Assembly: GCF_028010285.1 (NCBI RefSeq)
Contig: NZ_CP116304.1
Coordinates: forward strand, 1,752,501-1,816,500
Length of the DNA stretch: 64,000 nt
Direction of reading: 5' to 3'
Origin: Pseudomonas sp. Q1-7
Lineage (GTDB): Bacteria > Pseudomonadota > Gammaproteobacteria > Pseudomonadales > Pseudomonadaceae
This document shows positions 1-64,000 of the stretch, one piece after another. The number at the start of each line of letters is the position of its first letter. Within the stretch, counting starts at the first letter, position 1. The notes under the pieces are model-generated. The model saw only the letters and a list, made by a program, of their open reading frames with translations. It was not told the origin of the DNA and ran no database searches. A program made the position numbers and the translations under genes.

Positions 1-299
1 TGTTGGACGAGCTGGGCTATGGTTTCGCGCTGGATCGGGATCTGGCCGGGCAGCCCATCGCCCCCGAAGGCATCTATCGCCTGTTGCCCGATGCCGGCCT
101 GGAGCCGGTGGGTCAATTGCAGCCCGGCCTGTTCCAGGGCCGCGAACTCCTTGCCCTGGCTGATGCCGACTGGGACGCCCCGGGTGCTCTCGGCGCGGCC
201 AAGCGCCTGATGCGTCAGGCCCTGGCACCTCACCTGGGCGGTCGGCCGCTGGTCAGCCGCGAGCTATTCATGACGATCAAGGAACCTCTCCGTGACTGA
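1..299 (+). CDS. recO: DNA repair protein RecO, C-terminal part (cut by window start)
   Basis: This is the last ~98 residues of RecO, which loads RecA on gapped DNA together with RecF and RecR. The reading frame is open from the first base, so the N-terminal OB-fold part lies outside the window. The visible tail has the RecO C-terminal pattern: an LGYG motif, a GRELLAL segment and [16 protein letters not shown] followed by SRELF, close to what I remember of E. coli RecO. The stop codon (297-299) overlaps the GTG start of pdxJ by 8 bases, so the two genes are probably co-transcribed and translationally coupled. The recO-pdxJ pair is common in gamma-proteobacteria. Confidence 0.9.
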
Positions 300-1038
300 A
301 GCCAATCGTGTACTTCTGGGCGTCAACATCGACCACGTCGCCACCCTTCGCCAGGCCCGTGGCACCCGTTACCCGGACCCGGTGAAGGCGGCGCTGGACG
401 CCGAAGAGGCCGGCGCCGACGGCATCACCGTGCACCTGCGTGAAGACCGCCGGCACATCCAGGAGCGCGACGTGCGCCTGCTCAAGGACGTTCTGCAGAC
501 CCGCATGAACTTCGAGATGGGCGTCACCGAGGAGATGATGGCCTTTGCCGAGGAAATCCGCCCCGAACACGTCTGCCTGGTGCCGGAGACCCGCCAGGAA
601 CTCACCACCGAAGGCGGCCTCGACGTCGCTGGCCAGGAAGCCCGCATCAAGGCGGCGGTGGAACGCCTGGCGAAGGTGGGCAGCGAGGTGTCCTTGTTCA
701 TCGACGCAGACCCCGCGCAGATCGAGGCGGCCCATCGTGTCGGCGCGCCGGCCATCGAGTTGCACACCGGCCGCTATGCCGATGCGCACACGCCGGAAGA
801 GGCCGCCCGCGAACTGCGGCGCATCGAGGACGGTGTCGCCCTGGGCCTCAGGCTCGGCCTGATCGTCAATGCCGGCCATGGCCTGCACTACCACAACGTC
901 GAACCGGTGGCGGCCATCCCCGGCATCAACGAGCTGAACATCGGCCACGCGCTGGTGGCTCACGCCCTGTTCGTGGGCTTCAAGCAGGCGGTGGTTGAGA
1001 TGAAGCAGTTGATCGTTTCGGCGGCTGCGCCGCGCTAA
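292..1038 (+). CDS. pdxJ: pyridoxine 5'-phosphate synthase PdxJ
   Basis: PdxJ joins 1-deoxy-D-xylulose 5-phosphate with 3-amino-2-oxopropyl phosphate to make pyridoxine 5'-phosphate, the last ring-forming step of vitamin B6 synthesis in the cytoplasm. The 248-residue product has the usual family length. It carries the family hallmarks [17 protein letters not shown] at the N terminus, [16 protein letters not shown] near residue 40, FEMGVTEEM in the middle and [14 protein letters not shown] near residue 193. The GTG start at 292 is preceded by AAGGA (279-283) at good spacing and overlaps the recO stop. The next gene is on the other strand, and a REP-type hairpin lies directly downstream. Confidence 0.97.
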
Positions 1039-1071
1039 GCAACATCGAAGGGCAGGTCTTCGGCCTGCTCA

Positions 1072-1129
1072 GCGAATGAATTCGCCCCCACAGGAAATGC
1101 ACGCACCTTGTGGGGGCGAATTCATTCGC
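1072..1129. repeat. REPIN-like palindromic repeat, copy 1
   Basis: A perfect 21-base inverted repeat (1072-1092 and 1109-1129; core TTCGCCCCCACA / TGTGGGGGCGAA) flanks a 16-base spacer. It sits between the converging 3' ends of pdxJ and cmoB. The same arm recurs at 18501-18598, and the match to that copy extends outwards past the arm to about position 1051. Such paired palindromes are typical of Pseudomonas REP/REPIN elements. It may also act as a bidirectional transcription barrier. Confidence 0.85.
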
Positions 1130-1157
1130 GAAGGGTCGCGCAGCGGCCCCTTTCAGG

Positions 1158-2126
1158 TCAGGGCTTGCGTGCGATCAACACGGCCCGCGCCGGCGCCGGC
1201 AGGCCCTCGATGGTGCGGCTGTGGTCGGCGGGGTCGAGGAATTCGGGCAGGGACTGGAAGCGCATCCAGTCCGTGCTGCGCTGCTCTTCCACGCTGGTGT
1301 AGCTGACGTCCACGCAGCGGACATCCACGTAGCCCGCGCGGCGCAACCAGAGTTCCAGCGCGGGCACCGAGGGCAGGAACCAGACGTTGCGCATCTGCGC
1401 GTAGCGGTCCTCGGGCACCAGCACCTGCTGGGCGTCGCCTTCCACCACCAGGGTTTCCAGCACGAGCTCGCCGCCCCGGCGCAGGCAGTCCTTGAGGTCC
1501 AGGAGGTGGTCGATGGGCGAGCGGCGATGATAGAGCACGCCCATGGAGAAGACGGTATCGAAGCCTTCCAGCTTCGGCGGCAGTTCCTCCAGCGCCAGGG
1601 GCAGGTGCCAGGCGGGGAGGTCGGGCAGGAAGCGCTTCATGGCCAGGAACTGGCAGAAGAACAGCCAGTTGGGGTCGACGCCCACCACCGCGTCGGCACC
1701 GGCGCCGAGCATGCGCCATTGGTAGTAGCCGTTACCGCAGCCCACGTCCAGCACGCGACGGCCGCGCAGGTCGAGATGGGGTGCTACCCGCGCCCATTTC
1801 CAGTCGGAGCGCCATTCGGTATCGATGTGCACGCCGAACAGTTCGAAGGGGCCCTTGCGCCATGGGATCAGACCCTGCAGCGCGGTCTTCAACGCCGCAC
1901 GCGTGGCGTCATCGCAGGGGCCATCGAGCAGGAAGCGCTGGGCCAATTCCACCTGCTGCGGTTGCAACGGCGGTAGGGCCTCGACCGCAGCGCCCCACCG
2001 CTGCAGGTCGCCATGGCCGACCGCCAGCTTGGTGTCCAGTTGCGCGGGCAGGTCCGCCGCCCAGTCCTGCAGGGGGCTGCCCGCCAGTCGTTGTTGCAGG
2101 GCGTCAAGGTCCAGCGTACGAATCAT
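1158..2126 (-). CDS. cmoB: tRNA uridine-34 carboxymethyltransferase CmoB
   Basis: CmoB transfers the carboxymethyl group of carboxy-S-adenosylmethionine to 5-hydroxyuridine-34 in tRNAs, completing the cmo5U wobble modification. The 322-residue length equals the E. coli protein. The methyltransferase fold shows the SAM-site motif [16 protein letters not shown], then [11 protein letters not shown] and a [12 protein letters not shown] segment. I start it at the ATG at 2126 (protein begins [10 protein letters not shown]), not at an in-frame ATG 11 codons upstream. That start gives a 4-base ATGA overlap with the cmoA stop, the classic sign of coupled translation. It is the second gene of a cmoA-cmoB operon. 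Confidence 0.96.
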
Positions 2127-2866
2127 GGCAGGGCGATCAGCGAGGCGAAATTGAGACACTGGAACCAGGGCACCACCCTGGAGAAACCGGCGTCGAGCAA
2201 GCGAGCGCGGTGTTCCTCGAGGCTGTCCGGCTGCATGACGTTCTCCAGGGCGCTGCGCTTCTGGGCGATTTCCAGTTCGCTGTAGCCATTGGCGCGCTTG
2301 AAGGCGATATGCAGCTCGGTGAGCAGTTGATGTTCCTCGGCCTCTTCGAAGCGCAGTTTCTCCGACAGGATCAATGCACCGCCCGGCAGCAGGGCCTGGC
2401 GGATGCGACCGAGGAGGTCGCTGCGGTGCTCGCGGGGCACGAACTGCAGGGTGAAGTTCATCGCCACCAGGGAGCAGGGCTGGAGGTCCAAGGCGAGGAT
2501 GTCCGCTTCCAGTACCTCCACCGGCAGCAGTTCCTGGAACATGGCGTCCTGGGCGTGCAGGTATTCCCGGCAGCGCTCCACCATGGCGCTGGAGTTATCC
2601 ACAGCGATCACCCGACAGCCGTCCGCCTTCACATGGCGACGCAGGGCCTGGGTCACCGCACCGAGGGAACTGCCCAGGTCATAGAGCGGAGTCCCTGCCT
2701 GGGCGAACCGGGCGGCCAGCACACCGATGTTTTCGACAATGGTGGGGTAGCCCGGCACCGAACGCTTGATCATGTCCGGGAACACCCTGACCACGTCTTC
2801 GTTGAAGGCGAAGTCGGCGACCTGGGTCTGGGGCTTGGCGTAGATGCGATCGGGGCTTTCGGTCAC
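2123..2866 (-). CDS. cmoA: carboxy-S-adenosyl-L-methionine synthase CmoA
   Basis: CmoA converts S-adenosylmethionine and prephenate into carboxy-SAM, the donor used by CmoB. The protein has 247 residues, the normal size. Recognisable parts are the N-terminal [20 protein letters not shown], the SAM-binding [34 protein letters not shown] and [13 protein letters not shown]. The start is GTG at 2866, and I see no strong ribosome binding site upstream of it. The stop overlaps the cmoB start. It presumably leads the two-gene operon, since the gene upstream (2932-3507) is on the same strand about 65 bp away and could share a promoter. Confidence 0.96.
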
Positions 2867-2931
2867 GGGCCGGTACCAGCAAGGGAAAAGGCCGGCATTC
2901 TAGCGGACTGCGCGGCGCGGCCAAACCTCCC

Positions 2932-3507
2932 TTACTTCAACTGATCGGAAAAGAACTCGCCGGCGCCCTGTAGCGGACCGAGGGGATTGCGCTTGACCTC
3001 GTAGCGGCGAATGTTCGGCTCGCCGTTGCTCACCTTGTGCACCAGTACGTCATCCACCAGCACGAAGACCGCGCGGAAGGTCCAGCCCTGCAGTTCACGG
3101 TTCTTGCGGAAGTTGAATACGTCAGCCCAGAAATTGCCGACGCGCTGGGTGTCGGTCTTGGTGAACTCGAAGGCGTAGCCGATGCAGCGGTCCTTCGCTT
3201 CCAGGCAGCTCATCAGGCCGTCGGGCAGGTAGTCGATGGGGACGTTGGGCTGCACGAACATCAGGCGCACGTCGATGAACGACAGCATCTTGCCATTGCC
3301 CTGGACGAGCGGGTCGAAGCCCAGCGAGAACAGCTCGGTCCGGCTGGTCTTGCCGGGCTGAGCCTGGGAATAGCGGATTTCCGCGTCGGTGTAGTCGCGA
3401 AAGGGTGACAACACTTCCGCCCGTTCGCTGGGTAACAGGCTACCGCAGCCTGAGAGAAGCACTGCACAGCACAGCATCAAGCTCCACAGTCGTACCAGAC
3501 CACCCAT
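2932..3507 (-). CDS. putative outer-membrane lipoprotein, function unknown
   Basis: I do not recognise the family. The 191-residue protein begins with a lipoprotein signal peptide: a short charged start, a hydrophobic stretch and a lipobox L18-S19-G20-C21. It should therefore be lipidated at Cys21 and anchored in the envelope. Asp is not at +2 (the residues after Cys are GSLL), so the outer membrane is the likely destination. The mature part is mixed alpha/beta with no obvious catalytic motif and two further cysteines around residues 102-110. The gene lies between cmoA and the YhhN-family gene on the same strand. Confidence 0.75.
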   Translation of the reverse strand: MGGLVRLWSLMLCCAVLLSGCGSLLPSERAEVLSPFRDYTDAEIRYSQAQPGKTSRTELFSLGFDPLVQGNGKMLSFIDVRLMFVQPNVPIDYLPDGLMSCLEAKDRCIGYAFEFTKTDTQRVGNFWADVFNFRKNRELQGWTFRAVFVLVDDVLVHKVSNGEPNIRRYEVKRNPLGPLQGAGEFFSDQLK

Positions 3508-3534
3508 CCCGCGTTCCCCATTTCAAGTGTCCGC

Positions 3535-4224
3535 CTAATTCCTATAGCCGATTTCCCGCGAGGGTGCCGATGGTTTTTCCCTGCTTGCCAACGGGGTCAA
3601 GCTCCTTGGAACGGAGGCGGCGATGCCCCACTGGCCCAGCCAGTAAGTGAGGATGATGAGATAACTGGCGCCCTCGAAGGGGGCGACGAATCGATTGACG
3701 CCGATCAGGCTGTCGGACAGCACGAACAACGTCGCGCCACCGGCCGCGAGCAGCGCCGAGGGACGGTCGATTCCGCTGCCCAGACGGGCCAGGGCACGCC
3801 AGAGCATGGCACTGATGGCCAGTGCGTAGCAGGCTACCGGCAGCAGCAATGCGCCCAGGCCGCCGCTGGCAAGCAGGGCAAAGATGGCGCCACCCGCGCT
3901 GGCCGCCGCCAGCAGCGCCAGTGGGGCCAGGCGGCGGGTATTCAGCAGGTAGGCGCGCAGGTACGCCAGGTGGGCGACGAGGAAGGCGCCGAGGCCGAAG
4001 ACGAACAGGTCGCCCGGCCACTCCAGCAGCATGTCGCCGAGCAGCGACAACCCCAGGCCGACGGTGATCCAGCGGCGGTACGGACTGCTCGGTGCGCGGC
4101 GCAACCAGAACAGCAGGGCGATGACGGGGACGGGCTTGCTGACGAAGGACAGCCAGTCCAGTTCCAGCGCGCGGCCGGCGAGAAAGGCCAGCACGCCGGC
4201 CAGTCCGAAGATCAGGGTTCCCAT
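3535..4224 (-). CDS. YhhN/TMEM86-family membrane protein (lysoplasmalogenase-like)
   Basis: An integral membrane protein of 229 residues with about eight hydrophobic helices. It carries the family signatures: a FVSKPVPVIALL segment near residue 30, LLGDMLLEWP near residue 60 and LFVLSDSLIGVNRF near residue 168, in which the conserved acidic residues lie within membrane helices. In animals TMEM86 proteins hydrolyse the vinyl-ether bond of lysoplasmalogens. The bacterial YhhN role is not settled, so I give the family rather than a reaction. The start ATG at 4224 is followed directly by a hydrophobic helix. It follows the icp-like gene on the same strand, 91 bp after it. Confidence 0.8.
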   Translation of the reverse strand: MGTLIFGLAGVLAFLAGRALELDWLSFVSKPVPVIALLFWLRRAPSSPYRRWITVGLGLSLLGDMLLEWPGDLFVFGLGAFLVAHLAYLRAYLLNTRRLAPLALLAAASAGGAIFALLASGGLGALLLPVACYALAISAMLWRALARLGSGIDRPSALLAAGGATLFVLSDSLIGVNRFVAPFEGASYLIILTYWLGQWGIAASVPRSLTPLASREKPSAPSREIGYRN

Positions 4225-4315
4225 AAGTGCTCCTGCGGATTCGACAGAGCCCCACTATGGGAAGGTGCCGACGCGCGCGCCAGGCGGCGGACGCCAGCGG
4301 CACCGTCATTTGGTG

Positions 4316-4720
4316 CTATTTGACGCTGATCTGGCAGTCGAAGGATTTGGCGGGCGCCACCTCGACTTCCCAAGGGCGCTGGTAGTCCAGGTGCAGGCGG
4401 CCCTCGCCGGGCTGGCTGGCCTTGAAGCGCCAGGTGGATTGGCCGGCGCTGCCCACCAGGCCGGCATCCTCCGGCGTCGAGTAGACCTCCGGGCCGAGGC
4501 TCTGCAGCACGTTGGCGGCGGCGTCGCGCATGACCCAGCGGAAACCGGTGGTGGGATTGCTGGGCAGGGTCAACACCAGGGGCTGGCCCTGGCTGAGGGA
4601 CAGCGGACAGTCATCCCGCTGGTCCTGGACCAGGACGGGGCCGGTCTTCTGCTGGGCGCAGGCGGTGAGCAGGGCGAGGCCCAGTGGCAACAGCAGGCGA
4701 GGGGAGGGGACGAGGGACAT
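4316..4720 (-). CDS. icp: chagasin-type cysteine-peptidase inhibitor (ICP, inhibitor family I42)
   Basis: A small lipoprotein-like inhibitor of papain-type cysteine peptidases, 134 residues from the chosen start. The signal peptide ends in a lipobox L-T-A-C. The mature part shows the I42 loop signature NPTTGFRW, followed by a second conserved loop and a RPWE motif near the end (QRPWEVEV), as in chagasin. I chose the second ATG (4720) because GGAG stands 6 bases upstream, while the ATG at 4732 has no ribosome site. In P. aeruginosa a homologous inhibitor gene is the neighbour of the Lon-like protease AsrA, and the same arrangement is seen here. Confidence 0.88.
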   Translation of the reverse strand: MSLVPSPRLLLPLGLALLTACAQQKTGPVLVQDQRDDCPLSLSQGQPLVLTLPSNPTTGFRWVMRDAAANVLQSLGPEVYSTPEDAGLVGSAGQSTWRFKASQPGEGRLHLDYQRPWEVEVAPAKSFDCQISVK

Positions 4721-4859
4721 CGGCGGCTCCATCGATCAAGGGCGGGGCCAGCATAACGGCTGGCTCCGCCCTTGCGTAGGCTGCGAGGAGAAATGACCGG
4801 GATGGCGGCTCATCTCGCCGCGGCGACGCGTGACCTGGTGGCGACGTGTAAGCGACTTC

Positions 4860-4881
4860 GAGCGCGAGCGAACTCGCGCTC
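4860..4881. repeat. REP-like hairpin behind the Lon-like gene
   Basis: A perfect 9-base inverted repeat, GAGCGCGAG / CTCGCGCTC, with a CGAA tetraloop lies 16 bases beyond the stop of the minus-strand protease gene. No T-run follows on either strand, so it is a REP-type or mRNA-stabilising hairpin rather than a classical terminator. Confidence 0.55.
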
Positions 4882-4896
4882 CCATCGCGCGCAGGC

Positions 4897-7296
4897 TCAG
4901 TCGAAAAGCACCTTGGCGACATCGGCGAAGCGCCGCGCGAAGTGCACCGTCAGGCCTTCCTTGAGGTAGTCGGGCAGTTCTTCGAAAGCCCCCCGGTTGG
5001 CTTCCGGCAGGATCAGCTCGAAGAGCTTCTGCCGGCGCGCGGCGATAACCTTCTCGCGCACCCCGCCGATGGGGAGTACCTGGCCGGTGAGGGTCAACTC
5101 GCCGGTCATGGCCACGCCTTTCTTCGGCGTCTGGTTGCGTGCCAGGGAGAGCAGCGCGCTGGCCATGGTGATGCCGGCGCTGGGACCGTCCTTGGGCGTG
5201 GCGCCTTCCGGTACGTGGAGGTGGACGAAGGCCTGGTCGAAGAAGGTCGGATCGCCGCCGTAACGCTTCAGGTGTGCGCTGATATAGCTGTAGGCGATCT
5301 CGGCCGATTCCTTCATCACCTCACCCAACTGGCCGGTGAGCTTGAAGCCGCGGTTGAGGGTGTGGATGCGCGTGGCCTCGATAGGCAGGGTGGCGCCGCC
5401 CAGACTGGTCCAGGCCAGGCCGGTGATCACGCCGACGCCCGCCAGCAGTTGTTCCTTGCGGAAGGGGGCCAGGCCCAGGTAGGGCTCCAGGTCCTTCTGG
5501 CCGACCTTGATCTTGGTGTCCGGCTCCTCCAGCAGGCGCACCACCGACTTGCGGATGATCTTGCCAAGCTGTTTCTCCAGCTGACGCACGCCGGCCTCGC
5601 GGGCGTAGCCCTCGATCACGGCCGTCAGGGCGCCGTCGGTGATGGACAGGCGTTCCTTCGGCACGCCGGTGCGTTCCAGCAGGCGCGGCCAGAGGTGGCG
5701 CTTGGCGATGGCGTGCTTTTCCTCCGTGATGTAGCCGGAGAGGCGGATGGTTTCCATGCGGTCCAGCAGCGGGCCGGGGATGGAATCCAGGGTGTTCGCG
5801 GTACAGACGAAAAGCACCTTGGACAGGTCCAGGCGCAGGTCCAGGTAGTGGTCGAGGAATTCGACGTTCTGCTCCGGGTCCAGGGTTTCCAGCAAGGCCG
5901 AGGCCGGGTCGCCCTGGTAGCTGGCGCCGAGCTTATCGATCTCGTCGAGCATGATGACCGGGTTCATCACCTCCACGTCCTTGAGGGCCTGCACCAGCTT
6001 GCCAGGCAGGGCGCCGATGTAGGTGCGCCGATGGCCCTTGATCTCCGCCTCGTCGCGCATGCCGCCGACGCTGAAGCGGTAGAAGGGGCGGCCGAGGGAT
6101 TCAGCGATGGATTTGCCGATGCTGGTCTTGCCCACTCCGGGCGGCCCCACCAGCAGCACGATGGAGCCGGATATCTCGCCCTTGAAGGCGCCCACCGCGA
6201 GGAATTCGAGGATGCGACTCTTCACGTCGTCCAGCCCGGCGTGGTGCTTGTCCAGCACCTTGCGCGCGTGCTTGAGGTCGAGTTTGTCCTGCCCGTAGAC
6301 GCCCCAGGGCACCGAGGTGGCCCAATCCAGATAGTTCCGGGTGACTGCGTACTCCGGCGATCCGGTCTCCAGGATCGACAGCTTGTTCAGCTCTTCGTCG
6401 ATGCGTTTCTTCGCCTGCTCGGGCAGCACCTTGCCTTCCAGGCGCTGAATGAACCGCTCGCTATCGGCGCTGCGATCGTCCTTGGTGATACCCAGTTCCT
6501 GCTGGATCAGCTTGAGCTGTTCCTTGAGAAAGAACTCGCGCTGGTGCTGACCGATCTTGCGGTTCACCTCGGCGGACAGCTCGCTTTGCAGCCGCGCCAT
6601 CTCCACTTCCTTGCGCAGTAGCGGCAACACCTTCTCCATGCGCTTGAGGACCGGCACCGTGTCCAGCACTTCCTGCAGCTCGCGGGCGGGCGCGGTGGTC
6701 AGGGCGGCGGCGAAGTCGGTCAGGGGCGACGGGTCGTTGGGGCTGAAGCGGTTGAGGTAGTTCTTCAGCTCCTCGCTGTACAGCGGATTGAGCGGCAGCA
6801 GCTCCTTGATCGCGTTGATCAGTGCCATGCCGTAGGCCTTCACTTCGTCACGCGGATCGAGGGGGCTCTGTGGATAGTCCACCTCCACCAGGTAGGGCGG
6901 GCGATGGCGCTTGAGCCAGCCGCGGATGCGTACCCGAGACAGGCCCTGGGCCACGAACTGCAGCTTGCCGCCTTCGCGGCTGGCGTGGTGGATCCGTACC
7001 AGCGTGCCGTGCTCGGGCAGGGTGTCGGGGTCGAAGTGGCGCGGGTCTTCCGGCGGATTCTCCATGAAGAACAGCGCCACGCAGTGATGTTCGGTCTTGC
7101 CCACCAGTTCCAGGGTTTCTGCCCAGGGCTCCTCGTTGACGATCACCGGCAGCACTTGGGCCGGGAAGAACGGGCGGTTGTGGATGGGGATGATGTAGAC
7201 CTTGTCCGGCAGGGTCTGGCCGGGCAGTACCAGGCCCGTCCGCTGGCTGGAAGTGGCTTCTTCGACGATGTCGGCGTTGATGTCCTGATCGCTCAT
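4897..7296 (-). CDS. asrA: Lon-family ATP-dependent serine protease (AsrA type)
   Basis: A complete Lon-type AAA+ protease of 799 residues that unfolds and degrades cytoplasmic proteins. Domains in order: an N-terminal substrate-binding LON domain (~30-230), a coiled-coil region (~240-300), an AAA+ module with Walker A GPPGVGKT near residue 383 and a VIMLDEIDKLG Walker B, and the peptidase domain. The Ser-Lys dyad is Ser706 in KDGPSAGIT and Lys749 in GGVREKVIAA, 43 residues apart as in E. coli Lon. Next to icp and pruR, it matches P. aeruginosa AsrA (aminoglycoside stress response) and not the lon gene beside clpX. The product of a heat-shock type gene is expected, but I could not identify a promoter. 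Confidence 0.9.
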   Translation of the reverse strand: MSDQDINADIVEEATSSQRTGLVLPGQTLPDKVYIIPIHNRPFFPAQVLPVIVNEEPWAETLELVGKTEHHCVALFFMENPPEDPRHFDPDTLPEHGTLVRIHHASREGGKLQFVAQGLSRVRIRGWLKRHRPPYLVEVDYPQSPLDPRDEVKAYGMALINAIKELLPLNPLYSEELKNYLNRFSPNDPSPLTDFAAALTTAPARELQEVLDTVPVLKRMEKVLPLLRKEVEMARLQSELSAEVNRKIGQHQREFFLKEQLKLIQQELGITKDDRSADSERFIQRLEGKVLPEQAKKRIDEELNKLSILETGSPEYAVTRNYLDWATSVPWGVYGQDKLDLKHARKVLDKHHAGLDDVKSRILEFLAVGAFKGEISGSIVLLVGPPGVGKTSIGKSIAESLGRPFYRFSVGGMRDEAEIKGHRRTYIGALPGKLVQALKDVEVMNPVIMLDEIDKLGASYQGDPASALLETLDPEQNVEFLDHYLDLRLDLSKVLFVCTANTLDSIPGPLLDRMETIRLSGYITEEKHAIAKRHLWPRLLERTGVPKERLSITDGALTAVIEGYAREAGVRQLEKQLGKIIRKSVVRLLEEPDTKIKVGQKDLEPYLGLAPFRKEQLLAGVGVITGLAWTSLGGATLPIEATRIHTLNRGFKLTGQLGEVMKESAEIAYSYISAHLKRYGGDPTFFDQAFVHLHVPEGATPKDGPSAGITMASALLSLARNQTPKKGVAMTGELTLTGQVLPIGGVREKVIAARRQKLFELILPEANRGAFEELPDYLKEGLTVHFARRFADVAKVLFD

Positions 7297-7442
7297 GGGG
7301 GCACCTGGCTATTGGCTTACCCAGGCTAGATGGGGCGGCCTGGAGGGCATTTCAACCGCCTGTGGCGATGACCCCTGCCGGGCGGTGCTGTGCAACCCGG
7401 GTTGCGACGTCTAGAATGCGCAAATTTTGTACAAGTTGCCCC

Positions 7443-8195
7443 ATGTTCGAAGCCCGCCTCCTGCGCCTGGACGATCAGGTTCACCACCACGCCCACGACC
7501 ATCACCAACTGGTGATGTCCCTGGCCGGCCGCGCCGACTTCGAGGTGGACGGACGTGGCGGCGAAGTATGCCGGATGCGTGCCTGCCTGGTGCCGGGCGA
7601 TGCCGGACACGGATTCGCCGGCGTGGGCGAGAACCACATGCTGATCCTCGATCTGGACGAGCAGGGCACCTCGCCCGAGGACCTGGAATTGCTCGGCCGC
7701 CTCTTCGAGACGCCGCGGTACCCGGAGCTGGATGCGGATTTCCAGAACCTCCTGAGCTATGCCGGCGCCGAACTGGCCCGTTACGGCAGCGACCCGATGC
7801 TCGCCCGCTCCCTCGGCGGCATCCTCCTGCGTGCCCTGTACCTGCGGCTGTTTGGCGAGGTGCGCCGGCGCCCGCTGGGCAGCCTCGACATCGAGCGCCT
7901 GGACGACTACATACGGGACAACCTGGCGCGCCGGATCAGTGTGGCGGAGCTGGCCCAGGTGGCCTGCCTGAGTCCGAGCCATTTCCATGCGCAATTCAAG
8001 GACAGCCTGGGCCTGACCCCTCACCAGTACCTCTTGAAGACCCGCCTCGATCGCGCCGCGCGCCTGCTGCGGGAAAGCGATCGACCCCTGGTGCGCATCG
8101 CCGAGGAGTGCGGCTTCTCCAGTCAGAGTGCGCTGACCACGGCCATGCGTCGCTACCTGGGCCTGACGCCCAAGCGCTTGCGCGGCGCCGAATAG
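7443..8195 (+). CDS. pruR: AraC-family transcriptional regulator PruR (proline utilisation)
   Basis: PruR activates proline catabolism genes in response to proline in P. aeruginosa. The 250-residue protein has a cupin-type N-terminal sensor with a His-rich stretch (QVHHHAHDHHQLVMSLAG, residues 12-29) and a C-terminal AraC double helix-turn-helix (~150-250). The HTH shows ISVAELAQVACLSPSHFHAQFK and the second-helix region IAEECGFSSQSALTTAMRRYLG. I start at the ATG at 7443; an upstream in-frame extension to 7362 lacks family similarity and a ribosome site. It is divergent from the protease gene and faces putP 740 bp downstream, consistent with control of putP. Confidence 0.88.
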   Translation: MFEARLLRLDDQVHHHAHDHHQLVMSLAGRADFEVDGRGGEVCRMRACLVPGDAGHGFAGVGENHMLILDLDEQGTSPEDLELLGRLFETPRYPELDADFQNLLSYAGAELARYGSDPMLARSLGGILLRALYLRLFGEVRRRPLGSLDIERLDDYIRDNLARRISVAELAQVACLSPSHFHAQFKDSLGLTPHQYLLKTRLDRAARLLRESDRPLVRIAEECGFSSQSALTTAMRRYLGLTPKRLRGAE

Positions 8196-8935
8196 ATCCC
8201 GCCCCGCCGTTTCCCGCGTTGCCGGTTATCGGTATTTTTCGCGTAAGTGCAACCGTGCTGGCTTGATTGGGCAACCTTTGCATGAGTTGCTTGTTTGGGT
8301 TGTACCCCTATGGAGCAACCTGATGCTTCGTGTGGGGATTGGTTTTTTCCTGGAATGTCCGGCTGGACTGACATGGTCGAGGTTGCACCTTTTGGCGGAA
8401 AGTTCCCTGAATCAGAGTTTTTCGCAAATAAACCAGAGAATCCGACAAGAAAGGCGCAGTGCCATATCTCTAAATTCCGCACTCGCCTCACGGCCGCCAA
8501 GCGCTCGAAGCGCTCTTGCGGGCCGGGGAGGTTGAACTAGACCAAAGTAGAAGCGAATCCGGAGACGGGTGGGCGTGGCACCGATCGCAGGCCGCCCTTC
8601 CCCGGGCAGTGGTCGCGTTGCCGTCTTGTCCACTGCCGTCATTTGCAGCCCGTTGGTCGCCATGCCCTTCGTCTGCCGCCCCGCACGCGGCCCGTGGGGC
8701 AAGCAGGGGGATCACTTATTCGCATGGTGGACCGCGCCCGAACCGGCAAGGTCCACTGTCGCATTGGCAGGGCCGGATGCCCTGCGAACGTTGCTCGACC
8801 GGGATAGCGTCGGCTCCATGGCCGAGGCGGTCGGGAAGTTAACCGGTGGCTGCCACAAGCGCCCGCCAAATACCAACCACGGAAGCGGATGACCCGCCGC
8901 CTCCGAATAAAAACAAACGAACAGGGGAGACCCCC
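8196..8935 (+). other. 740-bp gene-free stretch before putP
   Basis: I find no convincing gene here; the open frames on both strands have atypical composition and no recognisable motifs. The first third is less GC-rich and carries the GCAACC repeats listed separately. In P. aeruginosa this position holds putA and a small gene between pruR and putP; neither is present here. Confidence 0.6.
8249..8320 (+). promoter_or_regulatory. GCAACC repeats at 22-bp phasing (candidate PruR sites)
   Basis: GCAACC occurs at 8249, 8271 and 8315, that is at +0, +22 and +66 (three times 22), each followed 3-4 bases later by GC. AraC-type regulators commonly bind direct repeats about 21-22 bp apart. The site lies between pruR and putP, so PruR is the natural candidate. 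This is inference from spacing and context only. Confidence 0.4.
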
Positions 8936-10429
8936 ATGAGTGTGAGCAACCCGACACTGATTACCTTCGTGATCTATATCGCGGCCATGGTACTGATCGG
9001 CCTCTATGCCTATCGTTCCACCAACAACCTTTCCGACTACATCCTCGGTGGCCGCAGCCTCGGCAGCTTCGTGACCGCCCTGTCCGCCGGCGCTTCCGAC
9101 ATGAGCGGCTGGCTGCTGATGGGTCTGCCGGGTGCCGTCTACCTCTCCGGTCTCTCCGAAAGCTGGATTGCCATCGGCTTGATCGTCGGTGCCTACCTGA
9201 ACTGGCTGTTCGTCGCCGGCCGTCTGCGCGTGCAGACCGAGCACAACGGCAACGCGCTGACCCTGCCCGACTACTTCACCAACCGCTTCGAAGACAACAG
9301 CCGCATTCTGCGTATCTTCTCCGCCGTGGTGATCCTGGTGTTCTTCACCATCTACTGCGCCTCCGGCATCGTCGCCGGTGCCCGCCTGTTCGAGAGCACC
9401 TTCGGCATTTCCTACGAAACCGCCCTGTGGGCCGGTGCCGCTGCGACCATCTGCTACACCTTCATCGGTGGCTTCCTGGCGGTGAGCTGGACCGATACCG
9501 TCCAGGCCAGCCTGATGATCTTCGCCCTGATCTTCACCCCCATCATCGTGATGATCGCCACCGGCGGCGTCGATCCGACCTTCATGGCGATCGAAATGAA
9601 GGACGCGACCAACTTTGACATGCTCAAAGGCGCCACCTTCATCGGTGTGATCTCCCTGCTCGCCTGGGGTCTGGGCTACTTCGGCCAGCCGCACATCCTG
9701 GCCCGCTTCATGGCCGCCGATTCGGTCAAGTCCATTCCGAACGCCCGCCGCATCTCCATGGCCTGGATGATCTTCTGCCTCGGCGGCGCGGTGGCTGTGG
9801 GCTTCTTCGGTATCGCCTACTTCTCCGCCCATCCGGAGCAGGCCGGCGCCGTTGGCGAGAACCATGAGCGCGTGTTCATCGAACTGGCCAAGATCCTCTT
9901 CAACCCCTGGATCGCCGGCGTGCTGCTGTCCGCCATCCTGGCGGCGGTAATGTCCACCCTGAGCTGCCAGCTGCTGGTGTGCTCCAGTGCCCTGACCGAA
10001 GACTTCTACAAGGCCTTCTTCCGCAAGAGCGCCAGCCAGCTTGAGCTGGTGTGGGTCGGTCGCGCCATGGTGCTGCTGGTGGCCGTGGTCGCCATCTCCA
10101 TCGCCTCCAACCCGGACAGCAAGGTGCTGGGCCTGGTGTCCTACGCCTGGGCCGGTTTCGGCGCCGCCTTCGGTCCGGTGGTGATCCTGTCCCTGCTGTG
10201 GAAGGGCATGACCCGCAACGGCGCGCTGGCGGGCATGATCCTGGGTGCTGTCACCGTGGTCCTGTGGAAGAACTTCTTCGGCTGGACCGGCCTGTACGAG
10301 ATCGTTCCGGGCTTCATCCTCTGCACCCTCGGCATCATGATCTTCAGCAAGGTCGGCAGCGCTCCGTCCGCCGCCATGCTCAAGCGCTTCGACGAAGCCG
10401 AGAAGGAATACCAGGACGCCCACATCTGA
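8936..10429 (+). CDS. putP: sodium/proline symporter PutP
   Basis: PutP brings proline into the cell with sodium. The 497-residue protein belongs to the sodium:solute symporter (SSS) family with about 13 membrane helices. It shows [31 protein letters not shown], the family's sodium- and proline-site region (~residues 30-60), and a central [10 protein letters not shown] segment, both very close to E. coli PutP. The ATG at 8936 has a GGGGAG ribosome site 8 bases upstream. A strong terminator follows at 10511. It probably forms a single-gene unit controlled by PruR. The usual partner putA is not in this window. Confidence 0.96.
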
Positions 10430-10510
10430 CTCTGTGCGGCGCGCGGCTGGTCCTCCGCGTGCCGCGCTCCGGGGTATCCCGGGCTCTCACCTACGACCCG
10501 ATAGTGCTTC

Positions 10511-10547
10511 ACCGGCCCATGTCCTCGGATATGGGCCGGTTTTTTTT
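10511..10547 (+). terminator. rho-independent terminator behind putP
   Basis: Ten-base perfect stem ACCGGCCCAT / ATGGGCCGGT (10511-10520 and 10531-10540) with a 10-base loop, followed by a run of eight T. Confidence 0.92.
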
Positions 10548-10701
10548 GCCTGGGCGATGCCCCGGCAAGAGTGGGGAGGGCGCGGCGTGCAGGCTTCGGG
10601 GCGCGTCCGGCTCCGGTAAGACCATGGTCGAATGGCCCCACAGAAGGGTGGGGGATACAAAAGGCGCCATACAAAAACAACTACCCACCGAGGTAAGACC
10701 C

Positions 10702-12657
<1,956 letters not shown>

Positions 12658-12673
12658 CCCGGGCCAGCCACCG

Positions 12674-12709
12674 AACCCCGCCCCGGCCACAAGCCGGGGC
12701 GGGGTTTTT
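12674..12709 (+). terminator. rho-independent terminator behind acs
   Basis: A 14-base stem (12674-12687 and 12693-12706; AACCCCGCCCCGGC and its complement) with a 5-base loop, ending in a T-run. Confidence 0.93.
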
Positions 12710-12710
12710 C

Positions 12711-13212
12711 GTTTCTGTGTGGCGTCGGCGTCGGCGGTCGACGCGCGAAATCCGATTGGATATCGGCTTAGCCCGTGGGAGGGGCGCGGTCGTAACAGTC
12801 GGCGTTACGCCATGCACGTATCTGGTTCCATCGGAAACGCTCTGATCGATAGTGGTGCGTTTTCAATGGCGGCTCTCGCAAGTTGAAAAGCGCAAAGCCC
12901 CTTGAATAGTGGTCTGCGTGTTTTATGGCCCGACAATTGCCTGTTTATTAGGTTTAATGATTTTCCCTGTCCGCACTTTTTGTCCCGCCTGTCAATCCTC
13001 TTTCCCTTGTCCTCCGGCCCTTCTGTAATTTGTTGTCGCATTGAAGAAATATCGACTTAAGGGCTGTGGCTAGAATGCCGCACACTCAGTCGTAGCCTTT
13101 TGCCTACAGCCACTGTCGGCAAAGACGACGACTCTTTCTACAATTTCGCGGACCGTCTGGACGTGTGCTTGCGCTGCCGACAGAAGCCATATCCTTTTGA
13201 AGGAGTCACAAG
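12711..13212 (+). other. 500-bp intergenic region with the aot promoter
   Basis: No gene is seen. The stretch is markedly more AT-rich than its surroundings from about 12890 to 13080, as expected for a promoter region, and contains a candidate ArgR half-site and a TAGAAT -10-like hexamer at 13071. The remaining leader up to aotJ is about 130 bases long. Confidence 0.6.
13034..13049 (+). promoter_or_regulatory. candidate ArgR half-site upstream of aotJ
   Basis: TGTCGC-N8-AA, the half-site pattern I recall for Pseudomonas ArgR. It stands about 20 bp upstream of the TAGAAT -10-like hexamer at 13071-13076, a position suited to activation. The second direct-repeat half-site is not obvious. Confidence 0.55.
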
Positions 13213-13992
13213 ATGAAGAAGATTGCACTTCTCGGCGCCATGGCGCTGTCCCTGTTGTCGCCGCTGGTCGCCATGGCGGACGACAAGCCCCTGCGTATCG
13301 GTATCGAAGCGGCGTATCCGCCCTTCGCCTACAAGACGCCCGACGGCAAGATCACCGGCTTCGACTACGACATCGGCAATGCCCTGTGCGAAGAGATGAA
13401 GGTCGAGTGCAAGTGGATCGAACAGGAGTTCGATGGACTGATCCCGGCCCTGAAAGTGCGCAAGTTCGACGCGGTATTGTCGTCCATGACCATCACCGAA
13501 GAGCGCCTGAAGTCCGTAGATTTCACCGGCAAGTACTACCACACCCCCGCGCGCCTCGCGATGAAGGAAGGCGCCGTCATCAATGACCCGCTGGCTGACC
13601 TGAAGGGCAAGAAAGTCGGCGTGCAGCGCGCGTCCATCTACGATCGCTACGCCACCGAAGTGTTCGCACCGGCAGGTGTGGAAGTGGTGCGCTACAGCTC
13701 GCAGAACGAAATTTTCCTCGACATGTCCGCCGGCCGTCTCGACGCCACCCTGGCGGACGTGGTCAACATCGACGATGGCTTCCTCAAGACCGACGCCGGC
13801 AAGGGCTTCGCCCTGGTAGGCCCGGCCTTCACCGAGAAGAAGTACTTCGGCGAAGGCGCCGGTATCGCCGTGCGCAAGGGCGACAAGGCCCTGGCCGAGA
13901 AGATCAATGCCGCCATCGCTGCCATTCGTGCCAATGGCAAGTACAAGGAAGTACAGGACAAGTACTTCGCCTTCGACGTCTACGGCGAGTAA
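13213..13992 (+). CDS. aotJ: arginine/ornithine ABC transporter, periplasmic binding protein AotJ
   Basis: AotJ captures arginine and ornithine in the periplasm for the AotQMP importer. The 259-residue protein has a Sec signal peptide (MKKIALLG...VAMA, cleavage near residue 22). It then has the basic-amino-acid binding-protein fold: [48 protein letters not shown] (ligand carboxylate/amine contacts) and [18 protein letters not shown] lies 9 bases before the ATG. A terminator-like hairpin between aotJ and aotQ would make the binding protein more abundant than the membrane parts. The promoter region carries a candidate ArgR site. Confidence 0.95.
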
Positions 13993-14007
13993 TCGCAATT
14001 CCCTGAG

Positions 14008-14046
14008 AGTGGCACAAACTTCACATAGCGGTTTGTGCCACTTTTT
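14008..14046 (+). terminator. attenuating terminator between aotJ and aotQ
   Basis: A 12-base stem AGTGGCACAAAC / GTTTGTGCCACT (14008-14019 and 14031-14042) followed by five T. It lies inside an operon, so it is probably partial and sets the ratio of binding protein to permease. Confidence 0.88.
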
Positions 14047-14099
14047 CGTTGTGGCGGTGCCGTCCGGGGCCTTCCGGCGCGCTGCATGAGGATCTGATC

Positions 14100-14789
14100 A
14101 TGCTCAACGGCTACGGCTCGACCATTCTCGAGGGCGCCTGGCTCACCCTGTTGCTGGCCCTTTCATCCATCACCCTGGCGGTGATACTCGGCCTGATCGG
14201 CGCGGCTTTCCGGCTCTCCCCGGTCAAGTGGGTGGCGCTGCTCGGCGAGACCTATGCCACGGTGATCCGGGGCATCCCGGACCTAGTGCTGATCCTGCTG
14301 ATCTTCTACGGCGGTCAGCAACTGGTGAACGTGGTCGCGCCCATGGTCGGCTACGAGGACTATGTCGACCTCGATCCCTTCTGGTCGGGTGTCTTCACCC
14401 TCGGCTTCATCTTCGGTGCCTACCTCTCGGAAACCTTCCGTGGTGCCTTCATGGCGATTCCGAAAGGGCAGGGCGAGGCGGGCCTGGCCTATGGCATGAG
14501 CGGTACCAAGGTGTTCTTCCGCATCCTGGTGCCGCAGATGATCCGTCTGGCGATTCCCGGTTTCACCAACAACTGGCTGGTATTGACCAAGGCCACCGCG
14601 CTGATCTCGGTGGTCGGCCTGCAGGACATGATGTTCAAGGCCAAGAGCGCAGCGGACGCGACCCGTGAACCCTTCACTTTCTACCTCGCGGTTGCCGCGC
14701 TCTACCTGGTGCTGACCAGCGTCTCCCTGCTGGCGCTGCGCTACATGGAGCGACGCTACTCGGCGGGCATCAAGGCGGCTGAACTATGA
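14100..14789 (+). CDS. aotQ: arginine/ornithine ABC transporter permease AotQ
   Basis: One of the two inner-membrane permeases of the basic amino acid importer. It has 229 residues, five membrane helices and the HisMQ-family features: RGIPDLVLILLIFYGGQQL (residues ~56-75) and the cytoplasmic ATPase-coupling loop EAGLAYGMSGTKVFFRILVPQMIRLAIPG. I start at the ATG at 14100, since upstream in-frame codons run through the hairpin region. Its stop overlaps the start of aotM (ATGA at 14786-14789), so the two are translationally coupled. Confidence 0.95.
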   Translation: MLNGYGSTILEGAWLTLLLALSSITLAVILGLIGAAFRLSPVKWVALLGETYATVIRGIPDLVLILLIFYGGQQLVNVVAPMVGYEDYVDLDPFWSGVFTLGFIFGAYLSETFRGAFMAIPKGQGEAGLAYGMSGTKVFFRILVPQMIRLAIPGFTNNWLVLTKATALISVVGLQDMMFKAKSAADATREPFTFYLAVAALYLVLTSVSLLALRYMERRYSAGIKAAEL

Positions 14790-15484
14790 TCTTCGACTAC
14801 AACGTGATCTGGGAGAGCCTGCCGCTCTACTTCGGCGGCGTGCTGGTGACCCTCAAGCTCCTGGCGATTTCCCTGGTCCTCGGCCTGACCGCGGCCGTGC
14901 CGCTGGCGCTGATGCGTGTGTCCAGGCAGCCCTGGGTGAATTTCCCGGCCTGGCTCTACACCTACGTGATCCGCGGCACCCCGATGCTGGTGCAGCTGTT
15001 CCTCATCTATTACGGCCTGGCCCAGTTCGAAGCCGTGCGTGAAAGTGCACTGTGGCCCTACCTGTCCAACGCGACCTTCTGCGCCTGCCTGGCCTTCGCC
15101 ATCAACACCAGCGCGTACACCGCGGAAATCCTCGCCGGCAGCATCAAGGCCACGCCTCATGGCGAGATCGAGGCGGCCAAGGCCATGGGCATGTCCCGCG
15201 CCAAGCTCTACCGCCGCATCCTGCTGCCCTCGGCCCTGCGCCGCGCGCTGCCGCAGTACAGCAACGAAGTCATCATGATGCTGCACACCACGAGTCTGGC
15301 GTCCATTGTTACCCTGATCGATATCACTGGCGCCGCGCGCACCGTGAACTCGCAGTACTACCTGCCGTTCGAGGCCTTCATTACCGCCGGTGCGTTCTAT
15401 CTGTGCCTGACCTTTATCCTGGTACGCCTGTTCAAGGCCGCCGAACGCCGCTACCTGGCCTACCTGGCCCCGCGCAAGGCCTGA
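14786..15484 (+). CDS. aotM: arginine/ornithine ABC transporter permease AotM
   Basis: The second permease, 232 residues. Family features are TYVIRGTPMLVQLFLIYYGLAQF near residue 52 and the EAA coupling loop EIEAAKAMGMSRAKLYRRILLPSALRRALP near residue 127. It would pair with AotQ as a heterodimer on which two AotP ATPases sit. The start overlaps the aotQ stop by 4 bases and the next gene begins 5 bases after its stop, so it lies within one operon. Confidence 0.95.
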   Translation: MIFDYNVIWESLPLYFGGVLVTLKLLAISLVLGLTAAVPLALMRVSRQPWVNFPAWLYTYVIRGTPMLVQLFLIYYGLAQFEAVRESALWPYLSNATFCACLAFAINTSAYTAEILAGSIKATPHGEIEAAKAMGMSRAKLYRRILLPSALRRALPQYSNEVIMMLHTTSLASIVTLIDITGAARTVNSQYYLPFEAFITAGAFYLCLTFILVRLFKAAERRYLAYLAPRKA

Positions 15485-15488
15485 CGCC

Positions 15489-16601
15489 ATGGAGCGAATC
15501 GATCACGAACTGCCCTGGGGTTGCCTCGGAACTCGTCGCCAACTGACGGTATTCCGTTTCGGTGGCGGTGCACGTAAGGCCTATATCCAGGCCTCCCTGC
15601 ACGCCGACGAACTGCCGGGCATGCGCGTTGCCGTGGAACTCAAGCACCGACTGCGCGAGCTGGAAGAGCAGGGTCTCCTGAACGGCCTGGTCGAACTGGT
15701 GCCGGTGGCCAACCCCATCGGGCTCGGTCAACTGATCCAGGCCACCCAGCAGGGGCGCTTCGAGCTGGGCAGTGGGAAGAACTTCAACCGTGACTTCGCC
15801 GATCTGGCCGACCTGGTGGCCGATCGTCTGGTCGGGCGCCTGGGGGTCGATGCCGCCGCCAACGTGGCGCTGATCCGCCAGGCCATGGGCGAGGCCCTGG
15901 ACGCCCTGCCGCCGGCCGGCTCCGAGCTGGACGGCCTGCAGCGCCTGCTGCTGCGGCAGGCCTGCGACGCCGACCTGGTGCTCGACCTGCATTGCGATTT
16001 CGAGGCGGCGGTGCACCTCTACTGCACGCCCCAGCACTGGGCCGACCTGCGTTCGCTGGCGGCGCGCCTGGAGGCTGGTGCGGTGCTGACCGCCGAAGAC
16101 TCCGGCGGCAGCTCCTTCGACGAATCCTGCTCGCTGCCCTGGTTGCGCCTGGCGCAACGCTTTCCCGGGGCGTCGATTCCCCCGGCTTGCGTGGCAGCCA
16201 CCGTGGAACTGGGCAGCATGGCCGATACCGACAAGCCGCTGGCCGAGGCCCGCGCCGAAGCCATCCTGGCCTACCTCGCCGACCAGGGCCTGATTGCCGG
16301 GCAGTGGCCGGCGGCACCGCAGGCTTGCTGCGAGGCCACACCTTTCGAGGGCGCCGAGTACCTCTACGCGCCGCATGCCGGCGTGGTCAGCTTCCTGCAG
16401 CCCGCCGGGGCGAAGGTGAAGGCGGGCGATGCGCTGTTCGAGGTGATCGATCCGCTGGAGGACCGCCATGCCGTGGTGCGCGCTTCGGTGGACGGCGTGC
16501 TGTTCGCGCGTGAGCGGATGCGCTTTGCGCAACCTGGACTTTGGCTGGCCAAGGTGGCCGGCCGTGAACCCATTCGTCAGGGACGCCTGCTGAGCGACTG
16601 A
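15489..16601 (+). CDS. succinylglutamate desuccinylase/aspartoacylase-family (M14-like) protein in the aot operon
   Basis: A 370-residue zinc-carboxypeptidase-fold protein of the AstE/AspA family. The zinc-site motif is SLHADELPG (His and Glu, residues ~36-42), followed by [11 protein letters not shown] and the third ligand in [17 protein letters not shown] lipoyl/biotinyl-like C-terminal domain (~290-350) is suggested by [29 protein letters not shown]. It sits between aotM and aotP, as the corresponding gene does in P. aeruginosa (sometimes called aotO). It is dispensable for transport there as far as I recall, and its substrate is unknown. The real AruE of the catabolic pathway is a different protein at 25509. 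Confidence 0.88.
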
Positions 16602-16620
16602 GCCAAACGAGACCGAGACC

Positions 16621-17385
16621 ATGTACAAACTGGAAGTCCAAGATCTGCACAAGCGCTACGGCAGCCACGAAGTGCTCAAGGGCGTGTCCCTGGCAGCCAA
16701 GGCCGGCGACGTCATCAGCATCATCGGCTCGAGCGGCTCGGGCAAGAGTACTTTCCTGCGCTGCATCAACATGCTGGAGCAGCCCCACGGCGGCAAGATC
16801 CTGCTCAATGGCGAGGAGCTGAAGCTGGTGGCGAACAAGGACGGTGGCCTCAAGGCGGCCGATGCCAAGCAGCTGCAGCGCATGCGTTCGCGCCTGGCCA
16901 TGGTGTTCCAGCACTTCAACCTCTGGTCGCACATGAGTGCCCTGGAAAACGTCATCGAGGCGCCGGTGCATGTGCTCGGAGTGCCGAAGAAAGAAGCCAT
17001 CGAAAAGGCCGAGCACTACCTGGCGAAGGTGGGGGTGGCCCATCGCAAGGACGCCTACCCGGCGCACATGTCCGGCGGTGAGCAGCAGCGCGTGGCCATT
17101 GCCCGCGCCCTGGCCATGGAGCCGGAGGTGATGCTGTTCGACGAACCGACTTCGGCCCTGGACCCCGAACTGGTCGGCGAAGTGCTCAAGGTGATGAAGG
17201 ACCTGGCCGTGGAAGGCCGCACCATGGTGGTGGTGACCCACGAAATGGGCTTTGCCCGCGAGGTGTCCAACCAGTTGGTGTTCCTCCACAAGGGGCTGGT
17301 GGAGGAGCGCGGTTGCCCGAAGGAAGTGCTGGCCAACCCGCAGTCCGATCGCCTCAAACAGTTCCTTTCCGGCAGCCTGAAGTGA
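16621..17385 (+). CDS. aotP: arginine/ornithine ABC transporter ATP-binding protein AotP
   Basis: The ATPase subunit of the AotJQMP importer, 254 residues. It has Walker [10 protein letters not shown] near residue 37, the Q-loop [14 protein letters not shown], the ABC signature [16 protein letters not shown] and Walker [14 protein letters not shown], followed by the switch His in VVVTHEMGF. All key residues of an active ATPase are present. A 20-bp gap separates it from the preceding gene. Downstream a short GGCGGCCC/GGGCCGCC hairpin (17396-17413, no T-run) stands before argR. Confidence 0.96.
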
Positions 17386-17481
17386 TCTCCGACATGGCGG
17401 CCCCAGGGCCGCCGTCGTGCGTTCCAAGCCCTTGTCCGCCTTGTCCCTTTCCTCCTGCCGGGGTCTGCTAAGCTGCCTGCC

Positions 17482-18471
17482 ATGACTGCCCATCGAATTG
17501 CCTTTCTCCTCTGGCCTGGTACCAAGGCGCTGACCCTGGCGCTGGCCGAGGAAGCCCTGCGCGTTGCCCAGCGACTGCATCCGGACGTGGTCTACGAGAT
17601 GTCTTTCCTGCAGGCCGAGCCGGCCGCCGAGGGCGCCTGGCGCCTGCCCGGCGAACCCTGGGCCGGCAAGCTGGAAGGCCAGCAGCGCTTGTTCCTGGTG
17701 GCTGACGAGCCGCCAGCGCAGCTGTCGCCGGCGCTTTCTGCCGCGATCAAGCAATGCGTGCGTGGCGGTTGCGTGGTCGGCGGCCTCTCCGCGGGCGTCT
17801 ACCCCTTGGCGCAACTCGGCCTGCTGGACGGTTATCGCGCGGCGGTGCACTGGCGTTGGCAGGACGACTTCACCGAACGCTTCCCCAAGGTGATCGCCAC
17901 CAGCCACCTGTTCGACTGGGACCGCGATCGCCTCACGGCTTGCGGCGGTCTGGCGGTGCTCGACCTGCTGCTGGCGGTGCTGGCCCGCGACCATGGCGCG
18001 GAACTGGCCGGAGCGGTGTCCGAGGAGCTGGTGGTGGAGCGCATCCGCGAGGGTGGTGAGCGCCAGCGCATCCCGCTGCAGAACCGGCTCGGCTCCAGCC
18101 ATCCCAAGCTGACCCAGGCCGTGCTGTTGATGGAGGCGAACATCGAAGAGCCGCTGACCACCGACGAGATCGCCCAGCACGTCTGCGTATCCCGTCGTCA
18201 GCTGGAGCGCATCTTCAAGCAGTACCTCAATCGCGTGCCCAGCCAGTACTACCTGGAGTTGCGCCTGAACAAGGCGCGGCAGATGCTGATGCAGACCAGC
18301 AAGTCGATCATCCAGATCGGCCTGTCCTGCGGCTTCTCCTCCGGCCCGCACTTCTCCAGCGCCTACCGCAACTTCTTCGGCGTCACCCCCCGCGAAGACC
18401 GCAACCAGCGCCGCGGCTCCAGTCCCTTCGAAGCCCAGCAGCAGCCGGCGGCGGTGGCCGAGCGGGGGTGA
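17482..18471 (+). CDS. argR: arginine regulator ArgR (AraC family with DJ-1/amidotransferase-like sensor)
   Basis: ArgR of Pseudomonas is unrelated to E. coli ArgR. It activates arginine uptake and AST catabolism and represses biosynthesis. The 329-residue protein has an N-terminal class-I glutamine-amidotransferase/DJ-1-like domain (~1-190, with GGCVVGGLSAGVYPLAQLGLLDG) and a C-terminal AraC double HTH (~215-315; LTTDEIAQHVCVSRRQLERIFKQYL and IIQIGLSCGFSSGPHFSSAYRNFFGVTP). It lies at the end of the aot operon in the same order as in P. aeruginosa. Candidate ArgR half-sites occur before aotJ and aruC. Confidence 0.95.
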   Translation: MTAHRIAFLLWPGTKALTLALAEEALRVAQRLHPDVVYEMSFLQAEPAAEGAWRLPGEPWAGKLEGQQRLFLVADEPPAQLSPALSAAIKQCVRGGCVVGGLSAGVYPLAQLGLLDGYRAAVHWRWQDDFTERFPKVIATSHLFDWDRDRLTACGGLAVLDLLLAVLARDHGAELAGAVSEELVVERIREGGERQRIPLQNRLGSSHPKLTQAVLLMEANIEEPLTTDEIAQHVCVSRRQLERIFKQYLNRVPSQYYLELRLNKARQMLMQTSKSIIQIGLSCGFSSGPHFSSAYRNFFGVTPREDRNQRRGSSPFEAQQQPAAVAERG

Positions 18472-18500
18472 TCCTTCTCTCTCCCTGCCTCTTCTTTTCT

Positions 18501-18598
18501 TGTGGGGGCGAATTCATTCGCTGAGCAGGCCGAAGGTCTGCTCTTCGAACCACCAGGGGGCAGCGCTGCTGCCCTTAGCGAATGAATTCGCCCCCACA
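18501..18598. repeat. REPIN-like palindromic repeat, copy 2
   Basis: Perfect 22-base terminal inverted repeats (18501-18522 and 18577-18598) enclose a 54-base spacer. The arm is the same as at 1072-1129, and the similarity to that copy extends through CTGAGCAGGCCGAAG. It lies between argR and the aruC promoter. Two REPs in inverted orientation form a mobile-type REPIN. Confidence 0.88.
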
Positions 18599-18735
18599 AT
18601 CAGTTTGGCCTTCGCTGTAAGTCATTCAGTCCCGCCCCTTCCTCTGATACCCGCCAGTCACCCTGTGGAGAAAATTTCCCCCACGGTGCGTGGCGGTGCC
18701 GATCAGCGTTTAAACTGCGCCTTCCCGACGCTTTC

Positions 18736-20086
<1,351 letters not shown>

Positions 20087-20240
20087 GCCGCCGCTGTACG
20101 CAGCGCAGGGACGCGCTGCACGTAAAAGAGCCCAGGGATGACAGGGATTCATACGTGAGCACGGGCCATCGGCCCGGCTTCTCTCCGGATGGAACCACTG
20201 GTTCGTCCGGAGTCTTCGACAAGAAAAAGGAGTGACCCCA

Positions 20241-21257
20241 ATGCTGGTGATGCGCCCCGCGCAAATGGCCGACCTCGCTGAAGTCCAGCGCCTGGCTGCG
20301 GATAGCCCCGTCGGCGTCACTTCGTTGCCGGACGATGCCCAGGTGCTGGCCGAGAAGATCGCCGCATCCGAGGCATCCTTTTCTGCCGAGGTGAGTTTCA
20401 ATGGCGAGGAAAGCTATTTCTTCGTCCTCGAAGACAGCGCCACCGGTCGCCTGGCCGGCTGCTCGGCGATCGTCGCCTCCGCCGGCTTCTCCGAGCCCTT
20501 CTACAGCTTCCGCAACGAGACCTTCGTGCATGCCTCACGGGAGCTGAAGATCCACAACAAGATCCATGTCCTGTCGCTTTGCCACGACCTCACCGGCAAC
20601 AGCCTGCTGACCAGCTTCTACGTCGAGCGCGACCTGGTGAGCACCCCGGTCGCCGAACTCAACTCCCGTGGCCGCCTGCTGTTCATGGCGAGCAACCCCG
20701 AGCGTTTTGCCGACGCGGTGGTGGTGGAGATCGTCGGCTACAGCGACGAGCACGGCGAGTCGCCGTTCTGGGATGCCGTGGGGCGCAACTTCTTCGACCT
20801 CAACTACACCGAGGCCGAGCGCCTGTCGGGCCTGAAGAGCCGTACCTTCCTCGCCGAGCTGATGCCGCATTACCCGATCTATGTGCCGCTGCTGCCGGAC
20901 GCAGCCCAGGAATCCATGGGCCAGGTGCACCCGCGCGCGCAGATCACCTTCGACATCCTGATGCGCGAAGGCTTCGAGACCGACAACTACATCGACATCT
21001 TCGACGGCGGCCCGACCCTCCATGCCCGCACTTCGAGCATCCGCTCCATCGCCCAGAGCCGTTTAGTCCCGGTGAAGCTTGGCGAGCAGGGCAATGGTGG
21101 TCGCCAGTACCTGGTGTGCAACGGCCAGTTGCAGGATTTCCGCGCCATAGTCGCCGACCTCGACTGGGTGCCCGGCAAGCCCGTGGTGCTTGGCGCAGAA
21201 GCCGCCGAAGCCCTGGGTGTCGGTGAAGGTGCCAGCGTGCGCTTGATCGCGGTTTGA
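20241..21257 (+). CDS. aruF: arginine N-succinyltransferase, alpha subunit AruF
   Basis: AruF with AruG forms the heteromeric enzyme that succinylates arginine (and ornithine) from succinyl-CoA, the first AST step. It has 338 residues of the AstA family: N-terminal MLVMRPAQMADLAEVQRLA, central FYSFRNETFVHASRELKIHNKIHVLSLCHDLTG and ESPFWDAVGRNFFDLNYTEAERL. The ATG at 20241 has AAGGAG 8 bases upstream and is preferred over the GTG at 20232. AruG (next gene) is a paralogue with the same layout, reflecting an old tandem duplication. Confidence 0.96.
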   Translation: MLVMRPAQMADLAEVQRLAADSPVGVTSLPDDAQVLAEKIAASEASFSAEVSFNGEESYFFVLEDSATGRLAGCSAIVASAGFSEPFYSFRNETFVHASRELKIHNKIHVLSLCHDLTGNSLLTSFYVERDLVSTPVAELNSRGRLLFMASNPERFADAVVVEIVGYSDEHGESPFWDAVGRNFFDLNYTEAERLSGLKSRTFLAELMPHYPIYVPLLPDAAQESMGQVHPRAQITFDILMREGFETDNYIDIFDGGPTLHARTSSIRSIAQSRLVPVKLGEQGNGGRQYLVCNGQLQDFRAIVADLDWVPGKPVVLGAEAAEALGVGEGASVRLIAV

Positions 21258-21371
21258 GTCGTTGACCCGCCTCCCACCGGGAGGCGGTGGCCCTGATGGG
21301 GCCGGATGAGAGCGAGGCTCTCTCCCTGGCCGCCTTCCCGGACGGAAGGGGGCGCAATTTCTGGAGGCACT

Positions 21372-22394
21372 ATGATCGTTCGTCCCGTACGCAGCGCCGA
21401 TTTACCGGCCCTGATCGACCTCGCGCGCAGCACCGGCGCAGGCCTGACCACGCTGCCGGCCAATGAGGAGCGCCTGGCGCATCGCGTCGGCTGGGCGGAG
21501 AAGGCATTCAGTGGCGAGGCCGAACGCGCCGATGCGGACTACCTGTTCGTCCTCGAGGACGACCACGGCGCCGTCGTCGGCATTTCCGCCGTAGCCGGCG
21601 CCGTGGGGCTGCGCGAACCCTGGTACAACTACCGGGTCGGCCTGACCGTCAGCGCCTCCCAGGAGCTGCACATCCACCGGCAGATTCCTACCCTGTTCCT
21701 GGCCAACGACCTGACCGGCAACTCCGAGCTCTGCTCGCTGTTCCTCCATGCCGGCCACCGTAACGGCCTCAACGGTCGGTTGTTGTCCAAGGCACGCTTC
21801 CTGTTCATCGCCGAGTTCCCCGAGCTGTTCGGCGACAAGGTGATCGCCGAGATGCGCGGCATGTCCGACGAGCAGGGTGTTTCGCCGTTCTGGGAAAGCC
21901 TCGGCCGGCACTTCTTCAAGATGGAGTTCTCCCGCGCCGACTACCTCACCGGCGTCGGCAACAAGGCCTTCATCGCCGAACTGATGCCCAAGTTCCCGCT
22001 CTACACCTGCTTCCTCTCCGAAGCGGCGCGCAACGTCATCGGTCGGGTGCACACCGACACCGAGCCGGCGCTGGCCATGCTCAAGGGCGAGGGTTTCAGC
22101 TACCAGGGCTATGTCGACATCTTCGACGCCGGCCCGGCCATCGAATGCGAGACGGCGAAGATCCGTGCCGTGCGCGACAGCCAGAACCTGGTGCTGGCGG
22201 TCGGCACGCCGGGCGACGATGCCACGCCCTTCCTGATCCATAACCGCAAGCGCGAAGACTGCCGCATCACCGCCGCGCCGGCCCGTCTGGCGGCCGGCAC
22301 CCTGGTGGTGGACGCGCTGACCGCCAAGCGCCTGAAACTCTCCGCCGGCGCCTCGGTCCGTGCCGTGCCGCTGTCGGCCAAGGAGTCCGTATAA
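21372..22394 (+). CDS. aruG: arginine N-succinyltransferase, beta subunit AruG
   Basis: The partner of AruF, 340 residues. It is homologous along its full length: MIVRPVRSADLPALIDLARSTG, YRVGLTVSASQELHIHRQIPTLFLANDLTG, SPFWESLGRHFFKMEFSRADYL and a shared GYVDIFDAGP segment. The ATG at 21372 follows CTGGAGG. In many other bacteria a single AstA does this job; the two-subunit form is typical of Pseudomonas. The stop codon directly abuts the aruD start. Confidence 0.96.
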   Translation: MIVRPVRSADLPALIDLARSTGAGLTTLPANEERLAHRVGWAEKAFSGEAERADADYLFVLEDDHGAVVGISAVAGAVGLREPWYNYRVGLTVSASQELHIHRQIPTLFLANDLTGNSELCSLFLHAGHRNGLNGRLLSKARFLFIAEFPELFGDKVIAEMRGMSDEQGVSPFWESLGRHFFKMEFSRADYLTGVGNKAFIAELMPKFPLYTCFLSEAARNVIGRVHTDTEPALAMLKGEGFSYQGYVDIFDAGPAIECETAKIRAVRDSQNLVLAVGTPGDDATPFLIHNRKREDCRITAAPARLAAGTLVVDALTAKRLKLSAGASVRAVPLSAKESV

Positions 22395-25201
<2,807 letters not shown>

Positions 25202-25211
25202 GAAACCTGAA

Positions 25212-25499
25212 ATGTCCGATGCCCTGCAACTCATCCTCGAAGATACCGACGGCACCCAGCTCGAAACCTCCTGCACCCGGTTCGCCGTTGTCTGGCAGGG
25301 CAAGGAGGTCTGGATCCAGCAGGCCGGCAACGGCCAGTTGCTGATCGGCGTCGACGTGGAGGAGGGCGATACCGAGTACGCCAACCTGCTGCTGCGTCCG
25401 CTGGCCACCAACCTGGTCAGCCTGCAGCTGGAAATGGAACCGGCCGACGCCGCCGACGACGACCATGTGCACGGTCCCGACTGCGATCACGATCATTGA
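25212..25499 (+). CDS. small conserved protein with His/Cys tail in the aru operon
   Basis: I do not know its function. It is a 95-residue acidic protein whose body looks like a small beta-rich domain, and its C terminus ends in HVHGPDCDHDH, a probable metal-binding tail. It lies 10 bp after aruB and 9 bp before aruE, so it is translated as part of the AST operon. P. aeruginosa has a small hypothetical gene at the same place. A role in metal delivery to the zinc enzyme AruE would fit the position, but this is only inference. Confidence 0.8.
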   Translation: MSDALQLILEDTDGTQLETSCTRFAVVWQGKEVWIQQAGNGQLLIGVDVEEGDTEYANLLLRPLATNLVSLQLEMEPADAADDDHVHGPDCDHDH

Positions 25500-25508
25500 G
25501 GTAACAGG

Positions 25509-26507
25509 ATGCTAGCCCTCGGAAAACTGCTCGAACTGACCCTCGCCGGCCGCGAGCCGACCGAGAAGATCCAGCTGACATCCGGGGGTGTGCGCCTGCA
25601 CTGGCTGGGCGAGGGGGCGCTGGACGTCACTCCGCCCGCCGCCGAGGACAGCGGGTTCGACCTGCTGTTGTCGGCCGGGGTCCACGGTAACGAAACCGCC
25701 CCCATCGAGTTGCTGGACCGCCTGGTCCAGGCCATTGCCCGCGGCCAGCTCAAGCCGCGCGCGCGAATTCTCTTCCTGCTCGGCAACCCCGAAGCCATTC
25801 GTCGTGGCGAGCGCTTCGTCGAGCAGGACATCAACCGCCTGTTCAACGGCCGCCATGCCGAATCCAGTGGTTTCGAGGCCATGCGCGCCGGTGAGCTGGA
25901 GCGCTACGCCGCCGCCTTCTTCAGCAAGCCCGATCGTTCGCGCCTGCACTACGACCTGCATACCGCCATCCGGGGCTCGAAGATCGAGCAGTTTGCCCTC
26001 TATCCCTATGTGGAAGGCCGTGATCATTCCCGCCAGGAGCTGGCCCGCCTGCGCGACGCCGGCATCGACGCCGTGCTGCTGCAGAACAAGACCGGCATCA
26101 CCTTCAGTTCCTACAGTTATTCGCAGCTGGACGCCGAGGCCTTCACCCTGGAACTGGGCAAGGCGCGGCCCTTCGGCAGCAACCAGGAGGTCAACCTCGA
26201 CCGCCTGGAAGCCCGTCTGCATGCCCTGATCGAGGGCCGCGAGCCGCCAACCGACGGCGACAGCCTGGACGGCCTGCAGCTGTTCTCGGTGTCGCGGGAA
26301 ATCATCAAGCACAGCGAATCCTTCCAGCTGCACCTGGCGCCGGATATCGAGAACTTCAGCGAGCTGCCGGTGGGCTACCTGCTGGCCGAGGACATCGCCG
26401 GCACCCGCTGGGTGGTGGAAGAGCCGGGCGCGCGCATCATCTTCCCCAACCCCAGGGTGAAGAACGGCCTGCGTGCCGGCATTCTCGTGGTGCCCGCCAG
26501 CGTCTGA
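25509..26507 (+). CDS. aruE: succinylglutamate desuccinylase AruE
   Basis: AruE is the last AST enzyme and splits succinylglutamate into succinate and glutamate. It has 332 residues of the AstE/aspartoacylase zinc family. Zinc ligands are the His and Glu of [14 protein letters not shown] (residues ~57-62) and the His of [16 protein letters not shown] (~residue 152); the catalytic Glu is likely in [24 protein letters not shown] upstream provides the ribosome site. It closes the operon; no clear terminator follows, and ltaE begins 86 bp later. Confidence 0.95.
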
Positions 26508-26593
26508 ATCGCGCTTTCCACAGTCTTCTGTATCTGTACCGGCGGGGCGGTGGGCCTTAGGATCGGGCCTTTCGCCCATCCAAGGAGCCCGGC

Positions 26594-27598
26594 ATGAGCC
26601 TGATCGACCTGCGCAGCGACACCGTTACCCAACCTACCACCGGCATGCGCGAAGCGATGCAGCGTGCCGAACTGGGTGACGATGTCTACGGCGAAGACCC
26701 CACGGTCAACCGACTGGAGGCGACCCTCGCCGAGCGCCTCGGTTTCGAGGCCGCCCTTTTCGTGCCCACCGGCACCATGAGCAACCTGTTGGCGCTGATG
26801 GCCCACTGCGAGCGCGGCGACGAGTACATCGTCGGCCAGCAGGCGCACACCTATAAGTACGAGGGCGGCGGTGCGGCGGTGCTGGGTTCGATCCAGCCCC
26901 AGCCCATCGACGGCGAAGCCGATGGCAGCCTGGACCTGGCCAGGGTGGAGGCGGCCATCAAACAGGATGACTTCCACTTTGCCCGCACCCGTCTGTTGGC
27001 GCTGGAGAACACCATGCAGGGCAAGGTGCTGCCGCTGGACTATCTTGCGGCGGCCCGCGAGCTGACGCGCCGGCGCGGCCTGGGCCTGCACCTGGACGGC
27101 GCCCGCCTGTACAACGCCGTGGTCAAGCTGGGCGTGGATGCGCGCGAGATCACCCGGTATTTCGACTCGGTGTCGGTGTGCCTGTCCAAGGGGCTTGGCG
27201 CTCCGGTGGGCTCGGTGCTCTGTGGCAGCGCGGCGCTGATCGCCAGGGCCCGGCGCCTGCGCAAGATGGTTGGCGGCGGTATGCGCCAGGCCGGCCTGCT
27301 GGCGGCGGCGGGGCTCTATGCGCTGGATCACCAGGTCGAGCGCCTGGCTGAGGACCACGCCAACGCCGAGCGGCTGGGAGCCGGGTTGCGTGAGCTGGGC
27401 TTCGAGATCGAGCCGGTGCAGACCAACATGGTCTACGTACAGGTCGGCGAGCAGGCGCGGGCGCTGGGCGAGTTCCTCGCCGGCCAGGGCGTCCGAGTGA
27501 GCCCCGCCGCGCGCCTGCGCCTGGTGACTCACCTGGACGTGCGGGCTGCCGATATCCCCCGTGTCATCGAGGCATTTGCTGCTTTTCGACAGGCCTGA
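26594..27598 (+). CDS. ltaE: low-specificity L-threonine aldolase
   Basis: A PLP enzyme that splits L-threonine or L-allo-threonine into glycine and acetaldehyde. The 334 residues show [20 protein letters not shown] at the N terminus, [28 protein letters not shown] and [12 protein letters not shown]. The PLP lysine is in [16 protein letters not shown] (~residue 198). AAGGAG stands 7 bases before the ATG. In P. aeruginosa the homologue is also placed between aruE and alaS. Confidence 0.94.
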
Positions 27599-27862
27599 GC
27601 CGGCGGCCGGCATAAATAGCCGCCTTCTATCGCACAAAGGCACTATCCCCCCAGCGCAGGGCCGATATAATGCGGCCCTTTGCCGGTGATTCGTATGCCC
27701 GTCGCCAGACGGCTGCGAGTTTCGCGCGCAATGTTGGAAACGGGCGGGGAATGCCGGGATTTTCTGGAAAACCTGCAGCATTTTCGCCGATTTCCGCTTG
27801 CCGTCCTTCGCCGATAACGATTTGCACCCACCGTTGTGGCCGCAGTTTCCGTGGAAGAACCT
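27599..27862 (+). promoter_or_regulatory. alaS promoter and ~190-base leader
   Basis: A perfect TATAAT (27666-27671) sits inside a GGGCCG / CGGCCC inverted repeat (27659-27664 and 27674-27679). No good -35 hexamer is present 16-18 bp upstream. The leader to the alaS ATG would be about 185 bases. I see no gene in this stretch. Confidence 0.5.
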
Positions 27863-30487
27863 ATGAAAAGCGCAGAAATCCGTGAAGCCTTCCTGAGCTT
27901 CTTCGAAGAGAAGGGGCATACCCGTGTCGCTTCCAGCTCCCTGATTCCGGGCAACGACCCGACCCTGCTGTTCACCAACGCGGGGATGAACCAGTTCAAG
28001 GACTGCTTCCTTGGCCTGGAAAAACGCGCCTACACCCGCGCCACCACGAGCCAGAAGTGCGTACGTGCCGGCGGCAAGCACAACGACCTGGAAAACGTCG
28101 GCTACACCGCGCGCCACCACACCTTCTTCGAGATGCTGGGTAACTTCAGCTTCGGCGACTATTTCAAACGCGATGCCATCCACTACGCCTGGGAATTCCT
28201 CACCGGCGACAAGTGGCTGAAGCTGCCCAAGGACAAGCTCTGGGTCACCGTCTACGCCACCGACGACGAGGCCTACGACATCTGGACCAAGGAAGTCGGG
28301 ATTCCCCACGAGCGCATGGTGCGTATCGGCGACAACAAGGGTGCGCCCTACGCGTCCGACAATTTCTGGGCCATGGGCGACACCGGCCCGTGCGGTCCCT
28401 GCACCGAGATCTTCTTCGACCACGGCCCGGACATCTGGGGTGGCCCGCCCGGGTCCCCGGAAGAAGATGGCGACCGCTACATCGAGATCTGGAACAACGT
28501 GTTCATGCAGTTCAACCGCACTGCGGACGGCGTGATGCACCCGCTGCCGGCACCGAGCGTGGACACCGGCATGGGCCTGGAGCGCATCAGCGCCGTGCTC
28601 CAGCACGTGCACTCGAACTACGAGATCGACCTGTTCCAGAGCCTGCTGAAAGCCTCCGCCGAGGCCATCGGTTGCGCCAACGACGACGCCCCTTCGCTGA
28701 AAGTGGTGGCCGACCACATCCGTTCCTGCTCTTTCCTCATTGCCGACGGCGTGCTGCCGTCCAACGAGGGCCGCGGTTATGTACTGCGCCGCATCATCCG
28801 TCGTGCCTGCCGTCACGGTAACAAGCTGGGCGCCAAGGGCAGCTTCTTCCACAAGATCGTCGCGGCGCTCGTGGCCGAGATGGGCGACGCCTTCGTCGAA
28901 CTCAAGCAGCAGCAGGCGCACATCGAGCGCGTGCTGAAGACCGAGGAAGAGCAGTTCGCCAAGACCCTGGAGCAAGGGCTGAAAATCCTCGAACAGGACC
29001 TGGTGGGCCTGAAGGGCAAGATGATTCCCGGCGAAACCCTGTTCAAGCTGTACGACACCTACGGCTTCCCCGTCGACCTGACCGGCGACATCGCACGCGA
29101 GCGCGGTCTGACCATCGACGAAGCCGGCTTCGAGCGTGAAATGGAAGGCCAGCGCGAACGCGCCCGCGCCTCCAGCGCCTTCGGCATGGACTACAACGCC
29201 CTGGTCAAGGTGGACGCTGATACTGACTTTACCGGCTACGTCTGCACCTCCGGCGAAGGCAAGGTCCTTGCCCTGTTCAAGGACGGCCAGGCCGTCGAGC
29301 AACTCGCCGAAGGCGAGGAGGGCGTACTGGTCCTGGATCGCACCCCCTTCTATGCCGAATCCGGCGGCCAGGTGGGTGACTGCGGCTTCATCGCCGCCCA
29401 GGGCCTGCGTTTCGACGTGCGTGACACCACCAAGGCCGGTGGTGCCTTCCTGCACCATGGCGTGATCGATCACGGCGTCCTGCGCGTGGGTGCCACTGTC
29501 ACCGCCCAGGTCGACGCCAGCGTGCGCCAGGCCACCGCCCTGAACCACTCGGCTACCCACCTGCTGCATGCCGCGCTGCGCCAGGTGCTGGGTGACCACG
29601 TCCAACAGAAGGGCTCCCTGGTCGACAGCCAGCGCCTGCGCTTCGACTTCAGCCACTTCGAGGCCATCAAGCCCGAACAGCTGAAGGACCTGGAGGACAT
29701 GGTCAACGCCGAGATCCGCAAGAACAGCGAAGTCGAAACCGAAGAGACCGACATCGACACCGCCAAGGCCAAGGGCGCCATGGCCCTGTTCGGCGAGAAG
29801 TACGGCGACCAGGTGCGTGTGCTGACCATGGGCGGTGACTTCTCCGTCGAGCTGTGTGGCGGTACCCACGTCTCCCGCACCGGCGATATCGGCCTGTTCA
29901 AGATCATCAGCGAAGGCGGCGTAGCGGCTGGCGTACGCCGTATCGAAGCGGTGACCGGAGCGGCTGCGATGGCCTACCTGAACGGCGCCGAAGAACAGCT
30001 CAAGGAAGCCGCGAGCCTGGTCAAGGGCAGTCGCGACAACCTGCTGGACAAACTGTCCGCGCTGCTGGAGCGCAACCGCCAGCTCGAGAAGGAGCTGGAA
30101 CAGCTCAAGGCCAAGGCGGCCAGCGCCGCCGGCGACGATCTCGCCGCTTCCGCCATCGACGTGAAAGGCGTGAAGGTCCTGGCTGCGCGCCTGGATGGCC
30201 TGGACGGCGACGCGCTGCTGGCGCTGGTCGACCAACTGAAGAACAAGCTCGGTCGCGCGGTGATCCTGCTCGGCAGTGCGCTGGAGGGCAAGGTGACACT
30301 GGTCGCCGGCGTCACCCAGGACCTGACCGGCCAACTCAAAGCCGGCGATCTGATGAAGCAGGCCGCGGCAGCGGTCGGTGGCAAGGGTGGCGGTCGCCCA
30401 GACATGGCCCGTGGCGGCGGTACCGACGCCGCGGCCCTGGAGCAGGCCCTGGCGCTTGCCGTGCCGTTCGTCGAACAGGGGCTCTGA
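27863..30487 (+). CDS. alaS: alanyl-tRNA synthetase
   Basis: AlaS charges tRNA-Ala. It has 874 residues from the ATG at 27863 ([19 protein letters not shown]), which has GGAAGA 5 bases upstream; a longer in-frame start 9 codons earlier is unlikely. Domains in order: catalytic class-II core (~1-240), tRNA-recognition region (to ~460), editing domain with [11 protein letters not shown] and the zinc-binding [13 protein letters not shown] (~560-700), and a C-terminal oligomerisation/C-Ala domain. The last segment is rich in Gly ([17 protein letters not shown]), as usual. lysC follows 101 bp downstream. Confidence 0.97.
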
Positions 30488-30503
30488 AGGCCCCGGCACC
30501 AGC

Positions 30504-30527
30504 GGCCCGCCCCACGCCCGGCGGGCC
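30504..30527 (+). other. hairpin between alaS and lysC
   Basis: GGCCCGCC / GGCGGGCC stem with an 8-base loop, no T-run. It could slow transcription or protect the alaS message end; not a clear terminator. Confidence 0.4.
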
Positions 30528-30588
30528 TTGGCAGTGTTCTGCGTTGATTGTTTAATGGGCGCCCTTCACGGGATTAGGCGGCTTTGAA

Positions 30589-31824
30589 ATGGCTTTGATC
30601 GTACAGAAGTTTGGGGGGACCTCGGTCGGCACTGTCGAGCGCATCGAGCAGGTGGCCGAGAAGGTGAAAAAATTCCGCGAAGGCGGCGATGACATCGTGG
30701 TCGTGGTTTCCGCCATGAGTGGCGAAACCAACCGCCTGATCGAACTGGCCAAACAGATCAGTGAGCAGCCGGTTCCGCGCGAGCTCGACGTCATGGTTTC
30801 CACCGGCGAGCAGGTGACCATCGCCCTGCTGGCCATGGCGCTGATCAAGCGCGGCGTGCAGGCAGTGTCTTACACCGGCAATCAGGTGCGCATCCTCACC
30901 GACAGCGCCCACAACAAGGCGCGCATCCTGCAGATCGACGACCAGAAGATCCGTGCCGACCTCAAGGCCGGTCGCGTCGTCGTGGTCGCCGGCTTCCAGG
31001 GTGTGGACGAGCATGGCAACATCACCACCCTCGGCCGTGGCGGTTCCGACACCACTGGCGTGGCGCTGGCGGCGGCTCTGAAGGCTGACGAGTGCCAGAT
31101 CTACACCGATGTGGATGGCGTCTACACCACCGACCCGCGTGTCGTTCCGCAGGCCCAGCGCCTGGACAAGATCACCTTCGAAGAGATGCTGGAAATGGCC
31201 AGCCTTGGTTCCAAGGTGCTGCAGATCCGCTCGGTGGAATTCGCCGGCAAGTACAATGTCCCGCTGCGCGTGCTGCACAGCTTCCAGGAGGGTCCGGGCA
31301 CCCTCATTACCCTTGATGAAGAGGAATCCATGGAACAGCCGATCATCTCCGGCATCGCCTTCAACCGCGACGAAGCCAAGCTGACCATCCGTGGCGTACC
31401 GGATATCCCCGGCGTGGCATTCAAGATTCTGGGCCCGATCAGCGCCGCCAACATCGAGGTGGACATGATCGTGCAGAACGTGGCGCACGATAACACCACC
31501 GACTTCACCTTCACCGTCCATCGCAATGACTATCAGAACGCCCAGCGCGTGCTGGAGCAGACCGCCAACGAGCTCGGTGCCCGTGAGGTGATCGGCGACA
31601 CCAAGATCGCCAAGGTGTCCATCGTCGGCGTCGGCATGCGCTCTCACGCTGGCGTCGCCAGCCGTATGTTCGAAGCGCTGGCCAAGGAGACCATCAACAT
31701 CCAGATGATCTCCACCTCGGAAATCAAGGTGTCCGTGGTCATCGAAGAGAAGTACCTGGAACTGGCGGTCCGTGCCCTGCATACCGCTTTCGAGCTGGAT
31801 GCCCCGAACCGACAGGGCGAGTAA
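30589..31824 (+). CDS. lysC: aspartate kinase LysC
   Basis: LysC phosphorylates aspartate, the entry to lysine, threonine and methionine synthesis. The 411 residues comprise a kinase domain (~1-245) starting MALIVQKFGGTSVGTVERI, with VVVVSAMSGETNRL and TLGRGGSDTTGVALAAAL. Two ACT regulatory domains follow (~265-411; IRGVPDIPGVAFKILGPISAANIEVDMIVQN and VSIVGVGMRSHAGVASRMF), as in lysine/threonine-inhibited enzymes. An in-frame ATG with its own GAGG ribosome site at 31330 could give a separate ACT-only beta subunit. A terminator follows the stop by 11 bases. Confidence 0.97.
   Translation: MALIVQKFGGTSVGTVERIEQVAEKVKKFREGGDDIVVVVSAMSGETNRLIELAKQISEQPVPRELDVMVSTGEQVTIALLAMALIKRGVQAVSYTGNQVRILTDSAHNKARILQIDDQKIRADLKAGRVVVVAGFQGVDEHGNITTLGRGGSDTTGVALAAALKADECQIYTDVDGVYTTDPRVVPQAQRLDKITFEEMLEMASLGSKVLQIRSVEFAGKYNVPLRVLHSFQEGPGTLITLDEEESMEQPIISGIAFNRDEAKLTIRGVPDIPGVAFKILGPISAANIEVDMIVQNVAHDNTTDFTFTVHRNDYQNAQRVLEQTANELGAREVIGDTKIAKVSIVGVGMRSHAGVASRMFEALAKETINIQMISTSEIKVSVVIEEKYLELAVRALHTAFELDAPNRQGE
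31330..31824 (+). CDS. possible internal-start aspartokinase beta (ACT-only) subunit
   Basis: Within lysC, GAGG at 31321 stands 5 bases before an in-frame ATG at 31330 (MEQPIISGIAFNRDEAK). The predicted 164-residue product contains just the two ACT domains. Alpha2-beta2 aspartokinases of Corynebacterium and Bacillus make such a subunit from a nested start at the same place, so the arrangement is credible, but expression is not shown by sequence alone. Confidence 0.5.
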   Translation: MEQPIISGIAFNRDEAKLTIRGVPDIPGVAFKILGPISAANIEVDMIVQNVAHDNTTDFTFTVHRNDYQNAQRVLEQTANELGAREVIGDTKIAKVSIVGVGMRSHAGVASRMFEALAKETINIQMISTSEIKVSVVIEEKYLELAVRALHTAFELDAPNRQGE

Positions 31825-31834
31825 GGCATTTATC

Positions 31835-31862
31835 AAAAGGCGCGGCTCATCCCGCGCCTTTT
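31835..31862 (+). terminator. rho-independent terminator behind lysC
   Basis: AAAAGGCGCGG / CCGCGCCTTTT 11-base stem (31835-31845 and 31852-31862), 6-base loop; the T-run is part of the stem's 3' arm, with a second T-run shortly after. Confidence 0.9.
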
Positions 31863-31883
31863 GTCGTTTTTGGCCGCTACGGT

Positions 31884-31913
31884 GGAACTTTCCTTTTGCC
31901 GGGGCTGGTCAAT
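31884..31913 (+). promoter_or_regulatory. sigma-E/AlgU-type promoter upstream of rsmA
   Basis: GGAACTT (31884-31890), 16 bases, GGTCAAT (31907-31913), a near-perfect match to the extracytoplasmic sigma-E consensus GGAACTT-N16-GGTCAAA. It lies 96 bp upstream of the rsmA start. An AlgU-dependent promoter is reported for rsmA in P. aeruginosa. Confidence 0.72.
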
Positions 31914-32008
31914 ACTTGGGTGTAAGCTCCGGCGGCTAATGTCCTGGAGCCGCAACCATTTCTTTTTTGCAGACTGTTGTCCCGAAACGAATCCGTAAGG
32001 AGAAAGGA

Positions 32009-32194
32009 ATGCTGATTCTGACTCGCCGGGTCGGAGAGACCCTGATGGTGGGTGACGATGTCACTGTGACCGTGCTTGGCGTGAAAGGTAATCAGGTGCG
32101 CATTGGTGTCAATGCTCCCAAAGAGGTTGCCGTGCACCGCGAAGAAATCTACCAGCGCATACAGAAAGAGAAAGACCAGGAACCAAGCCACTAA
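32009..32194 (+). CDS. rsmA: carbon storage regulator RsmA/CsrA
   Basis: RsmA is a small dimeric RNA-binding protein that binds GGA motifs in mRNA leaders and represses translation; small RNAs such as RsmY/Z titrate it. The 61-residue sequence has the whole family core [22 protein letters not shown], then [27 protein letters not shown] with the RNA-contacting VHREEIY. I start at the ATG at 32009, preceded by AAGGAG (31998-32003) at 5-base spacing. A sigma-E-type promoter lies upstream. The position behind lysC and before tRNA-Ser is conserved in Pseudomonas. Confidence 0.97.
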
Positions 32195-32213
32195 TTTTTC
32201 TGCACTTTTTGCT

Positions 32214-32241
32214 TTGCAAACGGGGAAAACATGGATATCAT
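32214..32241 (+). promoter_or_regulatory. promoter of tRNA-Ser
   Basis: TTGCAA (32214-32219), 16-bp spacer, TATCAT (32236-32241); transcription would begin just before the tRNA at 32256. Confidence 0.65.
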
Positions 32242-32255
32242 GCGCCCCGTGTTGC

Positions 32256-32346
32256 GGAGAGGTGGCCGAGTGGCCGAAGGCGCTCCCCTGCTAAGGGAGT
32301 ACACCTCAAAAGGGTGTCGGGGGTTCGAATCCCCCCTTCTCCGCCA
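32256..32346 (+). tRNA. tRNA-Ser(GCT)
   Basis: A type-II tRNA of 91 bases including the encoded CCA. The acceptor stem GGAGAGG pairs with CTTCTCC, the long variable arm is ACACCTCAAAAGGGTGT, and the T-loop is GTTCGAAT. The anticodon loop CTGCTAA gives anticodon GCT (32290-32292), reading AGC/AGU. Confidence 0.97.
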
Positions 32347-32412
32347 TTTATCGTGTTGTAGGGTGGTTGGGTGCTAGATCGATAAGTTATTGAAACTTCT
32401 CGAAAAAAGCAG

Positions 32413-32440
32413 TTGACCGAAGCAGAAAGATCCCTATAAT
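32413..32440 (+). promoter_or_regulatory. promoter of the tRNA-Arg pair
   Basis: TTGACC (32413-32418), 16-bp spacer, perfect TATAAT (32435-32440), followed by a GC-rich discriminator GCGCGCCC typical of stringently controlled stable-RNA promoters. Confidence 0.85.
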
Positions 32441-32453
32441 GCGCGCCCACAAC

Positions 32454-32530
32454 GCACTCGTAGCTCAGCTGGATAGAGTACCCGGCTACGAACCGGGCGG
32501 TCAGAGGTTCGAATCCTCTCGAGTGCGCCA
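32454..32530 (+). tRNA. tRNA-Arg(ACG), copy 1
   Basis: 77 bases with CCA. Acceptor GCACTCG / CGAGTGC, D-arm AGCTCAGCTGGATAGAGT, anticodon loop CTACGAA with ACG at 32488-32490 (read as inosine-CG), T-arm AGAGGTTCGAATCCTCT. Confidence 0.97.
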
Positions 32531-32600
32531 TTTTTCAAGGTTCCGGTTTGATCGGAATCGTGGAAGCAACCAGCGGTGATCTGGTCAAAAAACACCATAC

Positions 32601-32677
32601 GCACTCGTAGCTCAGCTGGATAGAGTACCCGGCTACGAACCGGGCGGTCAGAGGTTCGAATCCTCTCGAGTGCGCCA
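32601..32677 (+). tRNA. tRNA-Arg(ACG), copy 2
   Basis: Identical in all 77 bases to the copy at 32454-32530, anticodon ACG at 32635-32637, separated from it by 70 bp. No separate promoter is obvious, so both are probably processed from one transcript that ends at the terminator at 32686. Confidence 0.97.
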
Positions 32678-32685
32678 TACCGAAG

Positions 32686-32713
32686 AGGGCCTGCAGAAAT
32701 GCAGGCCCTTTTT
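32686..32713 (+). terminator. rho-independent terminator of the tRNA-Arg operon
   Basis: AGGGCCTGCA / TGCAGGCCCT stem (32686-32695 and 32700-32709) with a GAAA tetraloop and five T. Confidence 0.94.
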
Positions 32714-32791
32714 CTTTGTGCTGAAGGCGTGCTGTGTGCCGGCAACGCGTTGCCTGCGAGTGGCAAGGCCTTCTCGCCCGTGCTCGCGGTC

Positions 32792-33295
32792 TCAGCGTCC
32801 GCCTTTCACGCAGCCCGTCTCATCGAACTGCACCAGGTGGCGGGCTCCCTGCTTCGGTTGATAGTGATATCGAACCTGTCCATTTCTGCCGCTGACGCGG
32901 TCGGGCTTTCCTAGTGCGCTCTCCACGTCGGCACGGGTCATGCCGCTGCGAACCTGCTTGCGAATGATGGCCTGACGTCGTTCCTGCGCTGAAATCAGCT
33001 TGCCGCACACCTCATCCCGCTCACCGACCACTACTATTTCTTGGGTGTGTTGAGCATTTTCCCGGTGATGAATCGGAAAACTCCTGTCGTCAGGTTCTTT
33101 CCGTAGCGGCTCGCTGTTCAACAGGTTTGGCGTCCTGGTGCGCTGTTGTTCGGTCTGGCTGCCTGGCGGGCAGCCGTACTGGTTGAAACTGACGTTGCCT
33201 TCGGCATCGCTGCAACGGAATACCGAGGCCGCATGCAGCGGGGCTTCGGGCCAGCAGGGCAGGGTGGCGACGAGGAGCATCGAGAGTCGTTTCAT
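32792..33295 (-). CDS. secreted protein with DUF4124-like N-terminal and SmpA-like C-terminal parts
   Basis: Function unknown. The 167-residue product has a signal peptide (to about Ala22-Ala23) and then FRCSDAEGNVSFNQYGCPPGS, the pattern of DUF4124 periplasmic domains. A polar linker with a His cluster follows (IHHREN). The C-terminal RSGMTRADVESALGKPDRVSG resembles the BamE/SmpA-type motif (MTxxxVxxxLGxP). Four cysteines suggest disulfides. It is convergent with the tRNA-Arg operon and divergent from mgtE; 316 bp separates it from mgtE. Confidence 0.75.
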   Translation of the reverse strand: MKRLSMLLVATLPCWPEAPLHAASVFRCSDAEGNVSFNQYGCPPGSQTEQQRTRTPNLLNSEPLRKEPDDRSFPIHHRENAQHTQEIVVVGERDEVCGKLISAQERRQAIIRKQVRSGMTRADVESALGKPDRVSGRNGQVRYHYQPKQGARHLVQFDETGCVKGGR

Positions 33296-33509
33296 GGGGC
33301 CTTCTCCTTGGCTTGGACTCTCGAGGGTATCCGCTGATTTTCGTTGCGGGCGCGTGTCCTACAGAGGAACGCCATCGTCGCAACAGGGTGAAGGCAATCC
33401 CAGCTTTGCGATGCAAGCGATTGTTCTTTCCATGATTTTGTAACGCGAGAGCCGAACGGCGGTGTTATCATTGCGCGGTCAGCCCCGCCGGGGCATTCGG
33501 ACAACCATC

Positions 33510-33569
33510 ATGGACTTACCCAGTAGTTACTCAGAATCCCGATTGCACAATCGCGAAATGACTGTCTGA
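33510..33569 (+). CDS. possible 19-codon leader peptide upstream of mgtE
   Basis: ATG at 33510 to TGA at 33567 encodes MDLPSSYSESRLHNREMTV, 42 bases before the mgtE start. No strong ribosome site is visible (only weak GGAC-like bases). A candidate -10 (TATCAT, 33466-33471) lies about 40 bp upstream, so the frame would be inside the mgtE leader. Speculative; listed because Mg-transporter leaders of enterobacteria use such short frames. Confidence 0.3.
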   Translation: MDLPSSYSESRLHNREMTV

Positions 33570-33578
33570 CCCCTTCTG

Positions 33579-33608
33579 GCGTGCTCTGCCACTGGGGGTG
33601 GAGCGCGC
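33579..33608 (+). promoter_or_regulatory. ribosome-site hairpin before mgtE
   Basis: GCGTGCT pairs with AGCGCGC (33579-33585 with 33602-33608) and CCAC with GTGG (33589-33592 with 33598-33601), loop TGGGG. The only ribosome-binding sequence of mgtE (GGGGGTGGAG) lies in the loop and 3' arm, 3 bases from the hairpin end to the ATG. It could gate mgtE translation. Confidence 0.45.
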
Positions 33609-33611
33609 TAT

Positions 33612-35054
33612 ATGACTGAAGTAGAAGCCAAAAAGCCGCAAGAGAGCCTGCAGGACCGTCTGGCCCAGGTAATCGAACTGCTGCATCGCCACAAGCTGGT
33701 GGAAGACCTGACGCACCGTCAGGAAGGCCAGCATCGCGACCTCGTTGAAAACCTCGTCCACCGACAGAACCTTGTCGAGCTGCAGCGCAAGCTGGACGAG
33801 CTGCACCCTGCCGACATCGCACACATCCTCGAGGCCCTGCCGCTGGATGACCGCCTGACGGTCTGGCAACTGGTCAAGGCCGAGCGCGACGGCGACATCC
33901 TCCTCGAAGTCTCCGACGCTGTCCGTGAGTCGCTGATCGCCGACATGGACGATCACGAACTGCTCGCCGCGGCCAAGGAGATGGATGCCGACGAGCTGGC
34001 CGACCTCGCGCCCGAGCTGCCGCGGGATGTGATCCACGAGCTGATGGAGTCCCTCGATGCGCAGCAGCGCGAGCGCGTTCGCTCTGTGCTGTCCTATGAG
34101 GAGGATCAGGTCGGTGCGCTGATGGACTTCGAGATGGTCACCATCCGCGACGACGTGGCCCTTGAGGTGGTACTGCGCTACCTGCGCCGGCTCAAGGAAT
34201 TGCCCGGCCACACCGACAAGCTCTTCGTGGTGGATTACGACGGCATCCTCAAGGGCGTTCTGCCGATCAAGCGCCTGCTGGTCAACGATCCGGACAAGGA
34301 TGTGGCCGAGGTGATGGCCACCGACCCGGTCAGCTTCCATCCGGACGAGGATGCTTACGACGCCGCCCAGGCGTTCGAGCGCTATGACCTCGTATCGGCA
34401 CCGGTCGTGGACAAGAACGGCAAGCTGATCGGCCGCTTGACCATCGACGAGATGGTGGACCTGATCCGTGAGGAAAGTGAGACCGAAGTGCTCAACATGG
34501 CCGGTCTGCGCGAAGAGGAAGACATCTTCGCTTCGGTCTGGAAGTCGGTAGGCAACCGTTGGGCCTGGCTGGCTGTGAACCTGGTCACCGCCTTCATCGC
34601 TTCGCGGGTGATCGGCCTGTTCGAAGGCTCCATCGAGAAGTTGGTGGCGCTGGCCGCATTGATGCCTATCGTCGCCGGTATCGGTGGCAACTCGGGGAAC
34701 CAGACCATCACCATGATCGTTCGTGCCATGGCCCTGGACCAGGTGGGCACTGGCAACACCTCGCGCCTGATGCGCAAGGAGCTGGGCGTGGCCCTGATCA
34801 ACGGCCTGGTCTGGGGTGGGGTGATCGGCCTGGTGGCTTTCTACCTCTATGGCAGTTGGTCGCTGGGCGTCGTGATGACGGGCGCCATGACCCTCAACCT
34901 GTTGCTCGCTGCATTGATGGGGGTATTGATTCCCATGACGCTCACACGCATGGGGCGTGATCCGGCGATGGGCTCCAGTGTGATGATCACCGCCGTGACC
35001 GACAGTGGTGGCTTTTTCATCTTTCTCGGCCTTGCCACCCTGTTCCTGCTCTGA
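33612..35054 (+). CDS. mgtE: magnesium transporter MgtE
   Basis: MgtE is a Mg2+-gated channel of the inner membrane. The 480 residues contain the cytoplasmic N-domain of helical repeats (~35-160; HPADIAHILEALPLDDRLTVWQLV), a CBS pair (~165-290; VGALMDFEMVTIRDDVALEVVLRYLR and VMATDPVSFHPDEDAYDAAQAF) and five membrane helices (~315-480) with the pore segment PIVAGIGGNSGNQ. The C-terminal half has the conserved GVLIPMTLTRMGRDPAMGSSVMITAVTDSGGF. The leader has a hairpin over the ribosome site. The downstream terminator is split by an insertion sequence. Confidence 0.95.
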   Translation: MTEVEAKKPQESLQDRLAQVIELLHRHKLVEDLTHRQEGQHRDLVENLVHRQNLVELQRKLDELHPADIAHILEALPLDDRLTVWQLVKAERDGDILLEVSDAVRESLIADMDDHELLAAAKEMDADELADLAPELPRDVIHELMESLDAQQRERVRSVLSYEEDQVGALMDFEMVTIRDDVALEVVLRYLRRLKELPGHTDKLFVVDYDGILKGVLPIKRLLVNDPDKDVAEVMATDPVSFHPDEDAYDAAQAFERYDLVSAPVVDKNGKLIGRLTIDEMVDLIREESETEVLNMAGLREEEDIFASVWKSVGNRWAWLAVNLVTAFIASRVIGLFEGSIEKLVALAALMPIVAGIGGNSGNQTITMIVRAMALDQVGTGNTSRLMRKELGVALINGLVWGGVIGLVAFYLYGSWSLGVVMTGAMTLNLLLAALMGVLIPMTLTRMGRDPAMGSSVMITAVTDSGGFFIFLGLATLFLL

Positions 35055-35068
35055 ACCTTCCGTGTACG

Positions 35069-35088
35069 AAAAAGCCGCCTCAAGGGCG
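35069..35088 (+). terminator. mgtE terminator, left half, interrupted by the IS
   Basis: Joining the bases left of the IS to those right of the second target duplicate restores AAAAAGCCGCC-TCAA-GGGCGGCTTTTT, an 11-bp terminator. The IS separates the arms, so mgtE transcripts now lack the T-tract and would run antisense into the transposase gene. Confidence 0.8.
35077..35088. repeat. 12-bp target-site duplication, left copy
   Basis: GCCTCAAGGGCG directly abuts the left inverted repeat of the IS; the identical right copy is at 36511-36522. Confidence 0.9.
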
Positions 35089-36510
35089 TAATGCTGTTCA
35101 CTTAAGCGGAGCAGCCTTGCGGTCCACCGGGTAGCGGGTCTTGGAAATCTTCACCGTCCTGGGTCTTGATGGCTTGGGGCGGTGATCCAGAAACAACCCG
35201 CCAATACCGGCTCGCAACTCCGACAGGCGACGGCCCGTGGCCGAAATCGGGTTGGCCGCCGCCATCACGATCAATTGCACGGCGATATAGTGAGCCACCG
35301 GCTTGAAGCGGATGTCGGCGGGTGAGCGGCCGAAGGCGACTGCCGCCTGACCGGCCTCACGGCGGATGATGTTGTAGGCCAGCAACAATCCCCAGACCTC
35401 CTGGTAGACCAACGCCTTGACCTTACTGCGCAGGGTCACCGCATTCTGCTGCAGGGAACTCTTGATGTTCCGGAAGCCCAGTTCGATCTCCCAGCGCTCC
35501 CGGTACAGTGTGGCGACCGCCTTGGCGCTGTAGCGCTCGGCCGGCAGCGAGGTCAGAACGGTTTTTACCTTGCCCTGGACTTCGTAGCTGACCTCGCGCA
35601 CCTCCCAGTGCGTGGGTAGGTTCGGGTTACGGTTTCGCGCCTGGGGCGACACCTTCATGCGCAACAGGCGATCCCCTTTGCCATAACGCGTCACTTCCTC
35701 GCTGACTAGACCCTGGCGGGCCGGGATCAACCAATGTCGGTGGTCACCGCCCTTGTTCAACCCCAACAGCAAATCGGCGCTCCAGAACCCCTTGTCGAAC
35801 AAGGTCACCGAATGGTCGGGAATCTGCTGCACAAAGGCATCGGCCAAGCGCATTTCACTGCGCCGGTATGGGCTCAGCTGGGCATCCAGAATCAAGTGCG
35901 AGCGCACATTCATCAGGGCCACCAGACGCAGCATGGGGAACGGCGTCTGACGGTCGGTGGCGGTATTGCCAGAGCCGAAATGCTCCCGCAGTTCGGGTGT
36001 ATCCGGGGTGCGCAGCAGTGCACCATCCACCGCCAACACCTGCAGGCCCTGCCAGCTATCGCCGTCATAGCGCTCACACCCCCATTGCTGACCCGTCTGG
36101 CGAAACAGCCATTCAACCGGATCGGCCCCCAGCCGTTTGCGTGCCTCGGTGACCCCACTTCTGGCCAGCAGGTGGTCGGAGGCCAGACCCTGGGCGCAGA
36201 TGTTCAGGCGCCGCGCCACCTCATGGACCGGCTCGTCGCGGAACAAGGCCATGCCGAGCACCAGCCAGAGCACCTGATCACTGGGCAGGCGCCGGCGGCG
36301 GATGGTGGCCTGGGCAGAAAGCTCCAGCGCCGACGCCACCCACTCGATCGGGATGTTTTGGGTGAAGGTGCTCAAGTCGGAGAAGTTGAACAACTCGCCC
36401 AGGTCGAGCAACTGCTGTTGAAAGGACATAAAAAATCCGATGCCAGAGGTCTGGCATCGGATTCTCGGGGAACCTCGGCTGCAGCTCAAATGCTTATGTG
36501 AACAGCATTA
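35089..36510 (-). mobile_element. complete IS4-family insertion sequence (1422 bp)
   Basis: The element is bounded by inverted repeats of 19 bases with one mismatch: TAATGCTGTTCAC(T/A)TAAGC at 35089-35107 and its complement at 36492-36510, the outer 13 being perfect. It is flanked by 12-bp direct duplications GCCTCAAGGGCG. It contains a single intact transposase gene on the minus strand whose stop codon lies in the left repeat. Intact repeats, intact gene and perfect duplications point to a recent, probably still mobile insertion. Confidence 0.95.
35098..36429 (-). CDS. IS4-family DDE transposase
   Basis: The 443-residue transposase begins MSFQQQLLDLGELFNF and has an N-terminal IS4-type helical domain (~15-115, DUF4372/InsG-like: RRRLPSDQVLWLVLGMALFRDEPVHEVARRL). 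The catalytic domain shows LQVLAVDGALLRTPDT (first Asp), VTLFDKGFWSADLL (second Asp) and LYRERWEIELGFRNIKSSL, the Y-(2)-R-(3)-E signature of IS4 with the catalytic Glu. I use the ATG at 36429; the frame extends further upstream into the repeat end without support. No frameshift or stop is seen. Confidence 0.95.
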   Translation of the reverse strand: MSFQQQLLDLGELFNFSDLSTFTQNIPIEWVASALELSAQATIRRRRLPSDQVLWLVLGMALFRDEPVHEVARRLNICAQGLASDHLLARSGVTEARKRLGADPVEWLFRQTGQQWGCERYDGDSWQGLQVLAVDGALLRTPDTPELREHFGSGNTATDRQTPFPMLRLVALMNVRSHLILDAQLSPYRRSEMRLADAFVQQIPDHSVTLFDKGFWSADLLLGLNKGGDHRHWLIPARQGLVSEEVTRYGKGDRLLRMKVSPQARNRNPNLPTHWEVREVSYEVQGKVKTVLTSLPAERYSAKAVATLYRERWEIELGFRNIKSSLQQNAVTLRSKVKALVYQEVWGLLLAYNIIRREAGQAAVAFGRSPADIRFKPVAHYIAVQLIVMAAANPISATGRRLSELRAGIGGLFLDHRPKPSRPRTVKISKTRYPVDRKAAPLK

Positions 36511-36522
36511 GCCTCAAGGGCG
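36511..36522. repeat. 12-bp target-site duplication, right copy
   Basis: GCCTCAAGGGCG directly after the right inverted repeat, followed by GCTTTTTCG, the right arm and T-tract of the interrupted terminator. Confidence 0.9.
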
Positions 36523-36565
36523 GCTTTTTCGTATCTGCGATCCCGACGCCATGGAACGGGACGTG

Positions 36566-36589
36566 AAAAAGCCGGCTATTGCCGGCTTT
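36566..36589 (-). terminator. rho-independent terminator behind amrZ
   Basis: AAAGCCGGC / GCCGGCTTT stem with TATT loop (36568-36576 and 36581-36589). Read on the minus strand it ends in a T-run (complement of 36566-36570), 22 bases after the amrZ stop. Confidence 0.85.
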
Positions 36590-36610
36590 CTCGTTCAATG
36601 CGGGGTGGTC

Positions 36611-36937
36611 TCACGACTCCTCGGCTGCGAGTTCCGCATCGTGGGCAATCAGTGCAACCAGCGCATTCTGCTGGCGCCGCGAGAGCTGACGGAAGCGCTG
36701 CAGCAGTTCGCGCTCGTGCAGGGTCAGTTCCGGGCTGTCCAGGCGCATGGATACACCTTCGTCCAGCGCGCCTTCCTGGAGCATGCTCTGCTCGAGGCGG
36801 GCGATGATCTCGGAGTTCATGCTGCGATGGTGGTTGCGGGCCACGACGGCGATGCGCTCGCGCATGCCCTCGGGGAGGCGAACGACGAATTTGTCAGCCG
36901 TGCGACTGGAATAGATAGCCTGTTTCATAGGGCGCAT
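36611..36937 (-). CDS. amrZ: ribbon-helix-helix regulator AmrZ (AlgZ)
   Basis: AmrZ is an Arc-type DNA-binding protein that controls alginate, flagella, pili and c-di-GMP genes in Pseudomonas. The 108-residue length is that of P. aeruginosa AmrZ, and the sequence is nearly the same: [55 protein letters not shown] is the DNA-contacting beta strand and the following two helices make the dimer. A C-terminal tetramerisation tail follows ([24 protein letters not shown]). A candidate own-operator lies 31-43 bp upstream of the start. Confidence 0.93.
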
Positions 36938-37413
36938 ACATTCAACCGGTTAGTTCAGGAAAGCGATGCTGGCAATTAGCTGCGAGATTGTCACCGGTTT
37001 GACTGTCCTTAGCAGCAATTGTTCAACCAGTTTCGCGCTTCGAATCGGTACGACCCGCAGATCGTCAAAACATTTCCTTGACGTCAATATGATGTCGAAT
37101 TGTGGTCATTGTAGCGGCTTTTAGCCAGCACCAATTGTCCAAAATGCGAGTGGATGAACAATCCGTACTTCTCCGACGTGCGTGTAGGCCAACGCCGGTC
37201 CTGATCGCACTCTCGCGGTAGCGGACAGTACCGGGCGATGAAACGCCATGATGCTGTCTGGCCATCATGTTGAAGGGTAGCCGCTGTTGTCTGACCACGC
37301 TCTGTGCAAAAGAGTCCTTTGCGCTGTCATGAAAGCGGTTCAGAATTTTCACCTCGATCTCCTGTTTCCGGCCACGATCCCGGGACGCAATTCCCTTCTC
37401 GTCAGGTGTTCCC
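36938..37413. other. 476-bp intergenic region between amrZ and phnN
   Basis: No gene is supported. It is clearly less GC-rich than its surroundings and holds the amrZ promoter region. Visible features are GCTGGCAATTAGC at 36968-36980 (complement resembles the AmrZ box) and a perfect palindrome TTGACGTCAA at 37078-37087. Confidence 0.5.
36968..36980 (-). promoter_or_regulatory. candidate AmrZ operator upstream of amrZ
   Basis: On the minus strand the site reads GCTAATTGCCAGC, close to the AmrZ-binding GGCCATTACCAGCC of the algD promoter as I remember it. AmrZ is known to repress its own gene. The match is by eye only. Confidence 0.35.
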
Positions 37414-37998
37414 ATGAAAGGCAGGCTCATTTATCTCATTGGCCCTTCCGGTGCCGGCAAGGACAGCCTGCTCGACGCCTTGCGTGTCGACCTGGACGGA
37501 CAGGGCTGCCGCGTCGCGCGCCGGGTCATTACCCGCTCGGCCGAGGCCCGCGGCGAATTGGCCGAGGCGGTCAGCCCCCAGGCGTTCGCCGAACGCGAGG
37601 CCCGAGGCGATTTCGCCATGAGCTGGTATGCCAACGGCCTTTCCTACGGTATTCCCCGGGTGATCGACGACTGGCTGGAGGCGGGCGAGGACGTCCTGGT
37701 GAACGGCTCCCGTGGCTACCTGCCGGAAGCGCGCCGCCGCTACCCTCATCTGCTGGCCGTGCTGCTGACGGTGGAGGACGAGGTCCTGCGCCGCCGCCTG
37801 CATGCCCGTGGCCGCGAGTCCGCGGAGGAGATCGAGGCCCGCCTGGCGCGCAATGCCGGCTTCGCCGACACCCTGCTGGCCGGCGAGAATCCCGACCTCT
37901 GCCTGCTGGACAACTCCGGTTCCCTCACCCAGACCTGCCAGCGCCTGCTGCAGCTCATCGAGGATCACCGCCCCATCGCCTGGCCGGATTCCGCCTGA
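37414..37998 (+). CDS. phnN: ribose 1,5-bisphosphate phosphokinase PhnN
   Basis: PhnN phosphorylates ribose 1,5-bisphosphate to PRPP. The 194-residue P-loop kinase starts MKGRLIYLIGPSGAGKDSLLDALR (Walker A near residue 11), then RRVITRS and GLSYGIPRVIDDWLEAGEDVLVNGSRGYLPEARRRYP, the guanylate-kinase-like pattern of PhnN. No C-P lyase phn genes surround it, so here it stands alone and may serve a salvage route to PRPP. The start ATG is preceded by a weak CAGG site. Its stop is just before the convergent Lrp gene. Confidence 0.9.
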   Translation: MKGRLIYLIGPSGAGKDSLLDALRVDLDGQGCRVARRVITRSAEARGELAEAVSPQAFAEREARGDFAMSWYANGLSYGIPRVIDDWLEAGEDVLVNGSRGYLPEARRRYPHLLAVLLTVEDEVLRRRLHARGRESAEEIEARLARNAGFADTLLAGENPDLCLLDNSGSLTQTCQRLLQLIEDHRPIAWPDSA

Positions 37999-38001
37999 GT
38001 C

Positions 38002-38469
38002 TCAGTCCAGCGGCAGCTCCGTGGTGCGCTTGACCTCGCTCATCGCGATGTTCGAGTGCGCCTCCAGCACATGGGGCCGTTGCAGCAACTGGTCACGCAG
38101 GAAGCGCTCATAGCTGGCGATGTCCTTGGCCACCACCTTCAACAGGTAATCCGAGCCGCCGGCCATGGTGTAGCACTCCTGCACTTCCGGGTAGCCGACT
38201 ATGGCTTCCTCGAATTCGGTGAGGTTGTTGCGTCCGTGGGCGGACAGCTTGATGTTGACGAACACCGTGATCGAGAAGCCCAGCAGCTTGGGATTGAGCA
38301 GCGCCACCTTGCGCTCGATCAGTCCTTCCTCCTGCATGCGGTGGATGCGCCGCCAGCAGGGGGATTGCGACAGCTCCACCTTTTCCGCCACTTCGGCGGC
38401 GGAAAGGTCGGCATTGTGCTGCAGCAGACGGAGAATCTTGCGGTCGATGGGGCTCAAGGCGTTCTGCAT
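38002..38469 (-). CDS. Lrp/AsnC-family transcriptional regulator
   Basis: A 155-residue feast/famine regulator. The N-terminal HTH is LSPIDRKILRLLQHNADLSAAEVAEKVELSQSPCWRRIHRMQEEGLI (residues 5-51) and the C-terminal RAM effector domain contains VNIKLSAHGRNNLTEFEEAI and CYTMAGGSDYLLKVVAKDIASYERFL. It is divergent from the indolepyruvate oxidoreductase gene with 200 bp between them. It is therefore likely a local regulator responding to an amino acid substrate of that cluster; the ligand cannot be told from sequence. Confidence 0.92.
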   Translation of the reverse strand: MQNALSPIDRKILRLLQHNADLSAAEVAEKVELSQSPCWRRIHRMQEEGLIERKVALLNPKLLGFSITVFVNIKLSAHGRNNLTEFEEAIVGYPEVQECYTMAGGSDYLLKVVAKDIASYERFLRDQLLQRPHVLEAHSNIAMSEVKRTTELPLD

Positions 38470-38669
38470 GAATCAGTCCGGGATTTTGTTCTTGTTGGAA
38501 GGATCATGCGCAAGTCTGGCGCTGGAGCCCAAAAATAGAAAGAAAAAATCAGCACCGTCCGGTCATGATCTTGGCAAGCGTCCGATGCGGCGATCCCGCG
38601 CCGGGCTGAACAAGGGATGGCACCCACCGTTGCCATCCAGGTCGCCATAACAATAAAAGGAGCGCCCGC

Positions 38670-41600
38670 ATGTCTCTGGCCGAGATCCGCCTGGATGACA
38701 AATACCGCCTCGAAACCGGTCACCTCTACCTCACCGGCACCCAGGCCCTCACCCGCCTGCCGATGCTGCAGAAGCAACGGGACAAGGCCCACGGCCTGAA
38801 CACCGCCTGCTTCATTTCCGGCTACCGGGGATCGCCGCTGGGCAACCTCGACAAGAGCCTCTGGGAGGCCAAGTCCTTCCTCAAGGAAAACCACGTCCAC
38901 TTCCAGCCCGGCGTCAACGAAGAACTGGCCGCCACCGCATGCTGGGGCAGCCAGCAGACCAGCCTGTTCCCGGGTGCCAAGTACGACGGCGTGTTTTCCA
39001 TGTGGTACGGCAAGGGGCCGGGCGTGGACCGCTGCGGCGACGTCTTCAAGCACGGCAACTCCGCCGGCGTTGCGCCCCATGGTGGTGTTCTGCTGCTGGC
39101 CGGCGACGACCACGGCTGCAAGTCCTCCAGCATCGCCAACCAGAGCGAGCACGCCTTCATCGGCGCCTCCATCCCGGTGCTGAACCCGGCCAACGTCCAG
39201 GAAATCCTCGATTACGGCATCATCGGCTGGGAGCTGTCGCGCTACAGCGGCTGCTGGGTCGCCCTGAAGACCATCGCCGAGAACGTCGACTCCTCCGCCG
39301 TGGTGGAAGTCGATCCGCTGCGGGTCGAGGTGAAGATTCCGGACGATTTCGAACTGCCCGAAGACGGTGTGCACATCCGCTGGCCGGACCCGCCCCTGGC
39401 GCAGGAAAAGCGCCTGAACATGTACAAGATCTACGCCGCGCGCGCCTTCGCTCGCGCCAACAACCTCAATCAGGTGATGCTCGACTCGCCCAACCCGCGC
39501 CTCGGCATCATCACCACCGGCAAGTCCTATCTTGACGTGCGCCAGGCCCTGAACGACCTGGGCCTGGACGAGGAACTCTGCGCCAGGGTCGGCCTGCGCG
39601 TGCTCAAGGTCGGCATGAGCTGGCCGCTGGAGCCCATCTCCGTCCACGAGTTCGCCGAAGGCCTGGATGAAATCCTGGTGGTGGAAGAGAAGCGCAGCAT
39701 CATCGAGGATCAGGTCACCGGCCAGCTCTACAACTGGCCCGTGGACAAGCGTCCGCGTGTGGTAGGTGAGTTCGACGAAGAGGGCAATTCCCTGTTGCCC
39801 AACCTCAGCGAGCTGACCCCGGCCATGATCGCCCGGGTCATCGCCAAGCGCCTGGCGCCGATCTACTCCAGCGAGCAGATCGAATCCCGCCTGGCCTTCC
39901 TCGCCGCCAAGGAAAAGGCCCTGGCCGCGCCCAAGCACACCACCACCCGCACCCCGCACTTCTGCTCCGGCTGCCCGCACAACAGCTCCACCAAGCTGCC
40001 GGAAGGCAGCCGCGCCCAGGGCGGCATCGGCTGCCACTACATGACGCAGTGGATGGACCGCAACACCGACACCTACACCCAGATGGGCGGGGAGGGCGCC
40101 ACCTGGATCGGTCAGGCCCCCTTCACCGACACCCCACACATCTTCCAGAACCTGGGTGACGGCACTTATTTCCATTCCGGTCAGTTGGCCCTGCGCGCGG
40201 CCGTCGCCGCCGGGGTCAACATCACCTACAAGATCCTCTACAACGACGCCGTGGCCATGACCGGCGGCCAGCCCATCGACGGTGAGCTGCGCGTCGACCA
40301 GCTCAGCCAGCAGGTCTTCGCCGAGGGCGTGAAGCGCATCGCCCTGGTCTCCGACGAGCCGGAGAAGTACCCGAACCGCGCCACCTTCGCGCCCATCGTG
40401 ACCTTCCACCACCGCCGCGAGCTGGACGCCGTGCAGCGTGAGCTGCGCGAGTTCAAGGGCGTGTCGGTGATGATCTACGACCAGACCTGCGCCACCGAGA
40501 AACGCCGCCGCCGCAAGCGCGGCAAGCTGGTGGACCCGGCCAAGCGTGCCTTCATCAACCCGGCGGTGTGCGAGGGCTGTGGCGACTGCAGCGTGAAATC
40601 CAACTGCCTGTCCGTGCTGCCGCTGGAAACCGAACTGGGGCGCAAGCGCCAGATCGACCAGAACGCCTGCAACAAGGACTTCTCCTGCGTCGAGGGCTTC
40701 TGCCCGAGCTTCGTCACCGTGCACGGCGGCAGCCTGCGCAAGCCGGAAGCAGCGGGTGCCAAGGCGCTCTTCGTGGCCCTGCCGGAGCCGCGTCAGCCGA
40801 GCCTGGAGCGTCCCTGGAACATTCTCCTGCCGGGCGTCGGCGGCAGTGGCGTGACCACCGTCGGCGCGCTGCTGGGCATGGCCGCGCACATCGAAGGCAA
40901 GGGCTGCACCGTGCTCGACCAGGCTGGTCTGGCGCAGAAGTTCGGCCCGGTGATCACCCACATCCGCATCGCCGCCAGGCAGGATGACATCTATGCCGTG
41001 CGCATCGCCGCCGGCGAAACCGACCTGCTGCTGGGCTGTGACCTGGTGGTGGCCGCCAGCGAGGAAGCCCTGGCCAAGCTCAACGAGCGCATTGCCCACG
41101 CGGTGGTGAACAGCCATGAAGCCGCCACGGCCGAGTTCACCCGCAACCCCGACGCCCAGGTTCCCGGCGCGGCCATGCGCGAAGCCCTGGCCGAAGCGGT
41201 GGGCGAGTCCAAGACCCACTTCGTCGACGCCACCCGCCTGGCCACGCGCCTGCTGGGCGACAGCATCGCCACCAACCTGTTCATGCTCGGCTACGCCTAC
41301 CAGCGCGGCTTGGTGCCCATCTCCGCCGAGGCCATCGACAAAGCCATCGAGCTCAACGGTGTGTCCGTGGTCCTCAACCAGCAGGCCTTCCTCTGGGGCC
41401 GTCGTGCCGCCCACGACCTGGTGGCGGTGGAGAAGCTGGCCAAACCGGCGGAGGTAGAGGCGCCGCGTTGCGAAACGGTCGAAGAGATCGTCCAGTACCG
41501 TGCCGATCACCTGCGTGCCTACCAGGATGCCGCCTATGCCGAGCGCTATCGCGCCCTGGTGGAGCGCGTGCGGCAGGCCGACAGCGGCGAGGACAAGGCC

Positions 41601-42137
41601 CTGACCCGCGCCGTCGCCCGTTACTACGCCAAGCTCCTGGCCTACAAGGACGAGTACGAAGTCGCCCGTCTCTACAGCGACAGCGCCTTCCGCAAGCAGC
41701 TGGAGGCGCAGTTCGAGGGTGACTACCACCTCGAATTCCACCTGGCGCCGTCCTGGCTGGCCAAGCCCGATCCGCTGACCGGCGAGCCGCGCAAGCGCCG
41801 CTTCGGCCCCTGGATGCTCAAGGCCTTCGGTGTGCTGGCCGGCTTCAGGTTCCTCCGTGGCACGGCCTTCGACCTTTTCGGCTACAGCCACGAGCGCAAG
41901 CTCGAGCGGGAGCTGATCGGCGAGTACGAAGCCCTGGTGACACTGATCCTCAAGGAGCTGAAGCCGAGCAACTACGCCACCGCCGTGGCCCTGGCCGAAC
42001 TGCCGGAACAGATCCGTGGCTACGGCCCGGTGAAGGAGCGCGCCCTGGCCAAGGTCCGCGAGCAGGAGAAGCAACTGCGTGCGCGCCTGACCGCCAACGA
42101 AATCCAGGTGCTGCACCTGTTCGACCCGGCCGCCTGA
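38670..42137 (+). CDS. indolepyruvate ferredoxin oxidoreductase, fused alpha-beta type
   Basis: A very large (1155-residue) thiamine-diphosphate and iron-sulfur enzyme that oxidatively decarboxylates aryl- or branched-chain 2-oxo acids to acyl-CoA. The order is pyrimidine-binding domain (GYRGSPLGNLDKSLW), the CSGCPHNSSTK segment, the ThDP-binding core (GGIGCHYMTQWMDR... NDAVAMTGGQP), a 4Fe-4S segment (CEGCGDCSVKSNC and CVEGFCPSF, ~632-676) and the gamma-type domain (GVGGSGVTTVGALLGMAA) with a C-terminal extension. Followed by an amino acid dehydrogenase and a symporter, it fits uptake, deamination and oxidation of an amino acid. The ribosome site AAGGAG stands 8 bases before the ATG. Confidence 0.92.
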   Translation: MSLAEIRLDDKYRLETGHLYLTGTQALTRLPMLQKQRDKAHGLNTACFISGYRGSPLGNLDKSLWEAKSFLKENHVHFQPGVNEELAATACWGSQQTSLFPGAKYDGVFSMWYGKGPGVDRCGDVFKHGNSAGVAPHGGVLLLAGDDHGCKSSSIANQSEHAFIGASIPVLNPANVQEILDYGIIGWELSRYSGCWVALKTIAENVDSSAVVEVDPLRVEVKIPDDFELPEDGVHIRWPDPPLAQEKRLNMYKIYAARAFARANNLNQVMLDSPNPRLGIITTGKSYLDVRQALNDLGLDEELCARVGLRVLKVGMSWPLEPISVHEFAEGLDEILVVEEKRSIIEDQVTGQLYNWPVDKRPRVVGEFDEEGNSLLPNLSELTPAMIARVIAKRLAPIYSSEQIESRLAFLAAKEKALAAPKHTTTRTPHFCSGCPHNSSTKLPEGSRAQGGIGCHYMTQWMDRNTDTYTQMGGEGATWIGQAPFTDTPHIFQNLGDGTYFHSGQLALRAAVAAGVNITYKILYNDAVAMTGGQPIDGELRVDQLSQQVFAEGVKRIALVSDEPEKYPNRATFAPIVTFHHRRELDAVQRELREFKGVSVMIYDQTCATEKRRRRKRGKLVDPAKRAFINPAVCEGCGDCSVKSNCLSVLPLETELGRKRQIDQNACNKDFSCVEGFCPSFVTVHGGSLRKPEAAGAKALFVALPEPRQPSLERPWNILLPGVGGSGVTTVGALLGMAAHIEGKGCTVLDQAGLAQKFGPVITHIRIAARQDDIYAVRIAAGETDLLLGCDLVVAASEEALAKLNERIAHAVVNSHEAATAEFTRNPDAQVPGAAMREALAEAVGESKTHFVDATRLATRLLGDSIATNLFMLGYAYQRGLVPISAEAIDKAIELNGVSVVLNQQAFLWGRRAAHDLVAVEKLAKPAEVEAPRCETVEEIVQYRADHLRAYQDAAYAERYRALVERVRQADSGEDKALTRAVARYYAKLLAYKDEYEVARLYSDSAFRKQLEAQFEGDYHLEFHLAPSWLAKPDPLTGEPRKRRFGPWMLKAFGVLAGFRFLRGTAFDLFGYSHERKLERELIGEYEALVTLILKELKPSNYATAVALAELPEQIRGYGPVKERALAKVREQEKQLRARLTANEIQVLHLFDPAA

Positions 42138-42160
42138 TCGTATTCCTGCCCTGAACCTCC

Positions 42161-42186
42161 CCCCTCTCCCGCTTGCGGGAGAGGGG
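42161..42186 (+). repeat. GC-rich hairpin in the gap before the dehydrogenase gene
   Basis: CCCCTCTCCCGC / GCGGGAGAGGGG, a 12-base perfect palindrome with a two-base centre, followed by a further GGGGGAGAGGG. It resembles common Pseudomonas intergenic hairpins; no T-run follows, so read-through into the next gene is expected. Confidence 0.6.
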
Positions 42187-42244
42187 CCGGGGGAGAGGGT
42201 GCTTTCCGACTTGAAACACGCCAACACCGAATCGAGGAAACACC

Positions 42245-43300
42245 ATGTCCGTCTTCACCCACGTCGAGTTCGATCATCACGAGCAAGTGGTTTTCGGCCA
42301 CGACAAGGCCACCGGTCTCAAGGCCATCATCGCCATCCACAACAGCAACCTCGGCCCGGCCCTCGGCGGCTGCCGCATGTGGCCCTACCAGAACGACGAA
42401 CAGGCCCTGCGCGACGTGCTGCGCCTGTCCCGTGGCATGACCTACAAGTCCGCCCTGGCCAACCTGCCGCTGGGCGGCGGCAAGGCGGTGATCATTGGCG
42501 ATCCGCACCGCGACAAGAGCGAAGCGCTGTTCCAGGCGATGGGTGACTTCGTCGACAGCCTGGGCGGCCGTTACATCACCGCCGCCGACTCCGGCACCGG
42601 CGTCAGCGAAATGCGCATCATGGCCGAGCGCAGCCGCCACGTGGCCGGCGCCGGCACTCGCGAGGCCCTGGGCGGCGGCGTGCGTGACGGCAACCCGTCG
42701 CCGTCCACCGCCTATGGCACCTTCGTCGGCATCCGCATGGCGGTACAGCACCGCCTCGGTCGCGACGACCTCACCGGGCTCAAGGTGGCCATCCAGGGCG
42801 TCGGCCAGGTGGGCTTCAGCCTGGCCCAGTACCTGAAGGCCGCCGGGGCCCAGCTCTGGGTCTGCGACATCCACGAAGCCAACGCCCGTCGTGCTGCCGA
42901 GCAACTGGGCGCCACGGTGGTCGGGCAGAACGAGATCTATGGCCTGGACGTGGATGTCTTCGCGCCCTGCGCCATGGGCGGCATCGTCAATCCGCAGACC
43001 CTCGAGGCCCTGCGCGCGCCGATCATCGCCGGCGCCGCCAACAACCAACTGGCCGATGCCGGCCTGGCCGAAGAGCTGCGTCGCCGCGGCACCCTCTACG
43101 CGCCGGACTACGCAATCAACGCCGGCGGCATCATCGATGTCTGGTACGAGCGCAGCAACGGCAGCGAAGCCGCGCTCAAGCAGCATGTCGAGGGCATCGG
43201 CGAGACCCTGCGGGAGATCTTCGTCCGCGCCGACGCCGAAGGCCGCACCACCACCGCCGTGGCCGACCGAATCGCCGAGGAGCGCTTTGGCCGCGATTGA
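42245..43300 (+). CDS. leucine/valine-type (Glu/Leu/Phe/Val family) dehydrogenase
   Basis: An NAD-dependent amino acid dehydrogenase of 351 residues that interconverts a branched-chain or aromatic amino acid with its 2-oxo acid. Active-site segment: [44 protein letters not shown], with the substrate-binding and catalytic lysines of this family. NAD fold: [29 protein letters not shown] (~179-207). I cannot tell leucine from valine or phenylalanine specificity. Its product, a 2-oxo acid, is the substrate class of the oxidoreductase encoded just upstream, so the two probably act in sequence. Confidence 0.9.
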
Positions 43301-43378
43301 GTGGATTTCCCGGCCGGCCACCCGCAGCGCCGGATGGCCGGCACGTACCTCACTACAACAACAAGACGGTATGTCCCC

Positions 43379-44776
43379 ATGACCCAAGAAAGCCTCATAT
43401 CCGGCACTGCCGGTGATGCCTCCCGACCCTCCGGCGCCCGTGGACAATGGTCGTCGCGCTGGGCCTTCTTCCTCGCCGCCACCGGCTCCGCCGTGGGGCT
43501 GGGCAATATCTGGAAGTTTCCCTACATCACCGGCGAGAACGGCGGCGGCGCCTTCGTCCTCGTCTACCTCGGCTGCATCCTGGCGATCGGCATTCCCCTG
43601 CTGATGCTGGAAGTGATGCTCGGCCGACGCGCCCGCGCCAACCCGGAACAGGCGCTTGGCCTGGCGGCACTCGACGCTGGCGCCGGACGCCACTGGCGGC
43701 ACCTGGGCACCGTGGCGGTGCTCACCGGCTTCCTCATCCTCAGCTTCTACACCCTGGTGGCGGGCTGGGCGGTGGCCTACGTCCCGGATGCCCTGAGCGG
43801 ACGTTTCGCCGGGATCGACGGCAAGGCCAGCGAGGCGCTGTTCGGCGCCATGCTGGCCAATCCGCTGAAGCTGCTGGCCTATGGCAGCGGCGTGCTCCTG
43901 GCCACCCTGCTGATCGTCGCCCTGGGTGTGCAGAAAGGCCTGGAGCGTTCCCTGCGCTTCCTCATGCCGGGGCTGTTCCTGCTCCTGCTGGTACTGGTGG
44001 GCTATGCCGCCACCACTGGCCATTTCGGCACCGCCGTCCATTTCCTCTTCGATTTCGACTTCAGCAAACTCACTGGCCAGAGCGTGCTGATCGCCCTGGG
44101 ACACTCCTTCTTCACCCTCAGCCTCGCCAGCGGCGCCATGATGGTCTATGGCTCCTACCTGCCCGCCGGCACCTCAATCGCCCGCACCTCGATCATGGTG
44201 GCCATCGCCGACACCAGTGTGGCCTTGCTGGCCGGGCTGGCGATCTTCCCGCTGGTGTTCGCCAATGGCCTCGAGCCTGGCGCCGGCCCCGGCCTGATCT
44301 TCGTCACGCTGCCCATCGCCTTCGGCCAGATGCCGTTCGGCAGCCTGGTGGGCGGGCTGTTCTTCGTCATGCTGGCGATTGCCGCGCTGACTTCTGCCAT
44401 TTCCCTGAGCGAGCCCACCATCGCCTGGCTCACCGAGCGCTTCGGCATGGGGCGGGTCAAGGCGGTCCTGGTGAGCGGCCTGGGTCTGTGGGTGCTGGGC
44501 CTGGGTTCGGTGTTCTCCTTCAACCATTGGGCGGAGTACACCCTGTTCGGCAAGACCTTCTTCGATGCCCTGGATTACCTCACGGCCAATCTGCTGATGC
44601 CCATCGGCGGTCTGCTCACCGTGCTGTTCTGCGGCTGGGTCCTGGGCCGCGCCAAGGTGGAAGACGGCGTGGGCATTGCCAGCCCGGCGCTGTTCGGCCT
44701 TTGGTGGCGGGTGCTGCGCTATGTCACGCCGCTGTGCATCCTGGTGGTCTTCCTGCACAGCCTGGGCCTGTTCTGA
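43379..44776 (+). CDS. neurotransmitter:sodium symporter (NSS/SNF) family transporter
   Basis: A 465-residue inner-membrane symporter with about 11-12 helices. The signature SSRWAFFLAATGSAVGLGNIWKFPYITGENGGGAF (residues ~25-60) is the first sodium- and substrate-binding helix of LeuT-type proteins. NSS members of bacteria import amino acids such as leucine, tryptophan or tyrosine with sodium. I start at the ATG at 43379 (MTQESLISG), as the upstream in-frame extension shows no family similarity. It lies 78 bp after the dehydrogenase and completes a plausible uptake-deamination-oxidation set. Confidence 0.9.
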   Translation: MTQESLISGTAGDASRPSGARGQWSSRWAFFLAATGSAVGLGNIWKFPYITGENGGGAFVLVYLGCILAIGIPLLMLEVMLGRRARANPEQALGLAALDAGAGRHWRHLGTVAVLTGFLILSFYTLVAGWAVAYVPDALSGRFAGIDGKASEALFGAMLANPLKLLAYGSGVLLATLLIVALGVQKGLERSLRFLMPGLFLLLLVLVGYAATTGHFGTAVHFLFDFDFSKLTGQSVLIALGHSFFTLSLASGAMMVYGSYLPAGTSIARTSIMVAIADTSVALLAGLAIFPLVFANGLEPGAGPGLIFVTLPIAFGQMPFGSLVGGLFFVMLAIAALTSAISLSEPTIAWLTERFGMGRVKAVLVSGLGLWVLGLGSVFSFNHWAEYTLFGKTFFDALDYLTANLLMPIGGLLTVLFCGWVLGRAKVEDGVGIASPALFGLWWRVLRYVTPLCILVVFLHSLGLF

Positions 44777-44864
44777 GTCCGTCGGGATGGCATGACAAAT
44801 CGCGCGGACGCCGTTAACATGCCGCCCGTCCTCAGGACCTCGCCATCGTCGGCGAGCCCGCCGC

Positions 44865-44941
44865 GTCCCAGTAGCTCAATTGGATAGAGCATCCCCCTCC
44901 TAAGGGGAAGGTTGGTGGTTCGAGCCCACTCTGGGACGCCA
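44865..44941 (+). tRNA. tRNA-Arg(CCT)
   Basis: 77 bases with CCA. Acceptor GTCCCAG / CTGGGAC, D-arm AGCTCAATTGGATAGAGC, anticodon loop CTCCTAA with anticodon CCT at 44899-44901 (reads AGG), T-arm GTGGTTCGAGCCCAC. It stands at the border between the conserved chromosomal block and the accessory-looking cyanase cluster. Confidence 0.97.
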
Positions 44942-45425
44942 TATAAAGCCCTTTCACGGCGGCAGCGAGTAGCGCCCGTGACAGCAAGCTCGAAGCATCG
45001 GCACCCGTCACGCGAACGGGGCGCGGATGCGCAGAACAGCAGTGCTGCCAATGGCGTGGCGCACCGTAGTTCGGATACCCGGGCCGGCCTTCAGCCACTC
45101 GCTAACGCGTTTGTGCAGATCGGCCCCACTTCCTTCGTTAACACGCGCAGACGCTCCAGCCGGTCGACCTTGGCGCCGCTGGAGCCCTTCCCGTACTGCG
45201 CGGCGATCATTTCGTTCGTGGCTGGCGGCGAACGGCTGCAAGTGGCATGGGCAGTTTGGCGGCCGGCGGTTCCGGCGGGCGATCTGGCTCTATCTTTAAG
45301 GCATTCACCCCGTACGTTCATCGAGACTTGGCGTGAGTCTTGCTGCTTTACGGCATGCCGCCAGTCATTGCCTCAAGCCTGGTTACGATGCGTCCGGCCA
45401 GCATTCTCATGCGTGAGGATGCGGC
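44942..45425. other. 484-bp stretch between tRNA-Arg and the sigma-54 regulator
   Basis: Open frames exist on both strands, but none has a recognisable motif, a good ribosome site or a conserved-looking composition. I see no integrase remnant that I can defend and no second copy of the tRNA 3' end. The promoter of the regulator gene should be here, but no clear hexamers are visible. Confidence 0.5.
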
Positions 45426-47054
45426 GTGCCATTTTTCAACGGGATCCAAGTCCGCATGCCAGATAACCCAAAAGTAGACGACTTCAATAGCTCACCCGCC
45501 TTCTGGCGCTCTCAGGAAATGCTCCTGCTGCAGCAGGTCACGGCGCTGGCGGGCAAGAGTCTGGCCGTGGAGCCGGTGTTCAAGGAGATGCTCCACCTGC
45601 TTTCCGAGCTGTTGGGCCTGAACCGGGGACGGATCGTCCTGCGCGATGACGATGAACGCGGCGGGACCATTCGCTATGCGTACGGTTTGACCAGGGAGGA
45701 GGTGGCGCTTGGTCACTACGCCCTGAATGAAGGGGTGACCGGCAAGGTGCTGGCGCATGGCCAGGTGACGATCGTGCAGGATATCGACAAGGAACCGATC
45801 TTCCTCGGCCGCATGGTCGAGCGCAGCAAGCTGCCGGCAGGACCGGTGTCCTTCATCGCCCTGCCTATCCAGATCGGCCAGAAGACCGTCGGCGTGCTGG
45901 CCTGCCATCGAATCCGCATGCGAGCCAGGCCATTGGCCGACGATCTGACCATCCTGCGCATCCTGGCGACGCTGGCCGGGCAGATGTTGCATCTGCAGAG
46001 TTACATCGAGGAGAAGACCCGCGCGCTGGAACAGCGCAACGACCTGTTGACCAGGGCCCTGCATGCCGATGCGACCCGCTACGGCATCGTCGGGACGTCC
46101 CCCGAACTGCTGCGGGCCATTTCCGAGCTGGAGCGGGTTTCCAGTGCCACCGCCAGCGTGCTGCTTCTCGGCGAGTCCGGCAGCGGCAAGGAGCTGTTCG
46201 CCCGCGCCCTGCACTTGGCCAGTCCACGTTCCGACAAGCCGTTCATCAAGGTCAATTGCGCCGCCATTCCCGACACCCTGTTCGAGTCCGAACTGTTTGG
46301 CTACGAGCGCGGAGCCTTCACGGGGGCCAGTGCGATGCGTGCAGGCTGGTTCGAGCAGGCCGACGGCGGCAGCATTTTCCTCGACGAGATTGGCGAGCTG
46401 CCGCTGGGGATGCAGGCCAAGCTGCTGCGCACCCTGCAGGAGGGCACGATTACGCGCCTGGGCGGCAAGCGGGAGATTCCCGTCGACGTTCGCCTGGTGG
46501 CGGCGACCAACCGTGACCTGGCCATCGAGGTGGCGCGCGGGCAGTTCCGCCAGGATCTCTACTACCGGCTCAATGTCATCCCCATCCATCTCCCGTCCCT
46601 GGCCGAGCGACGTAGCGACATCCCCGCGCTGGCCATGCACTTTCTCAACCGGGTCAACCAGGCCAACCAGCGCAACATCAGCCTGACCGCCGATGCCATC
46701 GAGCGCCTGCAGGCGCACCCCTGGCCGGGCAACATCCGCGAGCTGTCCAACGTGATCGAGCGGGTGGTGCTGCTGGCCGACAAGTCGCCCCTGAGTGCCG
46801 GCGATCTCGAGCCCTTCCTGAGTATTGGCGAGACGGTGGAGGAGGTGCGGGTACAGCCGGTCAGCAGCCGACCGCAGGCAGAGCCATTTATGCTGTCGCT
46901 GCCCGTGCGCCCCTACGCCCCCGCCGGCTCGCACTCCGCGGATGCGTTGCAACAGGCGCTGGTCCAGTGCGGAGGCAACAAGTCGCGTGCCGCGCAACTG
47001 CTCGGTCTGACTCCACGCCAGTTCAACTACCGCTGGCAGAAGCTCGGCCTGTAG
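45426..47054 (+). CDS. sigma-54-dependent enhancer-binding regulator (NifA/CynF-like, GAF-AAA+-HTH)
   Basis: A 542-residue activator of RNA polymerase with sigma-54. A GAF sensor domain (~35-190) is followed by a short coiled segment (~195-212) and the AAA+ domain (~220-450). The AAA+ domain has Walker A GESGSGKE (249-256), the sigma-54-contacting GAFTGA loop (296-301), Walker B GSIFLDEI (315-322) and an Arg-finger region. A Fis-type HTH ends the protein (NKSRAAQLLGLTPRQFNYRWQKLGL). The GTG start at 45426 has AGGA 6 bases upstream; an ATG at 45456 has none. Both downstream operons carry sigma-54 promoters with matching inverted repeats, so it is the obvious activator. CynF of P. pseudoalcaligenes, which controls a cyanase cluster, is of this regulator class. 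Confidence 0.93.
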   Translation: MPFFNGIQVRMPDNPKVDDFNSSPAFWRSQEMLLLQQVTALAGKSLAVEPVFKEMLHLLSELLGLNRGRIVLRDDDERGGTIRYAYGLTREEVALGHYALNEGVTGKVLAHGQVTIVQDIDKEPIFLGRMVERSKLPAGPVSFIALPIQIGQKTVGVLACHRIRMRARPLADDLTILRILATLAGQMLHLQSYIEEKTRALEQRNDLLTRALHADATRYGIVGTSPELLRAISELERVSSATASVLLLGESGSGKELFARALHLASPRSDKPFIKVNCAAIPDTLFESELFGYERGAFTGASAMRAGWFEQADGGSIFLDEIGELPLGMQAKLLRTLQEGTITRLGGKREIPVDVRLVAATNRDLAIEVARGQFRQDLYYRLNVIPIHLPSLAERRSDIPALAMHFLNRVNQANQRNISLTADAIERLQAHPWPGNIRELSNVIERVVLLADKSPLSAGDLEPFLSIGETVEEVRVQPVSSRPQAEPFMLSLPVRPYAPAGSHSADALQQALVQCGGNKSRAAQLLGLTPRQFNYRWQKLGL

Positions 47055-47143
47055 GCCGAAGCACGACCTTGCCCGCGCTTCTCTCCCACAGGGCAGACCA
47101 CGGTCTGCCCTGTGCGTTTGATACCACCGCATCGGCCAGATTG

Positions 47144-47173
47144 GGCGACATTGACATTATTGACAATGTTGCC
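47144..47173 (+). promoter_or_regulatory. inverted-repeat activator site (UAS) for operon 1
   Basis: GGCGACATTG (47144-47153) and CAATGTTGCC (47164-47173) form a 10-bp inverted repeat with one mismatch and a 10-bp spacer. It stands about 110 bp upstream of the -24 element, the usual distance for a sigma-54 enhancer. The core ACATTG...CAATGT recurs upstream of operon 2. Confidence 0.78.
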
Positions 47174-47281
47174 AATTGGTCGTCCGCCGCCTGATGGTCA
47201 GTCGTCGAGAGGGCTGTTCGAATACCTCTCGTCTAATTTCAACTTATTGATTTCATTGTGTTTTATTGGTTTTTCTGCGAA

Positions 47282-47300
47282 TTGGCATACCCCCTGCAAA
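47282..47300 (+). promoter_or_regulatory. sigma-54 (-24/-12) promoter of operon 1
   Basis: TTGGCATACCCCCTGCAAA with GG at 47284-47285 and GC at 47296-47297, exactly 10 bases apart. The surrounding bases match the consensus TGGCAC-N5-TTGCA well. The first gene starts about 60 bp downstream. Confidence 0.9.
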
Positions 47301-47360
47301 AGAGCATTCGACACTCGATGGGGCAGCCCGCCTGCTCCCCAGATACCGCTGGAGAATGCC

Positions 47361-47918
47361 ATGACCGCAGCAACCGAGACTTGCCCGACCACCCTGAAGA
47401 CCTACCTGAAACCGATCGACCGCGAGGGCCTGCTGGCCTTCGCCGAGAAGGGCCGCAACAACCCCGCCAGCCGTGGCACCAACAAGGTCCACACGGTGAT
47501 GCAGGGGATGTACCGCAGCCTGAGCTACGTGGGCGATCACGAAGCGGTCGTGGTCGATGAGCCGCTGCACCTGTTCGGCGAGGACACCGCGCCGGCACCG
47601 GGCGAGATCGTGCTTTCCGGGCTGGGTGGCTGCCTGGCCGTGGGCATCACGGCGGTGGCGACCTGGAAGCAGGTGAAACTGAGCAAGCTGGAAATCTTCC
47701 TCGAGGCCGACATCGGCAACCCGGCGGCGTGGGGCGCCGGTGGTGCGCAGATGCAGCCGGAGCAGATGGGCTTCCAGGCGATCCGCGTGAAGGTGCTGGT
47801 GGAAGGCGACGCGAGCCGCGAGGAACTGGACGAGATCGTCAGGCACGCCAACTTCTACTCGCCGGTGGCCAACACCCTGCGCAACCCGATTCCGTTCAGC
47901 ATCGCGCTGGCCGACTGA
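47361..47918 (+). CDS. OsmC-family protein, copy 1
   Basis: A 185-residue protein of the OsmC/Ohr superfamily. The central helix has LSGLGGCLAVGITAVATW with Cys91, the position of the conserved peroxidatic-type cysteine. At the place of the second family cysteine (CPxxxTL) it has S167 in NFYSPVANTL, so a classical two-cysteine peroxidase cycle seems impossible. A sulfur-transfer, thiol-binding or one-cysteine role is possible. GGAGA stands 6 bases before the ATG. It is the first gene of operon 1, and 536 of its 558 bases are one uninterrupted identity block with the copy at 57136-57693. Confidence 0.9.
   Translation: MTAATETCPTTLKTYLKPIDREGLLAFAEKGRNNPASRGTNKVHTVMQGMYRSLSYVGDHEAVVVDEPLHLFGEDTAPAPGEIVLSGLGGCLAVGITAVATWKQVKLSKLEIFLEADIGNPAAWGAGGAQMQPEQMGFQAIRVKVLVEGDASREELDEIVRHANFYSPVANTLRNPIPFSIALAD
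47370..47905 (+). repeat. 536-bp perfect direct repeat (osmC), left copy
   Basis: By reading both copies base by base I find no difference to 57145-57680. Differences start at codons 2-3 and in the last four codons, and flanking DNA is largely unrelated apart from the promoter core. The copies are 9,775 bp apart in the same orientation. Confidence 0.9.
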
Positions 47919-47933
47919 GCCGCGGAGGACGCC

Positions 47934-49076
47934 ATGAACAGCCTCGCACTTGCAGTACCCTCCGCGGCAGCTGCCTGGACCGACGATGCCCGCGTGCTCG
48001 CCGAGGTCGGCCGCGTCGCCCGCGGCCCGCTGGCGCAGATTGTCAATCGCATCGACCATGAGGGCTATTACCCACTCGACATCATGGCTGCACTCGGCGA
48101 GGCCGGCGCGCTGGGCGTGCATCTCGACAGTCACGGCAGCCGTTACGGGCTGTCGCTGGCGGCCATGCAGGAGATCAGTCGCACCTGCGGTTCGACCGGC
48201 TTCCTCACCTGGTGTCACGACGTCTGCGGCCTGTACATGGAGCAGTCGGGCAACCCGGCGTTGCTGGCCCGGCTGTCCGACCACGCCACCGGGCGGACCT
48301 GCGGCGGTACCGCACTGTCCAACCCGATGAAGTCGCTGGCCGGTATCGAGAACATGCTGCTGCGCGCCCACAAGGTGCCGGGCGGCTACAGGGTCAGCGG
48401 CTCGCTGCCCTGGGTCAGTCATATCGCCAAGGGGCAGTACTGCGGTGCCATCGCCGCTGTGGAGCGTGACGACGGCAGCCGTTCGCACGAGATCATGTTC
48501 CTGCTCGATCTGGACGAGCGCGTCGAGCTCAAGGCCTGTCCGGAGTTCTCCGCCATGGAGGGCACCAGCACCTGGCGCATTCAGCTCGACAACTACTTCG
48601 TCGGCGAGGACTGCATGATCGCTGACCCGGCGCGTCCGTTCATCGCCCGCATCCGCGCCGCTTTCGTGCTGCTCCAGGCCGGCATGGCCACCGGCATCGT
48701 CCAGGGCAGCCTGGACTCGATGCGCGAGGTGGAGCCGGTGCTCGGCCACGTCAACCGTTTCCTGCACGACCGCCCGGACGAGATCCAGGCCGAGTTCGAG
48801 GAGCTGGGGGGGCGGATCATGACGCTGGCGCAAACCCCGTTCGACGGCAGTACCGACTTCCTGCTGGATGTCCTCGACGCACGCACCCAGAGCGCCGAGC
48901 TGGCGCTGCGTGCCTCGCAATCCGCGCTGCTGCACCAGGGCGCGCGAGGCTACCTGAAGAGTGCGGCACCGCAGCGGCGTATTCGCGAGGCCCAGTTCGT
49001 GGCCATCGTCACCCCGGCGATCAAGCACCTGCGTTGGGAGATGGCGCGCCTGATGAAAGAGGAGATGCCGGCATGA
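47934..49076 (+). CDS. acyl-CoA dehydrogenase-fold flavoprotein (possible monooxygenase/desulfurising enzyme)
   Basis: A 380-residue protein with the acyl-CoA dehydrogenase fold: helical N domain (~20-110), beta domain ([11 protein letters not shown]... [21 protein letters not shown]... [16 protein letters not shown], ~120-225) and helical C domain (~230-380). The end reads [40 protein letters not shown], without the usual YEGTxxIQ segment of true dehydrogenases. Members of this fold that lack it, such as SfnB- and DszC-like proteins, act in organosulfur metabolism. A 4-base overlap with the rubredoxin-reductase gene suggests a joint electron chain. The substrate is unknown. Confidence 0.85.
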
Positions 49077-50407
49077 GCGACGCGACCCGAGCCTGGCGGC
49101 AGTTCATCTGCCGCGCCTGTGGGCTGATCTATGACGAGGAAATGGGTGATCCGGACAGCGGCCTGGCGCCCGGCACCCGCTTCGAAGACATCCCCGACGA
49201 CTGGGAGTGCCCGCTGTGCGGGGTGACCAAGCTCGACTTCGAGCCCTTCGTCAGGCGCGAGGCCGCGCCATCCTGTGTGGTGCAGGGCGCACAGCAGGGC
49301 AGGGGCGTGGTGGTGGTGGGCGCCGGCCTTGCCGGCTGGGCCACCGTCGAAGCCCTGCGTGCGCTGGACGCCGCGGTGCCGATCACCCTGGTCAGCGCCT
49401 GCAAGGGCGACCTCTACCACAAGCCGGAACTGTCGGTGGCCCTGAGTCGCGGCCAGACGCCCGAGTCACTGGTTCGCGAGACGGCGGCCGACGCCGCCCG
49501 TCGCCTGGGCGTGCGTCTGTTGACCGACACCTTCGTGGTCGGCCTGACGCCGGCGCAGCACCAGGTACGCACGACCCAAGGCACGCTGACCTACACCCGG
49601 CTGGTGCTGGCCCAGGGCGCGCGCCCGGTACTGCCCGCCGAGCTGCCGCCGGCGTTGTGCTGGCGGGTGAACCACCTGAGTGGCTGGAGCGGTCTGCAGG
49701 CACAACTGCGCCAGGGGTCGCAGCGGGTCGCCATCGTCGGCGCCGGCATGGTCGGTTGCGAGCTGGCCGAGGACTTCGCCCGCGCCGGGCATCAGGTGAC
49801 CCTGGTGGATCGCCAGCACCTTCCGCTGGCGGGCCTGCTGCCCGAGCCCGCGGCGCGTCGGCTGCGGCGGAGTCAGCAGCAACTGGGTATCGGCTATCTC
49901 GGGGCCGTGCAGGTTGCCGGCGTCAGTGGCCTGGATGACGGCAGCAAGTGCATCGCCACAACGTGCGGGCAGCACCTGGTCGTCGACCAGGTGATCGCTG
50001 CCACCGGCCTGGCGACCGATGCCCGTCTGGCGCGGATGGGCGGGCTGGATTTCGACAGGGGCATCCAGGTCGATCCTGGCACCCTGCAGACCAGCGCCGC
50101 GGATGTCTACGCGCTGGGTGACTGCGTGAGCCTGGAGGGCACCGCCTGCCGGTTCATCGAACCCATCGCTCACCAGGCCAGGGCGATTGCCCATGCCGTT
50201 CTGGGCCTGGCCGGGGAGCGTTACCGGCACAGCCAGCCGGTGATCCGTCTGAAGACCCGCTCCCTGCCGATCGAAATGCATGGCACGCCTTGTGCTGCGG
50301 GCCAGTGGCGGGTGGTGCACGAAGACGACAGTTATCTGCTCATGGAACAACAGGTCGATGGGCGTACCGCTTCAACCTTGCGTGTGGGCCAGGCCAAGGC
50401 CGCCTGA
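49073..50407 (+). CDS. rubredoxin / FAD-dependent rubredoxin reductase fusion
   Basis: A 444-residue fusion. Residues 10-58 are a rubredoxin with iron ligands C13, C16, C46 and C49 ([12 protein letters not shown] and [10 protein letters not shown]). The rest is a NAD(P)H:rubredoxin reductase-like flavoprotein with FAD motif GAGLAG (83-88), a second dinucleotide motif [28 protein letters not shown] near residue 220 and the FAD-closing VYALGDC near residue 346. In Pseudomonas these are normally separate proteins serving alkane hydroxylase. Here the fusion overlaps the flavoprotein gene by 4 bases and would feed electrons from NAD(P)H to it or to another oxygenase. The ATG at 49073 lies in the ATGA overlap. 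Confidence 0.9.
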
Positions 50408-50434
50408 TCGGATGACTCAGAGGAGGGCACAGCG

Positions 50435-51829
50435 ATGACCGACAAGAATTTCTACCGCCCCTATTCGGAGCACAGCAGCCTGTCAGGCTGCACCTGCGGG
50501 GCCCACGGCAGCCAGCAGGAACACGACCTGCAAGTCGAGCGGGAGCGTCTGGCCTGCGGGCGTGACAGTGACAGGCTGTCTCGCGACTTCATTGAGGCCG
50601 CCGCCGTGCGCGCGCTGTTCCCCCAGGATGCCGCCCGGCGCCGCTTCCTCAAGGCGGTGGGCATGGGCACTGCGATGGCCGCCATCGCCAGCGTGCTGCC
50701 GTTGCAGGCGCTGCAGGCAATGGCCGAGGAGCGCGGCCCGCTGGAAAAGAAGGACCTGAAGATCGGCTTCATTCCGATCAACTGCGCTACCCCGCTGATC
50801 ATGGCCGATCCCATGGGCTTCTATCGGGAACAGGGACTCAGCGTCAGCCTGCAGAAGACCGCCGGCTGGGCCCTGGTGCGCGACAATATGCTCAACGGCG
50901 AGCTGGATGCCTCGCACTTCCTGGCCCCCATGCCGCTGGCCATCTCCATGGGCCTGGGGTCCAGCCCGCAACCCATGCGTGTGGCCACCATCCAGAACAC
51001 TAACGGCCAGGCCATCACCCTGGCGCTCAAGCACAAGGACAATCGCGATCCGCGCAACTGGAAGGGCTTCAAGTTCGCCATTCCCTTCGAGTTCTCGATG
51101 CACAATTTCCTGCTGCGCTATTACCTGGCCGAGCACGGCCTCGACCCGGACCGTGACGTGCAACTGCGCGTGACGCCGCCTGCAGAGATGATCGCCAACC
51201 TGCGCGCCGGCAACATCGACGGTTTCTTCGGGCCCGAGCCGTTCAATCAGCGTGCCGTGTACGACGGCATCGCCTTCCTGCATGTGTTGTCCAAGGATAT
51301 CTGGCAGGGGCACCCGTGCTGTTCGTTCGGCACCTCGCAGGCCTTCATCGAGCAGAACCCCAACACATTCGCGGCGCTTTACCGGGCGGTGCTCAACGCG
51401 GCCGCCGCCGCCAACGACCCGGCCAATCTGCCGACGATCGCTCAGGCCATCTCCACGCCGAACTATCTCAACCAGCCGGAGATCGTCGTGCGGCAGGTGC
51501 TCACCGGCCGTTACGCCGATGGTCTGGGCGAGGTCCGGAACGAGCCCGATCGAGCCAAGTTCGACCCGATGCCCTGGTATTCCATGGCGACCTGGATGCT
51601 GATCCAGATGAAGCGCTGGGGCTACGTAAAAGGCGACGTGGACTTCAACGCCCTGGCCGAACAGGTTTTCCTGATGACCGATGCCCGCCGCCACATGGCC
51701 GAGCTGGGCATGAACGAGGCGTCCGCCGAACCGGTGAACGGCTACAAGAGCTTCTCGGTGATGGGCCGCCCGTACGATCCGGCCCAGCCGAAGGCCTATC
51801 TGGACAGCTTCGCGATCAAGCGCGTGTGA
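50435..51829 (+). CDS. ABC transporter substrate-binding protein, NrtA/CmpA/CynA family, Tat-exported
   Basis: A 464-residue periplasmic binding protein of the nitrate/bicarbonate/cyanate/sulfonate class: LKIGFIPINCATPLIMADPMGFYREQGL, a MLNGELDASHFLAPMPLAISMGLG segment, PFEFSMHNFLLRYYL and NIDGFFGPEPFNQRAV. Export is by a twin-arginine signal, R68-R69-R70-F71-L72-K73, followed by a hydrophobic stretch. Unusually, 67 residues precede the signal, including GCTCGAHG (C19, C21). The folded state needed for Tat export suggests cofactor binding or fast folding. Cyanobacterial and pseudomonad cyanate transporters (CynA) belong to this family. It is followed by its permease 10 bp later. Confidence 0.9.
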   Translation: MTDKNFYRPYSEHSSLSGCTCGAHGSQQEHDLQVERERLACGRDSDRLSRDFIEAAAVRALFPQDAARRRFLKAVGMGTAMAAIASVLPLQALQAMAEERGPLEKKDLKIGFIPINCATPLIMADPMGFYREQGLSVSLQKTAGWALVRDNMLNGELDASHFLAPMPLAISMGLGSSPQPMRVATIQNTNGQAITLALKHKDNRDPRNWKGFKFAIPFEFSMHNFLLRYYLAEHGLDPDRDVQLRVTPPAEMIANLRAGNIDGFFGPEPFNQRAVYDGIAFLHVLSKDIWQGHPCCSFGTSQAFIEQNPNTFAALYRAVLNAAAAANDPANLPTIAQAISTPNYLNQPEIVVRQVLTGRYADGLGEVRNEPDRAKFDPMPWYSMATWMLIQMKRWGYVKGDVDFNALAEQVFLMTDARRHMAELGMNEASAEPVNGYKSFSVMGRPYDPAQPKAYLDSFAIKRV

Positions 51830-51839
51830 GGAAAGGATC

Positions 51840-52694
51840 ATGAACAAGTCGATACGACTGAAATCCGCCTTGCTGTCGCTGGTGATGCTGCTGGTGCTGC
51901 TGATGGTCTGGCAGGTGTCGACCCTGCCCGACAAGCAGGTTGCCGCAAGCGCGATGGATGAGGAGTACGCCCTGCTGATGGGGCAGGCCACGAGCGGCGA
52001 GAGCCAGAAGATCAACGGCATGCCTAGCCCGCTGCAGTTCGCCGAACTGGCCTGGGAGCAACTCCGCGATCCCTTCTACGACAACGGACCGAATGACAAG
52101 GGCATCGGTATCCAGTTGGTGCACTCGCTGGGGCGCGTAGGCCTCGGCTACCTGATCGCCGCGCTGGTGGCGATCCCGCTGGGTTTCGTGATCGGCATGT
52201 CGCCACTGCTCTACAAGGCGTTCGATCCGTTCATCCAGGTGCTCAAGCCGATCTCGCCTCTGGCCTGGATGCCGATCGCGTTGTACACCATCAAGGACTC
52301 CACCACCTCGGCGATCTTCGTGATCTTCATCTGCTCGGTCTGGCCGATGCTGATCAACACCGCCTTCGGCGTCGCAGGGGTCCGCAAGGACTGGCTCAAC
52401 GTCGCCCGCACCCTCGAGGTCGGCCCGCTGCGCAAGGCCTTCCAGGTGGTTCTGCCCGCGGCCGCGCCGACCATCATCACCGGCATGCGCATCTCCATGG
52501 GTATCGCCTGGCTGGTGATCGTCGCCGCGGAAATGCTGATCGGCGGTACCGGCATCGGCTACTTCGTGTGGAACGAATGGAACAACCTGTCCCTGGGCAA
52601 CGTGATCTTCGCCGTGCTGATGATCGGCGTGATCGGCATGCTCCTCGATCTCCTCTTCGCCAGCCTGCAAAAGAAGGTGACCTATGTCGAATGA
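51840..52694 (+). CDS. ABC transporter permease (nitrate/cyanate/sulfonate type)
   Basis: A 284-residue inner-membrane permease of the NrtB/SsuC/CynB class with about six helices. A long periplasmic segment follows the first helix (LMVWQVSTLPDKQVAASAMDEEY). The ATPase-contacting EAA-like loop is VRKDWLNVARTLEVGPLRKAFQVVLPAAAPTIITGMRISMGIAWLVIVAAEM. It starts 10 bp after the binding-protein gene and overlaps the ATPase gene by 11 bases. Together the three make one importer. Confidence 0.92.
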   Translation: MNKSIRLKSALLSLVMLLVLLMVWQVSTLPDKQVAASAMDEEYALLMGQATSGESQKINGMPSPLQFAELAWEQLRDPFYDNGPNDKGIGIQLVHSLGRVGLGYLIAALVAIPLGFVIGMSPLLYKAFDPFIQVLKPISPLAWMPIALYTIKDSTTSAIFVIFICSVWPMLINTAFGVAGVRKDWLNVARTLEVGPLRKAFQVVLPAAAPTIITGMRISMGIAWLVIVAAEMLIGGTGIGYFVWNEWNNLSLGNVIFAVLMIGVIGMLLDLLFASLQKKVTYVE

Positions 52695-53607
52695 AGCTCA
52701 CAAGCACGGTGTCCCCTTCATCAAGGTGGAAGGCTTGACCAAGCGTTATCGCGACGATCAGCCGCCGGTGTTCGAGAACATCAACTTCAGCATCCAGCAG
52801 GGCGAGTTCATCTGCATCATCGGCCACTCGGGCTGCGGCAAGAGCACCATCCTCAACGTCATCGCCGGCCTGGAAGAGGCCAGCAGCGGCGGGGTGGTGA
52901 TGGCGGGCAAGGAAATCTCCGGTCCCAGCCTGGACCGTGGCGTGGTGTTCCAGAGCCATGCGCTGCTGCCCTGGCTGAGCGTCGAGCAGAACATCGCCTT
53001 CGCCGTGCGTTCGCGCTATCCGGCCTGGTCGCGCAAGCAGGTGGCCGAGCATGGTGCCCGCTTCCTCGACATGGTCGGCCTCAAGGTCGCGGCGCAGAAG
53101 AAGCCCAGCGAGCTGTCCGGAGGCATGAAGCAGCGCGTCGGCATTGCCCGCGCCTTCGCGGTGGAGCCGAAGATGCTGCTGATGGACGAGCCGTTCGGCG
53201 CGCTGGACGCGCTGACTCGCGGCGTGATCCAGGATGAACTGCTGAAGATCTGTTCGGCGACCCGGCAGACGGTGTTCATGATCACCCATGACGTCGACGA
53301 GGCAATCCTGCTGGCTGACAAGGTCATGCTGATGAGCAATGGACCGCGCGCCCGGGTGGCCGAGATCGTGATCAACACCCTGCCGCGCGAGCGGACCCGC
53401 GAAACCCTGCACCACGATCCGCAGTACTACCGTATCCGCAACCACCTGGTGGACTTTCTGGTGCGCCGCTCCAGGGCCATCCAGCAGGGGGAGACGGATG
53501 CGGAGTCCGGCGGTGAGCCGCTGATCGTCAGGCCCGGACTGGAAGGCGACGAGCCGCCGCCGGGGCCGGATCAACCGCAGACCTCCACGATGCGCATCGT
53601 CGCCTGA
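52684..53607 (+). CDS. ABC transporter ATP-binding protein (nitrate/cyanate/sulfonate type)
   Basis: A 307-residue ATPase of the NrtD/SsuB/CynD class. Walker A GHSGCGKST (~46), Q-loop VVFQSHALLPWLSVEQN, signature ELSGGMKQRVGIARAFA, Walker B MLLMDEPFGALDAL and switch His in FMITHDVDEAILLADKV are all intact. About 50 residues of Pro/Glu-rich tail (GGEPLIVRPGLEGDEPPPGP) extend past the usual end. The gene overlaps the permease gene by 11 bases. Confidence 0.93.
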   Translation: MSNEAHKHGVPFIKVEGLTKRYRDDQPPVFENINFSIQQGEFICIIGHSGCGKSTILNVIAGLEEASSGGVVMAGKEISGPSLDRGVVFQSHALLPWLSVEQNIAFAVRSRYPAWSRKQVAEHGARFLDMVGLKVAAQKKPSELSGGMKQRVGIARAFAVEPKMLLMDEPFGALDALTRGVIQDELLKICSATRQTVFMITHDVDEAILLADKVMLMSNGPRARVAEIVINTLPRERTRETLHHDPQYYRIRNHLVDFLVRRSRAIQQGETDAESGGEPLIVRPGLEGDEPPPGPDQPQTSTMRIVA

Positions 53608-53720
53608 TCGACCCGCCGGTAACGCCCTTTCCCGCTTCGCCGACCCGCTAACGGCCGCCAGCACGCCAGTACTGGCGGCACGGGGAAGGTGCGCCCTGAA
53701 AACATGCCAGGAAAGCCCCC

Positions 53721-54962
53721 ATGCGAGCCAACCCTCTGCTGCTTTGCCCCCTGCTGTTCGCCGCGACTGCGCCAGTCGTGGCCCAGGCCGAAGAACACCT
53801 TGCCAACCTGTTCACCCAGGGCAAGCCGCTGCTCGATCTGCGCTATCGCTACGAGCGCGTCGATCAGGACAACGCCGGCGAGCATGCCGACGCCCAGACC
53901 CTGCGCACCCGCGCCGGCTTCCAGAGCGGCAGCTGGTACGGTTTTTCCGGACTGTTCGAGGTCGACAACGTCAGTCACATCGGCGAGGAGCGTTTCAACG
54001 ATACCCGCAATGGTCGCGTTCAGTACCCGCTGGTTGGCGACCCTGACGGTACGGAAATCAATCAGGCGCTGCTGCGCTACGAGCATGGGCGGGGTAGCGC
54101 GGTGGTCGGCCGCCAGCGCATCGAGCTGGACAACCAGCGCTTCGTCGGTAGCGTCGCCTGGCGGCAGAACGAGCAGACCTACGACGGTGCGCTTGCCCAG
54201 TGGCGGCCGCTCGACGGGCTGACCCTGACCTACGCCTACCTGGACAACGTCAACACCCCGTTCGGTCCCGACGGACAGCATGGCTATCCGACCAACCCGG
54301 CGAACATCGAGGGGCACAGCCAACTGTTCAACCTCGCCTATGCCTGGCGTGCGGAACTGAAGGTCAGCGCCTACAGCTACCTGCTCGGCCTCGACAACCT
54401 GGCGCTGGCGCCGGCCGCGGCACCGGGCAGCCAGTCCAGCCGCACCAGCGGCCTGCGCCTCACCGGCGTGCGCAATGGTTTCAGCTATGCGCTGGAATAT
54501 GCCCGCCAGCGTGATTACGCCGGCAACCCGCTGGCGCTGAACAGCCACTATGTCCTCGGCGAACTGGGTTACCAGTACGGCGGTTACCTGGCCAAGGTCG
54601 GCTACGAGGTGCTTGGCGGGGAGAATGGGCCGGGCAACCGCGCCTTCCAGACCCCGCTGGCGACCAAGCACCTGTTCCAGGGCTGGGCTGACCAGTTCCT
54701 CATCACCCCGGCCGATGGCATCCGCGACCGCTACGTCGGTGGCAGCCTGCCCCTGCTGGGGGGCAGCCTGCAGGTCTGGTACCACGACTTCCGCGCCGAC
54801 CAGGGCGGCGCCCACTACGGCAAGGAGCTGGACCTGGCCTACAGCCGCCCGATCCCCCAGATCAAGAACCTGTCGGCCATGGCCAAGTACGCCCGCTACG
54901 ACGCCGACCAGTTCGGCGTGGATACCGACAAGTTCTGGCTGCAGCTTCAGTACCGCTACTGA
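53721..54962 (+). CDS. outer-membrane beta-barrel channel (alginate-export/porin-like)
   Basis: A 413-residue outer-membrane protein with a Sec signal peptide (cleavage near VAQA-EE, residues 20-24). Alternating amphipathic strands such as LLDLRYRYERVDQDN, EINQALLRYEHGRGSAVVGRQRIEL and LTLTYAYLDNV follow, with a final FWLQLQYRY ending in an aromatic residue, as needed for insertion by the Bam machinery. The early repeat pattern is like alginate_export/OprE-type barrels. Between an importer and sulfur genes it is likely the outer-membrane entry route for the substrate. It starts 113 bp after the ATPase gene. Confidence 0.85.
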   Translation: MRANPLLLCPLLFAATAPVVAQAEEHLANLFTQGKPLLDLRYRYERVDQDNAGEHADAQTLRTRAGFQSGSWYGFSGLFEVDNVSHIGEERFNDTRNGRVQYPLVGDPDGTEINQALLRYEHGRGSAVVGRQRIELDNQRFVGSVAWRQNEQTYDGALAQWRPLDGLTLTYAYLDNVNTPFGPDGQHGYPTNPANIEGHSQLFNLAYAWRAELKVSAYSYLLGLDNLALAPAAAPGSQSSRTSGLRLTGVRNGFSYALEYARQRDYAGNPLALNSHYVLGELGYQYGGYLAKVGYEVLGGENGPGNRAFQTPLATKHLFQGWADQFLITPADGIRDRYVGGSLPLLGGSLQVWYHDFRADQGGAHYGKELDLAYSRPIPQIKNLSAMAKYARYDADQFGVDTDKFWLQLQYRY

Positions 54963-54997
54963 ACGGCAATGGGCGCCCGCCGGGCGCAGGAGGACGC

Positions 54998-55813
54998 ATG
55001 CTGCTGGAAATGCTCTACGGACTGGGCGTGGGCGTTGCACTGGGCCTGACCGGAGGCGGAGGGGTGTTGGCGGTGCCGGCCCTCATGCTCGGGCTGGGTT
55101 ACAGCTTGCCCGAGGCCACGCCGGTGGCACTGATTGCGGTCGGCGCCGCGGCGATGCTCGGCTGCCTGGACGGCTTGCGCCGTGGGTTGGTGCGCTACAA
55201 AGCGGCGCTGCTGATGGCGCTGGGCGGCGCCATCTGCGCCCCGCTGGGACTGCAGCTGGCGCGGACCCTGCCCGTCACGGCGCTGATGCTGCTGTTCTGC
55301 GCCGTGCTGCTACTGATCGCCGCCCGCATGGCTGGCCAGGCGCTGAGCGCACAGGCGCCGGGGGCGCTGCCTGAGACGCTGGGCAGGAACTGCATGATCA
55401 ATGTCGCTACCGGGCGCTTTCGCTGGAACGCGCGCTGCTTCATCAGCTTGTCCGCCATCGGCGGGTTGTCGGGGCTGTGCAGTGGCCTGCTCGGCGTCGG
55501 CGGTGGATTTCTGATCGTTCCTGGCGTGCGCCAGTTCAGCAACCTCGGCATGCACGGCATTGTCGCTACCTCACTGATGGTGATCGCGCTGATCTCGGCC
55601 ACGACCGTGACCGGCTTCCTGTGGACGGGGGGCACGCTGCCCTCCGCAGCCTGGGTGTTCATCGCCGCCGCGGGTGGCGGAATGCTCGGCGGTCGCCTGC
55701 TGTCGCCACGGGTGCCAGCCCGCCACCTGCAGCTGGGTTTTGCCCTGTTGGCCGGCCTGGCCGCGCTGTTGCTGCTGAGCAAGGCCCTCGTACCCCTTCT
55801 GCCGTTTCTCTGA
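54998..55813 (+). CDS. TauE/SafE-family membrane exporter
   Basis: A 271-residue membrane protein with about eight helices and the family's two related halves. GVGVALGLTGGGGVLAVPALMLGLGYSLPEATPVALIAVGAAAMLG (N half) resembles LCSGLLGVGGGFLIVPGVRQFSNLGMHGIVATSLMVIAL (C half). TauE/SafE proteins move sulfite, sulfoacetate or similar anions. In bigR-type operons such an exporter accompanies the persulfide dioxygenase Blh, and here the next gene, 14 bp away, encodes a homologous metallo-hydrolase. Export of sulfite is the likely role. AGGAGG stands 6 bases before the ATG. Confidence 0.88.
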   Translation: MLLEMLYGLGVGVALGLTGGGGVLAVPALMLGLGYSLPEATPVALIAVGAAAMLGCLDGLRRGLVRYKAALLMALGGAICAPLGLQLARTLPVTALMLLFCAVLLLIAARMAGQALSAQAPGALPETLGRNCMINVATGRFRWNARCFISLSAIGGLSGLCSGLLGVGGGFLIVPGVRQFSNLGMHGIVATSLMVIALISATTVTGFLWTGGTLPSAAWVFIAAAGGGMLGGRLLSPRVPARHLQLGFALLAGLAALLLLSKALVPLLPFL

Positions 55814-55827
55814 TCACCGGAGCCTCC

Positions 55828-56691
55828 ATGCCGCCTCATGTGGAAAGCTTTTTCGACGAACCGACCTCGACCTTCAGTCATGTGGTGCACGGTGGGCCGG
55901 GCACGCCCTGCGCCATCATCGATTCGGTGCTCGGCTATGACCCGAAGTCCGGGCGCACCGACACCCGCGCTGCCGATGCCATCCTCGACTACGTGCTCCA
56001 GCAAGGCCTCAGTGTGCAGTGGCTGCTGGAAACCCACGCGCATGCCGACCACCTTTCCGGCGCGGCCTACCTGCGCGAACGCCTGGGCGGGCGGATCGGC
56101 GCCAGCGAGGCCATCCGCCAGGTGCAGCAGGTCTTCCGGGGGATCTACAACCTGCCCGCCGACTATTGCGCGGCCCACGGCCAGTTCGATCACCTGTTCC
56201 AGGCTGACGAGGCGTTCGCCATCGGCGAACTGCGCGCCCGAGCCCTGCACGTCCCTGGCCATACGCCGGCGGACCTGGCGTTCCAGGTGGAGGAGGTGCT
56301 GGTGTTCGTCGGCGACACCCTGTTCCCGCCGGATGTCGGCACCGCCCGCTGCGACTTCCCAGGCGGCTCCGCCAGCCAGCTCTACAACTCGGCTCGTCGC
56401 CTGCTCGCGCTGCCGGGGGAAACCCGCCTTTTCATGTGCCACGACTACCCTCCGCCCGGACGCCAGCCGATCGCCGAGTGCACGGTGGCCGAACAGCGCG
56501 CCACGAACCTCCACGTGCGTGATGGCGTGGGCGAGGGCGACTTCGTCGCCATGCGCCGCCAGCGCGATGCCCAGCTCGACATGCCCAACCTGCTGTTGCC
56601 GTCGATCCAGGTGAACATCCGCGCCGGTGTACTGCCGGAGCCGGAGGGCAATGGGGTGCGGTATATGAAGATGCCGATTGATGGCCTCTGA
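55828..56691 (+). CDS. metallo-beta-lactamase-fold protein, persulfide dioxygenase-like
   Basis: A 287-residue metallo-hydrolase of the ETHE1/Blh group. Metal ligands are H70-A-H72-A-D74-H75 in LLETHAHADHLSGAAYL, the His of HVPGHTPADL (~145), the Asp of VFVGDTLFPPDVGTAR (~166) and the His of MCHDYPPPGR (~208). This is the mononuclear-iron pattern that oxidises glutathione persulfide to sulfite and glutathione. The C-terminal half has NLLLPSIQVNIRAG, typical of the Blh/DUF2892-linked branch. Together with TauE it suggests that reduced sulfur arises from the substrate and is removed as sulfite. It ends operon 1. Confidence 0.88.
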   Translation: MPPHVESFFDEPTSTFSHVVHGGPGTPCAIIDSVLGYDPKSGRTDTRAADAILDYVLQQGLSVQWLLETHAHADHLSGAAYLRERLGGRIGASEAIRQVQQVFRGIYNLPADYCAAHGQFDHLFQADEAFAIGELRARALHVPGHTPADLAFQVEEVLVFVGDTLFPPDVGTARCDFPGGSASQLYNSARRLLALPGETRLFMCHDYPPPGRQPIAECTVAEQRATNLHVRDGVGEGDFVAMRRQRDAQLDMPNLLLPSIQVNIRAGVLPEPEGNGVRYMKMPIDGL

Positions 56692-56913
56692 AGCGCGCGT
56701 ACCGGCCTGGGCGCGTTAGCCGCCCCTGGTCCGTCCATCGGCAAGTGGCGCCCTCGCCGCAGCCTTCCTCCCTGAACAGGCCACAGTGCCTGTCGGTTCC
56801 CGTTTCAGCCCTTGCACCCCTGACGCCCGCATCCGTCGAGTGACTCCCCGGCGTTCCGGCACTTTTGCCAACGTCCGAGGCGGCCATTCACGGTGCGGCA
56901 TAGGTCCAGTCTT

Positions 56914-56950
56914 CACCGGACATTGTCGACATTGTCTTCAATGTCCGGTG
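56914..56950 (+). promoter_or_regulatory. inverted-repeat activator site (UAS) for operon 2
   Basis: CACCGGACATTG (56914-56925) and CAATGTCCGGTG (56939-56950) are a perfect 12-bp inverted repeat around a 13-bp spacer that holds a further ACATTG (56929-56934). The core is shared with the site at 47144-47173, and the distance to the -24 element (about 110 bp) is the same. Confidence 0.82.
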
Positions 56951-57058
56951 CTGGCCCAGGGCGCCGCTTGCTGGGCAATGGGCTGCGTATGGCCTTTGAA
57001 AATTGTAAGAGACTGATTGTAAAGGATTAATTTTCGTGTCGTGGCGGGTTGGTGTGGG

Positions 57059-57077
57059 TTGGCACACTCGCTGCAAA
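57059..57077 (+). promoter_or_regulatory. sigma-54 (-24/-12) promoter of operon 2
   Basis: TTGGCACACTCGCTGCAAA with GG at 57061-57062 and GC at 57073-57074, exactly 10 bases apart. TGGCAC is a perfect -24 element. The transcript-start region shares CTGCAAAAGAGCAT with the promoter of operon 1. Confidence 0.92.
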
Positions 57078-57135
57078 AGAGCATACGAGTCCAAACGAGC
57101 CGTCACTGCTCGATCAACACCCGATGGAGAATGCC

Positions 57136-57693
57136 ATGTCTGCTGCAACCGAGACTTGCCCGACCACCCTGAAGACCTACCTGAAACCGATCGACCGCGA
57201 GGGCCTGCTGGCCTTCGCCGAGAAGGGCCGCAACAACCCCGCCAGCCGTGGCACCAACAAGGTCCACACGGTGATGCAGGGGATGTACCGCAGCCTGAGC
57301 TACGTGGGCGATCACGAAGCGGTCGTGGTCGATGAGCCGCTGCACCTGTTCGGCGAGGACACCGCGCCGGCACCGGGCGAGATCGTGCTTTCCGGGCTGG
57401 GTGGCTGCCTGGCCGTGGGCATCACGGCGGTGGCGACCTGGAAGCAGGTGAAACTGAGCAAGCTGGAAATCTTCCTCGAGGCCGACATCGGCAACCCGGC
57501 GGCGTGGGGCGCCGGTGGTGCGCAGATGCAGCCGGAGCAGATGGGCTTCCAGGCGATCCGCGTGAAGGTGCTGGTGGAAGGCGACGCGAGCCGCGAGGAA
57601 CTGGACGAGATCGTCAGGCACGCCAACTTCTACTCGCCGGTGGCCAACACCCTGCGCAACCCGATTCCGTTCAGCATCGCCCTGGCTGACTGA
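57136..57693 (+). CDS. OsmC-family protein, copy 2
   Basis: A 185-residue OsmC-family protein differing from copy 1 only in residue 2 (Ser instead of Thr). It has the same features: Cys91 in GLGGCLAVG and Ser167 where most relatives have the second cysteine. The ATG at 57136 has GGAGA 6 bases upstream. It opens operon 2, which continues with cyanase and rhodanese. Why both sigma-54 operons need the same protein first is unclear; a function needed early and in quantity is one explanation, gene conversion keeping the copies equal is another aspect. Confidence 0.9.
   Translation: MSAATETCPTTLKTYLKPIDREGLLAFAEKGRNNPASRGTNKVHTVMQGMYRSLSYVGDHEAVVVDEPLHLFGEDTAPAPGEIVLSGLGGCLAVGITAVATWKQVKLSKLEIFLEADIGNPAAWGAGGAQMQPEQMGFQAIRVKVLVEGDASREELDEIVRHANFYSPVANTLRNPIPFSIALAD
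57145..57680 (+). repeat. 536-bp perfect direct repeat (osmC), right copy
   Basis: Identical to 47370-47905. Recombination between the copies would delete or duplicate a 9,775-bp unit holding the flavoprotein, transporter, porin, TauE and metallo-hydrolase genes while leaving one intact osmC. Confidence 0.9.
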
Positions 57694-57777
57694 GCCGGCC
57701 TGCTGCCTTGCCAATCACTTCTGCTGGCAGCTGTCATCCCGCGCTGTCCGCATGCCTAACCGAATGAGGAACGCATC

Positions 57778-58227
57778 ATGATTTCCAGCCGTGAAGACGT
57801 GACCAAAATGATCCTGGCCGCCAAGGTCAGCAAAGGCCTGAAATGGGGGCATGTCGCCGAAACCATCGGCCTGTCCAAGGAGTGGACCACCGCCGGCTGC
57901 CTGGGTCAGATGACCTTCGACAAGGCCCAGGCGGAAACCCTCGGCAAGCTGTTCGATCTGCCTGATGAGGCGGTGGCCTGGCTGCAGATCGTGCCGTACA
58001 AGGGCTCGCTGCCGAGCGCCGTGCCCTCCGATCCGCTGATCTATCGCTGGTACGAGATCGTCAGTGTCTACGGCACCACCATCAAGGAGCTGATCCACGA
58101 GGAGTTCGGTGACGGCATCATGAGCGCCATCGACTTCTCGATGGACATCCAGCGTCAGGCCGACCCCAAGGGGGACCGCGTCAACGTGGTGCTGTCCGGC
58201 AAGTTCCTGCCCTACAAGAGCTACTGA
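57778..58227 (+). CDS. cynS: cyanase (cyanate hydratase)
   Basis: CynS converts cyanate and bicarbonate to ammonia and two CO2 (through carbamate). The 149-residue protein is homodecameric in E. coli. It has the N-terminal helical domain (KGLKWGHVAETIGLSKEWTTAGCLGQMTF) and the catalytic C-terminal domain IYRWYEIVSVYGTTIKELIHEEFGDGIMSAIDFSM. The active-site residues are R90, E93 and S116 (R96, E99, S122 in E. coli, constant offset 6). It lies 84 bp after osmC copy 2 and 67 bp before the rhodanese gene. It shows that the cluster makes or imports cyanate. Confidence 0.97.
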   Translation: MISSREDVTKMILAAKVSKGLKWGHVAETIGLSKEWTTAGCLGQMTFDKAQAETLGKLFDLPDEAVAWLQIVPYKGSLPSAVPSDPLIYRWYEIVSVYGTTIKELIHEEFGDGIMSAIDFSMDIQRQADPKGDRVNVVLSGKFLPYKSY

Positions 58228-58294
58228 TTCAGGCGCCAGCCTCCACTCCCGGCCAGCTGCGGCTGGCCGGCCCCGATCAGACGAGGATGGAATC

Positions 58295-59176
58295 ATGGAC
58301 AATCAGCTCCTTTTCAGGCCCGAAGAAGTCGCAGCCCTCATTCAGGCCGGCCAGGCCATAGTGGTCGACATCCGTGACCGCGAGAGCTACCAGGCCGGAC
58401 ACATCAGTGGCGCAGTCAATGCGCCGGACGTTTTCTCCTACCTGGCGGAAACCAGCCCCGAGGGTCTGCAAGCCTTGCAGGCGCAGTTCGCCGAGGTGTT
58501 CGGCAAGGTCGGGCTCGATGGCCAGAAGGTGGCCATCGTCTACGAGGATGCACTGAATACCCGCTACGGCGGCTCCTGCCGAGGTCTCTGGCTGCTGCAG
58601 TACCTGGGGTATCCAAAGGTCGGCATTCTCGATGGCGGCCTGCGGGCCTGGCAGGCGTTCGGCGGCACGGTCGACACCGCCGCGGTCACGCCGGACTCGG
58701 TCAGCTTCCCGCTGCGACCGCGTGCCGAGCTGCTGGTGACCAAGGAGCAGATGCTCGCGGCTCTGGCCGATCCCGCGATCAAGTTGCTCGACAACCGCGA
58801 CAAGGATGAGTGGCTGGCCGAGAGTTCGTCTCCTTACGGCAAGGATTTCGCGCCGCGCAAGGGCCGCATCCCCGGTGCGGTTTGGCTGGAGTGGTACGAG
58901 CTGATGGACACCAGCCAGCCGATCGCGGCGTTCAAGTCCGCCGAGCAGGTCCGTGCCCTGGCGACCGAGCGGGGGCTGAGGCCCGACGATGACATCATCA
59001 TCTACTGCTTCAAGGGCGCGCGGGCAGCCAACACCTTCGTCGCCATGCAACTGGCGGGGTTCACCCGCTTGCGCATCTACCTCGGTTCCTGGAACGAGTG
59101 GTCGCGGGACGAAAGCCTGCCCATCGAAAGCGGCCTTCCGAAGGGTGCGGTGCGCATGTTGCCCCTGGCAGGCTGA
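58295..59176 (+). CDS. tandem-domain rhodanese (sulfurtransferase)
   Basis: A 293-residue thiosulfate/mercaptopyruvate sulfurtransferase with two rhodanese domains. The N domain (~5-125; AIVVDIRDRESYQAGHISGAVNAP) is inactive-like. The C domain (~145-280) has the catalytic Cys238 in IIIYCFKGARAANTFVAMQLAG. The loop CFKGAR is close to the CRKGVT loop of thiosulfate-type enzymes rather than the CGSGVT of mercaptopyruvate enzymes. It could move sulfane sulfur between cyanide, thiosulfate, persulfide and sulfite. It follows cynS in the same sigma-54 operon. Confidence 0.92.
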   Translation: MDNQLLFRPEEVAALIQAGQAIVVDIRDRESYQAGHISGAVNAPDVFSYLAETSPEGLQALQAQFAEVFGKVGLDGQKVAIVYEDALNTRYGGSCRGLWLLQYLGYPKVGILDGGLRAWQAFGGTVDTAAVTPDSVSFPLRPRAELLVTKEQMLAALADPAIKLLDNRDKDEWLAESSSPYGKDFAPRKGRIPGAVWLEWYELMDTSQPIAAFKSAEQVRALATERGLRPDDDIIIYCFKGARAANTFVAMQLAGFTRLRIYLGSWNEWSRDESLPIESGLPKGAVRMLPLAG

Positions 59177-59669
59177 GGTCGGCGCGGGGGCTCCGGCACG
59201 CTGACCAACTGCCTGGCCGGACGTTGCTCGGATCGCTTCGGACGCCAGCCGCTTCCGGGGCGTCCGGGCCTCGCCCCTGGGGCGCAAGCGCTGCTGTGAA
59301 ACCCTCGCCCGCAGCCGTTATCGGCGCCCCGCCGGGAAATCGAGCGCCCCGGCGGCTTTTTCGACCCGGTGGCCGGTCCGGGTCGAAAAGCAGGCTTGCT
59401 TCCTGTACCATGCCGTCCGCAATTCACCCCGAGACTCCCCGAAGTCCCATGAGCGTGTCCCTTCGAATGACTTGGCTGCCCACTCCGCCATAGCGTTTCG
59501 CCCCCCGCGTTACCCGTGACTGCTTGCCTTGTCCAGCGGTCGCGCGCCGCTGCCTGTCCGCTTCCCTTGCCGGCCCGGCTGCCTCCTGAACCCAAACAAT
59601 CCGAAATCCGTACTCGCCTGCTCGCTGCTGCCCGGTGTGCCGGTCGATGCCTTTGCTTTGGACGTCACG
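59177..59669 (+). other. 490-bp gap between rhodanese and SulP genes
   Basis: No convincing gene. It contains the candidate terminator at 59330-59361 and a second palindrome, CGACCCGG / CCGGGTCG at 59362-59385, without T-run on the exit side. No sigma-54 promoter or ACATTG repeat is found here, so the SulP-Usp pair is probably controlled differently from the two operons. Confidence 0.5.
59330..59361 (+). terminator. candidate terminator behind operon 2
   Basis: CGCCGGG / CCCGGCG stem (59330-59336 and 59348-59354), 11-base loop, then GC and five T. Confidence 0.6.
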
Positions 59670-61157
59670 ATGCTTCAGACAATCAAACAGAACTGGTTTT
59701 CCAATATCCGTGGCGATGTGCTCGCCGGACTGGTGGTGGCACTCGCCCTGATACCGGAGGCGATCGCCTTTTCGATCATCGCCGGGGTCGATCCCAAGGT
59801 GGGGCTGTACGCGTCCTTCTGCATCGCGGTGGTGATCGCGTTCGTGGGCGGACGTCCGGGAATGATTTCCGCCGCCACCGGGGCCATGGCCCTGCTGATG
59901 CTCACCCTGGTGAAGAATCACGGGCTCGAGTACCTGCTGGCGGCGACGTTGCTGTGCGGCGTGTTCCAGATCGTCGCCGGCTACCTCAAGCTCGGTTCGC
60001 TGATGCGCTTCGTCTCGCGGTCGGTGGTGACCGGATTCGTCAATGCGCTGGCGATCCTGATCTTCATGGCCCAGCTACCGGAACTGACCAACGTCACCTG
60101 GCACGTCTATGCGATGACCGCGGCGGGTCTCGGGATCATTTACCTGTTCCCCTACGTGCCGAAACTGGGCAAGGTCATTCCCTCGCCGCTGGTGTGCATT
60201 CTGCTGCTGACCGCCATCTCCATCTATCTGGGGCTGGATATCCGTACCGTGGGCGACATGGGGCAGTTGCCGGACACGTTGCCGGTGTTCCTCTGGCCCG
60301 ACGTTCCGCTGACCTTCGAGACGCTGGCCATCATCTTCCCTTACTCGGCCGCCCTGGCGGTCGTGGGGCTGCTGGAGTCGATGATGACGGCCACCATCGT
60401 CGACGACCTGACGGATACGACCAGCGACAAGAACCGCGAGTGCAAGGGCCAGGGGGTTGCCAACATCGCCGCGGGCCTGATGGGGGGCATGGCCGGTTGC
60501 GCCATGATCGGCCAGTCGGTGATCAACGTGAAATCGGGCGGACGTACCCGTCTGTCCTGCCTGGTCGCCGGTGTGGTGTTGCTGTTGATGGTGGTGTTCC
60601 TCAGCGACTGGGTGCGCCAGATTCCGATGGCGGCCCTGGTCGCCGTGATGATCATGGTGTCCATCGGTACGTTCAGCTGGGACTCCGTGCGCAACCTGGG
60701 CAAATTCCCCCTGTCGACCAATATCGTGATGGTGGCGACAGTCGTGGTCGTCGTCTTCACCCATAACCTGGCCTACGGCGTGCTGGTCGGCGTGTTGCTG
60801 GCCGCCCTGTTCTTCGCCAACAAGGTGGGGCATTACCTGGATATCGGTTCCGAACTCGATGGCGCGGGTGAGCACCGCACGTACAAGGTCGTCGGGCAGG
60901 TGTTCTTCAGCTCGGCGGAGAAATTCGCGGCCGCGTTCGATTTCAAGGAAGCACTGAGCAAAGTCACCATCGACCTCAGCCGCGCCCACTTCTGGGACAT
61001 CACCGCGGTCGCCGCGCTGGACAAGGTGGTGATCAAGCTGCGCCGCGAGGGCGTGGATGTCGAGGTGCTGGGGCTCAACCAGGCCAGTGCCACCATCGTT
61101 GACCGCTTCGGTGTGCACGACAAACCGGATTCCATTGACTCGCTCATGGGCCACTGA
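59670..61157 (+). CDS. SulP-family anion transporter with STAS domain
   Basis: A 495-residue inner-membrane transporter with 10-12 helices followed by a C-terminal STAS domain (~390-490; [39 protein letters not shown]). The start [45 protein letters not shown] is the family signature. SulP members carry sulfate, bicarbonate (BicA type) or dicarboxylates. Next to cyanase, which consumes bicarbonate, a bicarbonate importer is as plausible as a sulfate transporter for the sulfur side. I start at ATG 59670 since upstream sequence has no similarity; its ribosome site is weak. It is 14 bp ahead of the stress-protein gene. Confidence 0.9.
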
Positions 61158-61171
61158 AAGGGAGAACGACC

Positions 61172-62023
61172 ATGACCCACGTAATCGCTTGCATCGACGG
61201 TTCCACGTCCTCTCCGGCGCTGTGTGACTACGCCGCCTGGGCGAGCCTGCGTCTCGGCGCACCGCTGACGTTCCTGCACGTCCTGGATCAGCGGCAGTAT
61301 CCGACCCGGACGGATCTCAGCGGCAACATCGGGCTGGGCAGCCGCGAACACCTCCTGGAGGAGCTGGCCGCACTCGATCAGCAACGCAGCAAGCTGGCCC
61401 TGGAGGAGGGGCGCATCATGCTCGCGGCGGCCAAGGAGCGCGCCCTGGCCGACGGTGTTGCGAATCCCGAGTCGAGGCAGCGTCATGGCGACCTGCTGGA
61501 CAGCCTGCGGGAGCTGGAAGGGCAGACCCGCCTGCTGGTGATAGGTAAGGGCGGGGAAGCCCATGGCGGTTCAGGGCGCCACGTTGGCAGCCATGTGGAA
61601 ACGGTGGTTCGCACCCTGCACCGACCCATTCTGGTGACCCCGACGACCTTCAAGGCGCCAGAGAGCCTGATGCTGGCCTTCGACGGCAGCGCGACCACCC
61701 GCAAGGGCGTCGACATGCTGGCTGCCAGCCCGCTGTTCAAAGGGCTGCCCATCCACCTCGTGACAATCGGTTCGGACACCGCCGACACGCGTGCGCAACT
61801 GGATTCGGCCCGTACGGTTCTGCAGGCCGCCGGATTCGCTGTGAGCACGGCGGTCCGCGCTGGCGAGGTGGAGCCTTCTCTGCATGCCTACCAGGCCGAA
61901 CACGCTATCGACCTGGTGGTGATGGGGGCTTACGGTCACTCGCGCATTCGCCAGTTCCTGGTGGGCAGCACCACGGCGAACATGCTGGCGACCAGCGTCA
62001 CCCCCCTGTTGCTGTTGCGTTGA
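61172..62023 (+). CDS. tandem universal stress protein (UspA family)
   Basis: A 283-residue protein of two UspA domains. Domain 1 (~1-152: MTHVIACIDGSTSSPALCDYAAW) has a changed nucleotide loop (GKGGEAHGGSGRHVGSHVETVV). Domain 2 (~160-283: LMLAFDGSATTRKGVDML) has the full ATP-binding pattern GAYGHSRIRQFLVGSTT. Usp genes often pair with SulP transporters and may regulate them; here the gap is 14 bp with GGGAG as ribosome site. It ends the accessory-looking set. Confidence 0.92.
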   Translation: MTHVIACIDGSTSSPALCDYAAWASLRLGAPLTFLHVLDQRQYPTRTDLSGNIGLGSREHLLEELAALDQQRSKLALEEGRIMLAAAKERALADGVANPESRQRHGDLLDSLRELEGQTRLLVIGKGGEAHGGSGRHVGSHVETVVRTLHRPILVTPTTFKAPESLMLAFDGSATTRKGVDMLAASPLFKGLPIHLVTIGSDTADTRAQLDSARTVLQAAGFAVSTAVRAGEVEPSLHAYQAEHAIDLVVMGAYGHSRIRQFLVGSTTANMLATSVTPLLLLR

Positions 62024-62113
62024 GCGGACGCGTCGACGAAGGCCCGGCGGGCTGATTGCCCAGCCGGGCTCAAGGGGTCGCACCGTCGATTCGGCGGGTG
62101 GCGTTCGCCGCCC

Positions 62114-62725
62114 TCAGCGCGTCATCGGCAAGGCCGCGCCGATCAGCGCGAACAGCGTGCCGCAGCCGCGATTGAAGCCCTTGCCGCCGCGCTCCAGCCA
62201 GGGGCGGATCTTGAATGCCAGGCGTGCCAGCAGGTACTCCACCAGGAACTCCACCGCCACGAAGGTCAGCGCCATGACGATGAACTGGCTGACCAGGGAG
62301 CGCTGCAGGTCGAGGAACTGCGGCAGGAAGGCACCGTAGAAAAGCAGCACCTTGGGGTTGGAGATCGCCGACAGGAAGCCCTGGCGGAACAGCGTGGTGA
62401 CGGGCGTCGCCGTGGCACCGGCGAGGGGGGTCAGGTGTAATGCCGGCGCCCGCCACAGCTGGATACCCAGCCATACCAGATAAGCCCCGCCCAGCCACTT
62501 CAGCACCGTCAGCGCGGCCGACGAGGTCTGCAGCAGGGCGCCCAGCCCGAACATCGCCAGTGCGATCAGCAGGCTGAACCCGGTGACGCCGCCGATGATG
62601 GTGAACAGCGTGCGCGTCGAACCGTGCAGGGCGCCGTGGGTCAGGGCCAGCAGGCTGTTCGGACCGGGTGTCAGCGCCAGGCCGATGGTGGCGATGAAGT
62701 AGAGCAGCCAGGTATCGGCAGCCAT
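62114..62725 (-). CDS. LysE/RhtB-family amino acid exporter
   Basis: A 203-residue inner-membrane exporter with six helices. The N terminus has the family motif IGLALTPGPNSLLALTHGALHG and the middle has FRQGFLSAISNPKVLLFYGAFLPQF. RhtB-type proteins expel amino acids such as homoserine, threonine or leucine; the substrate is not predictable. It is convergent with the Usp gene and on the same strand as the receptor gene, 121 bp after it. Confidence 0.92.
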   Translation of the reverse strand: MAADTWLLYFIATIGLALTPGPNSLLALTHGALHGSTRTLFTIIGGVTGFSLLIALAMFGLGALLQTSSAALTVLKWLGGAYLVWLGIQLWRAPALHLTPLAGATATPVTTLFRQGFLSAISNPKVLLFYGAFLPQFLDLQRSLVSQFIVMALTFVAVEFLVEYLLARLAFKIRPWLERGGKGFNRGCGTLFALIGAALPMTR

Positions 62726-62846
62726 GTGCGCTTCCTCGTGGATTCCTGCGCTGCAGTCTAGGGGCGTCGGGCGTTACACAGAAGGCCTGCCGGGCGGAAA
62801 AGCGCCGGTGTCAGGCGCGCTGGCGGGCGCCGGCCAGTCGGAAGGG

Positions 62847-64000
62847 TCACTCGAAGACGTATTCCAGATCGACTCCCGCATACCAGCTGCGGCCGGCGCC
62901 GGCTTCGTAGAAGCGTTGGTTGGCCTCGCCGATGATCACCGAACCGACGTAGTCGCGGTCGAACAGGTTGTTCACGCGCAGGGTCTGGCTGAAGGTCCAG
63001 GGGCGCAACCGCTGTTCGACGCGCAGGTACCCGTTGGCCAGGGCGTAGCCCGGCGCGGCGCGGGCCTGGTTGTCGTCTTCCACCTCCAGGCTGCTGCGCA
63101 GTTGTCCCTCCAGGCCGGCGCTGATGGCGGGGCGGGGCGTCCATTCCAGGCGCGCGAACAGGCTGTGTTCGGCGATGCCGGGCATGCGCCGGCCCGAGGG
63201 AATCGGTTCGCCGGCACTGATGAAGGCCTGGGAATAGCGGGCGTCCAGCCAGGTGTAGGCGAGTTCCAGTCGCCAATGCGCGGCCAGTGCGTGTTCCAGG
63301 CCCAGTTCCAGCCCCTGGCGGCGGGTCTGGGCGGCGTTCTGGTAGCGGGTGCGGCCGCCGACGGAGGAAGCCACCACCAGCTCATCCTCCGTGAGGATAT
63401 GGAACAGCGCCAGGTTCAGGTGCCCGTCGGCGGGCAGCAGCGCCTTGATGCCCAATTCGACCTGCTCGCTGGTGGCTGGCCGCAGGTCGAAGCCGAAGCT
63501 TCCGTCCGGGCCGGAGTAGGACAGCTCGTTCAGGGTGGGCGTCTCGAAACCCCTGGCCCAGCTGGCGTAGACATTCAGCTCCGGCGTCAGGGCATAGGTG
63601 GCGCCCAGGCTCGGCGTGGTCTTGCGGTAGGTGACGCGGCCGCTGTCGTCGCCGTTGGCCAGATAGTGGTCGTCCACGTCGAACGCCACCTCGTTGTGCC
63701 GCAGCCCGCCCAGCAGGCGGAAGTCCTGCCGTTCCCAGGCAAGCTGCAGGTAGGGCGAGGTACCGGTCACGGCGTCGCGTTCGTCGCGGCGCAGCGCACC
63801 CTTCACCCCGAGGCTGTCGCCGATGAAGTTCTCGTAGCCCTGGCGGTCGTCGCGGGAACGGTCGTAATCGATTCCGGCGGTGGCGGTGAAACGGCCCAGC
63901 CCGGTGTCGAACGGCTGGATCCAGCGGCTGCCGATGCCCTGGTAGTCGCGCGCGAAATCGATCACGCCGCCGGCTTGGCGCGGGTTGACCTGGGCCGCCA
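62847..64000 (-). CDS. TonB-dependent outer-membrane receptor, C-terminal part (cut by window end)
   Basis: The frame is open to the last base of the window, and about 384 residues of the beta-barrel are visible. Features are alternating strand/loop segments and the TonB-receptor hallmarks YASWARGFETPTLNELSY, EQVELGIKALLPADGHLNLALFHILTEDELV, RRQGLELGLEHALAAHWRLELAYTWLDARY and the end SLRVNNLFDRDY-like VNNLFDRDYVGSVIIGEANQRFYEAGAGRSWYAGVDLEYVF. The plug domain and TonB box are outside the window. The substrate (siderophore, copper or other) cannot be named; the pattern is like OprC/PfeA-type receptors. Confidence 0.9.
   Translation of the reverse strand, partial: AAQVNPRQAGGVIDFARDYQGIGSRWIQPFDTGLGRFTATAGIDYDRSRDDRQGYENFIGDSLGVKGALRRDERDAVTGTSPYLQLAWERQDFRLLGGLRHNEVAFDVDDHYLANGDDSGRVTYRKTTPSLGATYALTPELNVYASWARGFETPTLNELSYSGPDGSFGFDLRPATSEQVELGIKALLPADGHLNLALFHILTEDELVVASSVGGRTRYQNAAQTRRQGLELGLEHALAAHWRLELAYTWLDARYSQAFISAGEPIPSGRRMPGIAEHSLFARLEWTPRPAISAGLEGQLRSSLEVEDDNQARAAPGYALANGYLRVEQRLRPWTFSQTLRVNNLFDRDYVGSVIIGEANQRFYEAGAGRSWYAGVDLEYVFE

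Follow-up and report, generated by a model that had tools for sequence, protein, structure and literature searches.

A cyanase and flavoprotein gene cluster with sigma-54-type promoters in Pseudomonas sp. Q1-7 that probably degrades thiocyanate by a route so far undescribed

Two pathways of primary thiocyanate degradation are recognised in the literature consulted, both worked out in sulfur-oxidising bacteria, and the genes by which heterotrophs such as Methylobacterium use thiocyanate are not named in the available extracts of the papers concerned (PMC5328954, PMC5744179, PMC5778177). In the COS pathway nitrogen and sulfur are released by thiocyanate hydrolase, which cleaves the C-N bond to give COS and ammonia and is homologous to the nitrile-hydratase family (extracts of PMC5744179). 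In the other, described from Thioalkalivibrio and Thiohalobacter, thiocyanate is converted aerobically to cyanate and zero-valent sulfur by a copper thiocyanate dehydrogenase (TcDH), and ABC transporter and sigma-54-type regulator genes lie nearby (extracts of PMC5744179). The nearest cluster plan for cyanate itself is cynFABDS of Pseudomonas pseudoalcaligenes CECT5344, with a sigma-54 Fis-type activator, a CynABD-type importer, cyanase and a sigma-54-type promoter; it is flanked by glutamate synthase genes, hemE and an IS element (extracts of PMC6627978).

The window (the whole stretch analysed, 64,000 nucleotides of contig NZ_CP116304.1) carries at 45426-59176 a sigma-54 activator and two sigma-54-type operons (Table 1). 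Every named gene is an open frame with a named domain in searches of the window proteins. Operon 1 encodes OsmC, a flavoprotein, a rubredoxin/NADH reductase, an ABC importer, a porin, TauE and a persulfide dioxygenase, and operon 2 reads OsmC, cyanase, rhodanese. A first-pass annotation, made from the letters and reading frames, had listed the sigma-54 regulator and two operons, the outer-membrane channel and NrtA/CynA-type importer, the flavoprotein of acyl-CoA dehydrogenase (ACAD) fold overlapping a rubredoxin/reductase fusion, cyanase, the three sulfur proteins and two OsmC proteins; all were borne out by domain and family matches and by promoter-type sites. Its extent, 45426 to 62023, held as far as 59176. 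The SulP and stress genes at 59529-62023 show no apparent link to it and are probably not members, relatives having been compared for SulP: in S. kunmingensis cynS adjoins a rhodanese orthologue (84% identical) on contig C58 and the SulP orthologues lie on C80 and C49, and in P. lopnurensis cynS and SulP likewise occupy different contigs, C57 and C61, so that SulP is probably outside the cluster.

Table 1. Features of the cluster (positions in the window).
Feature	Position	Strand	Remarks
Sigma-54 activator, CynF/NifA-like, cluster regulator	45426..47054	+	GAF, Sigma54_activat (AAA+), HTH_8 (Fis HTH)
Candidate activator site	47147..47170	+	Imperfect GACATT..AATGTT element
Sigma-54-type promoter, operon 1	47283..47298	+	5' of OsmC-1
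OsmC-1	47361..47918	+	Single invariant Cys91
ACAD-fold flavoprotein, proposed thiocyanate-opening enzyme	47934..49076	+	Only Acyl-CoA_dh_N in Pfam, E=1.8e-8
Rubredoxin fused to NorW-like NADH:rubredoxin reductase	49073..50407	+	4-base ATGA overlap with flavoprotein gene
NrtA/CynA-type substrate-binding protein (NMT1_2)	50435..51829	+	TAT-type signal
ABC permease, NtrB family	51840..52694	+	Match above curated cut-off
ABC ATPase, NtrCD family	52684..53607	+	Match above curated cut-off
Outer-membrane channel, Alginate_exp family	53721..54962	+	Matched in 7/88 relative loci
TauE/SafE family exporter	54998..55813	+	
Persulfide-dioxygenase-like metallo-beta-lactamase-fold protein	55828..56691	+	Nearest solved chain 4ysk, E=9e-104
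Candidate activator site, operon 2	56919..56945	+	Palindromic GACATTGTC-type element
Sigma-54-type promoter, operon 2	57060..57075	+	5' of OsmC-2
OsmC-2	57136..57693	+	553/558 bases identical to OsmC-1
Cyanase CynS	57778..58227	+	Only one found in genome
Two-domain rhodanese/3-mercaptopyruvate-sulfurtransferase-like protein	58295..59176	+	

For comparison, 88 relative loci from alpha-, beta- and gammaproteobacteria were used. Their recurring core is OsmC-flavoprotein-reductase, and the module is widespread in bacteria rather than a local oddity. Relatives of the activator were found in 65 of the 88, and a sigma-54-type site precedes 69 of 84 OsmC copies (2.3 expected in base-shuffled sequence). 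Palindromes of the GACA(T/A)TGTC type stand 5' of 29/84 copies against 0.55 in shuffles, the pattern having been derived from the window, whose own copy at 47147..47170 scores below it.

As the first-pass annotation had stated, OsmC, the flavoprotein and rubredoxin-reductase are absent from the cynFABDS description, as are the persulfide dioxygenase, TauE and rhodanese, in the available parts of PMC6627978; all are present here. It is very unlikely that the locus is a cyanate assimilation cluster of the cynABDS type to which unrelated redox and sulfur genes have been added. The regulator, ABC system and cyanase do follow the cynFABDS plan (extracts of PMC6627978), and among 20 control cynS loci from flavoprotein-negative genomes four had importer and cyanase without the core block, three of these with an activator; against this, the block has been retained in three classes of proteobacteria and is associated with cyanase and sulfur genes. 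Cyanase shares the locus with the OsmC, flavoprotein and rubredoxin-fusion genes in 54/88 cases. In a phylum sample of 397 genomes it was present in 14 of 17 flavoprotein-positive genomes and not detected in three; with the window's own genome removed the figures were 13/16 positive versus 74/380 negative genomes (Fisher p=4e-7). Twenty-six carrier genomes were searched for cyanase elsewhere, one of which (L053) has a local cyanase and was left out. Among the remaining 25, which lack cyanase at the retrieved locus, 22 encode it elsewhere; it was not detected in three, and a fourth (L078) gave a fragment match only. In one beta-proteobacterial group (L071, L073 and others) the core is surrounded by other catabolic genes and cyanase lies elsewhere. 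Regular occurrence of the core in genomes without cyanase and sulfur genes, which the first-pass annotation had named as evidence against its reading, was thus not seen (54/88 local, 22/25 elsewhere).

At least one of persulfide dioxygenase, TauE and rhodanese accompanies the core in 33/88 loci; none was present in the other 55, some of which end at a contig boundary. On the flavoprotein tree these genes (34/89 rows, window included) require at least 17 state changes, and they stand beside the core in separate lineages. They adjoin 0/20 of the control cynS genes (p=3e-4). Persulfide-dioxygenase relatives occur in 24 loci and the TauE family cluster in 16, next to the dioxygenase in 14. The nearest solved chain, 4ysk, was deposited as a beta-lactamase domain protein and is presumably a persulfide dioxygenase. 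The His/Asp metal ligands of ETHE1/PDO are conserved in 25/25 sequences, and the match to NCBIfam Blh fell below the cut-off of a model that also spans a sulfurtransferase part.

We consider that the cluster would be a thiocyanate-assimilation module, with a probability of about 0.62. The comparative evidence supports the earlier proposal of a substrate yielding both cyanate and reduced or zero-valent sulfur, for which thiocyanate appears the best candidate. Thiocyanate would enter through the porin and the NrtA/CynA-type importer, and thiocyanate or cyanate, sensed by the activator, would switch on both operons. Electrons would pass from NADH through the rubredoxin-reductase fusion to the flavoprotein FAD, and the flavoprotein with O2 would attack the S or C of thiocyanate, giving cyanate and a sulfane-level sulfur atom. 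The single conserved OsmC cysteine (in some relatives an AhpD-like protein instead) may accept this sulfur or reduce an oxidised intermediate. Cyanate would be converted to ammonia and CO2 by cyanase, the sulfur would be carried by rhodanese and persulfide dioxygenase through a thiol persulfide to sulfite, and the sulfite would be exported by TauE.

The flavoprotein model (pLDDT 91.8; TM about 0.8 versus ACADs) has the fold and FAD-site motifs of acyl-CoA dehydrogenases, with W160, S162, G336, G339 and Y340, which we take to be FAD-site residues, invariant (alignment A2). The usual C-terminal catalytic Glu is absent: in the alignment T360, invariant in 67/67, falls on the first Glu of the 1ws9 motif GEGTSE, presumably the catalytic base. 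Profile matches to group D flavin monooxygenases were weak (HsaA, 2rfq; XiaF, 5lvu). Another ACAD fold used for sulfur chemistry, 3-sulfinopropionyl-CoA desulfinase (5af7, 5ahs), was among the 50 best fold matches but is about 19% identical, acts on a CoA thioester and, to our knowledge, has no rubredoxin-reductase partner gene. Here the reductase is found in 87/88 loci, and in 81/87 no more than 30 nt separate it from the flavoprotein gene.

Whereas copper thiocyanate dehydrogenase is a periplasmic protein with cytochrome c as acceptor, the enzyme proposed here, which would give the same products, is a predicted FAD protein that would be fed by NADH via rubredoxin. Unlike the copper-route organisms, carriers of the module are, we assume, mostly heterotrophs. 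No cluster protein was named TcDH in family and domain searches, whose libraries may hold no TcDH model. The COS pathway is not indicated for the source genome, in which no NHase_alpha (PF02979) protein was matched.

An unlikely reading makes the flavoprotein the long-sought cyanide monooxygenase and assigns the detoxification of cyanide and sulfide to rhodanese and persulfide dioxygenase. Such an enzyme feeding cyanase has been proposed, not demonstrated (PMC11049912), and rhodanese turns cyanide into thiocyanate (extracts of PMC5778177); an ABC importer should, however, be needless for HCN, and persulfide dioxygenase with TauE would imply release of sulfur, not its use.

OsmC and AhpD-like proteins are thiol peroxidases, the two-Cys OsmC/Ohr enzymes having two reactive cysteines. 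An AhpD-like (CMD family) protein replaces OsmC in two loci, which would suit a role of OsmC, flavoprotein and reductase in protection from peroxides or hypothiocyanite rather than in thiocyanate feeding. This is the least probable explanation: C91 is conserved in 86/86 OsmC sequences with no second alignment column holding Cys in more than half, Ser stands where 9wo1 has Cys, and importer and cyanase are left unexplained. The same residues speak against assignment to the two-Cys peroxidases.

A cyanate-type ABC system fills the import slot of 47 loci, and a distant ABC system that of 20, which suggests that the substrate resembles cyanate. The binding-protein Cys-Cys motif occurs in plain cyanate importers too. 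Relatives of the distant system are also neighbours of the flavoprotein family at sites with no cyanase close by, and the wider flavoprotein-OsmC-ABC family lacks nearby cyanase in Rhodobacteraceae, Methylocystis plasmids and further genomes, so its members need not share a single substrate. A 28% homologue on pANL sits among cysteine synthase and gamma-glutamyltransferase genes. Oxidation by the flavoprotein of some other small compound containing N and S (isothiocyanate, thiocarbamate, thiourea or similar) to cyanate and sulfur would fit these observations and is the strongest competitor, yet rather unlikely: an importer of the nitrate/bicarbonate/cyanate class, and the interchange of two importer types within the same operon, favour a small inorganic anion.

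Methylorubrum thiocyanatum and Stutzerimonas stutzeri are among the carriers. For the former, growth with thiocyanate or cyanate as nitrogen source is reported (Wood et al. 1998, cited in an extract of PMC5328954), and for the latter, secondhand, use of the cyanate route (extract of PMC9055349). M. thiocyanatum also carries an NHase_alpha protein, so its phenotype need not stem from the module.

A bolder, tentative proposal, which we rate at somewhat under even odds, is that this is a third bacterial thiocyanate route, in which an O2- and NADH-dependent flavoprotein would yield cyanate, a single-Cys OsmC would take the sulfur as persulfide, and the system would be a main one for thiocyanate assimilation in heterotrophic proteobacteria of soil, sea and plants. 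No paper describing a flavoprotein-cyanase module was found in the literature searched. If true, thiocyanate assimilation by this module could account for the use of this pollutant as a nutrient by ordinary bacteria of soil and sea, would matter for the bioremediation of effluents from mining and coking, and would give the ACAD fold and OsmC proteins a new role in the sulfur chemistry of small anions; the module supplies a defined set of candidate genes in named strains that can be cultured.

A sister clade of the flavoprotein (37-44% identical) has an OsmC-flavoprotein-rhodanese arrangement in eight loci, with cyanase in the same stretch in five and none seen there in three. Under the third-route proposal the flavoprotein's partner would be rubredoxin-reductase or, in this clade, rhodanese.

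The module, all of it on the plus strand, comprised a regulator gene and two operons, with every frame open, and the domains named for its genes in the first-pass annotation were all present. The flavoprotein gene overlapped the rubredoxin/NorW-like reductase gene, as had been proposed, the stop and start codons sharing ATGA; the two genes lay 30 bases apart or less in 81 of 87 relatives. A sigma-54-type promoter was predicted 5' of each of the two OsmC copies, and a site of this type was located upstream of 69 of 84 OsmC copies in relatives, against 2.3 expected in shuffled sequence. Further upstream a GACA(T/A)TGTC-type palindrome accompanied 29 of the 84 copies (0.55 expected); both shuffles were single-base, and the palindrome pattern was derived from the window itself, where the copy ahead of operon 1 was degenerate and fell under the pattern threshold.

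An earlier delimitation of the cluster as far as 62023 was shortened by dropping SulP, SulP and cynS being on separate contigs in two relatives. SulP and the universal stress genes were thus rejected as members of the system, the contig evidence applying to SulP only. The rhodanese was kept but is not regarded as essential, since Stutzerimonas stutzeri and P. lopnurensis had no close orthologue (best matches 28–34% over most of the protein). Coordinates are collected in the table.

Table. Features of the module, related loci and plasmid carriers
Feature	Location	Coordinates	Remarks
Regulator and two operons	window, plus strand	45426-59176
Flavoprotein/reductase gene overlap	window	49073-49076
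OsmC copies	window	47361-47918; 57136-57693	99.1% DNA identity to each other
Rhodanese	window	58295-59176
SulP and universal stress genes	window	59529-62023	rejected as members
Second persulfide-dioxygenase-like gene	G000:C1 (window's genome)	3332745-3333605	53% identical to the cluster's copy
AhpD-like protein in place of OsmC	L135	7586-9321	1.8-Mb genome; CxxC motif in AhpD-like protein
AhpD-like protein in place of OsmC	L035	8166-10104	Moraxella osloensis plasmid
Plasmid carrier	Marinobacter pMAD49a		conjugative; cyanase present
Plasmid carrier	Acetobacter plasmid		conjugative; cyanase present
Plasmid carrier	Caballeronia pSBC2-1		1.99 Mb, mobilizable; cyanase present
Plasmid carrier	Moraxella pNP7-5		non-mobilizable; cyanase absent

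Searched with a profile built from 11 flavoproteins, named bacterial contigs yielded at least 569 relatives; the set was limited to the best 80, so that the window's own clade is over-represented. Eight loci from plasmids and other genomes brought the set to 88. It was annotated by ORF calling and clustering, and several of its loci end early at contig ends. Excluded were distant homologues (L036-L039 and L047), the window's own genome (L048), two loci identical in place to L110 and L096 (L040 and L041, respectively), and L042, from another genome but close to L041. The reductase was present in 87 loci, OsmC in 83, the binding protein in 67, the activator in 65, the permease in 64, the ATPase in 62 and cyanase in 54, so the co-occurrence of OsmC, flavoprotein and reductase with cyanase, for which a search had been suggested, was found. 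Persulfide dioxygenase was present in 24, rhodanese in 11, porin in 7 and the TauE family in 16, 11 of these labelled through a direct match to the window's TauE. Carriers included Stutzerimonas, Pseudomonas, Marinobacter, Amphritea, Halomonas, Cupriavidus, Pandoraea, Herbaspirillum, Methylobacterium and Acetobacter, and four of the loci belonged to replicons deposited as plasmids. Both the cluster itself and its conservation are solidly established. A mostly metagenome-assembled beta-proteobacterial group (L071, L073, L075, L076, L078, L079, L082, L084, L086, L087, L088 and L128) carried OsmC-flavoprotein-reductase with no local cyanase; its neighbours, labelled by eye, variously included malate/lactate-dehydrogenase-like, beta-lactamase-like, cupin and isocitrate-dehydrogenase-like genes.

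The link with cyanase was examined in a phylum sample of 397 genomes, with the flavoprotein called at E<=1e-40. The flavoprotein was present in 17, cyanase in 88 and both in 14. With the window's own genome excluded, cyanase occurred in 13 of 16 flavoprotein-positive and 74 of 380 negative genomes (Fisher p=4e-7, uncorrected for relatedness, five of the 16 coming from one genus). By genus, cyanase was found in 7 of 10 positive genera, again excluding the window's own, against 56 of 232 overall. Cyanase was absent from the examined stretch in 34 loci; for 25 of these the carrier genome was searched, and 22 had cyanase elsewhere, including one with no more than a fragment match.

Persulfide dioxygenase, TauE or rhodanese, singly or together, occurred in 33 of the 88 loci. 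Chance as the origin of this association was rejected by comparison with 20 cynS loci, picked by hand among the 74 flavoprotein-negative, cyanase-positive genomes, with flanks of about 8 kb (slightly shorter than the 10 kb requested for test loci): at E<=1e-8 none of the 20 had persulfide dioxygenase, TauE, rhodanese or OsmC near cynS. The sulfur genes therefore follow the flavoprotein, not cyanase. The trait has been gained or lost repeatedly, since a quick flavoprotein tree (34 of 89 rows positive, window included) required at least 17 state changes. The published cynFABDS cluster is described without the extra genes (PMC6627978).

In the importer, the window-type binding protein, a type also occurring in plain cyanate clusters, was found in 47 loci, and a distant one (25–29% identical where measured) in 20; that of L032, the locus tested, belonged to the NMT1_2 family, as does the window's. 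Cyanase accompanied the former in 37 of 47 loci and the latter in 16 of 20, and distant-importer relatives also accompanied the flavoprotein family where cyanase was not near. That one importer can take the other's place within the operon suggests that the substrate is similar to cyanate. A Cys-Cys motif was present in all 68 binding proteins, the window's included (HPCC in 65, HACC in 3). It was considered as a thiocyanate-specific site and discarded, because HPCC was present in all four control loci having a recognisable CynABD-type binding protein and so does not separate thiocyanate from cyanate.

The AlphaFold model of the flavoprotein was confident (pLDDT 91.8). Its closest solved structures were acyl-CoA dehydrogenases at about 20% identity, and 3-sulfinopropionyl-CoA desulfinase was within the first 50 matches. 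In the alignment Thr360, invariant in 67 sequences, took the position of a glutamate of 1ws9 which we take to be the catalytic base, and C85 and C202 were invariant in 89 sequences. Given this identity, substitution and cysteine pair, an ordinary acyl-CoA dehydrogenase appears unlikely. The reductase partner and weak profile matches to flavin monooxygenases point to a putative oxygenase.

In OsmC, Cys91 was conserved in all 86 aligned copies and no second cysteine was, so a classical two-cysteine peroxidase cycle would be unlikely. Another branch contained two loci in which an AhpD-like (CMD) protein took the place of OsmC upstream of the flavoprotein; a thiol accepting sulfur or reducing an intermediate would fit both proteins. 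In P. lopnurensis and S. stutzeri the OsmC genes were 95–100% identical among themselves and only 86–88% to the window's; homogenisation of the pair seems to have taken place within each lineage. One P. lopnurensis contig had an OsmC copy at its start and another at its end, as if the repeat had broken the assembly.

In a sister clade (flavoproteins 37–44% identical) rhodanese adjoined the flavoprotein in eight fetched loci, all with OsmC and five with cyanase within the stretch; this rhodanese was 46–51% identical to the window's. It does not always replace the reductase, since two of the eight (L036 and L131) retained a distant reductase match (29%). For this clade the phylum sample held 12 positive genomes, of which 10 were fetched; rhodanese adjoined the flavoprotein in six and was absent in four, three of which also had no cyanase.

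The case for thiocyanate as the substrate, with a probability of roughly 0.6, combines converging evidence from gene context with the phenotypes of two species, for which the tested strains may differ from those sequenced. Methylorubrum thiocyanatum is reported to take its nitrogen from thiocyanate or cyanate (a 1998 paper in the reference list of PMC5328954), and the species also carries an NHase_alpha protein; a cyanate route in a Pseudomonas stutzeri strain is a secondhand statement (PMC9055349). The full oxygen-dependent scheme for thiocyanate is more tentative, at a little under even odds. Two routes of thiocyanate degradation are described in PMC5328954, PMC5744179 and PMC5778177, through carbonyl sulfide and by copper thiocyanate dehydrogenase. 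After other thio compounds, the main named rival is a cyanide monooxygenase, an activity that PMC11049912 presents as proposed and undemonstrated. In the open-access literature covered, with most subscription journals outside it, no description of the module was found; a combination of module terms matched a single paper, on a comammox Nitrospira genome.

Two Neisseria gonorrhoeae records held a flavoprotein homologue at 39%. On Synechococcus elongatus pANL a 28% homologue adjoined the genes of an ABC importer. Genes for cysteine synthase and gamma-glutamyltransferase were close by, a setting hinting at a wider sulfur-acquisition family.
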